Shown here: piece by piece, positions 1-64,000 of the stretch | Layout of the letters: each line of letters starts with the position of its first letter | Position numbering within the stretch: the first letter of the stretch is position 1 | Origin: Ascidia mentula | Lineage: Eukaryota; Chordata; Ascidiacea; Phlebobranchia; Ascidiidae | Reading direction: 5' to 3' | Length of the DNA stretch: 64,000 bases | Assembly: GCA_947561715.1 (NCBI GenBank) | Contig: OX387201.1 | Span: forward strand, 9,066,001-9,130,000 | Position numbers and translations under genes: made by a program | The notes under the pieces: generated by a model | What the model saw: the letters and a program-made list of their open reading frames with translations, nothing else | Told to the model about the DNA's origin: nothing | Databases searched by the model: none

Positions 1-644
1 ATGCAATTATTCTTTTCTAAATGGTCCAGAATAATAAAAATTTTCAATTTAAAATGCGTCATCAGCTATTTTGTTTTTAAAATAAATTTTGTAACCACCA
101 TCGGCAGCAAAGAAAATACAAGGTCGTCGGTATCCATAACAACAAGTGCAGCAATTGTGTTTCTAATTGACTGGTGTCTGCAAACAAAAGTCTACTTGAG
201 TAGATCAACTGCGTTAATTAATTGGAAGGTAAACTAGTTCGAACCAATATAAAAACACGTTTCAAATCTACTTCACGTATTTTGTTAAGCGGACTTTTGA
301 CCAGTCAGTTGCGACTTGTGGTTGCTGTACCAGAGATTTTTCAATTTACGCGGAGGATTTTTGGGTGAACACTAATTTTGCGGATAATGCTCGGTCTAAC
401 CAACGTTATTGGTTGATTATCTGCGCGACATGCCTAAAAAAATTTTAATGTGTTTATGTCCTCCACGCAACTTTTTTTCCATTCTGGTAGCTGTGGAGTT
501 ATTAGCCTACCTACTTTACATAGGCTATGATTGTAAATATAAATTAGGGAAAATAAATATATTATTGTGTTTAGAATGCATTGTTATTAGTATAGTGTTA
601 AATGAAACTGTAGAGTCACATCAACTTGCTTCTAAAAGTACAAA
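1..644 (+). promoter_or_regulatory. Upstream region of the creatine kinase gene with TATA and CCAAT motifs
   Basis: A TATAAAAA box lies at 248-255 with CCAAT just in front at 244-248, about 390 bases before the start codon at 645. That distance would allow a noncoding leader of roughly 360 bases or a leader intron. Short open frames in this stretch have no recognisable domain and are AT-rich chance frames. I see no other gene here. The promoter role is inferred from position and motif only. Confidence 0.4.
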
Positions 645-3600
645 ATGGGTTGCGTAAATAGTAAAAATGGTAAGTTAATTGTGATTTTATGCTAAAATTT
701 TGCTCCATTACTAATTACTTTTATTTCAAACCACAGGGGTTACAATTACATCATCAAGGTTGGTTTTATTACATCTTTGTTTAACTGCTTGTGTAAATAT
801 GTTTACTATATTTTGATTTTTGCAGCAAATTGGGATCTAACTATCCTGATCTCACCAAGCACAACAACCATATGGCAAAATGCCTTACTCCGAAACTGTA
901 CAATGAACTGTGTTCGAAGGTGACTGCCTCTGGGGTTACCCTAGAACACTGCATCCAAACTGGTTCGTAATTTTAATGATTATGTATGAACAAGTTGTAT
1001 ACAAAGATATGACCACAAAATTTTGTATACGTTTACTTTCAGGTGTTGACAATCCTGGCCATCCATTTATTATGACTGTGGGTGCGGTTGCTGGTGATGA
1101 AGAGTCTTACAAACTATTTGCTCCATTGTTTGACAAGATTATAAGTGCCCGACATGGAGGATATGGTAAATATACAACTATGACAATATATAACATACTA
1201 AAAATATAATAAACTGACATAATGTGTTGTATTGAATTTAGATAAGAAGCAACTTCACAAAACGGACCTAAATCCCGAGCATTTGATTGGTGGTGATAAC
1301 TTAGACCCTAACTATGTTTTGTCATCACGAGTAAGAACTGGCCGCAGCATTACTGGATATGCTTTGCCTCCTTGCTGCAATCGTGCAGACCGGCGTGAGG
1401 TACATAAAAAATAGCTGCAGAAAAAGCTTGATATGTTTGTTATAAATTGAAAATGCACTGTTTATATATGCAACAAACATTTAAAAATGTAAAGAATTTT
1501 TTAGGATTTGTATTTTCTTCAAATAAAAGTTCTGTGAGCTACTTGTTTTCACCTACCAAACTTAACGTACTTTATTGTAAAGGTGGAAAAAATCCTTTGC
1601 GAGGCCCTGGATTCTCTTGATGGACCTTTCAAGGGACAGTATTATCCCTTGACTGGCATGACCGACGAAACACAGGAAAAGTTAATTGCAGACCATTTCC
1701 TCTTCGATAAACCAGTTTCTCCACTTCTGCTTGCTTCAAGAATGGCCCGTGATTGGCCAGAAAGCAGAGGAATCTGGTAAATGGAAATTGACTAATTTGG
1801 ATGATCTGCTTTAAACTTATTCATTGTATAATCAGGCACAACCAGGAGAAGAACTTCCTTGTCTGGGTGAACGAGGAAGATCACAGTCGTGTGATCTCAA
1901 TGGAAAAGGGTGGAAACATGAGGAGGGTGTTTACTCGCTTCTGTGAGGGCCTGAAAAAGGTGGAGGATGCCATCACTGCTAACGGTTCTGGATTTATGTG
2001 GAACGAACACCTTGGTTTCATCTTGACATGTCCCTCCAACTTGGGAACTGGTTTACGTGGCGGAGTGCATCTGAAGGTTAATGAAATGTATAAAAAAAGA
2101 CAATGCAAAATAACTATATTTGCAACTTTTTTGTAGATCCCACTCATGGCACAACACCCAAAATTTGGTGACATTCTTGAGAAACTGCGATTGCAAAAGA
2201 GAGGCACTGGTGGGGTGGACACAGCTTCCACCGATGGAACATTTGACATTTCCAACTCTGACAGGTAAATTTGTGTACCTTGTTTTTACTACTATGCATT
2301 TTGGGAAATTTGCGCTTGGGACATAATTTGTGATCCAAGTTTTTCATAACATTGTGCCACGTTGATTTTATGAAAGGTTGGGATCATCTGAAGTGGAACA
2401 GGTTCAGTGTGTCGTAGATGGCGTCAATTTGCTGATCAAGATGGAAAAGCGACTTGAAGCCGGTATGTTTGTTGAAATGCAATTACTGAATAATAAATAT
2501 ATGTATGTACCAGTGTTTTTATGCATTTTATTGTATATTGTGATGGCATGGGAAACTGTTGTCAACGATTGCTTTAAATGCTTAGGTGATGAGATTGATG
2601 ACTTGATTCCATCTGACAAGAAAGCTGCAGAAGATGATGGCAACTTTCCTGATCTTTCAGCACACAACAACTGGATGGCAAAATGCCTCACACCTGCCAT
2701 CTATAATAAACTCAAGGACAGGAAAACACCAAGTGGTTTTACTCTTGATGGATGCATACAAACTGGTCAGCAAACAGTGTATTTCTGGAATTGATATATA
2801 TATATATTAAAGATTCGCTTATGGGATATTATTGTAGGGATGCAGGTTTATGGTTATAACAAATTAACTAAAGTACAAAAGCATTGTATGCAATAAACAT
2901 GTATGAAATGAATACCAATAGAAAACTCAATTACACCCTGTAAAACACATGATTAAGAGTGTCCATTTCAATGAACAGGTGTTGATAATCCCGGGCATCC
3001 GTTTATTATGACTGTTGGAATGGTGGCTGGTGATGAGGAAAGTTATTCAACATTCTCTGAGCTCTTCGACCCAGTCATCAGCGGAAGACATGGGGGGTAA
3101 GCTTGCGCATTGCCTTAAAAAACTGTCCAAAAAAATATCTTTAAAGTGGTTCTAACGTGTCTATGGCGACAGTGTTTATTTTTCGCTATGGCAACACCAA
3201 CCAGCCTTAACTTTCATGAAGTTTGTTGAGTGACGTTGAAGTTTGTTCAGCTCCTACCTCTCACAGTGAACTTTCAACATTTCTTGTGTGCCACACCTAA
3301 AATACCCATGCGACTCAATAAACACAACACGTTGTCAAACATTGCAAAGGTATTCGCCTACCGCGAAACACCGAACCGACCTCGACCCGGCAAATTTGCG
3401 TGGAGGCGACAACCTGGACGCGAACTACGTCTTGTCATCGCGGGTCCGAACCGGTAAGTGCAAACCTTGACGCATTATGGAAAGTGCTAAAGCGCGTAGA
3501 GTTAAAAGTTATAGATTGTAAAATGATTGTGAAATGTTTTTGCTGCCGTCTTCATAACTTTTTTTGAACTTTAGCAACGCAATTTGGGTGACCTTTTGTT

Positions 3601-6600
3601 GTTTTTATATTTCCCAATGCTTCGTTTTGCCCAAACGAACCAACAATAAAAGCGCTCATAAATTTTGCAAAAGTTAAGCTAATTGAACTACTGTGCGAGC
3701 TTCTGGCAAATTTGACGGCCTATTTAAAAAAGTTGTAAAACGTTCGACGCCGACGGGCGGTCGGAACACCAACAATGGACTCCCTGTGCTTGCCAGGTCG
3801 AAGTATTCGGACACTCGCTCTCCCTCCATGGTGTTCTCGCGGCGAAAGAAGAAAGATCGAATCGATTGTGTCTCAGGCTCTATCCTCACTCGATGGTCCT
3901 CTCAAGGTTTTGGCATAATTTCTTTACCTTTGTAAATAGTTTATCTAATATGCGTGGCCAATCACGAAGTGTTTTGCATTTTCATATTAATTGGATTTAC
4001 TCCAGTGGTAAATCCAGTTCCAACCGGCGACGCACTCAACCCTGGCAAAAACGATAAACGTTGACATTTTAGAGATAATTATAGTGTCAACAGTTTTTTA
4101 GAGATTCCTTTGCGCAATTTGATAATTTGTTGTTTTTCTATCAGTGCAATAGCTGATACATCACGCAGTTCGTCATGTAAAACTCGTGCAAGGCCTCCAA
4201 GTAAGCTTGTGACGCCCCAACCACAATAAAACACGCACCATTTGAATACATCTGGCTTCCAAAATCCAAAAAAGGGTTTTTGCTAACAATGGATTTACAA
4301 AAGGTTTATTAATCCCCAAACACATTGATCTTGCAGGGTACTTACTATCCTTTGACTGGTATGTCCGAGGAAACACAAGACAAACTGATTGAAGATCACT
4401 TCTTGTTCGACAAACCGGTCTCACCTCTTCTCACAAGCTCAGGGATGGCCAGAGATTGGCCAGACGCGCGTGGTATTTGGTAAGTTGGAGAAACAATTAG
4501 ATACAATATATTTCATTATATAAGCCACATTAAATTGTGTTTTGAATATCGCGCCAGTCACATATGAAATCACAGTAAACCACTTTATTCCACAGGCACA
4601 ACGACGCTAAAAACTTTCTGGTTTGGGTCAACGAAGAAGATCACATGCGTATTATTTCAATGGAGAAAGGCGGCAACATGCGTGCAGTGTTTGAAAGATT
4701 TTGCCAAGGACTCAAACAGGTAAACCTTTTTCAAACATAACGAGCTAGGCGTGATACTCGTCAATGCGGAAACTGCGTTGTATTAAACAGGCGTTGTTTT
4801 GAAAAGGCGAGAAAGGTGTAATGTGATACAGTGTTGTACATCTTCATACAGGTTGAAGATTCGATCCAGAGCAACGGTCACTCATTCATGTGGAACCAAC
4901 ACCTGGGTTTCGTCCTGACCTGTCCGTCCAACCTTGGCACTGGGTTGCGTGGAGGTGAGTGGTCGTTTAACACAAATGACATTTGTTTACTATATGTGAA
5001 ATTAAATGCTTTATTTTTTAATTTATATCAGTAGACCCATATAGGTCATTTGATAATCCCATTCCATTACAAACTATTGTTTTTGTTTAATTCCTTTTTA
5101 TTCAGATTAAACTGCACCAACACACAACTATTAAAGTTCTAGCTGCATTACAGCTGTGCCTAAATTATATCAGTAAACATTGTAAGGTTCCGAATGAAAT
5201 AGGGGAGACGTTTGCGTGAATTCCATCCTGATTTTTTTAAACCTTATTGTTGCGCTTCCAGGAGTTCATTTGAAGATACCTCTTCTGTGCAAGCATAAGA
5301 AGTTCGAGAACATTCTCGATCTCCTGAGACTGCAGAAACGCGGCACGGGAGGGGTTGACACAGCTTCAACCGACGGCACTTTTGACATTTCCAACTCGGA
5401 CAGGTTAACCAATTGTTACTCTTGATTAACTTTGTTTCAAAAAGTTCCAACTCATTTTAAATTTCAGACTTGGGTCATCCGAGGTGGAACAAGTCCAGTG
5501 CGTTATCGACGGCGTCGAAACCCTGATAGAGATGGAAAAGCGACTTGAGAAGAACTCATCCATCGACGACCTCATTCCTAAAACAAAGAAGCAATTCGCA
5601 GCAAGCGAAGACAAACAAGTTGCCAAGGTATTTCTCTCGCGGTGCGAAATTCATTTGACTTGCGTCAAAAAAGAAAATTACCAAAAGCACTGACTATAAA
5701 CGAACCCAATCATACAGTATTCACATGTACAAGCACTTCACAACTATCGCATTAACAGTGGAATCACGCATATCTCTCTTTTACATATCAGGTGGAAGTG
5801 AAACATTCGTTCGATAATTTCCCGGACCTGTCCCAGCATAACAACTGGATGGCCAAATGCCTCACCAAGGAAATTTTTGCCGCCATTGAACACAAAACAA
5901 CCAGCACCGGTGAGACGCCACATTTTGAATATCAACAAATGTCAGGCGAAAGCCCGTTTTGCGAAATTTGCTTAAAAAAATTGTGCAGGTTGTACTTTGG
6001 ATAGTTGCATTCAGACTGGCGTGGATAATCCTGGACACCCGTTCATATTCACCGTCGGACTGACTGCAGGCGACGAAGAGTGCTACGACGTGTTCAAGGA
6101 ACTTTTCGAACCGGTTATTTCCGGTATGTTCCGCTTTTTTGATGTGTACGCAAACTGGATTTATTACTTTGGGTCAGCCTGAGTTAAACCGTATTAAGCA
6201 ACTCTTTAATTTAACACACCTTTTAGTTGAGCCAATAACGCCACAAACCCGTTCATAATAACGTTACCTGATGGTCTTGTTTTTTGCTTGAGTCAGATTG
6301 CTTCCACCTTGGATCTCCGGGCCTGTGTCATCTTGCTTTTATCACAATACATGAGAATGTGCTGTAAACTGCAGGCAACGAGGGATTCTTGCTTAAACAC
6401 AAACGTTTCTTTTGTTTTTCCCAGGACGCCACAATGGTTACCCGGCCGACGGCAAACACAAGACCGACTTGGTCGCTGCGAACTTGCGTGGAGGAGTGTT
6501 TGACGAGAACTTCGTGCTCTCAAGTCGCGTTCGCACTGGACGAAGCATTCGCGGCCTCTCTCTCCCTCCATGGTGCTCACGTGCTGAAAGAAGAGCCGTC

Positions 6601-8734
6601 GAGAAGTTATCCCGCAACGCGCTGCAGCAGTAAGCTTGCCATTGGTCGTTGTTATAGACCCGCATGTTGTCGTAAAGAACATTATTATCCTCTTATATGT
6701 TCATGAAACATACACATATAATGGTCGGCAGAACTTATGTGTTAAAGACAACTTACAAAATGATATTGCGACGGGGGTAAAAGTAAAACTATGAAGTTTA
6801 TGATGCAATGTGGGACGCATCTGGCGAATTCCGATCGCTTTCTGTAGACCAATCTTCGCGCGCTAAACGACCTGCACGCTTTGTCTTGTGTTCCAAGCGC
6901 TCATTAAACAATCAACCTATGATATATACAGACTGAGCGGTGATCTAAAGGGCCAGTATTACCCACTGGGCGAGATGACCGAAGCACAACAAGATCAACT
7001 TATTGCCGATCACTTCTTGTTCGACAAACCCGTGTCTCCACTCCTCACCAGCGCAGGTCTGAACGCATGACATTACTTTCCTGTTGTGAAAACAAACGCC
7101 AAACATTCATTATATGATCAGCACCTGTAGTACAAGCCATACAAGGTCTGTTTCTGGTTTTATCTTATTGTAATAACGTTGCAGGCATGGCACGTGACTG
7201 GCCGGATGCACGCGGCATATGGCACAACGACCAGAAGAACTTTCTCGTGTGGGTTAACGAGGAGGATCACCTGCGTCTGATTTCTATGGAAAAGGGCGGG
7301 AACATGAGAGCCGTTTTCGAAAGGTTTGTTTATCAACAATAGAACAGAGGTCAAATAAAAACATGTACTTGAGCAAAATCTGACTACCGGTACTGTGCAT
7401 TCAAACATTCGAAAATTATTTCGTGGTTAGGTTTTGCCGTGGCGCCCAGGAAGTGGAACAGGCACTCCAGAAGAACGGCAAGTCGTTTATGTGGAATGAG
7501 CATCTGGGTTACGTACTTACCTGCCCTTCCAACCTTGGAACAGGCCTGAGGGGTGGCGTCCACGTTAAGCTGCCGCTGCTAAGCAAGGACAAACGGTTTG
7601 TTAAGCTCTGTCGCTAACTCTAATGTTACGTTGTTCCGTCGTATTGTCGAAACGCGATCCGAGTTCTGGCCAATTCACCCCCGTGTAACTGGTGTAGCGT
7701 TACGAGTCCTCCGGGCTTCGAATATTTATAGTACTTCGTTTTGTCAGTTACGATCACGTCGGTCGCAATAAGCCCGCTCGTATCTATTGGTTGTTGGTAA
7801 ACTGCAAAGCACAGGAACGTACGTGCGGTTTTATTTTATATGATTTCGTCAAGTCCGTTTGTGGGTTTGGGTTTGTAGTAAGGTCCATGCATAGCTTATC
7901 AAAAATGTCACTTCATGCAACCATAGCAAGAACTGGAGCAAAGACATAACTTTATAGATACTGTGTATCAGCACACAACATTTTCTCATTTTGGTGTTTC
8001 AGCCAAACCAACTTTGCAGGTTGTCTTTAAAACCACCATGTTTTCGTATGTAGCTTTAATGACATACTGGAAAGTCTGCGCCTCCAGAAACGTGGAACTG
8101 GTGGTGTTGATACTGCCTCCGACGACGGCACTTTCGACATATCCAACCTTGACCGGTAATGATTTTAAACTTATGGCGTTCTTGACTTTTTTCTCGTTTA
8201 CCCCTTGCGCTGGTTTTGAGGACAAAATTGAAGCCCGCTCTGTTTTCTGGCAATAATGCTTAATTATACCTTCTTCGTCAGAGACTTGTTAAAAGCGTGT
8301 CATTGGCATTTGTGCGTTACATTATGAAACGAATATGGACCAAATTACATGAATCGTCTAGCATTTCGAAAGAATTTGGACTGAAAATGTTTTTTTTTAA
8401 TTTATGCCAATTTACATTTTCCCTAAATGGTAAATTTACCTGCGCTCGACAACTTTTGCTCTTAATCTTCTATGATTGAATTTGCAATACACCAGAGTTT
8501 TAATGAAAAAATGAATGCTCAAATGTTTCCCAATAGATAAGGCTGCTTCAGTACGGGTCCGCTAATAATATCTTTTGACTCCGTTGTTAAAACTCAACCT
8601 GTTCGTTTAGACTTGGATCGTCCGAAGTCGAGCAGGTCCAGTGTGTGGTGGATGGTGTAGATCTTCTTGTACAGATGGAGAAGAAGTTGATGGCAGGAGA
8701 AGACATTGCTGATATTATCCCGGCCAAGAAGTAG
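645..8734 (+). CDS. Flagellar-type creatine kinase with three tandem catalytic domains
   Basis: This enzyme transfers phosphate between ATP and creatine; triplicated forms are known from sperm flagella, where they shuttle energy along the axoneme. Exons: 645-669, 737-758, 826-962, 1043-1165, 1242-1399, 1583-1776, 1836-2076, 2137-2264, 2377-2462, 2586-2765, 2979-3096, 3350-3453, 3797-3906, 4337-4479, 4596-4719, 4852-4954, 5262-5403, 5468-5627, 5792-5909, 5989-6123, 6425-6629, 6932-7056, 7185-7323, 7431-7595, 8054-8155, 8611-8734. They sum to 3,411 bases with all phases matching, giving 1,136 residues. Domains cover about residues 16-371, 372-766 and 767-1136. Each keeps the [12 protein letters not shown] active-site loop (Cys near 285, 655 and 1038), the [11 protein letters not shown] nucleotide loop and the [10 protein letters not shown] motif, so all three look active. 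The start at 645 gives MGCVNSKN, an N-myristoylation/palmitoylation signal like that of sea urchin flagellar creatine kinase. Domain 1 has Arg where Gly is usual before MARDW. Confidence 0.96.
2794..2808. repeat. (TA)n microsatellite
   Basis: A short run of alternating A and T lies in the intron between the tenth and eleventh creatine kinase exons. It is a simple repeat with no further signal. Confidence 0.8.
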
Positions 8735-8772
8735 CTCGTTCCTCTTCCATGTCCTTGTCATATTGTGTATAC

Positions 8773-8786
8773 ATGTGTGTGTGTGT
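8773..8786. repeat. (GT)n microsatellite in the creatine kinase 3' UTR
   Basis: A run of about seven GT units lies 40 bases after the creatine kinase stop codon, inside the probable 3' untranslated region. Confidence 0.7.
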
Positions 8787-9270
8787 TTGTTTACAGTGTT
8801 CACCATGAAAATTGCAGAGATTGTATTTAATTTGCTCGAATTTTAACAAAAGTCACAGACCAACTGGCCCTTTTAGGCGCCCTGCCTATTTCTGCATGAG
8901 ATCTTAGCCTTTTTACACTCGCAAAAGTTCCTTAAGCCAAATTTTTTTACCTTCGTATTTTGCGTAGAGACGGTTTTTGAAACCCACATTCTAGTGTTAG
9001 ATGCCAACTGCTTGCGATTTTCTTTCCGCTTTTGCCTATCTGCGCTTCCCAGTATAAAGCTGTGTTTTACCAATGTAGTGTTTATTGAAGTTAGACTTTG
9101 CCGACATCCGTGTTATCTGTTAAGTAGTTTTTTTTTGCCTTTTAACAACCTTTTTTCCAGATTTTAGCCATTGGACCCGTTCGCCATGAGATGATTGGAT
9201 TGTTGTACAATGTTTCTGTTTTAGGGTTTTGTGTTGCTTTCTATATAGTTGCTTTGTTTGAATGTTAAAT

Positions 9271-9276
9271 AATAAA
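9271..9276 (+). terminator. Poly(A) signal of the creatine kinase gene
   Basis: AATAAA stands 537 bases after the stop codon at 8734, with no earlier AATAAA seen on the plus strand. It is followed by T-rich and TGTT-like sequence. It is the likely end signal of the creatine kinase transcript. Confidence 0.55.
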
Positions 9277-11744
9277 TATAAATTTTGATGTAGATTCTTA
9301 TTCTTTTGTACTTATGGATATAACTGAAAGGAAAGACCCATAAAAGTCATAGTGCAGTGTACGTTTAAATTTATGGCTAGTTTAAAACATGGTATGGTCT
9401 AATAATCACAAACTTAAAACCGGGTTTTTGTTGGAGACTTTAGGAGCAAACGGCAACTTACAAAGTGAGTAAGGTAGCAACATTAGTCAAATACACGGAC
9501 CAGCTTCTTGCACTGCTGATAAGCATTGTGTTCGATTTGATTGCTTCATTGTATCAGGCATTATAATTTTCTGGTATTTATATTTAAGATATGCGATATA
9601 GTTCAATGCAGTTTTACCAAAAACGCACAAATTTGTGAATCGCATGGTTTCCAAACTTCTTCCATTTGTAAAAGTTATGTTACATTTTAAACAAACAAAT
9701 CTTCACACAGGCATCCGTCCCTTGCGTTGTGATCTTGGGTATTTTATATTCCATTAACAGTGTGCCCAGTATGGAAATTCCCAGACTGCACGCAAGATAC
9801 TCTTGACATGTTATTTCGGTTACTCATCTAATATTGAATGACTGTAATTAAAGTTCCCGGATAAAGCGACCAAAAGCTGTATGGGATCAGCTTAACACGC
9901 AATTAATTGCGCCTCGAAACCATTTTAATAAAACAAACAAATTTTGGAACAAAACAATTTGTACAGAAGAATTAGTTTGTGAAGATTAAGATGATAGATT
10001 TTAATGTAGGCCACCTCCTAAGAGTATCTCCCCTTCCTTCATATCCTTTCTGAGGTGTTTGTTAAGGGTGCCAAAGATAATCATATGCATTACATTTTTT
10101 GGGATGTAAGTTATATTATTTTGACGTCAAATTCGGCACTGAAAAATTATGTTATTTCTTGTTGTTTGCTGCAACCAAGTCAGAAAATACCGCTTTTTTT
10201 AATTCAATGTGAACAAAAAAATACCTAAAAAATATGTTTAGTGCTGCGATGCAACACAACATATGTTGCAATGAAACTAAAACACGTTACCTGACAATGC
10301 AGGACCTTCGCCACTTAATGAACTGTTACAGCCTGAAGGTGTAATTAGCGAATCCCCAAGGTGATTTATTAATGTGATAGCCAAAATCTAACAACAGATG
10401 TAAACCTTGCGATAAGGTTTGCCGAAGAATGGTCGGATACAAATTGCAACAACAAGCAAAAGCAACATATTACACGCTTGTGCAAATTCCGAAAGTGTTT
10501 CTGTTGTAACGCCATTTTAATCAGTGTCCCATTTAGTTCCAAACAAGCTTTTTGAGCAATGGAAACTACATGGACTCGCAAACGAGTCGCGCACTAAGTG
10601 CTGGCCCCGTCTTGTCGCTTAAATTATTGATGTTTTTGCTTCTAGACGCGCTGACGCGGAAAGCAATCGTTATTTTATGGCGGTCGAGATGCCTGATAGC
10701 TCTCAGTCCGCCATCTGTACTTTGCAGTGAAGATGCGGTGCGGCAACACTTTGTAAAATCTGTGTAAAATGTTCAGTTCGCAAGATAGCAAAGGAGCTGC
10801 CTCGAGGCTGCTGAATAATTGAAGAGGTGCAGAAGGACTTTGTTTAGTTTTATCACTTCACGTTATACTGAAGTGTATTTGGTCGAGATATGAGGTTGGA
10901 AGCTGATTGTTTGCAAATATTTATTTAAAACGATACAAGTTACTGGAGTTTGAAAAAAAAAGACAAAGTGCTTGCACTGTAATGCAAAGAAACGAGATTG
11001 TTGCATTAATAATATTATTACAAAAGTACAACTGCTGCTTGTTGCTGACGTTGTGGTTTCCATAACTTTAAGGCAGTTGACTGAAGGTTTTATTAACACA
11101 CAGATAGCAAAAGTGACGTCTAAAAAGTTAACCCCTCTCAAAGTTCATCAGATTTAGTAAGCCGTTTTGTTACATGAGCAGATGGCTGTTTTTAAACCGT
11201 ATTTGATTTGTGCATTCCGTTTGCGGGGCTCGCGCAGTTCAACGGGTCCCAGTGGAATACGCAGCTAAACATTTTGTGTACTCCAATGAGAACGTTTGCA
11301 AAACGCAGCAACATTCGAGTTCAATTGACCGATCTAATAGCATAGCATAATTAAACACGATAACCGGTCTTAGCACGACGGTATTCCTCAATTATTAATT
11401 GAAAAAGGCAATCGCGTTTCTCTTGTTGGTGAAGGCGGTTTGTTGCAGCAGTTAAGGGTCGTAACTGCCATACAGCTGCTAAATTAATCACCGAAGGTGA
11501 GAAAGATTATTGAAAGACTGTGCTGCAGACCTAAAGTACTTCATTACTACGACAACTGACAAGTTATTGAAACAGCGAAGGACAGGTATTGATTATCTAT
11601 AATTATATTGGTGTGATGTTTCACCAGAATCTAGATTATTAATGTCCGCAATACTGTAATATGATCTTTTTTCAGGCTTTTTATTAAACTTACTATGTTT
11701 CCGAGAAAAATACTTTAAACTAGACAATTTGCCCGAACACAAAG
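9277..11744. other. Intergenic stretch between creatine kinase and alpha2delta genes
   Basis: About 2.5 kb of AT-rich sequence without a convincing coding exon on either strand. A slightly GC-richer patch near 10550-10760 has open frames but no domain or splice pattern. The last few hundred bases should hold the promoter and leader of the alpha2delta gene. A possible donor site at about 11584 could end a noncoding first exon, but this is not supported further. Confidence 0.5.
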
Positions 11745-14700
11745 ATGAACAGTTTCAATTCACTGACACGTGATGGTCACAGAATTAGGAGGTGTATGCC
11801 AAACTTTGGTCAGCAATGGAAGTGCGCTTACAAAACTGTATATACATACATCGCTGTGCTCATTCTTCTTTCCTCGACGACGACTTGCAACTGTCAATCA
11901 TCCAGAAGCTACATCATGAACAGATTGGCGTAAGTTTACTATTAGCGCCAGCGCACGCCGAGATGCGACCATTGAAACCCTAATTGTTTCTTGATGTGAT
12001 CAATGTTATGGATCGCCGCACGCCCTCTACTACTTTTCTTGCCACGCGGAGGCAAATTCAAACCCGCTGCGTTAGTTTCATTTCAATCACCGCGTAACTG
12101 CGAACCTTGAAGTCCTAGGGACGTAAATAATTCATGCGAGGACTTTTGTCTTTTACCGGTGCTTTGTCATGGCTAACACCGATGTGCTCTTTCACCTTCG
12201 AACAGAAACGGCGAGTTGGCAGAATCCTTCGGTTCCATTTTGAAAGATAAGATGCAAGAGTTTTCCGGATGCGAAGCTTTGACGAATGTATGTGTAATAA
12301 CCCAATCTAACATAACTAATGCTAAATCAAGACAAGCACGAATTTATTTTGAAAAGCTGTATTTTCAAACATATTACCAAAAACCGTTACCGAAAATATG
12401 GCCATCACTATGTATTATAATAGCTATGTTGCTTCCAGATTCTATTTGAAAATAAGATATTGATGATGCCTACGTAGACGAAATCGATATTTCTATTGTA
12501 TGTAATGAACTAGCTTACTTTAAAGCTAACAATAGCTGACAATTTAATTATGTTGCTTTCATTTTGATTTTTATAATACCTGTGTATTTTGTTTGTAAGC
12601 TTGTTGCATGCGCAACATAAATGTAACATATTTATTTGAATCTGCTTATATACAAATCTCGTTAGATATGTTGTAACTCTGTAGTAAATTTAGATGTATG
12701 AGCAGCGGTATAGTGCAGAAGAATTCTACGTGCACAAACGTAGCGGTTCTAAAACTGTTGCCCACTTTGCTTCGGAATTAGAAAAGATGCTGGGAAAAAA
12801 GCGCAGTGCAGTTAAGGTAACTTATAAACTAAAAAAAAATCTTGGAAAAATGTAATTTTTTTGTCCAGTGCACAAATTTCGTTGCCACTGGAATATAGAA
12901 ACAAGTTGTTATTCCTAAATGTTAACCAACTTAATTTTGTTGATTAAACTTCCGTACACATCGCCTCAAAAAAACGTATTCCGTCAAACTCGTCATCCCT
13001 AAAATCTGACGTTTTCGAAAAAATACGCAGAGGTTGGTCGAAGAGGCAGAGAAAATAGCAACCTCCTACAATTGGACACGAACTCCTCCGGTCGATTACA
13101 ACAACGTCCAATACATAAACGCACCAGTGGAAGGTATGAAAAACTTGGTGTCATCCTATCCGACCGAAAACCCACATCAACAAGTGCTTGTTTTTGGTGT
13201 AAACAACTTGTGGCGGTTGTAAATTAATCAGCAAATTTGGTGTTATTTGTTCACAAGATGACGACTATTCCGATCTCCGGAGGACGATGCGCTTTGAGAA
13301 GAACTTGCGATTCAGGTCGAAGGTAAACGTGAACCAGTCGGTGGTGCAAGTCCCATTCTACGTTTACTGCAAAGGTACAAATAGAAAAAGGTTCAAATTC
13401 TGCATAACAAGGGCTTTGCTCCATATATTACATTCATTGTTAAAAGTAAAAATGGAATGTGCGTCAATGTCAAGTACTGCTCATATTATCTGTCCAATAC
13501 CCAGCAGCCACAAACAGAGCTTTTCATTGAAAAACGGATTTTATGGACGGGGCACTGGCTACCGCATCACAGTAATTTAATGGTTATGAATTATTGATAA
13601 CACCTCAAAAGCTAATGTGACAGGTTTGATGCGTGTTCCGTATATCACCACTTCATTGAAACTGTGTCGTATGTTGCATGGTCTATATAAAAAATATTGA
13701 CACTTTACACAAATATCTCGTAGTGAACACGTACGTCGGTACGACTTATAATTCCCCAGGTTTTATTGGGCAATAATTGTTTTCGTACTTGAGCTGGTAC
13801 AACAAGAACGGTTTCGTTGCGTGTCCATTGGAATATGCAAAACGTTAATTGTTTTTTAGAAAGCGACCTGTTGAAATCAGTCGAGTGGTCCAAAGGTTTG
13901 AACGCGCAGTTCCGGGAGAATCTGGTTCGTGACCCAAATTTGAAATGGCAATACTTCGGTTCGGTGGAAGGTTACGTGCGGATTTATCCAGGGTTTCAGT
14001 GGAAGTTGGTGTCAGACACGGGAAAGGTGAATCTGTACGATTGCCGCACGCAACTTTGGTGAGAATGACAATAGAAATAAAAATGTCATGGGTTTGAGTT
14101 AACGCCGTTTGCGTACGAACAACTACTCCATATACTCTCTATAATACCACGCTTATTAGTAATATCTTTCACGCAACCTTTCTTTATCGATATCCGCAGT
14201 ACATTACATAAAATACATCAAAAAGAGCGCGGATAAAAGCTTTCGAATGTCATCCAGCTAAGACGGGAAAATATTTCCTTCAGGTACACTCAAGCCGCCA
14301 CTTATCCCAAGGACATGCTTGTGTTGTTGGACACAAGCGGTAGCATGACCGGTTTGCGCAAATCAATCGCCATTCGCGCGGTCGCCACATTGCTGGGAAC
14401 TCTTAGCGACAACGACTTCTTCAATGTGCTCACGGTGAGTGCTAGGCTCTATAAAGAAGATGGGAAACAGATTGCAGGCGCTGTTCATTGATTGGGCGCC
14501 GCAAAGCCGTTCTCTAAATGTTCGTTTGCTGGTAGCATCGATTTTGGGGTTCTTTGGTTGAACTCGGAGTTCAGCTTTTGGCTCATGTAACGGCGACTTC
14601 AGTCTCTTTCTCGCTAGCGATCTCCCCATAAAATATTAACGCGCGTGAAGGGAAAAAGGCAATGCCACAAAACTTATTGCCAGTTCATGACTTATCCGCG

Positions 14701-17700
14701 CCATTTAACAAACAAACACACACGCACAGAAATATAGTGTTTCTTGACTAAATGTATATAACAAGAATAAGCCACAACATAAGCACACAAAAATTGACAT
14801 TTATACGCGTTTTATGCTGTTTCAGGCAGTGTTTACAGCAGTGGTTCTCCACCTTTCAATTCGATGCAGTATGATGAACAGAAAGGTGTTTGAAAGCAAA
14901 CGAATAAAACGCGGCGTTAACAAAGTTTCTGAAAAGTGAGCTTACTGTGTATATTGCGAGGCGGTGGTAATAAAATTACTACGAACCGGCACCTGTTAAG
15001 AAAATTTCTGAAAAATTTAAAAATGTTGATCACCCTTCGCTGATAGGTAACTTCAGTCTTGTTGAAACAAAGAAAATCGTACTCAATTAATAGGAGTTTT
15101 GTAAACCAAGGTCAAAGGTCGCCAAATTGGCACATAGTAACTTGAGTTCCAATTCACTTGCGGACGACAACTTGCCTACCCACGGCCATATTGGTCCAAA
15201 AACTGTTTTAAATTGTTCACCGTTGAGTTTGAAAATTCCGAAAGCGTGAAAGCTGGTGGCAGTTGAATGTTGTTGTATATAGTCACGTGTTCTATATAGT
15301 TTTGATGATCCAAGAGGTCGCTGGGCAAAGCTTTTAGTTTGTTGTTGTTCAAATTAAGAAGGTGCAGCAACGTGTTGCTCATAAACAAAGCCTTTGGCAG
15401 TCCGGTCAAAGCGTTGCCTTCAAGGTTTACGAACCGCAAATCTGGGCAGTTCCGAAATAATTCGGGCGACAGTTTCTCAAGCAAATTGTTTTCCAACCAG
15501 ATTTCCTTGAGCTTGCTGTTTTTCTGAAACAGATAGCGATGCAGTGTTTGCAAACGGTTGTTGCTCAAATTCACGCGCTCCAGTTTTTTAAGTTTCCGAA
15601 AGGCTTTCTCAGCGATCGCCGATATCTGGTTGTAGCTCAGGTCTAGGTCGATAAGATGCACTTGATTTGCAAAATGTTTGTTGTTGATTTCGGTCAAACT
15701 GTTGTTGGCTATACCGACATGCATCAGCCTTCTGTTCTTCCGGAAGGTGCCGCTGTGGAGCCACGTCATGTTGTTGTGTCGCAATGAGAGGAACTGTAAC
15801 TTCCTCCCGTATTGAAATGTCTTCCACATTGCTTTCTGAAAGGAATTTAATATGATGAGTAATCGTTTGTTAAAAACTATAATAGAAGTTGAGCAGAGTT
15901 TCATACTTCCATACGCGCCAGGGACTGGTTTAAGTAGTTGTTTGTATTTTGAATACTAAACACAGGTTGCTTCGTATTGGACTTGAAGTCGCTTTAAAAG
16001 TGACATTTGCACATTTTTATACATTGCTGTAGTTTCTCTATGACGTTATTTAAAAAACACATTTTCGTAAAATGAAAACTTTCACGGTCTTGGCAAGTAA
16101 TTAAAATAATTAGTTTCTGATCCTCGGGAACCTCGGGAAAAAATACGTTACTTTATTACGTCAATGTCCACGGGAAACCCATCCAAAATCTATGCAGCAT
16201 AAGGAAAAAAACGATTTGCTGCACTTACTTTTCGATTTCATAGCGCATTATAGATTATCGATAGAAATCAATGCGATTAGAGAATCAATTACATTTGCGT
16301 TAGTGCAATTATTGAATAAGGAAAAGTAAACTTCTCGACTGTCAATTACCTCCAAACGATTGCAATCAAGCACCAAGCTGCTCAAATTTGTGAGGTGGCG
16401 TAAGATCTCCTCGACCTCCACGCCGTTAGTTACGTTGTTGTGGAGCAGGGTTAGTTTTGACGTGAAGCCTGTGGAAATTGTACTTATCATGTGTGTTTGA
16501 ACGTCACATTCAGATGTTTTTTAATTTATAGTGCAAAAGAGTGCGTAGAAACAGCTCGATAAACAAACAGTGTTAATAAAAACGTAACCGGTTTGTAAAG
16601 GCGGTGTGTTTAGGCCTCGTGTTTTAGTGTAATGATTTTTCAACTTATGCACACGCGAGCATACGATGAGCCTCTATTCCTAGCAAGTTATGGCCTTTGC
16701 TAAAATCGTATTCACATTCAAAATTTTGAGGAAACATTTAAATTCTACATTTGATTTTATTCGCCGTGGAGGTACGGACTGCGTTTCAACCTGCCTGGAA
16801 TCACTTCAACCTCTATGGCTCTCTTTTGCCGCCTGCTGGAATTCGTGGGGAGTCGCCGATCGTCACAATTAGCGTTCCTCTGCCTCGCATTCCACTTGCA
16901 TTTATCCGACATCACCTCCATCGCATTTTTGCACGCGTTCCTGTGGATTCGCCACCAATGACGTTAGGTATTTCCCTATAGCCTAGTACATTGAAACCAA
17001 GCTCGAAAACAACAGCATATATAGAATTTTATAAGGCGATGCCTGTGTTCGGCGTGAAGTTATAAAAATTCCACATCTGTCAGTTGCCAAATCTCATTGG
17101 TTTTACTCTCCCCACTCAAAAGGTTTTAAAAATATCTGCGTCAATAGGGTTTTCGCAAGGTTTAATTAATGTTTCAGAAGCATTGTAACGAAAGCAGGGT
17201 GAGATATTTATCAAGGGTCATATAGGATACTACGGAGAATTACGCACAGTAAATCACTTGAATTTGCGTAGGTAAGCACTCAAACGTTTTTAACATTTAT
17301 GCGCGTTAATGTTGATTCAGGCGGTGTTTGGAGCAATGGATCTCCCCCCTTTTTAACTTGCGGTGCAGTGATTTCATACCTTTCGCACCAGAAGAATTAC
17401 ATTAATTGCGTAATTAGCCAAATAATCAGTATGTTCGAATTGCTCATGTCCTTGAATTGAATATCTGGTTTGAGCTGGTGGTATAGTTTTTACCTTTCGT
17501 TTGTCCAACCTCTGGAGCATATGCACATGGATTGATTTACCAACGCTTTCGGATACGAAGGATAACAGTCGAATCGCGGATGAAGGCTGAGTGCACACGG
17601 GCTCTTTTTACGTGTTTCCTCCAACCATCGGCCGACGAAATTCACAAACCCTTTCGTGATGCGTACCACAGAAATCAAAGGAACGCGAACCATCGATGGA

Positions 17701-20700
17701 TCGGACTCATTTTCCCCTTGCGTGTTCGCGTACATTTTGGCTGGCACAATATGCGTTGCCACTCCAACGGTTTCAAGCGCATCGTCGTCGCCGGTGATGG
17801 ATACGGGACTGCCTGGGAGTAGGTTTTCGGCCATCTTGTTGGTTGTGTTTGAAAGTGCGACGCACAGTTTCATCTTCTGCACCGAGTTAACTGCACCGTT
17901 AGCATTGAAAAGTTCACCCATACATTGGCTGCCTGTTCCGCACCCTTCTAACAGACTAGCAACGGTTGCGGTCAAATTGGCCAATTGTGACTTTGGCCTT
18001 GCGACCGCGATGCGGGCATCGGCATGGCTAATGTTGAGCTCTTCGTAGTTCTTCGACGTCACACGAATTGCCGCCAAATCGTAACGGCAGTCTCCACACT
18101 CCATGTACTGACGCGCCACCATCACGTTCTTGGCGTTCAGCGCGATCTGCGCCGACTTATCTGGAAGAAAAACCGCAATTCTTTTGTGGTCGACAGCTGA
18201 CATTCCGCCGCAGATATACTGGGTCTGACGCACAGCGCCTGACATTTAAATTTCTATGAGCACAATATTGACCATTTGAACAGTACTCGCGTTTGTACCC
18301 AGGGCGCTCGGAACAGATCGTATTTAACGGCAAAGTCAATATTTGACGGGACGCAAATCAGTTTTGTCTGTCTGAAATCTCACTAAGATAAATGGGTAAC
18401 GATTACGGTTGCACGTTTTTTAACGAGCTTACTACGTGCCTATGAATAGCTTAAGTTTTCGTACGCGCTCACCTTTATGATTTAAAGTAGCGCAATAGGA
18501 ACGAAATCCTTTTTTCACCATCTGAACCTGCCATCGTTGGTACCCAAAGCATTCATAGTCCTCGTTCTTCGTTAGCGTTTCGTTCTTGTATTCATTCAGT
18601 GCCGTACACCGCACACTGAAATCCACAACACATTGCGCAGCTGTGACCACCACGTAGATTTTTCGTTTCTTGTACGGTATGCCGAGCAAAAAGGCGGAAC
18701 ATTCCTTGTCCCCGGCAGTCAGACGCAGCAGGAGTTTTTGCGGCAAATCGCTGGGAAGTGGCGCCGCCGAGGTTTGAAACAGATCACCGTCGATCGTCAC
18801 AAACTTCTGTCTCGGTTCAGGTGTCGTCGAGTTGGAATCGTCCTCACTTTTAAACACTAGACACGGAAGTGACGAAACTTTGCTTTGCTTGCACGTATTG
18901 CATCGCCTGGCCACCTGTTGGCAGTAATGCTTGTAGCAGAGACCCAGGTCCTTGCATACGAAGCGGTCCGGTTCGCGGTTGTAGTGTGCCCGGCGCAAGC
19001 ACTCATGCGTCTTCAAATTAGGTTTTACGACTGATTTACTGGCGCCCATCCAGCAAAGTAATAGCAAGCAAATAAACCGAAGGACTCTGTGAAGTAACCG
19101 GCCATATCCTGCCGAGACCGATTTCGTATATTTCAGCATTTCTTGGCTATGTGTTGTTTCTTAACCCGAGTTCATACCCGTCAGATTATAGTTTTTCTTA
19201 GGCAAAACTCCAAAGCTCACAACATTTTACGACCATGAAAACCCTTATGCTGACCGAATCTAAACATGTGAAACGACAAATTCAACAAGTGAAGAAACAA
19301 CGTATCGCCTGAGCGTATTTCATTGAAACTACCCACATCACGAGTGTCTGACAAACAACATCGTACCGTGCCCTAAGCGGAACAAGAATTGAGTCGCGAC
19401 GAACTGTGTCCTCGTTATAGGGAATTTCTCGTTTAGTTTGCCCCCACCCGTGTGCAATGAGTTTCACTCACACGCCACGCTCTGCGTCACCACAAAATAG
19501 CGAGGGGATTTTTGCAGAAATCACACAGTTAAAGCAGAAGGCACATTGTGGAAAGTGATTTTAATATTACTGTGTAAACTGTGCATCCCGGTATTTACAC
19601 TAACAGCTGATCGGTATACCCCTGACTTACACTTTGGTAATGCTTTTATCGGTTTCGCTTCTGTCTAGTCTGCTATCAGACATTGAGGTTAGTCACTGCA
19701 GTGGCGTTTTGTCATGCGATGCACAATTCTATACGTTTGTGCGTCTTTCTCTATGAGTTTTCGACCACCGCACAACATGGCTCCTGTAACTGGTCCACAA
19801 AGCAACATCAACTGTCAACGTTGACAGAACTACCTTTTTATAGTTCCCATGGCGGCCAATTTGCCTCCAGAAGCCCAAACTCCCTTGGCGTCTTCTGCGA
19901 AGTCATAATTTATGGTGTGGGTTTACAAAGCAATTACGATCGTTCTCGCAAACGTGGGAGCGCATTTTGTCTGTCTGTCTGTTGTTCTTCACAGCTGAGC
20001 TTCAAAACTCCAAGCTGTTAACCCCTTGTAGAGCACAGGTGCTTTCGAACAACGGACTCGGTGTTAACGATAGGTGTGCCGACCACCGCGTAGGTCGAAT
20101 GATTTACACGTGTAGAACACAACTTGACTTTAACTTACAGTATGCCGAATTAAGAAATCTGTGCCTCTGTAATAATCTTACTTAGTATATAGTATCGTGT
20201 TATTGCTGATCAATAATCTTTCTTTCAATTCTACGCAGTTCAAGAAGGAAACTGAGGTGGTGGAGCCGTGTTTTAACGGGACACTTGTTCGTGCCGACAA
20301 GCGAAACATTGAGGTATGTTTTATGGTTCATACACCTACCCTACCTTCCTGGTAGCAAAACACTCACAGGTCAACTGTTTTGATAAAAAAAACTGCTTTC
20401 CGAAAAACGCATTGTTGTTCGAAAAATACTGAACTGTTTAATTGCGTGTGAGATGCTTTAAAAACTATTTTTAAGGATCTTTGCAGCTGATTAAAACTCA
20501 CACTTTCTATGCTATCTACTGTTGCCTTCTGTATTAAGCGTAAAGGTTTTACCACGTTTTGAGACACCAAATACTGAAATTCTCCAGCATTTGCAGTTTT
20601 CGTGATGTTCTGTCGTAAAACTGCTATGGCATAAAATGTCGTGGATGAGGTTTGTACAATACGCATAAAAGTCACATAAGACGGACGCTGGAAATGAATT

Positions 20701-23700
20701 AAGTCCACGGCATTTACATAATACAAATACACCCACAAAAGGCGACCGCTCGAAATGTCACCAAATCAGCTGAAGCATATTTACGTAACCCACGTTCAAC
20801 ACACAATAAGCCGTTTAACTCTACGATGAAAGTTTTGCCCCGTTCTGTTAAGCAAACAGCGATATCCGACTGAGTCGAACGACCCGCCTCGTCCTTATCT
20901 AACGTCTAGTTATGACACTCTGTCTTCCTGTGCTTTTATAGACTGTCCTGCAGCGACTGGAAAGCATCACTATGCGTGACATTGCCTCATTCGAAGGCGC
21001 GTTCCGCACAGCTCTTAATTACATGGTCAACGTGAGCAATTTGCTTTTTTGTTCTATTTGTTTATCGTTTATCATCAACATTTGTGTCCAAAAAAATCAA
21101 ACAAGGTGCAAGACAGCGATTTGTCGTAGGTTTGGCTTTAAACCTTCAATAACAAGACTATTTAGATGAATAAACTTTACTGTGTCTCCATACTGGTTTC
21201 TGTGTTATTAACAAATATATGTTCCGGGTAAATCGAAAGTTGTAGCGTGTAGATTATTTCATTGACAAATATTTGATTACCAACCTCAGCAAAACCCTTC
21301 GTGGTGGCCCGCCCTATTTTGTCATTTTTCGCTTAACAACGACCACGTTCTGTTCTCGTGTCATTTACGACCAGTCAATTTGACAAAACGACGTCGGTCA
21401 TTGTAAATGTAACACGAAACCTATTTTAGTTTCACAGTAACGGAAGTGGCAGCGGCTGCAACTGCGCCATCATGCTCATCACCGACGGTGCCCCGGAAAA
21501 CTACCAATGGTTGTTCGATGAAGCCAAAACAAACCGTAGTTTGCCTGTAAGCCATTAGCACACAATCGATACTTCCACTATTAAACGTCCTTTTCTAGAT
21601 TTCGTTGTTTCACTTGTACAAAACAATGAATTCAGTGGAAGCCTTGTACAGTTATACGTAATACGAGAGATTTCCAAACAGAGAGCCGTGACCCTGCAGT
21701 GGTTTTACGGTTCACAATGAATAGAAGTCACACAAAGTATAAGATGTGTACATCCCGTCCTGGGAGTTTTTCATTCGTTTTATTACAATGAACTGATTCA
21801 ATAATATATCCAAATATTCATGTCAAACATGAGGGACATTTTAACCTGTTAGAAGGGTTCGCAAGCGAAAAAGATTAGGAAACACTACTCAGGGAGTTTA
21901 GGAAACATCTGTACAATATTATATAAAGAAATCTGCTTAATTTCAAACACAACTTCCAAATAAGTGTGTATTTCATTAAATGCCTTAAGTCGTCCTGATC
22001 ATTTGGCAAAGAAGAAGAATTGATTTTTTGCAGATCCGCGTGTTCGCCTACTTAGTCGGCCAGGAAAAAAATTATCTCGAACCCGTGAGAGAGATTGCCT
22101 GCAACAACCAGGGTTTCTTCACACAAGTTGAAAGTCGCAACAGCGTGACGGAGCAAGTGCTGGTAAAACTATATTATCTCAATACCACAAAAATGAAATG
22201 CTTTATGTACGCTTTCTGCCCTTGTACTAATCTACGTGTTTACAGCGACATGTTGACGTGATAAACCGGCCTATGGCAATCATGGGCGATCACCACACGG
22301 CTTGGACCAAAGGATATTACGATAAATCAAACGTTGACGAGGTAAGTGTAATATACTTCGCTACAAGCATACCCATAAATACATTTTTTGCGAAACATCT
22401 TTGCTGACATCTGACCGTTTCCAGATGACTGCTTTAACATTTTTGTTATCTACGTCTGTCATAGCAGACAAATACTGTATTATTAAGCAGAATAGCATTA
22501 TACCAGCATTACCATAACGCATTGGCATTCGCCTCATAACATATATCTTTATTGTTGTTTTATCAGAGGTTGGGCCTCATAACGACGGTGGCAATGCCCG
22601 TTTACCGCAACACAACATTTGCTCCACCATCCATGCTGGGGGTGATGGCAGTTGATGTTCCTGTGAGCGATATGATCGATGCAATGCCTGTTAACACGTG
22701 AGTCATTGTGTGTATTTGGCGAAAAAACACGTTATACGTCGTTATACGGCCATACACGATTTTGTGGAACTTAACAATGCGTCTAATTTGTACAAAATAC
22801 TTCATTGAAGGAAAATTTAAGTTTTGTAATTTTATTTACAAGTGCGTCTTTAGCTTTTAGGCAGTTTCTCATCTTGTCGCAGAATCGGGGGAGAGTTTTT
22901 AAATAAAAAGTTTTCTACATAGTTTTACCGCATGACTTTATAGAGTTGGAGTCAACGCTTACATGTACATCATAACCAACAACGGGTACGTGCTCTTTCA
23001 TCCACGTTGGAACGGCAAATATCTCGACCTCGGGACAATCACCACGATCCCAAATTCTGACAGGTAACATCATTTTATCGACCTGTGTAGAGACGATATA
23101 TGCAATTTGACATAATGGTTTACCAGTTTTGACATCAACAATCTGGAGTACGGGGAAGGGCACACGGCAATTCGTTCCGGTATGATTCAGCTGAAGTCAT
23201 CACAATATGCTGTCTCCGAAATCATTACACCTCTTGATGATTGGGTGGGTTCAAATCCGCATTAAATTTGGTTTTTAAATTAATCAACGTTGGCGGCGCA
23301 AATTCATTTCCATTAAAGTATTCCATTTATATTTCTGAAAAAGAATAAACTTCGAGTCAATAAAAATCAAAAATTTCTGTAGTTTTTGTTGGTTGAATAC
23401 ATTTGATGGTATTTAAAACGTTTCAAAGAAACAGGTTATTTTTCGTTATAAATAGACGGAGTTAGAACAGATCGAACAATCCTTCCTTATGGTGGTTTGC
23501 GATATTGCTCTGGCGATTTCAGCAAATAGTTACTTCTTTCGTCCAGCAGTGTTTGTTGAAAGCCTTAAAAATATTCGGATTTTCTGTAGAATCGAGTCGT
23601 CATTTCGGAGGGTGTTTATTACTTTACACCAATACCAACTACTCCGTATCGTGTGGCGCTGGTTCTTCCCTCAGGATACGGTCATACAAAGGTTACATAT

Positions 23701-26700
23701 AACGACAAACTTCACGCGAAACTGTATGACCCCCTATACAATGAGAGGCATTGCAAACAGGTAGGACATTTTTTACAGTGTCCACATGACATACATCGTT
23801 TAAAAATGTTTTTAAAATTTGTTTTCTAATAAACCGTATGTAAATATCTATTTGCCAGTGATAATCTTCCTCAAAACCAGCAAGAAAGTAAGCCAGCAAA
23901 TCTTATTGATTTTTGTTTCAGATTCAAAGCAATCTGATGAAAAGTAATTCCATTGGGATCAATCGTAACGCCGCTATTTGTTCACTTATGGTGGGCGATG
24001 TACAATTGGCTGAGAGCTGGCGTTACTGTCATTTCCGAAACGAGGAGATGGTGGAGTCTATTGGCAGGATGAGTCAGCTGCAAATGCTGAAAGCTTATTT
24101 GCTTAACGAAGCAAACAACACGATCAAGTGTACGTTGGTAGAAGTGAAAGTGCCAATGTTAAGATACAAGTGGTAGTGTGGTAAAAATATCGTAAGCATA
24201 TGTTACGAAAGTAAAATATTACAATTTAAACCGTGTATGTGCATTTTGCGTACACGTATAACTCTTTAATGCAAAACATAAACATTTCCTGCTTCTGAAA
24301 CAACTTCCAGAAAGTAATGTTAGAGTTACAGCTATATATCCGGTTCGAAAAACCCAAACCATTCTGCTCTATTCTTTAAACAGTCTGTAAACAAAATGCG
24401 CACAATCTAATAAGGAAATTATGTATTCTGTAGCATATACCTTTTTGCAACATACAATATGTAGGCGACGTTTATGCAAGCCCAGATTAAATTTTCATGC
24501 CGCGTATTTTAATAGGTAACGAGGAACTTGTCAGTGGAGTTCTATTTGATGTTTTCCTTGCTGCGGCCCTGACTCCAGCATGGACGGAACATCGAACCTT
24601 CAACACCTCCATCGAGTAAGAATACCCTTTTTCATTGGAAATTTCTGACATGTAAACATGTTTAGTCTGGTTTAAAATCAATATAATAGAGAAATCATCG
24701 TTATTTTTATCTTGTTAAACGTATTTGTATTGATATGCAGAGCCGGAGTAGAAATGTCGTTCGTCATATCGAAGAGTGGTATGATGAGACAATATTGGTT
24801 CGACATTTACGCATCGGAGGACTACAAACGTAGTCGAGGCGCCCTGTTCAGGTTAGATCAAAAGAAGTGATGTGACAAGTTGTATTGTATTAACTTACTT
24901 TCATTTGTCCATTTATTCTTCTATACCATTCACGCAGCTATACGATATAATTGAACAGAGAATATTCATGATCCAGGTTTACTCGAACAGAATTTCCGAG
25001 CATATACCGCCGAACAGCAAGCTACCCCAGCGGGTCGTGGATGTACACACTGCCAAACGATGACGAAACCAGCAAACGGTTTGGTAGAAATGTGGTTGTG
25101 GCCACGACACCATTGGTGCATCGCAATGCTGTCTTAGGAGGTAGGGACATTTCTTATTTCTTCTATATCTTTAAACATAACATTGCAATAAAATATTCGT
25201 TTCAATTTAGTTTCAGGTCTTCTGCTAAACCAAAGCGCGTTTCAAGCTCAGTTTTGGAAAGAAGCAGCTTCGTATGAAAACTCGAATTGCGCTGAGGTAA
25301 GCTGAAAGTTCTAGTTCTAGCAAGCTCAAAGTCCCTAACTGACGATTTCTTTAAACGTAGAATGAAGACACAGGTTTCGAATGCTTTATTATTGACGAAA
25401 ATGGAATCGTGATGTTGTCACGTGAGCAGGATGACGTAAGATTGCATCACCGTTACGTAGTTGTCTTTTTTATCAGACATTTGAATTTCACAGATAGGGA
25501 AGTTCTTTGGTGCCTTAAATGGTCACGTGATGCGCGAGTTGATAGACGACGGCGTGTTTCGCAAGGTGGAGCTATACGACTACGGAGCAATGTGCGATCG
25601 ACCTGAAGGCAACGCCAATAACGGGGCGACCGGTGTAGAATTTAAGGTAAATTCTTAAGGTGACAACTAATCAAATCGTTTCAAATGGGAATTGTTTGTT
25701 GTGCGTTTAAAGACCCCGCGGCTTGAAAAATGTCCAATTGACATGCTGTTATTATCCGCGAACTATGCATGCTGCACTTTTTTATTTGTGCATGCGGGTC
25801 TGAAACATGAGGACGTTTTTCAAAATAAACAACGTCTTTCATTTGAATAATTTACTCGCATTTTTCTCTACATATTCATTCATAATATGATTGAACTTTG
25901 CACTTTTTAGTCCATTCAGCATTCAGTCTGGATGTACCTGATGTGGTGGGCAAAACAATTCGTCAGGTGAGCTGTGTTCAATACAAAGTTTAATTCACGT
26001 TATGACATACTTGTTTTTGGGATAGAGCTCTTGCAAACTTGACAATATACAGTTGGTGGACGGTGATATGGTCGGTGGAGCCCAGGGCTGCTGCTGGAGC
26101 AAATGTTGGAGAGAGTACATATAGGTGAGTAAGGTCGTTACTTATGTCAAGTCACGGATGACGAATAAATCTGAGGGAGTTTGAAAATGTTGATCAAAAT
26201 TTGCTCAATATTTCTATCAGTGCTGAGTGAGGTTTACATTGAACTGTTTTCTATTGCCAGGGTTACTGTTGAAGTATAGATATGCTAAACAATTTTGCAT
26301 GTTGCTTTTTGGTCTGCATTCTTACCAAAACGAAAAAACGCTTGCTTGTATTTTTAGTCCCTGCCACAAGAAGTATGACGTGTATGTCGTAAATCGGACG
26401 AAAACGCCAAGCTTCGGAAGAACGCTCTGCGACAATTACAGTCCTGTCACCTGTGAAAGGTGAAACATTTTTCAAACATCTACATTGTTAATAATTCAGT
26501 AAACCGCCTAATTAGATCAGAGATCCTTTATCACATTGGATCTTGTTCATGATAAATGTTCTCTGGTTGCAGGGAATACGGTATGTATAGTCTGAGCAGC
26601 AGCAATTTATTTCTGGTGACTATTCGGAATGTAGACGACCCGGAGTTGGATTGTTCCTGCAAGAACAAATCCGAGCCGATCTTACCAGTGAAGGGCCAGG

Positions 26701-26732
26701 AAATAATTTATATCCTTTGTAGTTTTCACTAA
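11745..26732 (+). CDS. CACNA2D: Voltage-gated calcium channel alpha2delta subunit (alpha2delta-3/4 type)
   Basis: This extracellular auxiliary subunit raises surface expression of Cav channels. Exons: 11745-11929, 12206-12287, 12694-12816, 13031-13133, 13258-13374, 13860-14058, 14284-14434, 20239-20313, 20942-21031, 21430-21546, 22034-22162, 22246-22341, 22567-22697, 22944-23063, 23127-23244, 23456-23491, 23590-23760, 23922-24129, 24516-24615, 24741-24851, 24977-25140, 25217-25296, 25361-25435, 25494-25646, 25911-25966, 26053-26124, 26358-26459, 26573-26732. Phases match and give about 1,107 residues. A hydrophobic signal lies near residues 31-46. The VWA_N region contains WQYFGSVEGYVRIYPGF. 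The VWA domain has an intact MIDAS, DTSGS at about 286-290. Cache-type segments follow, such as the one around FECFIIDENGIVMLS. Wording such as VRVFAYLVGQ and IACNNQGFFTQV places it nearest alpha2delta-3/4. The last exon reads to a stop at 26732 without a hydrophobic GPI-type tail, so the end may be incomplete. Intron 7 (14435-20238) holds a gene on the other strand. Confidence 0.92.
14780..14885 (+). repeat. Dispersed repeat copy 1 in alpha2delta intron 7
   Basis: The segment around TTCAGGCAGTGTTTACAGCA is closely similar to one at about 17283-17370, including upstream ACATTTATRCGCGTT-like sequence and a following TGGTTCTCC-type stretch. The CAGTGGTTCTCCACC portion resembles hAT-family DNA transposon ends. 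Both copies lie on the plus strand of the same intron. No transposase is visible, so it would be a non-autonomous fragment. Confidence 0.45.
15176..19139 (-). CDS. Secreted inactive serine protease-like / leucine-rich repeat protein, nested in an alpha2delta intron
   Basis: Exons (high to low): 18473-19139, 17494-18238, 16795-16940, 16350-16468, 15176-15835. Phases close to 2,337 bases, 778 residues. Residues 15-33 form a signal peptide. A Cys-rich segment covers about 47-95. A degenerate trypsin-like fold follows at about 140-450: VVVTAAQC has Gln at the catalytic His place (169), YDLAAIRV keeps an Asp (about 276), the GDSGG loop is replaced by LPGSPVSITG, and the C-terminal helix resembles VRITKGFVNFVGRW. 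Catalysis is therefore not expected. A short Cys-rich EGF-like piece leads to an LRR N-terminal cap (CKWNARQRNANCDDRRL) and about nine leucine-rich repeats from 520 to the end, such as LIDLDLSYNQISAIAEKAF. No membrane anchor is seen. The join from exon 3 to exon 4 needs a GC-AG intron (donor CCAG|GCAGGT). An adhesion or recognition role is inference. Confidence 0.82.
17283..17370 (+). repeat. Dispersed repeat copy 2 in alpha2delta intron 7
   Basis: This is the partner of the repeat at 14780-14885, sharing the TTCAGGCGGTGTTTGGAGCA core and flanks. It lies in the intron between exons 2 and 3 of the nested minus-strand gene. Confidence 0.45.
19140..20238. other. Rest of alpha2delta intron 7, upstream of the nested gene
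   Basis: About 1.1 kb that must hold the minus-strand promoter of the nested pseudoprotease-LRR gene and the 3' end of the alpha2delta intron. I see no coding exon with usable splice signals and no clear TATA box on the minus strand. Confidence 0.4.
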
Positions 26733-26878
26733 CAAACATTACTGTGATTGGTTTGCATTGATTCTGATTAATTGGTTTGTGTACATGCGCATTTTCCACC
26801 ATTCAACTTTGTTTGGTTGAAACCTAAACCAAGTATAGCACTTGTTATTGCTATAAAACCCATTCTGTAATGTTACAG

Positions 26879-27492
26879 TGTGTAAAACTGATGCAAAATC
26901 TGCTACACTAGCAACAGCATCAGCTGTTTCACCAATGCAAAGAGTTCACATTTCCCAATTTCTTTTAATCCTTAACGTCCTTTCGTACATCCCCAAGAGC
27001 AAAGATGTCAACAACTTCGTGAAAACAAAGGGAGGCGGAGACCCGATGGATGCATTTCTCATCACGCAGCTGTAAGTGCTTTAAATCAGAGCTGTATGCA
27101 AATATGGACATATTCACTTTTTTTCGGGGTGCGTAATTTCTTATATGTTAGTGATACGTAGAAACCACGGATCATTTAAACACGCTCTGCGGTGTGAAAA
27201 AATTAAAGTAAAATTTATAAAAACGTTTTCCGTTGCTCATGTCCCAAGAGACCTTGGATTAAGAAAATGATTTTATGTTGCAGGAATCGCGGATGAATCT
27301 TTCTTGTTTCGAATCAAACTCAGCCTCGAGGATATTCCCGCTGTGGTGGAAAACCAAGCGCAAAGCTGGATCCGACACCATTGTTTATCGCGCATGGCTC
27401 TCTTGTCTCACAATACACTTAACTTTTGTCGCGATTTGCACGGCGGTGCTGGACGGCTCCCTGCTGCGAGTACCTTACGACTGGTAGAAGTG
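26879..27492 (+). CDS. Candidate plus-strand exons of unknown identity downstream of alpha2delta
   Basis: Two coding-like stretches sit here. The first (about 27000-27071) follows a pyrimidine-rich acceptor and ends at a good GTAAGT donor; it includes KTKGGGDPMDAFLITQ. The second lies within about 27284-27492 and contains LEDIPAVVENQAQSW in one frame, while another frame is also open. An acceptor at about 27322 would join them in phase. They could be a separate small gene or an alternative C-terminus of the alpha2delta gene: a donor at 26718 is in phase with an acceptor at 26878. I do not recognise any domain. The model is tentative. Confidence 0.25.
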
Positions 27493-27908
27493 TGAGTGAG
27501 CGTAACAGCTACATTGTGAAAAACCACTGTGCTGCGGCTGTCTAAACAAATTGCAGCTACCATCGTCAAGCACAAAAAAGCTATATCCAAAGCCTTTTTA
27601 GGACGCATTTGTGCAAATACTGTATTTTTGTTTAGTTTCGCCGCATGTAATGTTCTTAGATCGTCCAAATGCGTTGGTGCTCAACGCTCGTTTAACTATA
27701 GACCCTATAGATGGGTTTTAAGTTTCATTTTTGTATGCATTGTGCAGCGAGTATTGATTTTTCATCTGCCACACTTGTGGTAATATTATAGTACGATTTA
27801 TTAGCGCATAAACGAACATTTTCCGTCACAATGGTGCAATGATTTGTAATGGGTTGAAGTTTTGGTCTGATCTAGTCGAGATAAAAGCATACAGAAGATG
27901 ACTTGAGA

Positions 27909-28384
27909 ATGATTTGGCGGATGTGTCAGTTGGTGGCTTGCGTGGTGTTGATTCTATTCATGGAAATTGCGCATGCCGTGTTAGATAAAGGCACTTACGC
28001 ATTGATGTGGATTTCCAATTTCGTTCTGCAATTCATCCGCGAGCTGTCAGGTATTTGCAGCTGAATACAGATCAAGGCAATACGTATTTTTGATCGCATA
28101 TGGAATTTTTCAAACATGTTATACGTGTTTTGAAGTTATAGTTGTAAAAGAATACGTTCACAAAAACAGAATTGTTAGGGAATTTAAACATGCATTAAGC
28201 CTTTTATGATTTAGTGCTGAAATTCCAGACCAAAATTAACCGTAAACGTTTTCTTTCAACCAATACTGTCGAAAGTAAACAAATTATTGTTTTTTTTCGT
28301 TTGTTTACAGATGACCTGCTATCGCTAAAAGAACATCAACTTAGAGAGGCGTCAACACACCACTGCTTGTTAGTAGATGACTAA
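27909..28384 (+). CDS. Small putative secreted or membrane protein, two exons
   Basis: Exons 27909-28050 and 28311-28384 join in phase to 71 residues. The start gives MIWRMCQLVACVVLILFME, a strong hydrophobic leader with a possible signal cleavage after AHA. The rest contains a second hydrophobic stretch (YALMWISNFVLQFI) and a polar tail ending HHCLLVDD. An AATAAA follows 116 bases after the stop. No family is recognised. It could also be the last exons of a longer gene that begins near 27000. Confidence 0.35.
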
Positions 28385-28499
28385 GTCACGTGACAATAAC
28401 TACAATAAGGACAATACACAAAAATGCGGCAAGACGACGGTTGGATAAAAAATCTGCAATCGTTTTGCTAGAAAAGGCCACCGATAACTGCTTGCATTC

Positions 28500-28505
28500 A
28501 ATAAA
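28500..28505 (+). terminator. Plus-strand poly(A) signal between convergent genes
   Basis: AATAAA on the plus strand lies 116 bases after the stop of the small two-exon reading frame and only 41 bases before the minus-strand stop codon of the giant mosaic gene. It supports a plus-strand transcript ending here, so the two genes converge with nearly touching ends. Confidence 0.4.
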
Positions 28506-28545
28506 TCATGAACTAACAGGAAAGAAAGAAGCAAAATCCCTTCCG

Positions 28546-30390
28546 TTATTCTGACGGCTCCAAGGCATTGACATAAAACGTGGCCTTAAATCGTCGGTTT
28601 GAAATATAGTCGTTGCTGCGTAGGATAATGGTGGCCCTGTTGCTTTGCACGCCAACACTGAACGGCCCTTTTTGTCCGTGGAAAACATCTGCAAGAAACG
28701 TAGGCGGCGGTTCAAAAAGTAGCGTGAAACTGAAGTAATGTATTTACTTGGCTAATATTGCTTAAAACCCGATACTTCAATAAAACTTTCAGCACCATAA
28801 AACGACTTTATCTCTGTTTTTTTTTTATTTCAAACGTACCCTGAAGGATTTTGTCCTTTCCAACCCCTTCATAAACGTACAACAGGTCCCGACCATGTGC
28901 GGTGCTGAATTCACTGAACTGGATCGAAATCGAAGTTTCAGTGGGTCCTTTTGATCCATTTACCTTCGGGTTGCTGATAACCATCCAAACACAATCCCCC
29001 GACCCATGGTGTGGAAGGGGGTAATTGCGACTTGATATCTGACCTTGAGGTTGCGTTGCTAGTACGCTGGGCCCCCCACAACCTGGTAAATGCGGCACAT
29101 TTGTTCATTGATTTTTCTTTGTCGATTTTCGACTGTAAACTATAAGATAACTACAGCCTATAGCCAAGCCTTACTGTGGACTAAACATTGCAGTTAACAT
29201 TTAATATCAAAGTCATGTTTGATAGGATGGGATCGTAGTGGTCATTTTGGTAATGTTGTTGTGCTGTTTTTTATCGATTTGTCATGACTTTACGATCAAA
29301 TGTTTAATAAAATTAAGACGCAAAAACCTGGTGCTTAACTTACAGTCTGTCGTATATGCGAGGGGAGTAGATATGCTTACCAGACGGGCAACCGATTTCA
29401 TCGCTCATATCGTCGCAGTCTAACTCGCCGTCGCAAACCTTGTGCATTGAAACACACTTTCCATTCAAACATTTATGCATTCCGGTACACAGACCCACGT
29501 CATCGAAGAAATACTCAAAGTAACGCGACCTATGGAGAATACGAATGGAGTTTTCAACAAATTTGTAACAGTTAATTAAACGTATGTTTTGTCACCTAAC
29601 GCCCTTTAGTAACTTTTCACCGGTAGGTGGAGCCAACAAGAAAGCAATCGGTTTTCCTGGGGAAGAAATATAGGAGCTGGAAGACGTTGTGTGATCATGG
29701 ATCATATTATCATCATCCTGTATAACTCGTATGGTCCCACCACCACGAATTGGATTTACATTCATTTTGGGAATACGCAATATAGCCACTTTTCCCTGAA
29801 AGATTAATATCAGAAGTTGCCATAAACACGAAATTGGTTTCGTGGTGTATTAGAAAAGTCTCACATGTTTCTACTCAAAAACTTCAATTAAAACGCGAAT
29901 GGAAAAAGATCTAAAAAGAAACCTTTTTTGTGTGACATCAATAAAAACGAAGAAATATTTTAAATTTAACTTTCAATTTATAAGCAAACATGATTTATCA
30001 AGCACAAATTAGTTTATAAAAATGTTCTCACCTGTGGCGGCTTGATAACCCATCTGCAAGAAGTTGGTGCAGGGTAATCGACTTCATTAAAACGGATCCG
30101 CTTAACTCCTATAACTGTATTATTTCGCCAAGACCTGCGCGCATCATCGAATGAAGTGTGATCCACGACGAGCTGTTCATCGGGCAAATCTACACCCCGG
30201 GAAGCGAGACGCGAGTAATAAAGTTGGCGAGGATCCTTTTTGGGATCGTAGGAGCAACCAGAGGTGCAATTTCGTTCGTCGGCATTGTTAAGTGGACAAT
30301 CGACTTTACCGTCGCAGATGAATTCGTGTGGGATGCATTTGATCGGGTGCCGTGAGTTGACGGGATTGCAAGTGAACTGGCCTGGACATG
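28546..30390 (-). other. Giant mosaic: C-terminal LDLa-CUB-LDLa-CUB block (exons 67-71)
   Basis: Exons 30032-30390, 29596-29795, 29381-29529, 28840-29082 and 28546-28688. Exon 67 opens with an LDLa repeat ending [19 protein letters not shown] and runs into a CUB domain. Exon 69 is a clean LDLa ([16 protein letters not shown]). Exons 70-71 form the last CUB, starting [20 protein letters not shown]. The acidic Ca2+-binding residues of both LDLa repeats are present. The protein ends NALEPSE. Confidence 0.88.
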
Positions 30391-33300
30391 CTGCAATACA
30401 GTTGTGACATTAAGTTCATTTCATATTTTCAATGTTTAATCAAACGATGATATCTAACTTACCATCTTTAAGCATCCTCTCTATCCACTCCACATGCGTC
30501 TGCCCCACTTGCATGAAGTAGTTGGTGCCGAGGGAGACACCTAGTGTCGGGTCATCGTTCGGCCAGACTGGAGAATTAACAGACAGTAAGGCACTGCCTT
30601 TGGAAAGATAAAAGGATATAGTGAGGATTATGGCAATTATGCCAAAGCCTTCGCTTGCGGTTAGTAAAGCACAAAGCATGAAACCCCGACACAAGCTGGA
30701 GATAGAGTTCTGACTACAATGCATTTACACTTAATCTTCTTGGGTTTGGTTTGTGAGAAGCTTATATGTGTGAACTAAGCTGCAAGTACGTCAAACTTTT
30801 TTTGTTGTAATATACGGATTATTTCCAAATATATTTAACTATATTTAACTTTTTGCAATTACAAATTTTACCAACCTTTCGAGACAAAAAAAATCAAAAA
30901 GCAATGTGCAAAAAAACCATTGCTCAAAAAAACAACATACATCGCACGTAAAGCTTTAAATCTGAACGGATTTTTGGAAACAAAAACTACTATTTTAGCT
31001 AAAAACCTCCGAAAGTGATGAAAAAGGTAGTTAAGTCTCCGTGTACACCCTGCATGTTACACACCCACTTACTGTGCATGTTGTTCAAAATCGACGTGTA
31101 ATTCGGCGTGACAAAATTTCTGTTGAAATTAATCCAACTGCTGAGGCCAGAAAGAAACCAACGATTGTCGTGTCGCTTGCAAAACAGTGCGACTCCAGGG
31201 TCGTTCTAAAAGTAATGCAAATGTCAGCAACTGTAGCAGTAAGTCGGAAAACATGATCTATTGTCAGCGTATAGCTTTCAGTGCGGCTTACCAAGTACGC
31301 TGACGTCTTCACAGATTTGTAGCCTGCACGAATGACTGTATTTAGCTTCAGACCGCCATCGGAAGACGTCGGACCTGCAAGACAACATTTGATGTAAAAT
31401 TACCTTGTTTTTGTGCAAAACCATGCACCTAAGGTTTAAACGTAACTTTTCGAAACCGTGACTCAAGCGCAATACAGGCTATACGATTTCACCTGAGTTT
31501 TCAAGCAAGGAATTCATGCATAACTGGCGAGTTTCCGAAACTGGGTAAGTTTCACAGAAGAGATGGGGAGCGCTTTTCTCTGATGACGTAACGAAAACTT
31601 TTGATTGCCGCAAACTCCACACCAGACGTTCATCCTCAGCCTCACTACAACGTGAAAAAGGCATTTTAAACAATACTGCTGATACTTTACGAAAAAATTA
31701 TTTGGCCAATAGCTGCTTATGTAGTATTATGGCTTTATTATCTTAGTTCACCTTTTGATAGCCGAGTGTCCGATGGCGAAACAGTGCGCCCTCTTAGGTT
31801 TCCCACTCTGCGGCTCAGACAATGACGTGGGGTGTCGTTCCAGCTCCTCTGGAAGAGGGAAAATGCTCGTCTTTGATGATCGGCGACGTCCAGTTTTCGT
31901 GTTTGAATTTGACTCGAGACATGCGGACATTCGGGGCTCGTGATTGGTAATATTCATCCCGGCATCATTGAGTGTTTCGTAAAATACATCTTCTTCCTCC
32001 GGGACATCCCCGCTGTCCGTCTCAACACTGATTTCGGTGGAAAGGAGCTCATCATCCAGCTCGACTTTTAGTAACGCCACATCGTTGTAAGCCTTGTCGG
32101 CATCTTTCAGCAATGAATCGAACTTTTCAAGGACAGACTGAACGTCTTCGGTTGAATTTCTTTTCGCGGTTGAAGCGGAGACGTAATCAGGATGCAGAAA
32201 CCACCTGGAGACTCGCCAGGTGAGAGGCCGTTCAGTCTCCAAGTCAGGATTTTTGCTGCTAATCAGAATGTATGAAAAAGTGGACGGCGCATCGGGATAT
32301 CTGCCTGCGTCATCAAATTCTGCGCAACAAACATAAAAATTTAAACCAATTCTGTTTGGGAATTGTTTTTTTACTGTTCATAATCAACATTTTAACATTA
32401 TGACAAACAAACCGGAATGGGTCACAAACCTGTAAATATAGCGAGAGTTCATGAATTTATTCAAGTATAAGAATCCAAAATTTAATATTTCGTCGTAGTT
32501 TTAAACCACAACCAACTTATTTATTCTTTTATAATTTACTCAGCAAAAAGGTTTATAATAAAAGTTTGTCTACAGAGACATATAATTTTCTAACTTTGGG
32601 TGAAACGTCGATGGTGACGTTAACCAAGACAGCGCGTGCGCTTACCTGCCAAGAGTTCACCGTCTGGGCCAATTTTATCCGCGTCGTACAAACTCTTGGT
32701 GTAGCTGTCATAGAGGTTCGGATTGAGAATACAGTGGGCTGGAACAACTGCCCAGTTGACTTGAATGAAAACGGCACTACAGACAAAGGTATAAGAGGAC
32801 GTTGTACCACCGGTGTCTCCGTATTCTTTCATTACATCAGGTTTAGCGACGTACATTCCAACCACCCACTTCCAATGCTCCATGTTGGGGACATTCTAAA
32901 AAATATTACTGTGTAAACCGTGGTGTCCGGAAAATACTATCGCATAACTATTGGTTACTAGAGTAGTTGCTGGTGCAAGTTGGTGGAGAGGTTAAAATCA
33001 GGCCCTTAGAAATAGTAAATATACTTACTATTATGTGCCATTTGGTTTTGATTTAAACATACAAGTTTATGACTAATATTTAAACTAAATATTTTTTTTC
33101 TGTATTGATAGAAAAAGAAGTTTAATAAAGAGTTCACTTACTGGAAAACGAGAATCCAGTTCATCGTTGCTGCTTTGCACACCACAGTCATCATCTAACG
33201 CCGACGCGACAGATTCGTCATCATCTGGAGACTGCACATTACACAAAGCTTCGTCGTAGCCACCAAAGCAGTCGTTGATGCCATCACAAGTAAAATGTCG

Positions 33301-36300
33301 TATTTTGTTCAAAGAGGGATCTCGTAAGGCGCAGCGGTCCACATTCTTGTCGTCGCATACTAACGCCTCGGTGGTGTTGGCCGGGATCGTTTCTGCACGA
33401 AGTTACAAGAATTTAGAGCATTACCATTAGAATACGTTACATTGCATGTTCGTCTGAGTCTTGTACAGAACCATTTGCCAACTTTTATTTACAGTTTAGT
33501 TGATAAACTTTCCCACCTGTTGAGCACATCTGCCGTAAAGCAGACACACAGAAAAGTTCGTCCGAACCACTCATGCAATCCCTCACGCCATCGCATTCCA
33601 CCACTTTGGGTACACACTCACCTAAGAAAAAAACTGTTTTTACAAGAATAAATGTGTGTGGAGTTTAAGTGAGTGGGTAAAACCAACAAATATAACTATA
33701 TTACAAGACCGTTTCACATTACTTGACGTTTTATTGTATGGTAGCCGTCTTCAAAAAAGCAAGTCAGTTTATTTGTTATTATTCATTCTAGAGTGGCAAT
33801 GGTTGCCAAGACGTATTCCTGTTGGAAGCGTCGCAATACTATGTCGGACAATTATAAAGCAATGTATTTTAGAGAAAATTGCTACCGACCTTCACTAGTC
33901 AATCCTTCGGCCGTCAGACATTGGTGTTGTCCATCCTCCACGCATTTCTTCTCACATTCGCCTTCCAACACTTCAACGTTATCAACTGCGGTGTCCGATT
34001 CGAACGTGCGTCCTCTAACACCCTCAAACATAATCTGCACGCACATGTATTTCCGGTCATACAATAATCAACAAACTATAATCTGCTTCCAGTTTTGCGA
34101 TACAATTTTGTATAGGTATGAGCGGTGGAATGGTTATTTTAAAACAAGAAATAGAGTATTGCAGTATTGAAAGAAAACACACCCCATTTTCTTTTTTTCG
34201 ACAAAACGTCTATGTTAAAACATATTTATTTTTGTACATTCGCATTCCTATAGCTTGTGAGGAATCAAACAAAATATACGATTCCTCGGTATAACTTTTA
34301 TATATTTGGCCTCCTTGAACTTAGGTTTATAATTCTATAGCAAACAAATATGTCAGTTTGAAAACCATTGAACCGCACCCGGAAGTTGTTGAAAGGGTAA
34401 AAAGTAACAGATGCAGTCATCCAGGGACTTTCATCAAACCTCCGTTGTTGATCGGATCGACTCCACAACAAAAAGCGCTGCGCCCTGAAAATTAAATCAA
34501 CGAAACGCTCAAACTGCTAATCAAGACAACAGTTAATCATTAATTTACATCCGGCTCTCGCTGTTCTCCTCGGTAGTCTTGTCACGTATTCCAGATCCGT
34601 AAAGATAAGCAAGAGGTTCAGTGGATGCAACTGATTCTGTCCCGTCGTCCTCCAGTTCCGACTCGGTGTAGTTCCTCTGAAGTGACAAAATCGCGTAGAC
34701 GTTCAAGAATCCATGAGCTCCCCCGTACATGTCGTAAGAGAAGTGGAGGCACCGAGCGGCGTCGGGGTCACCACTTAAAACGGGCGTCAACATGCGTGCT
34801 CGGTCTCCCTTCTGCTGTGGCGCCGATGCCTCAATGTACATGTAGTGACCTGTGGAGATTGACGTACGCAATGATTATAATCATCGTTCAGTTTTCTGTA
34901 AACTTTCTGCATTGCAATGTCGATGTAAATGTGTAGTCTTCAATGCTATGTGGACATTGATCTACCATGTTGTTTCTTTCGTGTTATATACAATGTCATA
35001 CACTGTGATCCAAAGTTATGTGTATTATTTTTCGTGGCAAAATTTTGCTTCAGTTGGAGATGAGGCGATTTTTAAGCTAGTCAATACCGTGGATATTTCA
35101 TCTTTAAAATTTTGAAAACAACACAAATCAGGAGAGATTAGAAAAAATTACCATCTCTGGTGGCGGAGTCGTCATAAGGAGGACCTGTTTTGTCCGACGG
35201 TGTCGAGTAATTGTTTTTCGCCCAGGTGAACTCACTCGTCTCGAAATCGTGCTCGAAACCACATTCATCCGCGTCAAAATCACAGGAAAACAAAACAGTT
35301 TGGTTGCTCGATCTTTCTTCCTTTTGGGGAATTTGGTGAGTTATCAGCGAGGCCATAAAACCTTTAGAGTAAATTAAGTGTTGGTAGGTTAACCAAAGTG
35401 TGCTTAAGGCTAATAAATATAGAGTTGCTACATTTATTTCGCTCAAATAATAAACCTGTTACACTGTACAACAAAAAAACATATCTATTGTTGTGGGTCT
35501 CGTTCCAACGCACTAAGAGGGAAATGAGAAATGGAATTTATGGAATGCGAATGGCACACAGCGGGACAGTGTACGGAAACATGTATTCACATTTACCTTG
35601 AGGATGCACGTAGTGATCCGAATAGAAGTGAATGAACATCTCGTGTCCCGCAGAAAGTTGAGGAGGGATAAAAGAATTCCTCTGATCACAAAATCTTCCT
35701 ATCCTGGGAGATTCGTTGTTGGTTCCGCTGTACAATGATACCCCGTCATAACCACACGTCGAGTCGGCTTCAATGAACATCGTTGAAAATTCAAGTAATA
35801 TCTATACGCAAAATTTGTTTTATGTGTGCTCATAGCTGTCATTGGAAGTTGGTAAATTGGAAAACATATTAATTAAAATCATATTGTTGTCAAAAATATT
35901 TTATTATCGAGCTGATAAACTGTTTCAACTGCGGTACCGGTTAAGTCTGTTCGGTAGTTCGTTCAACGAGAAAAAAATATTGTAACCTATTCGTCGAAAA
36001 TCCAGAAAAATCATCATTACAGCAAAACTTATATTCATTTTTTCTGTGCATGTTGCACTTTGTAACAAAATAGTGCGGCTGGAGTCAACAATATTACAAT
36101 TTTACAAAATGTCCTTCCCATGACCCACCTGGTAACCTGGCACAGTTCTGAATTGCCACATACACTTTGAATCTTGGTCGTACTCCTTCGGGAAGTTGGG
36201 AGATGTAATAAACCAGCGGTCCTCCGATTTCCAGAAGGTTCCCTTGCACGTGACGTTGTCGGGAAGTTCGACACGAATCAGTGGAACGCCGGAAGCCGAC

Positions 36301-39300
36301 GATTCCGGAGTAGATTGTAAAGAATGAGGCCCTATGTACGAAACGGCACTTAAACTAGTGTATAGTATAGTACCTCTTTTACTTGTTGTTCGAAATTTGC
36401 GAGTATAGTCGAAGTTATACGCCTTGTGGGAAGCAAGCATTACAGTATTTTAAAAATGCACCTGCAGTGGTGGTAGCAGGAGTCCTTGTAACGAAAATCG
36501 GCATAGGGAAGTTAGTTGAACGACTAAACGATAAACCCAAAGCAGATTTGATAGAGCGGATCATACGACCTGGAATAGGAACGGGAACAATGATAATCAT
36601 ACATTAAAATTCCTCAGGTTTCAAAACGTACGTGAACGGGTTCCTCCGATGGTCTGTACATCGTATTCGTCTATGTTGAAAGATGACTCGGAAGAGACAA
36701 GCGTTACGTGGTAACTGATGTGAAATCCTATACTGATCGGTAAGGTTTGGTTGAAAAGGCGCAGCGACAAAGTCAGGCCTTCATTTTTTTCATCTGAAAA
36801 AGTAGAATGGGCAATTGATGTTTAAAATATAAGCTTACGATCCATAGACATTATATCGTAAATTGGATTTTTTTTTCCACAATGGCCTCGAGTAAATATT
36901 CAATACTTTGGTAAAAACTCACCTTTGAAAACTATCAGTGGTTTCCGAATAGGAATGGAATTCCCCATTATTCCGTCGTTAATTGGAATTCCTGTAAAAC
37001 GAAATAATAAACTCATAATTTTGCCACTACAATTGATGTTTTTTCCCTCAACTTTCTTACAATGCCACTGGCAGTGCTGGAAACTTCAAATTTACGAGGT
37101 CATTTTATATTGCAATTATTTACATATTTTAGATATTACTTGCTACCTCTATTAACATATCACGAACGCCCAACCTACCATCAATTATAGGTAAGTTTGT
37201 TGGAGCTGGCGGCACCCACAGCGGATCGAGACAATAGTTCTCCGTCGCTTCCGACCACGAGATATGTGAAGGAACATCCGCTAAGAAAGATACCAGGTTG
37301 CACCAGCTCACGTTGCCGCACCTGAAAGCGACAACCTCGTCAAACAAGTGGAAATAAAAACTTGTTGACATAGATTTGCAAAGTGTTGGGTCAGTGTTGG
37401 GCTTTAGCATGAAAAAACATTTGGCCGTATGCGGGCTGAATTGCCATTCTGCCATATTTTGGAGGGAACTTCACTTTCTTTGCACGAAAGTGCCTATTGT
37501 GGCATCAGTCACGTCATTCTTTTCACAGAAACTAAGCATTTAAATTCATTTGTTACATTAGAACTTATTGAAACAACTGAATTTAAACTCTGTCCCTTGT
37601 TCGTCGTAGTTGCATTTTCTGGCCAAACTCCAATAAATTTTCGGGTAAAAGTTACGAATCGATTGCTCCGTGTTTGCAAAAAAATAAACGACTTGTACGC
37701 ACTTGATGAATAGACTACAGTTGAGCAACGTAGTGACACCTTCGTTCTCGTTGTTTTCAAACATAGTGTAAAGGTCGCTGGAACACGTGTTTGCTGAAAA
37801 TCTCGTGAATGAATGTCTGAAATGTTTTTCAAAATCATTATAAGAGTAAGTGCCACTTTTAACTAAGATGACAATATGGTATTGTTCACATGTTACAAAA
37901 ACTGCAGAAGTTGTTGAAATAATGATGTTCATAGTTGTTAGATGAGTTAATTAGTTACAATGATGGCTACATTATTAACGAGTATGTTGGCATGACGGAA
38001 GCTTCGATTCGCTTGCATTTCACTTACAGACATTGAGGTTGGGCAGCTATCTGGCCTGCGATACGGTTGATATCAGCTTGCGTTAAAAGCGGGGCAGTTG
38101 TTGTCGGTGAATGAGTGGTTGGTGCTTCTGTGGGGTTGTTTCCAGATCCGGATTCACCACGGATATCCGAAATAAAGTTGCCGTCTGCCAAACATTGTTT
38201 AATTTTTAAATCCTGCTTAAGGATAATCTAAATCAACCAACAAAGCTTCGAGCTGGCTTGGAAATGTAATTTCTTTTAGTGAATAGGTAACACGTAAACA
38301 TTAAAGCCAAATCTAAGAATCCGCTCGTTAGCATAACTGTTGAAATGAACTCACTGTGAACCAACTACCTGCTGTAAAAACGGCAAAGTTGCGTGTTTTA
38401 TGGAAACGAGAGTTTACAGTAATCGAGAGTAGACGAGTTTTCCAATGCTACAGAACAATCATCGTCATACCCATAGCGCTCCTCGCTTCTACAAAAGCAA
38501 GGGGTTGTCCCGACACCTCGTCGCCAGCGTATATTTCCAACTTCTCCTCGAGGTCGTAATAATCCACAAGTAGTATAATCGTACGTCCCTCTAAACTGCC
38601 ATCTGCAGATCCCAATGCTTTAGGGTCGATTCTCCACAAGCAAGTGGAGTTTTCCCGGAACGTTACGAAGTCGGGGAACCCATCAGTTGAGATGACGCCA
38701 GAAGTTTCCGTGAAGGTTCTCGTTGTACAGGTGACGTTTTCTTGTTTATCATTCGCTGTATGTGTTTGGTTGGTAGTGGTTGCTACCTCCAATGTGGTAG
38801 ATGGAATTGGGTCTGTGTTAACATGTCTATACTTAAACAAACGTCTTTAACATATAGCCTACGGATCAAAAAATAGTAAAGCCACAGTTTTAAATGTTTT
38901 CATACTAAAACCTAATAATAAGTCCAATTCTTTAATCTCAATATACGTTGTCATGCGGACTCTTTATTATAGTTCAATAAAATGGGGTTGCGATGGAAAG
39001 GAATTCAATTTGTCATAGACCATCTCATCTCCAAGCCACAATACTTTAAATATAAAAAACTACATTCGTCTGTGAAAGTACCAATTACTCCAACATGCGG
39101 AAGGTGTGTGTCATGCTTACCCAAAGGGACATCGATTCGCAAATCAATTTCTTTCCAGGAGGAGCCAGTCCATACGTTCCACGAAACCCTGATGTCAGTT
39201 GGAAGTACTGAGCTATCATTACTATATAACCACACGCTGCTCTCTTGCTCACCACCTAGTGAATAAAATGATTCTAGTCTGCTGGTATTTTTAAAGTCAT

Positions 39301-42300
39301 ATTTTCTTAAATTTGTCGTTCATTGGTAAATTTAGAAACAAAACGCTGCATTTCTGGAACTTGCAAACAAACTATTGCGTATCCAACACAACGGTGAAAA
39401 CCTACCTGTTGGAAAGAGCCTCCACTGACCCAAGGGCTCGTAAAAGAAGAGTTCGTAGGTCGGCACTGGAAGCACAGATGAGGGAAGCTCGACCTACAAG
39501 AAGTTACGTCATATCAACAACAACAAGTAATGATACAATAAATTCTCTACAAAGTTTTTTGGCCCCACACAGTACCTGCTTGTACACTGGTCGGTAAGCA
39601 TTGTATCCGACATGACGATATTCGCCTGAAACGAGCAGCAGGGTCAAGGATTGCGAGGAGGAATCCGAACCCGAAACAACAACTGGTTCAACTTTGCCTA
39701 AAAAGCAACGAAATTTAGTCATGGAGAGAGATATTTGTATGAGAAGAGTTAGGGAAAGTTACCGGTGTAATTTTGAGGCTTGCCCTGTGTTGACCACTTA
39801 GTGAAGAACCCAGCCTTGAATAAGTCAGAATCGGATTCAAACAGGAAAACTACCGTAGAACTGTTTATCTCGAATACACCTTAAAGTATGAAGATATGTT
39901 ATAACAACTAACAAAAGTAGATGTGTTAGGCAACAAGATAAAACTGTAGGACAAAAAACTTGTTGCCGTTCAATGAATGTTCAATAACACCAAAAACATA
40001 CAAACCTATGTAAAATTTTATATTTTTGTGAATAAACATGCAGGATTTTTATAATCGTGTGAAATAAAATATATGAAAGAACCATATAGATAATGCAATA
40101 AAACTTCACTTTTCGATATTCATTCGCATATTTGTCAACCATTTTTAGATGTTTTACCTCCAGATTTGTTGCCAGTCAAGCGCATGAACACATTCCGGGG
40201 ATCAATCCCATCCCGATAAATTGTCACAAAGTCGTAATCCTGCTCCAACGCAAAAGTGTCGAATTCAATGAGAATAGATTGTCCGGGAGCGGCAATAATG
40301 CGATATGCACATCTGTCCAAAACAATATCCCAATAATATTTGCGACGTACAAAGAACTTTCCTGAATGTGAAACTTACAAAAAATATAAAAACAGTAATT
40401 TCTATAGACGGAGTTGCACAAATCTGCTCAAAATATTCTGCATACAAAAATGTAAAGCGAAACATACGTCTGGTCTGGGGGGTAGAAGGACGGCCACCCG
40501 GGACTTGCGAACGTGCCCTGATTGGCTCCATAAAATGTTCCCCCGCATATACCCGGTTGCTGATGAACCGGTAAAGTCAAATCTGCAATAACAAACGCAC
40601 TGTTTGCCCAGCAGTTTCCTTTAAAATATTTAACAGTTCAAGGACGATTTATTTGGAAAGTTACTTAATATCTGTTGATAATGGTATTGCCTACTCATGT
40701 TTGTATATTGGTTGATCCACCCGATGAAGTATTGAACGTTTGCAAAAACATCTGGTTTTTTGATCTCGGCGCACCCGATACTCCAACTGATGACACCCGC
40801 CAAATGCCATTGCCCGTCGTCCGATTCGCACACCAGGGGTCCACCGCTGTCACCCTTAAGTATATCCAAAAACATTTTATTAAAAAAAAATAATATCAAA
40901 AGGTGTATCCAGTGCACTGCTCACGTGACATATGCCTTTGGTACCGGTCTTGGGGTAACCTGCGCATATCATGCGTGACGATATTTTGTTGTTGTAGTTT
41001 TGATTGCAATCGGATCGAGAAAGTATCGGGGTTCGGGCATTGAAGAGATTTAAAGGATTTTCACCGTGGTCCTCCAGGTAGCCGTAACCGGCAATGTAGC
41101 ACATATCGCCTGCGCATTAGCTTCAGTTTAAACCAGAGTTGTACTGCATGCTGAAGATTTTGAAAAGTATGTTTCAAATGAGCTCATACCTGGCCTGAAC
41201 CGTATGTTGCCACTGGGCAGACAAGCAGGGCTAATATACTTCGTGAACTTGACAGTCCTGTCCAATTCAAGCAATGCGATATCCCAATCTGGTATCTCGG
41301 CCGAGTCGTTGTAGTTCCTTTAAACGAGAAACAAAATATGAAATACGCTTACTAAGCAATTTTAATACAAACTATCACTAAGCATTGAAACAAAACCACT
41401 GATACTCACTCGTGACTAACAGCATCTATGACAGAAAACGTCATGGCGCCGCTGTCCAGCGGATCAAGGTCGTTTGTGCCAAGAATGACCTTGAACTCTA
41501 ATGCTGGTTTCATATCAAAACAATGCGCAGCCGTGATCACGTGGCGATCGGATATCAGGGTTCCGCCGCAAAGGTGAACTCCTCCCCCCTACAAACATAA
41601 TAGCGTCAGTCGTGTTGTAGTTCTATACGCAGAATATGTCGATTTATAACGTGAAGGATGTTACAACTGTATGATGCGTGTCGCCAACTACATAGTTGTA
41701 ACATCCTATACTTCACTTTCCATTGAAAAAACTGAACTGCGATTTCAAGGCGAATTTGACTGTGTTATGATGCAGTAAAAATAAACCAGAAATCCAAACT
41801 TTCGCAATGTTACCTGCAGAGAGGCGATCCACGGCCAATAACCACGGGGTGTTTTGTTTCCACCAACGATTTTAAGGATTGGTTTTCTTGCTTGAGGTCG
41901 TTCTATCGATCTCACCCCGCACTGATATGGAACACAATCGGCGACCCACACTGAACCGGATGAACAATGGCCGACGCCTAAAATGTATGCGAAATGTAAC
42001 AAAAAGGAATAGACATTTAGGAAAAAGAATGTAACGTTGGGACAGAAATAGTTATGAAAGTTTTATTATCCATTTTTTGTTTTTTTAATTTCTGATAAGC
42101 CAGGGATTTTAACCCAGGATATCCTGGCCAGGAATTCCAATCAGGTTTATCCAAAAAAGGCTACCTTGTGCAGGAAATCCAAAGGTCCCATCTACCGGCG
42201 AAGCAAGATGGCCCTGGAGGTATTGAGGATCTGAGACATAAGCAAAAGAAACAAGTTTGAAAAAAACTCCTTAAATAGAGCTGATTTGTTCCTTCACATA

Positions 42301-45300
42301 CACTGATCTGTGAGGTTTGTGGCGATGCGATAATGCGAGAAACCAACGAGTTTCTTTGGAAGGGAAATGAATCTCAACGGTTGCATGGCTTTCGAGTATC
42401 CGAGCTGTTGGCAAGCCGCGTTAGCTACGTCAAGGGTGACGTCATCCCCGCACAGGAGTGAGAATTTTCCGTTCAGCCTTCGTACTTCAAGCAACTGCGA
42501 GTATGGAAACAAATGACTTTTTTTACATCTAAATGTACTACGTACTTTTGCGACTATATCGATAGTTACCACGCTGAAATGAAGCAAAGTTGGACACGAC
42601 GTAGCACTCACTTTTTCGCCAAATAAGTTTGACGTCCGCGTGCAGTTCGCTTCGTCGCTCGCATCCGGACACCCGACTTTTCCATCGCACTGGTAGTTAT
42701 CGGTCAGACACGTGAGGTCCGGACACACGAACTTACAGTGAGTCGGATCGACGATCGTCACGTTCAACTTGATCGCCGGTAAAACGATTTTTCTTGGAAG
42801 AAAATAGGTTGTATTTTGATGAAAACTGATTCTTCGGCCAAGGGCTCGGCTTACCGGTTGAAAGTAAGGGTGATGGTAACTTCGCTTTCGTCGATAAGGA
42901 TTGTAGAAGGTTTCGAAAACAAGTTTTGCTGGAAGACTTTGGACGCTTCCGGGAATATCAGGGCATCAGCAATCGGAGAAAATCCTCTGTAGACTATCAA
43001 CTATAAAAAAACGACATTATAAATTTGAATTTTGTTTGTCAATTCATAGTACCGCAATTTGTTGTGTTGTTGGTATATAAACAATCATAGGCTAAAAACA
43101 ATGCAAAAATCTACTGAAAACCTTTCAGAACTATTTGTTTGTTGCACTGAAATATGTGACAATTTGCATTTATTTAAGATCGTATTTTAATTAAAAATAC
43201 TGCATTTTACTTAAATAAGTTTTATTCAACTTAGGACCAAACATACGCATCCTTAATTATACACTCTAGTAACCAGTTCCTCAAACTCATATACCATAAA
43301 TTTATCCTTCTTTGAGCGCAGAGACGGCCCAATATCCAGAAGAACTTGCTTTCCAGGTTTGCCGTGTACTCTCCAAAAACACTGTTTGCCGTACACTGGA
43401 TGATCGTTGGTTTTGTTCATGAGCAACATCGTGTGAGGATCGAAAACGTCAGCAATTGTACCACAATGTGAGGGACAGCCAATCTCATCCGACCTAAAAT
43501 CATAATCATCAAAATGCAATCTACAAGAAAACATTTAAATAGTGTTTAAATACTGACATTGCAGCAATCAACAAAACAAATATTTTTGAGTAGAAAGTCT
43601 TTATAAATCACAACGTTCTTCTTCTTTCTACTCATTAAAAAAAACATTTCAGTGAAATTACCAATCTCCGCAGTGGTTGAGGCCGTCACACATCTGGTCC
43701 GGGTGAACACATCTTCCATTTAAACACTGAACCCCGTTGTTGCATTTACCACCTCGTTCAACCTGCGAGCACGGGAGTGTGTCGACCGCCATTGAGTTTA
43801 ACCAAACGCCTTCCAGACCTTGTAGAACTGAACAGAAAAAAATGTAACCTTCAAACCGTTATCCATAGCAAACTGAAGTATCGTCATTTGAACAACAATA
43901 TAGAAGACTAAAAAAAAAGAATAATTCCAAATTCAATACTAATAAACATCACTTAAGTACGATTCCTTACCAATAACGAACAAGTTTTCGGTTGCTAAAG
44001 AGATTGATGAATTGACCTCGACTTTTAATGTAAGCCACGGTCTGACACTCGCAACTTGGGTGAGTACGTGTGTTCTTATTGTGGCTGCGTCAAAGTCCTG
44101 AATTCCTCGTACGCCGACTGTGATCCTTCCTTGACGAGTTCTTTGCCTGCCGAGAACCAAATATGAGTATATAGTATCGCAAGCAAGACTGTGAAATAAC
44201 CGTTATACGTTACACAGTGTTAACTTTTTCTGTTAAAAGTTAATCGATTCAAAACATATAAATAACTTGGATTCGATACCAGTGAACCTAACTTGTCCAA
44301 TGAAATAAAGTATAATAAAATATTAACTGGATCTGGTGCAACTAGCAGGTCGTCAATCGTACACCATGTCATAAAAGCAGTGTTTCCATGCAAAGTTTAG
44401 ACAGTAACCATAACGTATTTAACTTTCTATTGCGGTGTAAATTTGATAGAGGGATTCGTGACGTTTCTTGCTACCTGTATTCAACAGACAGACAGTAAAC
44501 AGGGTAATAATTGCTGATCGCCGGCAGACTTGGACTCTCGACGATAGGAGGAAATCCGAATTGAAAATCTGTGGGCGTGTAACTGATCACTCCCGACGAC
44601 TCTGGTCTGGATTTGATGATAATCGGGTCGCTTCGTCTTCTCTCGTACAAAGGCTGAATCGTTTCGTGTTGCACTTCGCCTGTTCCAGATTTTGTATAAA
44701 AAATTATTTTCACGATTAAGAAAAATATTTCGGTTCATGAAAAATATTCTGTAATGTATGAGCTCAGTAGCAACAAGCACAAGTAGCAAATGACATACGC
44801 ACAATGTTGTCGACAATTACGTTTTATTATATTTTTAGCCACAACAACTTTGAGTGCTATTCACTACATGTTCAGCGCAGAACACAATGTTCGGTTTCCT
44901 GCAACTATAGCATTATAGTTTGAAAAGACTTCATGCTGAAAATATTGATATACAAAGAAAGGTTCTGTTTGTCAAAATTCTTTGAACATACCAAACACGA
45001 AGAATGAGTTTGCGTCGAGGTTCGAGTCATCAAATCCAGTCACGTAGGACTGTGGGCGAGCACAGGGGATGTGGTTGATAGTCACGTTGTCCATCGCTAC
45101 AAAACCAGCATCGGATGCTCGTTTCATCACAGAAAAGACCAAGTCGTACCTGAGTGAACAAAGACATTTTGTCAGGTTGTATTTCAGGATCGGTGAGAAT
45201 GAAATGAGTAAACTCACTTGATATCGGACGCAGGAATATTCACTAACGCCTCATTCCAACTTTTGGGCTTCCCGACGGCTTCCCACAAATCAAATTCTCG

Positions 45301-48300
45301 ATTTACACTCAACGTGAAGGACTCCAGCGGCAAACCGACCATGTAATAACTAGAAACATGAAATAACGCAACGTAGTATCGGAAGTTCTAAGATCAACCA
45401 GCACGTGAACACCGGCACAAATAGATGTAACTTTTTAATGTGGAAAAATCTCAGGTCGAACAGTGCACGTTGCAGGTTAGAGGTTTATCGCACCTGAAAG
45501 TCAGACACCACCGGTCAAACTGCGATTCCGGTTCCATCCGGCTTTTTCCGGTGGCTTGACGAGGCCCTGTTCCTCTGGCGATCGGGATTGAGAAAGTCGA
45601 AGTTGTTTCCTCGGTTCCGGTACCGTCAAAGAACAAAAATCTGTTCGGCTCCATGAGTAGGCGGTTCTCAGGGGAGAAGTCAATCACTTTTTGAGGGATT
45701 GTAAAATTGCACTCGTAGTAGATGGGTGAGAAATAGGGGTGACCTCCGTTGTGATGGGGGCCGAAGATGCCCTTTGCAACATGCTCGAAGAAGTCGATAC
45801 GCCTGTATCCGAATACACCTAAAAACAGGGATGCAGGTTGATTGTGTTGCTTAAACGGAGGTAATGCTTGTTTTGTGTTTTTGTTAACTTTGGGGGACAC
45901 AAAAATGCTGTTCGTGAATGGTAGTTTTTGCGCCCACCAAAGCAGAAAACTGTATGTTAAAATTGAATCAAATGGAAACTTGGCACTTTAAAACCTTTAA
46001 AAGTAGGTATAATAAAATTTGTAAGGCAAAAACAGATCATCTGAGGACTTAGAAAAAGTTTAAATCGTACCTTGACAGTGGATGTACTCCCCAACCCGAT
46101 GAGCGTAATCATCAGCTCCGACGAACTCGCAGTGGTCTTCACCCGAGCCAAACCCGTCAGCAACATTACGGAACACGCCATGGAGAGTTTCGCTGAGGTA
46201 AATCTTGTACCTGTAAAAATGTGGTTGGTTATTTTATATTTTCTACTTTCCTGAATTTACAATCTCGCACCTTGTCGAACTGCAGAGCACGATGCCAGTG
46301 AACTTGGGGGCTCCGAAAGACGATATTTGACGAACGAGTTTAACGCCGTCGCACTCACTGCAGCCCGGTGTGTCGTCGAGTTCAAAATCAAAGTAAAACC
46401 ATTCTGGACCGAGTTCCTCCACCGGATTCTGAACAATTAAATTGTGTGGGGTTGGGAATTACGACTCTTCAAACATTACAACGAATTTACAAAACTGTAT
46501 TTGTAATAAAAATTTGGTCTGCCTTTACTGGAGATATGAAATACATAACATGCGTCAAACCTCATCCAGAATCTCGTGACTCGATTTTTCAAAGACCAGC
46601 GATCCCTTATTAAAAACAGGAAGCACTTCTGATAATATTGACCACTTGGAATCCTTCTTGTTTGCTGCAAAACAGTTCATTATACATAACTTATACATCA
46701 CAAATCTTTATTGAGCAAATCTTTATTATCCTTGTAGCAAACGTAATTACGCACAGAAGTTGATCCTTACTGTAAACGCTAAGCCAGTGGTTCTTCACCG
46801 TTGTCAGCGTCCCTTTAAAATTACCAAATATTTTTCTCTATTGGAAGCATTTTATCCCCACTTTACTATTTTATGGAACAGATTTCGCACCCCTTACCAC
46901 CTCCGATATGAACCATTTCGCAAATCAATAAACTAACACAAGATTTGCCCGACAACAGTCTATGTCTGCACTGTTTCAATTTTGATGTCAGTTCTAATCA
47001 GAGCAAAGCAATGTCCCTTACCCCCTTCGAAGCCACACGCACTTTGATCGAACGTACAAGAATGACTGACGTTGCAAAGGCCGTCACGAACGATGACATC
47101 ATCAAGAGCAACATCGCTGCGAAAATCTTTTCCTCGTACCGCTTGAAACACAAGCTGCAAACACGATAAATTTTACATGACAAAGTCGGTTTGATGTATT
47201 TCGCCATCTCCTCAAAATTATGTTACCTGGTAGAGGCCGTGGCGATTAATTGACACAGAGGCTTGTTTCCAAAAGACGCCTTGATTTCCAGTGGATCTCC
47301 ACATCGTCTCCGTGTTATTTGCGCCTTTGTCCATCGCGGACAACGACAAGCTTCCCATTCCTTCTCCAAACATATGATAAGAGAACCTGAGACACAAGCA
47401 GCAAAGTGGTAAACACGCTATATCGTTTTACCAACAAAACCACTTCGGTTAATTAAATACAATTTCTGTTATCAAATGCACACTCCCTATAGTTGTGGCA
47501 TACTCGACGCAAACTGGAGCCCAAAACCACGTGGATATCAGGCTTGCTTTTGATCCTTCATCGTATTGGGTTGCTTCCGCTAAAATGTATGTACCTGCGA
47601 TAAAAATAATATCAATGAAACTAATCAGCAAAACACTTATCAATTCACCGAACTTTTGGATAAATCGTTTCCGTTTAATGTATTAATATTGAAAAACAAA
47701 TACAGGAAATATATTTAAGCAAGTTTGCAGTTTGATTAGGTAGCGTGGTTGTCTTACTGTTAACTCTTAGCATCGTGTGGTCCAGTATAGGGCCGGTCTT
47801 GTTTGAGGGTGTACGTCCATGCCATAAAATCCAGTCAAAATCATCGTCGGACGCCTGACTCCACAAACAGAAATCTTCTTCGAAATCGCATTTCTGCTCC
47901 TGCACCGGACAATTTACCTCGTCGGAACTGAAAAGGAAATTGTGGGTTGACTGGGAAAAATGATCCGTTGTGGAAAATCGTTGAAATTCGTTCTTTGAAA
48001 AAAAGTCCAAGTTTTTGTTTAACGAACAATATCATGCCAGTAAATAAATAAATAAGTTCATACACTCAGTGTAAAGCTGAAAATGCCGATCAAACAAACA
48101 TCTCTACAGATGTATTATATCAAGATATTAATCAATACTTCATCTGTATAGAGTTGTCTGGTTGATCGGCATTTTCAGCTTTGCACAAAAACTCCCGATA
48201 CAGTTATTTATCCACAGTTGCCAGGGTAGCATGTTACAAGCATAGATGCACTATGATTTGTATTCCTTTTTTATTTCTGCACTCAGTGACATCAGATCAC

Positions 48301-51300
48301 TTTGTTTCATTAACCCGTCTTTAAACCCTACCCATCTCTGCAGTCCAGACGGCCATCGCACACCACTGAATTCTCCACACAGCGGTATTGATTTTCACAG
48401 AGAAGCATTGAAGCGTCAGCGCACTCTTCTGGAGCGATCTGGCTCATCCGGCACATCTTGGAATCTTCGTCCTCACCGTTCGGACAGTCGTTTGTTCCGT
48501 CGCAGACTAGAATGGTGCTCACACATGCTTGAGTGCTGTGTTTGAAAACAAAAGAAGCAATCGTGGAAAACGTAAAAGGAGACATTGAATTACCGGAGGT
48601 AAATTTAAAGAATTGTGAAAGCCCCCAGGCAGTTCATCCTTAACATAAATAACTGAGGCGTTTATATACTTTCATATTTCTGTTATTACATCTAAGAAAA
48701 CGTTTCTGATCCATTTTGGCTGAGATGCCATTTAAGTATGATAAAATCTCCGACTAAGATTTATTTTTCAATGTATTCGGTATGGCATTCGTTTGTTGGC
48801 TAAATTATGCATATTTTTAGAAACCAATGATTAGTTTGCCAGCAAACGTACCGACCTGTTGGCACAGAGCGTTTCCCACGGGTGACACTGCCCGACGCAT
48901 GTTGAACTGGCAATCGACTGTGAAATGCAGACCTCTTCACAGGAATGCATGTTGCTTGAACAGAGAAACAAAGGGTCCTCTTCATTATCCATCAATGCTG
49001 AAACAAGAATCGCAATTCGATAAAACCACAATAAAATTACCAGAAGAATGTTGGTTAAAAAAGAAGCAAAATCGGTGATTGTGATTTCCAATAAAAATTT
49101 AAATATTTGGTTACTCACCATCCTCGTAAGCCTCGTAATCCTGGGTCGTGATGGACGTCAGGCCCGAAAGGGAACCGAGAACGAGAGAAAAACTCGATTC
49201 TTCACCGTACGAAGCATCCGACGGTATTCTGTCGAACTGGTAAATTTTGTGCTCAGCGCTCACAACAAACGTGTGGTTGTTCAGCAAAGTGAGCGACGTT
49301 GGCTGAATTCTTGTGTGAGGATCAGTTGATGGAGTCGTTGTCAAAACAACGCCGCCGTCCGAACTGAAAGGTTATTTTACAATGTTAACAGTGCACAACA
49401 AGATTTTCCGTTAGAGTAATATGTTTTCTCCCTTATCGGAATTCAAAAAAGAGTAACAAATCGATCAGCGTTAGTGAATGTGATCTTATTTTGTTGAAAC
49501 AGAGACATAAATTTCGCCTATTTAGCATCGTCAGTTTGTTATATTCAAATGGAACCATAATCATTTTCTCAGCATTTTTCTTATTTCTACCTCATAGAAT
49601 TAATAGAGGAGAACGAGGAGTCGACCCAAAGCAGACGCTTGTTTGGTTGAGAAAAGATAAGTGATTGAGGTCTGATGATGGGATCGGTGAGGAGGATTTT
49701 ACGGTTGCTTCCGTCCATGTCGCTTCGCTCAATGCGACCCCACAAATCCGCCCAAAAGAGGTTTCTGAACAGAGTTTATTGTGTTGGTATTTTTCTCACA
49801 CTTCCGAGAAAAAGCAGTTCTAACCCACAACCAATAACGTATTAGTTACGCTTATTACACACAGGGTGTTTACAACAACAAATACACCACAAGAGGGCGT
49901 AGGTAATCCGGATATCTTTAAAGGAAAAAACATCCTACCTTCCAACAGGATCCACAGCAAGGCCAATAGGAGTGTAGAGATATGTGGTGACGAGGCGTTT
50001 GTCTAAACTGATAGAAGTTACACCAGGGGTTGTGGTAGTGAGCCGGGCGACGCCAATGCTTCTGCCTGCAATATCGGTCCAGTACACGTTGTCGTCGTAC
50101 AGATCCAAGGCAAGGCCCACGGGCTGCAGTAAACCTGATGTCGCGGCGATAAAATAGCCATAATTAGACATTGGTTGGCAGGTACATGTTATCGGTGGTT
50201 TCTGAAATCAGATACCGCGGAGTTTTGCCCTGTTAAAGGCCTTGCTTATTTTGGAAAGCGGGTACTTAGCATGTTAAAGTCGAAATTACAATATACAATA
50301 AAATAGAGATATTGTGAGAATGAGAAAAGCGACGCGTAAAACACAAGTCATGGTAACCAAGCAACGTACCTGATACAATAGTTTTTGTGTTGGACGGACT
50401 GTCTACGTAGGTGGTCTTGATGCTTCTTGTTTTACGGTCGATCCATATTATCGAGTACGCCCAATAATTCTTGTTGTCAGCAACTGTATTGCGATTAACA
50501 GCTTTAGTCTTGTGGCGATGAAGGACAGCGTTCACCACTCCTCCCGGCGCAGACACCAACATCTGGAAAGATACAAACCTTTGACTAGGTGCGAAGAACA
50601 AGTGTCTTGCAATACGCTGTATGTTTGAGCAAGCATAAAAAAATTGAATTGGAAAAACCCAAATAAGTACCACGATAAGTTCTCTTTTTTCCAATATATG
50701 GATATATGTGTTTTTCATGCAGCTGCTCGTTTTGAATAATTTCGCATTTTTGTGTGGAAACTTTGTGGCTCTAACAAACTGTTTGTGGCTGTAAGTTTGG
50801 TCTAATGTATGTACCTGGGGTTCAGACTGTTCTGAAGTTGAAGACGAAACAGCGTAGACTCCGTCGGAGGTAGAAAGAATAAATGAACTTTCCAGAACTT
50901 TCGGCGGGGACTCCTCAGCTGAAAGCAATTCAAACAAATTTGTTGACAACGAAGATAAGGCACTTTGTGAAAAAGGCAACAAAGTTTCTACATTACAAAT
51001 TCGGCAAAAAATGTACGTTTTCCGAGTTACCTTCGCTGCAGCGGGCAAGTCGTGCGATCACAGGAGAACTTTTTACACCGTGACTTGCAGTTTTGCATCG
51101 AATAACATGAGGTGAACACGGAGCGAGGTTGGAGATAGTGAAAGGATAAGCATGAGTTGATCTTGTAGAGTTTCTCAGTCGTGACGATAAATCGTGTCTG
51201 AAACAATGAGTTTGAGAAGATCAGCCCAGACAAGTAGGTCGCGAGTTCCGAAGTAAGACCTTCGCAAATATCAAATCGAATGTAAAGCGAGCACATAGGT

Positions 51301-54300
51301 AATATTTATACCGTATAATGTAATATGTAAACATGGCTTTAATGTTCCTAAAGTTGGCTCTGCCAAATGTATCAGTGAGTTGAATGTTTGAATTTAAAAA
51401 GGGTTTCTCGAATCAGAAATAACAATGTGTAATTTATGACAAAGTTCTCATTGTGACAAAATTAACAAAGACCAAAGTCCAATAGAATGCAAATTTTTGT
51501 AAGGCAACAAAAATGGCGTAATAAAATTGGGATACAAGGTGGTCATGGCACCGGCTGGTTCATTACTTCAGCATAGATTTTTCTACATTGACAGTTTATA
51601 TGGAAAATGACTCACCTAACACTGAAGCGTCCATATGGTGACACAACCTCATAATCGATTCCATCGAATTCGCTAAGAGCTTGAATGAAAGTATTGATTC
51701 TTACCTCTGTTGAACTGACTCTTTGTACTTCGATTCTCCTCGGCGAAAGCGGTGCTGCGTATGAAAATATACAAGGTGGTGTTGGTGTCATTATGTGGTT
51801 AGTTTCAACTGCAGGTACTTTTTTGTTGAAGGTGGATAAGTAGACAGAGCTACACATTAGAATTATATGTTTAATGACCAGTTTCATCTTAATTTTTTTT
51901 TAAAAAGCACGTATTTTGTTAGACTTCGTCGCATTTACAATAATGGGTTAAGCCACCACTTCCCACATTACTGGCCTGCCAATATTTACTCAGATAAAAC
52001 CCAAATCACTTTTTCCCTCACTTACGAATTACAACATCAGTCCAACTTTGGGTGGAGATGTTATTGGATTGTGCAACTACCAATATCCTGTACTTCACAC
52101 CAGCCTTTGCGCCCGTGAAAAAGCGCTTTGTTGCAGTTGCAGGCATCGTAATAAGATGAGGTAATTCTGGTGAAATGAGTACCTGCATTTTTTTGGAAAA
52201 TGTTAGACGAGAGGTCACACGATGTGCGAAATGTATTTCACGTGTGAGGAAATCTAATCACATTCCTAAGGAGTCAGTCAAGGTGCAAAATTTCTACCAA
52301 CTCCGGTGATTTGAACCGAAAGTTTGGTTGACTGCAAAGTCACCGCAGCTGTGCTGATGAGATCTGATAGGTCGAAACAAAAGAGTCTTCTCTCTTTGTT
52401 TCACTTATTACCGCCTATCATAATACTGTTAAAATACAGTTGAATTTGTATTCTATTGTTGCTACAACGGCGTTGTGTTTGCTATTACTTAAATGGAACC
52501 ACTGAACGCTGTGTATTTGCATCGACATAGATGACTAACCGAATTTCGCTAAATAAAGACATTCGGATTTTCCCGAACCAACCTGGTAAACAGCGTTCCC
52601 CGCAATCCTCTCCCATTCCACCTCTATAGTAACATCAGTTGATGAAGGTAAACAATTACCGCGGGCCAAAACAACACCGGCCATCGCTCCGTACGTCAAC
52701 TAAACAGTAGGATTATATCAGGGATTATCGCGAGACAATCCTCATCACGAAATGAGCTTACCATTAGTTTTCCTTGAAGATCGCACGGCGGATCGGTTAT
52801 GAGGTTCGTTCGAAGGTTCGTTACTTTTTCTTGATCTGTAAAGAAGATGCATTAAGGAACACCATATACACGAGATACATGTATCAGCAGTTTCGGTCGC
52901 TACATTGCTTTTCTCTGTACTAATACTTTTAGCAGTCACCATGTAACCCAATGTACACTCGTTAAGAGTTGTGCAGCAAATGCATTACTATGTTGGAACG
53001 TTAATTGCGGCCTAAAGTTAAACCGCCAGTGTAGACATTTAACAGGGTATCCGCGTACAGTAAATAATTGCTTATCGCCCTATTGGCAGTTAAAATGGTG
53101 ATCTTAAATAAAGACCATTTAAATCACAGTGCACGTGCGCGATCTGAGCCAAAGCCAATTAATATCAATCCCAAAACAGGATTCACCAAACGATCAGTTT
53201 AGATCCTTTAGTGATTAGAGAGAGCGCGTCTAGCGGTCCACGGGCGTGCCGATAACATTGTGTTAGCGGGAAGTGGTATATACTCTACAAACAAAAATAT
53301 AGCGATGATTGATCTGCCGCCTTGACGACGCAGATAAAGAAGGTCTGAATGGAAACGCTGGCGACAGCTGCGAATTCCTTCACTAATGTCATAAACATAT
53401 CGAGGTAATTTACCTGTCGTGTACGTGAGCTGCCTTGTAAATTGCGATGTATTGCTGTAGACGGAGGTAATGGTGACGCTGTACTCAGTCGCTGGCGACA
53501 AACCGGATAAAATAATCATTCGCTCGCGGAGCGTAATTTGCAATGTCGCCTCCTTCGGCATTATGCTGACGTCAAAGCGGAGGGGAGGGGTATTTCCCGA
53601 TGCCGTGTGGATGGTGATTGTGTTAGTTCCGATTGTGGCGCTGCCGATGTTGAAATTTGGATCATTTGAAGGGGCGTCTGAAATGAAGCAAAACTTTTTT
53701 ATCGTTTTACGGTTTATGTTCATTTTTGCTTTGGATTGGATCGCTCGTTGCAATTTAGTTTTGTTACTTTGCAAAGCACGGATGAAGACAAAAATCGGAC
53801 TTGCGAAACTTTTTGCCTAAATATAGCCCAGAAGAAGCATGCATTTAACTTGATGTAATTAATTTTTTTTAACAAATTCAGACCCTGGTTGAATACTTGT
53901 TATGTTGATTTGTAGCAAAACAAAACCATCCATACTAGGCACAACGTTGGCTTTCTTTACAGCGTTCGTAAGAATTGTCTCGGGTTTGGAAAATTTGGTG
54001 CAAATCAGACTGAGAGCAAATTCAGATCCGTTTCCCGGGAGCTCGTTGGTATCACTCAGCATGATGACACTTTCCTGCAATGTGTAAAACAACCAGAAGG
54101 TTTTAAATTAACTTTGTTCACAGATTCGACTCGTTGGCTATCAGAGATGGAATCACAGTTACAAGGTACTTACATGATCAGGTTCTGACGTAATTGGAAG
54201 CAACTCTGAAGCAACCGCTTTATCCAAACCGATCGCAGCGATTCTGACTCCCGCTTGTCGTAATAACGTTGCCATTTCGATTGCGGGGTCTTTTGAGGCT

Positions 54301-55249
54301 TTGCCAACCACAGCGAAAACCATAGCAGGTCTTTCTCTGAGGACGAATGCAATTAAGTGTTGTTGTAGTATAATTTATGCGTTCAAGTTCCGAAAGCTGT
54401 TTAAAACATCCGCCTTCTTCAGCGTTGCTTGACGAGGATAGAAGTGCTTTTTTTGCTTTGGCACATGTATCGGTCACTTTATCCTAGCACTTAACCTTAT
54501 GCTTTACTAAATATAGCAGGAACAAAACAGGTTTCCAGTCACCCACAAATAAATTGTAAATTATATTTTCTGTGGTGCTTGGTGCGAACTGCGTAATACA
54601 CACGTAAAACTTAGTGTCCCCCGCAAAATGTGGATGACGCATAGGTCGCTAAAAAATTTGGGAGAATTTACATGCCTCATTTGTACCACATACGCTCGAG
54701 GCAAATTACCTCGTTATTTACAACCAACAAAATAGTTCATTACTGGAATGAGGAAAAATGCGTTACAAACTAACCGCCATCGCGATCTGGTTTTAGAGGA
54801 AAACAGATGACGCTTCACGATGCGCAGAGCCCTCCTCAAAAGGATCGGACCTTTTTGAGACACTTTTATTTGTTGAAGTCTCATCGAGAAGTTGTGGTTA
54901 TTATCGAAGGCGGCAGAGTCCAACACCAATGAAGTCTGCCTGCTAAACCTGTGTACCAAAATGTCATTATCTTAAAAAGCTTGTAGATAAAATATGAAAC
55001 AACTTACGTAAAAACAAGAAATCTTGAGGTTTTAGCATTGAGGTCTATTGAATTGGAGACTTTGGATAGAAACCCACGAATATTATCTAAGCTTGCTGCG
55101 TCCCGGTTTAAATTTCCGTCAATAAGAAACACAATGTCCATTGCTTTTCCACGTGCGCATTCAGTGTATTTTGATGCCACAGATTTCTCCACGTGACAGC
55201 ATAGAAGCAACAGCACCAGAGCGAAATTAAATCCAAGGCTCTTTTCCAT
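28546..55249 (-). CDS. Giant secreted mosaic protein (4,150 residues) with one active and one inactive serine-protease domain
   Basis: Seventy-one exons run from the ATG at 55249 to the stop at 28546. Every donor/acceptor phase fits and the total is 12,453 bases. The start was chosen because it opens with [19 protein letters not shown], a signal peptide; an in-frame upstream ATG at 55363 would bury it. Domains in order are VWA, FN3 repeats, a YWTD propeller, an EGF-like unit, two LDLa, several MAM-type units, LDLa, CUB, LDLa, SRCR, an active protease, CUB, two novel regions, CUB, a Thr-rich linker, a Cys-rich region, CUB, MAM, LDLa, an inactive protease, LDLa, CUB, LDLa and CUB. No membrane segment follows the signal peptide. 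The LDLa-CUB-LDLa-SRCR-protease part resembles enteropeptidase. No start-type signal peptide or end signal breaks the chain inside, so I read it as one gene, though transcripts could be split. An extracellular matrix or immune/cascade role is inference. Sub-blocks are listed separately. Confidence 0.85.
30463..33621 (-). other. Giant mosaic: LDLa pair and inactive second serine-protease domain (exons 59-66)
   Basis: Exons 33517-33621, 33142-33392, 32646-32895, 31752-32319, 31493-31644, 31292-31374, 31073-31205 and 30463-30597. The first two carry LDLa units ([16 protein letters not shown] and [16 protein letters not shown]). A trypsin fold follows. WAVVPAHC keeps the His (about residue 3400) and [10 protein letters not shown] keeps the Asp (about 3509). 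The nucleophile loop reads NDPGVALFC, with Pro at about 3700 where Ser is needed. The end [11 protein letters not shown] matches the C-terminal helix of the fold. Exon 62 adds a long acidic insertion rich in Glu and Asp after the Asp motif. There is no IVGG-type activation site. I call it a pseudoprotease. Confidence 0.82.
33890..36331 (-). other. Giant mosaic: CUB and MAM block (exons 53-58)
   Basis: Exons 36129-36331, 35597-35801, 35152-35361, 34549-34849, 34379-34484 and 33890-34034. A full CUB domain starts at [20 protein letters not shown] and ends in exon 55. A MAM domain begins [15 protein letters not shown] and ends with [19 protein letters not shown]. It contains the [10 protein letters not shown] core. 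The last exon then enters a Cys-rich piece ([13 protein letters not shown]). Confidence 0.85.
36632..40582 (-). other. Giant mosaic: CUB, novel regions, second CUB, Thr-rich linker and Cys-rich region (exons 41-52)
   Basis: Exons 40468-40582, 40158-40312, 39763-39879, 39576-39697, 39406-39493, 39121-39255, 38471-38812, 38028-38184, 37703-37816, 37179-37468, 36923-36991 and 36632-36793. A CUB domain directly follows the active protease ([20 protein letters not shown]). Exons 44-46 form a region I do not recognise. Exon 47 carries most of a CUB-like unit. Exon 48 is a Thr/Pro-rich stretch ([12 protein letters not shown]) likely to be O-glycosylated. Exons 49-50 are Cys-rich without a clear family. 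The acceptor of exon 50 (about 37468) is the weakest splice call in the gene. Confidence 0.7.
40695..41977 (-). other. Giant mosaic: SRCR end and active serine-protease domain (exons 36-40)
   Basis: Exons 41814-41977, 41410-41588, 41190-41317, 40925-41109 and 40695-40854. The chain reads [16 protein letters not shown], so activation would cut after Lys about 1979. A Cys upstream (about 1963) can tie the light chain. The triad is complete: ITAAHC (His about 2020), DWDIALLEL (Asp about 2070) and GDSGGPLVC (Ser about 2165). The S1 pocket is unusual. The residue at position 189 (chymotrypsin numbering) is Gly in KGICHGDSGG, and position 226 is Asp in [11 protein letters not shown]. That pair is known from crab collagenase, so broad specificity is predicted rather than strict trypsin or enteropeptidase cutting. 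Confidence 0.9.
41651..41716. repeat. Short fold-back hairpin in an intron of the giant mosaic gene
   Basis: The arms GTGAAGGATGTTACAACT and AGTTGTAACATCCTATACTTCAC pair over about 20 bases around a loop of about 20. It lies in the intron between the SRCR/protease exon 36 and exon 37. It may be a MITE remnant or a small hairpin RNA; nothing else is visible. Confidence 0.55.
42302..43827 (-). other. Giant mosaic: LDLa-CUB-LDLa-SRCR block (exons 31-35)
   Basis: Exons 43662-43827, 43265-43493, 42855-43000, 42612-42792 and 42302-42494. The first LDLa is split over exons 31-32 ([10 protein letters not shown] then SDEIGC). The following CUB starts [14 protein letters not shown]. The second LDLa reads [16 protein letters not shown]. 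The SRCR-like unit has [20 protein letters not shown] and ends in exon 36. The same order stands before the protease of vertebrate enteropeptidase. Confidence 0.87.
43971..47927 (-). other. Giant mosaic: MAM cluster (exons 19-30)
   Basis: Exons 47758-47927, 47504-47594, 47227-47386, 47022-47154, 46561-46664, 46271-46428, 46071-46210, 45494-45818, 45218-45349, 44992-45149, 44475-44679 and 43971-44146. MAM 1 runs from [12 protein letters not shown] through [15 protein letters not shown] to [13 protein letters not shown] second begins [12 protein letters not shown] but is degenerate. A third is long (about [19 protein letters not shown] to [12 protein letters not shown]). A fourth, more divergent unit fills exons 28-31. 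MAM domains mediate adhesion and dimer contacts in the extracellular space. Confidence 0.78.
46788..46900 (+). mobile_element. Probable hAT-type MITE fragment
   Basis: CCAGTGGTTCTTCACCGTTG followed by GTCCCTTTAAAATT and later CGCACCCCTTA resembles the ends and body of non-autonomous hAT elements. No transposase and no matching opposite end were seen. It lies in the intron between exons 22 and 23 of the giant mosaic gene. Confidence 0.4.
48069..48187. repeat. Fold-back (MITE-like) element with about 50-base inverted arms
   Basis: GTGTAAAGCTGAAAATGCCG at the left is matched by the reverse complement at the right (CGGCATTTTCAGCTTTGCAC). The inner arm CTACAGATG / CATCTGTATAG continues the pairing almost to a short loop. 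The whole unit is about 118 bases and lies in an intron of the giant mosaic gene (between exons 18 and 19). Confidence 0.75.
48332..48997 (-). other. Giant mosaic: EGF-like unit and LDLa pair (exons 17-18)
   Basis: Exons 48856-48997 and 48332-48535. The EGF-like unit follows the YWTD propeller ([19 protein letters not shown]), as in LDL-receptor family proteins. Two LDLa repeats follow ([18 protein letters not shown] and [10 protein letters not shown], the latter completed by SDEVNC in exon 19). Confidence 0.83.
49119..50918 (-). other. Giant mosaic: YWTD beta-propeller (exons 12-16)
   Basis: Exons 50815-50918, 50370-50562, 49939-50134, 49591-49764 and 49119-49363. LDLR class B blades are seen as [36 protein letters not shown] and [15 protein letters not shown]. 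The propeller is closed by the EGF-like unit of the next exon, the usual arrangement. The intron 50563-50814 is 252 bases and open in frame. Confidence 0.84.
51031..53677 (-). other. Giant mosaic: fibronectin type III repeats (exons 5-11)
   Basis: Exons 53414-53677, 52762-52835, 52583-52699, 52302-52331, 52026-52182, 51616-51754 and 51031-51197. The first FN3 is one exon and ends with the typical [17 protein letters not shown] strand. A second is split over four exons, one only 30 bases long, with [15 protein letters not shown] near its end. A third, weaker unit fills exons 10-11. The 30-base exon borders a ribozyme-like repeat. Confidence 0.78.
52346..52404 (+). ncRNA. Hammerhead-ribozyme-like motif, copy A (intact core, weak stem I)
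   Basis: The conserved core CTGATGA is at 52354-52360. A stem II hairpin follows (GATC-TGATA-GGTC, 52361-52373) and then GAAA at 52374-52377. Stem III can form between CAAAAGAG (52378-52385) and CTCTTTG (52392-52398). Stem I has only about three pairs and the cleavage-site spacing is one base long, so activity is doubtful. It is antisense to the giant mosaic gene, in the intron upstream of its 30-base exon 8. The upstream flank AAAGTCACCGCAGCTG matches copy B. Confidence 0.6.
53897..55249 (-). other. Giant mosaic: signal peptide and VWA domain (exons 1-4)
   Basis: Exons 55008-55249, 54775-54948, 54174-54336 and 53897-54074. After the signal peptide the chain reads [19 protein letters not shown], the first strand and MIDAS region of a von Willebrand A fold. 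The usual DxSxS motif is DGNLN here, so metal binding may be weak. Later strands include [16 protein letters not shown] and [14 protein letters not shown]. Confidence 0.83.
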
Positions 55250-56949
55250 CTTGCCAAAGGTTCGCAGCCGCCGTGCGATCGTTTTCTTTTGAGATTGAAT
55301 CCAAAACGCGCCGGGCTGTGGTTTGTAAGGTAGTCGTAATCCACTTGCACTTGAGAGCGGCATTCTTTAGCCGACCGCCCCCCGGATGTTCGAATCTCGT
55401 CAGGCTGGTTTCTGTAACCGCGACAACAGGCTAACGCCAAATGTTTTTGTCACCTGTTTTACTATACTGCTGCTATCAGTGCCAGCGCTGCCACAACAAT
55501 TAGTCACTGCGCGCGGATGCGCTGGTCGTTATGGACGAAAGATATTATCAGAATGGATGCCTAATCGCCGGCCAGTGCACTTAATTCCCCTAAGGCTGAA
55601 TTCACTGCTGAAAACTTAAGTTTAACTAACAAACCCCTTTGGATATTCAACCTGCCCCAAACGTTCCTAAATGTTAACAAAACAAACAAGTTGAAACTCA
55701 AACCTGAGCACGAACCGAGAAGCTTTGAGATAACAATTATAGTTTGATATGTCACCCCATATTTTGTCGGCTTTTTTTTGATAAAACTAACATAGATTAT
55801 AACCAGAAAATACCACTTTAAGAACATTGGATGAGGGACTGACCCGCGGAGATACTTTTGACAAGTCACAAGCCTCCAAATTCGTCTCTGTTTCTAACTA
55901 TCAAAAATTCAACTGAAAAGCTGATTCAATAAAGCTGCCCTAATACCAACATGACAACGCTGCGGAATCGAACAGTAGCAATTTGAAACAAAATCACTCA
56001 AAACTTTTTCTCGCGTTTCCTTTCTTGTCCGCGCTGTCAACTCTTCACGGTAAAATTGTCATTTAATTGCCGGGATAAACTTTCTTCGCTATTCCCGTTT
56101 AGATGGCTGGTCTGGCGCGATCAAACTTTCCACGCAAAACACCGAAAACAAAGGGTTGTAATTAGCAAACGACATCTATTGTAAAGCTTCTACACTGACC
56201 AAAACAAGTTACCTACAGTGTTGGGTTTACACATGTGTGTCAGGAGCCGCACGCCAAGCTCTAGTTGCAGCGGAAAAATGCCCGCGGCAAAATTTAGCCA
56301 AAGTTTTTCGTGTCTAATTTTCTCTAATATTGTAAAATATATGCAACAGCGGTTTCCTGCGCTCACGTAAATACATAACCATATCTTGCGGCCAACCCAC
56401 AACGACACTTAAAAACAAATTACTGTCAAATCTCTCTCTAAATGTGTATGATTTTATACAAGCATTTAACACACCACTTGCTGCATTTTTTTGGCTTGTG
56501 GTAAGAACTTAAACGACCCTTATTAAAATAACAGGTGAAAGGGATGTGGTTTGAATAGCGGATTTCGTATAGATGCTAACGCATGCATCCCTTAAACATT
56601 AGAGTCCATTACGTCAACTGTGTTTGCATCTCCCATGTAAACAAAAGAGTTAAAGCGTCTTACCCCTTCCTCACCGGCAAACCCGACCATAAATCTCAGT
56701 TTGTCACTTACCGGACAACGAAGGACATTTTTTTCGAAAAATTAGAAAGTTTAGTTGCAGGGAAATAACGATCGCCATTTTTTGGGTAGATTGGTCCACG
56801 CTCCAATGAAGTCTGATACTAATGGGCATTCAGTTATTTGCGAGCAAATACCGTAACCCAAAAAGTTTTAATTAGCGGCAAATCGACCCTCAATACCCAA
56901 CTATATAAACAAGGCCGTGTGGTCAGCAAAGTCGTCTGAAAGTCACACC
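55250..56949. other. Upstream region of the giant mosaic gene
   Basis: About 1.7 kb with no convincing exon. An open frame at 55386-55619 on the plus strand contains a hydrophobic stretch (TCFTILLLSVPALPQQ) but no supporting splice, domain or end signal. The minus-strand promoter of the giant gene should lie here; no clear TATA box was seen. Confidence 0.4.
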
Positions 56950-57002
56950 AGCTGCACTGATAAGACCTTTTAGGTCGAAACAGTAGCCATCTGTCTGCAG
57001 CT
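56950..57002 (+). ncRNA. Hammerhead-ribozyme-like motif, copy B (complete three-stem fold)
   Basis: Stem I is AGCTGCA (56950-56956) with TGCAGCT (56996-57002), a perfect seven-pair helix. The core follows at 56957-56963 (CTGATAA, one base off the consensus CTGATGA). Stem II is GACCT/AGGTC (56964-56968 with 56972-56976). GAAA is at 56977-56980. Stem III is CAG/CTG closing a seven-base loop, and GTC at 56993-56995 is the expected cleavage triplet. This is the type I hammerhead layout. The single core departure suggests a slow or dead copy. Confidence 0.75.
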
Positions 57003-57230
57003 TACACAATTCATATTATTGGCTCCACTTTGCTTATATTATATAAACAAGGGTACATTTAGCGACCGATTTTCGTTCCAATAAAACTTTCAAATTTGTA
57101 TTAGTTATTTTTTCAACAAATACCAATACCACTTTTTGTGACTTTTTTTTGACTCTTTGAGAGATCTTGCGTAAGCTACATACAGATGGCCAGTTTACAC
57201 AATTCACATCACTGGCTCCAATTTGCTGCG
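56996..57230 (+). repeat. Imperfect direct repeat, unit about 192 bases, next to ribozyme copy B
   Basis: TTACACAATTCATATTATTGGCTCC near 57002-57026 recurs as a close variant near 57194-57218, followed in both by a TTTGCT stretch. The first copy starts inside the 3' arm of the hammerhead motif. This suggests a decayed tandem dimer of a ribozyme-bearing repeat; the second unit shows no clear ribozyme core. Confidence 0.5.
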
Positions 57231-57320
57231 AGTTTTGGTTCGCAAAGTCGATAGGGTGTTTTTTGTAGCTGAATTATTAAATGTTGCTGATTAATTGTGT
57301 GGCTTCCTATTTTTTTGCAG

Positions 57321-57539
57321 ATCCGGATTGTGGATTTTCGGGGAACGAATCTCGACCAGGATGTGTGGCTGATATTGCTGATGATTTTCTATGTTTTCTA
57401 CGCCTTCCATTTGAGCACTGCGTACTATTGCACACGCGGAAGCCGGAGAAGAACTCATCCACAAATTGCGTATTTTGTATTGCGGCCAATTACGGGACAT
57501 CGAAAAAGAGAAAAATCACAAGCAAGAGAACGCCACTGA
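57321..57539 (+). CDS. Candidate terminal exon of an unknown membrane protein
   Basis: A strong pyrimidine tract and acceptor (TTTTTTGCAG, ending 57320) precede an open frame. It holds VWLILLMIFYVFYAF, a likely membrane helix, and then a basic tail (GHRKREKSQARERH) to a stop at 57539. AATAAA stands at 57608-57613. A second frame is open to 57556, so the frame is not certain. No upstream exon with a start codon was found. It may be the last exon of a small plus-strand gene. Confidence 0.3.
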   Translation: MRIVDFRGTNLDQDVWLILLMIFYVFYAFHLSTAYYCTRGSRRRTHPQIAYFVLRPITGHRKREKSQARERH

Positions 57540-57607
57540 TTTGTCGGGAAAAGTAGAAAAAAAAACAAGCGATGAGAAGAAAGATTTGATTCAGGTTTCC
57601 ACATCAG

Positions 57608-57613
57608 AATAAA
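57608..57613 (+). terminator. Plus-strand poly(A) signal after the candidate terminal exon
   Basis: AATAAA lies about 70 bases after the stop codon at 57539, a normal distance for a short 3' UTR. It is the main support for a plus-strand transcript ending here. Confidence 0.35.
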
Positions 57614-58328
57614 ATATACGCGCGTCTTTTCAGTACCCGCCATACTCAAACCCCTTGTTCGCTTGAATTTGAACAACAGTTAATAATCGTCCGTAGATTT
57701 TAAAGTGAAACACGTATTGACAAACGCACATGTCGTTATGTGGCTTCCGCAAAAATCTAATGGTTTTGCTGCTTAGGTAGCATAGAAGCTCAGCTAACAA
57801 GCACAAAAACAAAGCATTGGGCCTTGTCTGCGTTTATGAGTTGGAAAAATAGAGTTTCACAATGCGCAGTTGTGTATTGGAACAGCGGCGAAGACCATGG
57901 ATACAAAGTGATACGTATGGTTGTTAATACTCAGCGGCTCGACATGAAGCGTATTGTTTCTGCAGCCCAGTAGTACAGCACGGGTGCCGTTCGCCAGTGC
58001 AATGAGACAAAAAAAAACAGCATAGGGTGGGCCTCAATGCAAGTACTCAAGTGCGAAGTGTGGGCCAGGCGCAGGTCGGGGAGTAATACAATATTACGCA
58101 AACGTTCCGGATTAAGAATAATTGCTGTTTCTATAACATGCAGCGAACTCGCGATGCGCAGCAAGCGTGTGCAACAGGCGTCTGGACGCCACGCTCCGCT
58201 GTTCGGGCCAGTAATGTGATGTGCACTTGCTCACGAAAGCCAGCAACAATTGTTACCAAGCCGGTGCTCTCTAGGGCCACCACGCGGTCAACGCAGTAAC
58301 AACAAGACTGGTCGTCGCCGGAGCGCGG
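57614..58328. other. Region downstream of the Raf gene
   Basis: No coding exon was recognised. On the minus strand this is the 3' flank of the Raf gene. No clear minus-strand AATAAA was seen, so a variant signal may be used. Confidence 0.4.
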
Positions 58329-61300
58329 TCAAGGGCCGACGAACGTGAAGGAGTTTTGCATGAGTGGAGTCTTGGGCATGCGGAAGAACTCATCCACTGA
58401 CATTCCAGCGCGGTTGAGGCAGCCGGGGTCGGATTGGCTGCGACAGATACGAGGCAGTGCGCGGTAGATTTCGTCAAGCGACGTCCAGATCTACGATTAT
58501 GGAGACGTGTTAGGGGAGGTCGATCATCAGGTTTGTGTGAATGTTAGTTTGGTGAGCGCGGGTTGGTAATGTTAGTTATGGACAGACTGAGCATCATTAC
58601 TAAGTGACGGAAAAACTTTAATAAATATTAATAGTATTTCCCAATAATATGTTTTTCAAAATCCAATATTTTAATCAGCATCACCACCCTGTGAACGCAA
58701 AGCGCATGTGACCAAAAACACTCTAGTGGAGTTTTCGCAAAACTTAAAACTGAAAAAAAAGCAAATCTCACCTGCGGGAACAATGGTCTGTCGTCCCGGT
58801 TTCTCGAGATGCAATCCACTATGAGTCGCTTGCAATCACGGGGAGTGTCGGCTCGGATACAATCCAACTCCGGTCGCAAGTAACCTCGTCCAACTTGAAA
58901 GAGGATCTATCGCAAGACGAGCAATTTAAGCCACAGGTTTGAGGTTTACATTTTTGTATGTTTGTTAAAGCTACAGGTGTAGAGGTGACCCACCATGTCC
59001 CTGTTGCCGATGTGGCTGTAAGGCAATGTGTTGCTCGTTAGTTCAAACATGACGACGCCGAACGCGTACACGTCGGATTCGAAGGTGTATGGGTTGCCAT
59101 CCGCCATCCTAATCACCTGCGCGGATACGAGGAAACCGTAATAAAGTGATTGTAACCAAACTGTCTTGTTTAAATGTTGTGGTTTATTGTTAGAAACCAC
59201 CGAAGACTTGTGAAACATTTTGTTGTGAAAGGTAAATAGTGAGGTATCGTTTCATTTTATTCCATATACACTAGACGATAAGCATTGCCGATTGATTGTC
59301 ATATATTCATATAGGTTGTTATTAATAACAGTAAATAATTAAAATCAATGAATAAGCCCGTGTTCAAATATACAATTACTTATTTGAAGAGCTCAACGGG
59401 GTTAAATGAGGTTGCCAATACCTTACATCTTAACAATTCAAAAATATTAATAAACCAAGTTGAACAAAATTATCGAATTCTTTAATTTTTTTTAAAAAGG
59501 TTATTTAAAGCGAAACATGTTTTCAACATATAAAAGCGTTTAGGCACAAGGTTTTTTTAATATTTTGAAATTGACTTTGAAGCTTCCACTTGTTTCATGC
59601 AAAAGAAGTGTTGCTGGAATAGGTTAATTTCATGACAAAATTGTTTCATTGTTACATCTAACAATGCATTATTTTTATATTTTAATGCATTTTTACTTTC
59701 TGCACTTGCTTACCTCTGGCGCCATCCAGAGGATAGAACCTGTGGGTTGCATGACTTGATTCGAACCAGACCACCTTGACTTGACAGTGGCCAAGCCGAA
59801 GTCACCAATCTTTACAGTGTAATCTTCAAGGAGAAAAATGTCTGCAATGCGACGGTCAAGGAAACGAACTTATTTACAATTTGTTGTTTCTTGTGTACTT
59901 TGACTTCTGTTGACCAAATGTTGGCTTGAGCAAAATGTTATTCGCACAAACCCTTTGTTTTGGACCAAACCAACGGTCTTTCAAGTGAACAACAACCAAC
60001 AGGACGTAAGTTATGTACTTATGGCAACATAATTATGTTGTTGGAATTGACACCAACCTATAATCAGCGCCTGTGAAGCAACTAACCCCTGAACACAGAA
60101 ACCACGACACGTCATAATGAGTGAAACAATATGCGTTTGAGTTAATTTCAAGTAAACTTGTTAAAGGTCAATTCGGGTGCGCGCGGTTTTCTGCCTGTAT
60201 GTGTGTAAGTTTAACAAAGGATACTATTCGACTTCATGTCCCGATGGATGATGTTTTTAGCGTGCAGGTATCTGGAATAAAATAGAATTGTTTTAAGTGA
60301 AGATATTGGGCGTATTTTACCCAAATGGAGAACAAACGAGAAATAGATGCCTCTGTAAACGATACAAGTAACACCAGCACTGTACCACAGGAAAAGGACT
60401 CATTGCCTGCCAACAAATTTAGGTATTACAGACCCCTTGATAGGCCAAAAGTTTTCTTTGTAAACCTCATTCTGGTAAACATTAACGCTAACGACAAAAC
60501 TTGAGGTTGAAACTCGGCAAACTGTCATAGACCTGTATTGGGCAACGACAAACACGTTACCCAGCGACACAACTACTCACTCCATTCCCTGCGCTGCCTG
60601 TCGGGCGATGTCGATGGTTTGAAGCATATCAAACTTCGTGTCGATAACGTGGAGATGGCGGTAGAGACTGGAGCCATCGCACCATTGCGTCACAATACAG
60701 AGTTGGTTTTTGATCGTGTATCCCATGAACAGTAGGATGTTAACGTGACGGGTTTTCCTGCAAAGCACAGGAAAAGAAAACGGTGTTAAATGGACTGTGC
60801 TACACGTTGACAATTTTTAAATCCATGGCGGGTCGATAATATTTGCAAATTGCGATGTACGAATTTTTTCACACAAACCCCACAAACGCACAAAGGTTTT
60901 CGTAATTAAAAATCCCACTGGGTACCACTGTGTACATGTCGCCTCCATTCGAAATCTAAATATTGATTTTTCTCACAATATATCGCTTACGTTTAATTTC
61001 GCTGTTGCGACGAATATTCAAAGATGCGCTTTAACCTATGTGACAGTAAATTAAAAAAATTCCCGAAAATGATAATTTTTTTATTAGGCATTTTGTGATC
61101 GCGAAAATTATCATCTAAATACGTTTGCACACTTTTTAATTGCCTTAGCTACTTTTCGTATATTTTTTCGAACAGAAGATTCCAACATCACAAAGTCTTT
61201 GGATTTGACGAAGTACGCATAGAAGTCCAATAACTAGGAATAAAGCTACAACGTATTATGGGACATGTTCAAAACCCCCTATTGTTTATTTTAAACAGCA

Positions 61301-63902
61301 ACCTTAGTACAGCAACTTCGTTCTTGAACTCCTGAAGTTGGTTGGGAGTGGGGTCAGACACATTCAGCACTTTAACGGCGACGATACCGTGCCACCGGCA
61401 CCTATATACGATCCCATACGATCCAGAACCAATCTTTTCACCCCACTCAATCTCCTTATCCGGAACTTCCCAATCCTCGTTGGAATCCCGGCGTGGGGAA
61501 TGCTGCAAAGAATTGGATATTATGACGTTACAAACTAGTACGTCAGTAACAATTTATTTCTAATACGTTTTATGTAGTTAAGGGACGTAAAAACGGATTT
61601 TTAAACATCCTTGGAAATGCATAATTTCTTAAAACTGTTCTTCTGACCCTGATGAGGTTTCGCCGTACGGCAAACGGAAAGCTGGTTGAATACAATCTAT
61701 GCTATTTTCTGTCCCAGAATAAGGTTATTGAAAATTACTTAATAACTAAGTCAGATTCGGGAAGACATGGGTTTGCTATTGTAGACTCCTTTATCTGTAT
61801 TAGTAACAGCTACACAACTACACTTACCCCTCGGTGGACGACCTGTGGTCTGTAAATTACTCCGGAGGAAGGAAGACTTGCCGCAGCCGAAGTGGGATTG
61901 TTGCCTTGGTAACCTGCGACAATAAAAATACGATGAGGCATGCGCAAAGCTAGTCGATACGCTAAACACTACATTCGTCTACTTTAGCAAGCGTGCGTAA
62001 CGCTACACTAGGACAAGTGACGTCTACGCTATACTGTGTGTTTCGCTACTGGTTTTAACTTACATTGCAGTGTTCGCTTAAATATTCAACAAAAACTACA
62101 CTTCAGTTAAATAGGCACAAATTAGTAACTCCCAACAAGCGATTGTCACGCGAAATTGCTCCAAAACAAATTACATTGGAAGAATGAATGAATGATTGCT
62201 GTGGTCAATTAAAGTTTTGGTGAAAGATGTTTTTTTTCTGGTGCAATGTGACATTGATGGTGAAATTTGGAAAGCAGGTGAACATCATACATTCCAAAAT
62301 ACCCTTGTAACTACAGGTATAGGTGGATTTTATTAAAGATGAAAAGTGGTAAAGGCAAAGTAGGTCAAACCCACGTTTCCAAATTAAAAACCAGCTACAA
62401 ATTAATCTGTGAATTTCCATTCCAACGACTACAACGAAGTCAACAAGCACATAGAGTTACCACACCAGTTCTGCAATCGATCAACCCAATTATACCAGCG
62501 AGCACACGCTACGATTGGACGTGCGAGACAATCAGTGGCTATCTAAGCAAAATCACCGCAACAGAAGCGGGAATTGCGCTAAGAAACCTTGCTGCTGCGT
62601 CCGCTTATCGTCCAGACGACGGGAGGAGCGCTTGGCCTCAACGCTCATAACGGCCCTGTTGAGGAGCTCAAGCGAGCCGGCATGCATAAGGATGCCGGCT
62701 GTTAGGCCTGGCTCTACAAGGCGGGAGAGGCGAGCTTGGCTGCGCCGTGTGCCAGTCACATTGTGCTCGTGTTCTTCGGGCTCCGCTGTGGCGGAGTGGC
62801 AGCGTCGCGAAACTCCCAGTGGAGGACTGAGCAGCACGGGCGCTGGCTCTGCGTCGACAAGCCGATTTGCTTTTAAGAGAAGATAGGAGACTATATAGCA
62901 TCCCCCACAAGGCGGAATGGCGAAAAGGGAGTGTAGGACACGTAGAAGAACAGCGCGTGCATCTTTTTGAGTGAGAATGGCTTATGACTGACGCGCATGC
63001 AAGTACCACACACTAAGACAAAAAACACGTCAACGACAAGAAACTTACCCAGGGCAACTGGAGGAAATGCTGTAAACTCCTGCAAAACAACACACGAAAG
63101 TCAGAACTAGTAGAAAAAAACATTTACGAAACACCAGCCTCCGATGTGGCGAAATAACCACCACAACCCGACAAGCGGTTATCCGCAATGTTGGATGGAA
63201 AAAAATAGGAGCGGTCCGTGCAATTATGATAGTTTTGAGTTAAAATTGGCACAAAAAACGTTAGGTCCGCGTTCACACCGAGGTTTAGGATATGTTGTGG
63301 TAATATTTGGTTAAAGCACGATGATAAACAATAACAAGGTGCAAATAAAACCACGGGCTAGCAAGCGATGGGAGTGTATTGGAATGTTTCGTTGCCACCG
63401 ATCAATCACAAGTGCAAACGGTTAAGACAAGGTTTTATACGAAAAGTAAACTATAGATAAATGCATGCAAAAACGAAAAGTAGGTTGAATCAATTTCTGC
63501 TCGATTTGGATTAAATTGCGCGATGCAAAATGCACAAAAAGAAAGCCGCATGTTGTCTACCACAATCTGGTTGCTTGCAAGCTGGCGACGGGTTAGAGAC
63601 TTCATAAGCACGCACGTGCGCGCCTTGAAGCGATTTAAAATGGCAAACTGTTAAAAAATGGACATGAAGCCCGTACGGTGAGTATGGATGCTGAGTGATC
63701 AAAAGGATGCAGCAATGTCATGTTTTCATTATTCTCGTATCAAAAGGTAATATGTAAAATAAACAAAAGCAACGTCAGCCCAAAGCAAAGCGTGTAAGGA
63801 ACGTACTGGGCCTTGGTCCGACATAGCGGGTGCAATGCTGTGAATACTGAGGCTCGGCTGGGACGAGGAGCGCGGTCGTTGCAACGTGGTAAACTGTTCA
63901 CC
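58329..63902 (-). CDS. Raf: Raf-family serine/threonine kinase (C-terminal half; 5' end beyond the window)
   Basis: Raf phosphorylates MEK in the Ras-MAPK pathway. Exons: 63807-63902, 63049-63079, 62588-62869 (see separate entry), 61828-61913, 61303-61502, 60581-60757, 60225-60271, 59714-59841, 58994-59116, 58772-58906 and 58329-58490. All phases match; 488 residues are encoded with the hinge exon, 394 without. The first exon carries [10 protein letters not shown], the 14-3-3 site equal to CRAF Ser259. The acidic N-region is [12 protein letters not shown]. The kinase has [15 protein letters not shown], the dimer-interface [34 protein letters not shown] (Val600 and Lys601 of BRAF kept) and SILWMAPE. 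The C-terminal 14-3-3 site is RSQSDP. The protein ends FTFVGP. The RBD and zinc finger must lie past position 64000. The sequence sits between BRAF and CRAF, as expected for a single non-vertebrate Raf. Confidence 0.95.
62588..62869 (-). other. GC-rich phase-1 exon in the Raf hinge, probably a cassette exon
   Basis: A 282-base open segment lies between the 31-base exon (ends phase 1) and the exon starting 61913 (starts phase 1). It has an acceptor after CTTCTCTTAAAAG and a donor CAAG|GTTTCT, both in matching phase, so it adds exactly 94 residues. These are rich in Ala, Arg, Ser and Leu, for example [19 protein letters not shown]. Base composition is far more GC-rich than the surroundings. It contains a nine-base perfect inverted repeat (AGCCGGCAT / ATGCCGGCT). 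It has no counterpart I recognise in vertebrate Raf. It may be skipped, since flanking exons also join in phase. Confidence 0.5.
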
Positions 63903-64000
63903 CTGCTACGCAAAGAAACAAAACGCCAAGTGTGAAAAAGTGGGTAAGGAATTCGCTCCGGGCTTGGAAAGAAGAGTCTTCTGGTTCATCTGGCCAGGTT

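Follow-up and report, generated by a model that had tools for sequence, protein, structure and literature searches.

Organization of the giant gene

The window, a 64,000-nucleotide stretch of Ascidia mentula contig OX387201.1 (here C69, positions 9066001-9130000), contains a giant gene on the minus strand, which extends in the curated model from an ATG at 55249 to a stop at 28546. Minus-strand open frames with domain-like sequence span this entire interval. Every intron was picked as GT-AG, and curation was performed by hand from reading frames and splice-site scores in place of a free gene finder, whose models showed wrong frames in several exons and were set aside. The first curated model comprises 71 exons (12,153 nt; 4,050 residues) that join into one open frame with zero internal stops, with introns of 59-593 bp (median 171 bp; phases 0/1/2, 15/33/22) and a largest gap in the open frame of 593 bp. 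Addition of two exons (39255-39121 and 38353-38238) and relocation of one donor yielded an extended model of 73 exons (12,423 nt; 4,140 residues; introns of 53-578 bp). By eye, the former exon continues a W-rich module and the latter completes a CUB fold; the 71-exon version may still hold at 38353-38238, since both donors in this region have low scores, -1.0 and 1.4. The single open frame of the initial annotation is thereby reproduced in both models and its 71 exons in the first, the length being 4,050 or 4,140 residues instead of the 4,150 given there. Weak splice sites include the exon 7 acceptor (-1.2), the donors at 40694 (1.8), 38451 (-1.0) and 38237 (1.4), and the one that follows exon 35 (1.3).

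When trained on 32 predicted genes other than the giant gene (47 kb, from a 264-kb region), a coding model gave the model frame the highest score of the three frames in 64 of the 73 exons, with a total score of +10 versus -1112 and -970 in the other two frames. The absolute score is weak, being positive in 37 of the 73. Compared with 1,480 pseudo-exons, length-matched where possible, the exons have a mean percentile of 0.86 (KS p 7e-24), with exons 2, 9 and 54 under the pseudo-exon median. Exon 54 (36569-36462; percentile 0.09) is doubtful as a real coding exon; both of its boundaries are in phase 1, and the frame therefore survives its omission. Judged by these coding measures, the giant gene is real and more than a series of chance open frames.

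Table 1. Features of the giant gene, from start to stop codon (window positions).
Feature	Exons	Position	Strand	Evidence
Start codon and signal-peptide-like stretch		55172..55249	-	Stronger hydrophobicity of two in-frame candidates
VWA	1-4	53991..55141	-	PF00092, E 4e-18
Three FN3-type domains	5-11	51032..53657	-	First, PF00041, E 9.7e-8; FN3-2 and FN3-3, by eye or weak matches
YWTD beta-propeller	12-16	49120..50907	-	PF00058, E 5.9e-10, two stretches
EGF-like cysteine module, directly behind propeller	17	48864..48968	-	By eye; no Pfam match
Two LDLa	17-19	47909..48866	-	PF00057, E 4.9e-12, two stretches
MAM1	19-22	47074..47893	-	PF00629, E 1.4e-33
MAM2, N-terminal part	22-23	46561..47061	-	PF00629 profile 1-26, E 0.029, under cut-off
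TARSH_C	24-26	45709..46404	-	PF21731, E 1.2e-27
MAM2, C-terminal part	26-28	45062..45711	-	PF00629 profile 72-157, E 9.4e-11
MAM3-like stretch, tentative	28-31	43769..45064	-	By eye alone
LDLa-3		43475..43753	-	PF00057, E 1.5e-7
CUB-like (CUB-1), LDLa-4, SRCR	32-37	41916..43465	-	LDLa, E 2.5e-6; SRCR, E 2.1e-4, under cut-off
S1 serine protease, complete triad	37-41	40696..41870	-	PF00089, E 3.1e-63, full length
CUB-2	42-44	39669..40547	-	PF00431, E 1.7e-16, best stretch profile 1-84 of 110
Unnamed GEY..RPVYKQ..W..W module	44-46	39122..39650	-	No Pfam match
CUB-3, weak, splice choice uncertain	47-48	38296..38729	-	PF00431, E 0.052
Linker, ~250 residues	49-54 (54 doubtful)	36462..38238	-	No Pfam match
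CUB-4	55-57	35336..36248	-	PF00431, E 2.1e-22
MAM4	57-60	33954..35287	-	PF00629, E 1.1e-27, two stretches
LDLa-5 and LDLa-6		33241..33944	-	E 4e-5, just passing cut-off; E 0.022, under cut-off
Pseudoprotease, S1-like, Ser195 replaced by Pro	62-68	30464..33186	-	Best PDB match TMPRSS6, E 0.0026
LDLa-7, CUB-5 (weak), LDLa-8, CUB-6	69-73	28567..30388	-	PF00057, E 1.5e-13, two stretches; PF00431, E 9.5e-16
Stop codon		28546..28548	-	Curated model

Domain architecture

Domains were called with Pfam profiles and their cut-offs, and weak ones by hhalign, PDB matches or eye. The chain begins with VWA, three FN3, YWTD, EGF-like, two LDLa, MAM, a MAM split by TARSH_C, and a MAM-like stretch; its middle consists of LDLa, CUB-like, LDLa, SRCR, S1 protease, CUB, the unnamed module, CUB, the linker and CUB; and it ends with MAM, two LDLa, the pseudoprotease, LDLa, CUB, LDLa and CUB. 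Matches above the Pfam cut-offs were obtained for VWA, one fn3, Ldl_recept_b, LDLa, MAM, CUB, trypsin and TARSH_C, and FN3-2, FN3-3, MAM3, CUB-1, CUB-3 and CUB-5 are weak matches or by-eye calls. From the domain list first proposed, Pfam recovers VWA, one FN3, YWTD, LDLa, MAM, CUB and one trypsin, and leaves SRCR under its cut-off. The propeller and LDLa domains match LRP/LDLR structures, such as VLDLR (E 4.5e-32).

Alignment of the weak domains to their counterparts in the same chain by hhalign gave graded results. CUB-3 aligns to the other CUBs with E 3.2e-4 (probability 39%); CUB-1, which has no Pfam match, aligns to the strong CUBs with E 6.6e-4 (27%), and CUB-5 with E 0.0095 (4%), its Pfam CUB_2 match being E 0.024. 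MAM3 was rejected as an established domain: it has no Pfam match and no MAM among its PDB matches, and its alignment to the strong MAMs yields E 0.1 (0.6%) versus 0.47 for a shuffle.

TARSH_C, overlooked in the initial annotation, scores 97.5 bits against a Pfam cut-off of 27, which places it within the family. Its flanks match MAM profile positions 1-26 (under cut-off) and 72-157, which suggests an insertion of TARSH_C within one MAM domain; two separate partial MAMs flanking it, with no insertion, are a possible alternative. ABI3BP (TARSH) and FNDC1 contain TARSH_C and FN3. The giant protein shares with them a TARSH_C with FN3 upstream, and differs in that its TARSH_C is internal, apparently within a MAM, in a protease-bearing mosaic.

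The mid-chain serine protease

S1 domain 1 carries a zymogen site, K|IVGG, at 41873. Its closest PDB entries are TMPRSS6 and hepsin, with plasma kallikrein, factor XI and enteropeptidase also in the list. Full-length alignment to TMPRSS6 and hepsin keeps the AHC, DIALL and GDSGGP motifs, with a Lys preceding IVGG, and in the PDB alignments His57, Asp102, Ser195 and the IVGG activation motif are all present (positions 57, 102, 189, 195 and 226 are given in chymotrypsin numbering). The specificity pocket has Gly at 189 and Asp at 226 (GICHGDSGG versus DACQGDSGG and KPDVF versus KPGVY in hepsin), an arrangement that presumably resembles the pocket of crab collagenase (brachyurin). S1 domain 1 is apparently an intact latent protease, and the latent mid-chain protease first proposed is supported by its triad, GDSGGP, K|IVGG and trypsin match. 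About 1,930 residues lie C-terminal of this domain in the model.

The C-terminal half and the pseudoprotease

Below the protease, the GEY..RPVYKQ module may resemble a motif of other marine deuterostomes. The linker exons 49-54 reach percentiles of 0.91, 0.74, 0.89, 0.64, 0.85 and 0.09 among pseudo-exons.

The second S1-like domain has diverged at its catalytic center. Its PDB alignments cover the His and Ser regions, with AHC kept, and the Asp (NDVALL) is kept by eye; NDPGVA occupies the place of GDSGGP, with Pro for Ser195. In hhalign, an 18-residue segment of this domain aligns with one of the same length, and the comparison with S1 domain 1 gives E 5e-4 (probability 30%). IVGG is absent, and the Pfam trypsin search returned no significant match (E 0.14). 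An active protease at this position was rejected, the catalytic Ser being replaced by Pro; read from these motifs, the second S1-like domain is a pseudoprotease, and the two serine-protease domains of the initial annotation become one protease and one Ser195-less relative.

Domain searches of the genome (195.8 Mb; 79 contigs) were run exon by exon, so divergent copies may escape detection. At this depth, we found no second TARSH_C, and the pseudoprotease, the linker and the unnamed module likewise yielded no further copies. The closest S1 paralogue shares 35% identity, and only two distant matches were obtained for the VWA-FN3 start (24% and 22% identity). Outside the window, CUB and trypsin matches occur at C69:7136703-7137566 in an open frame reported as 3,792 codons, possibly a giant single exon, and an 82-kb region at C67:10634366-10716617 has dozens of MAM matches, all on the same strand, probably representing one or more MAM-repeat giants.

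One transcript or more

The locus probably gives one transcript. With the map including by-eye domains, 50 of the 70 junctions of the 71-exon model fall within mapped domains; the other 20 lie outside any mapped domain, chiefly just past the protease and at 39.4-36.3 kb. Owing to these 20 junctions, a single transcript is likely rather than proven. False domain orders arise in large part from errors in gene prediction, according to one paper (PMC3927609), and this is the main caution here.

An unconstrained gene finder divides the locus into two separate models (55363-37181 and 34841-28400); a run allowing zero-length exons returned one gene (55363-28386) and was discarded for faulty settings. 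The division is consistent with two genes or operon cistrons, an enteropeptidase-like gene ending at or soon after the protease followed by a CUB-MAM-LDLa-pseudoprotease gene, a reading that we consider unlikely. Tunicates use operons and spliced leaders. Directly after the protease there is the weak donor at 40694, whose read-through meets an in-frame stop after ~21 residues, with an AATAAA at 40653, so a short form or a split is possible; in addition, junctions 41/42 and 44/45-52/53 of the 71-exon model are outside domains. Against a split, CUB-2 follows across a gap of 112 nt, behind a strong acceptor (7.0) and in an open frame that lacks any Met upstream. Moreover, all but one of the six linker exons rank above the pseudo-exon median, and the hydrophobic start toward the CUB-4 half, at 36600, looks poor.

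That start emerged from a crude scan for signal-peptide-like starts, which returned 19 minus-strand candidates, counting the proposed start, versus 12 in a control scan of the opposite strand. Among the 19, only the proposed start (hydropathy 3.37) and 32832 (2.37, weak), inside the pseudoprotease, share the frame of the model exons that contain them. The start at 50718 (3.46) exceeds the proposed one, and a transcript spliced from there would lack exons 13-14; 30679 (3.0) is continuous with exon 68, which lies midway through the pseudoprotease; and 36600 (2.4) reads into CUB-4 by way of the doubtful exon 54. On this crude scan, none of the alternatives looks like a good second-gene start.

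A long transcript may instead be accompanied by a short one ending after the protease or its CUBs, which is possible but not what we expect. HrProacrosin and HrOvochymase offer a parallel, their genes being reported as apparently identical and their mRNAs as different (PMC9265791), and retention of the intron after exon 41 would lead into the in-frame stop. The AATAAA is, however, a weak sign, being 1 among 39 AATAAA/ATTAAA sites of the scanned stretch.

Comparison with known proteins

The domain mixture of the single-transcript model looks new, and its general kind is known in sea squirts. The same domain order was not met among the open-licence papers listed, with queries holding less than the whole domain set. 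The Halocynthia roretzi ovochymase comprises S1, two CUBs, S1, three CUBs and an S1 without triad (PMC9265791). Like this protein, the giant protein appears secreted, with an S1 within the chain, CUBs between, and a final S1-like domain whose triad is not functional: at least two S1 separated by CUBs are present as S1, CUB-2, CUB-3 (weak), CUB-4 and the weakly recognised S1-like domain, the last lacking its triad through Ser195 to Pro. Unlike ovochymase, for which S1 and CUB are the only domains described, the giant protein adds VWA, FN3, YWTD, LDLa, MAM, TARSH_C and SRCR.

An S1-CUB-CUB-S1 cluster, read exon by exon, lies elsewhere in the genome at C72:8562501-8566700, suggesting that the giant gene is not the sole candidate ovochymase of the species. 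A protease in mid-chain had been called rare; its mid-chain position stands in the model, and its rarity must be qualified because ascidian ovochymase alternates S1 and CUBs (PMC9265791) and the C72 cluster has a similar makeup. Within polyserases, multiple S1 domains per chain also occur, and adhesive modules of the present kind go unmentioned for them in the accessible part of the source (PMC1435904). In Nematostella, 24 other domains have been described in combination with S1, some of the S1 domains being non-catalytic (PMC6767649), so new S1 combinations are to be expected in animals.

Enteropeptidase (TMPRSS15) resembles the giant protein in having MAM and LDLa upstream, and its CUB-LDLa-SRCR stretch before the protease has a possible counterpart in the giant protein. 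Within the CUB-LDLa-SRCR-S1 run, the LDLa and S1 assignments are secure, whereas SRCR is under cut-off and the CUB has no Pfam match. One continuous alignment to the enteropeptidase heavy chain 7wqw_A (E 5.1e-4, weak) covers the region from the CUB-like domain up to the end of the first third of SRCR, and the top-ranked entry for CUB-LDLa-SRCR has E 2.7e-5 overall and E 0.021 for the collinear piece alone. Unlike in enteropeptidase, the protease is not C-terminal in the model, and would be so only if the locus held two genes; the pocket has Gly189/Asp226, not Asp189/Gly226; and a Pfam search of the giant protein found no SEA domain at E up to 1. As regards a membrane anchor, crude hydropathy is 1.63 at the N terminus, with internal windows of 1.58 at 1617 and 1.56 at 3284. 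Identity with enteropeptidase was rejected.

Proposed function

We moderately favor one gene encoding a secreted mosaic of ~4,100 residues that would act as an extracellular adhesive scaffold with a latent serine protease. The secreted mosaic of the initial annotation agrees with the signal-peptide-like start and the domain series. Another trypsin-like enzyme would cut after the Lys of K|IVGG, and the light-chain Cys (QCGVRS..) and the Cys of ..SPACLP.. would hold both halves by a disulphide; through this predicted link, the active protease would be tethered between MAM, LDLa, CUB and SRCR arms. The arms and the pseudoprotease may select partner and place, and the Gly189/Asp226 pocket is predicted to confer a non-classical substrate specificity. 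The egg coat, tunic or another matrix is our guess for the site.

Adhesive modules make up most of the chain and the other S1-like domain is without Ser, as would suit a purely structural matrix protein whose intact S1 domain is never activated; retention of the triad, GDSGGP and the activation motif, together with a trypsin match over the full length, makes this quite improbable. Within the favored scaffold reading, a more specific proposal, which we hold as doubtful, is that one chain combines a propeller head of LDLR type, a protease core of enteropeptidase type and a pseudoprotease tail of ovochymase type, with TARSH_C in MAM, and that the pseudoprotease would serve as an intramolecular regulator of, or docking site for, the tethered protease.

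The gene would illustrate the extent of extracellular domain shuffling in a sea squirt, combining modules of several separate vertebrate proteins with a protease that appears functional and another that is dead. If it gives one transcript, both a matrix-tethered protease and the insertion of TARSH_C within another domain become open to test.

Other features

Upstream of the giant gene, a protein-kinase exon is located on the minus strand at 58949-59251 (PF07714, E 1.3e-5). A leucine-rich-repeat open frame occurs on the same strand at 15179-15904 (LRR_8, E 1.6e-29). ATP:guanido phosphotransferase exons occupy 1801-2791 on the plus strand, where a C-terminal-domain piece precedes an N-terminal-domain piece, suggesting tandem domains or tandem genes. 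The COX1 open frame contains 18 AGA/AGG codons, 16 of them within the best PDB alignment and 13 of these 16 at Gly, which fits the ascidian mitochondrial code.
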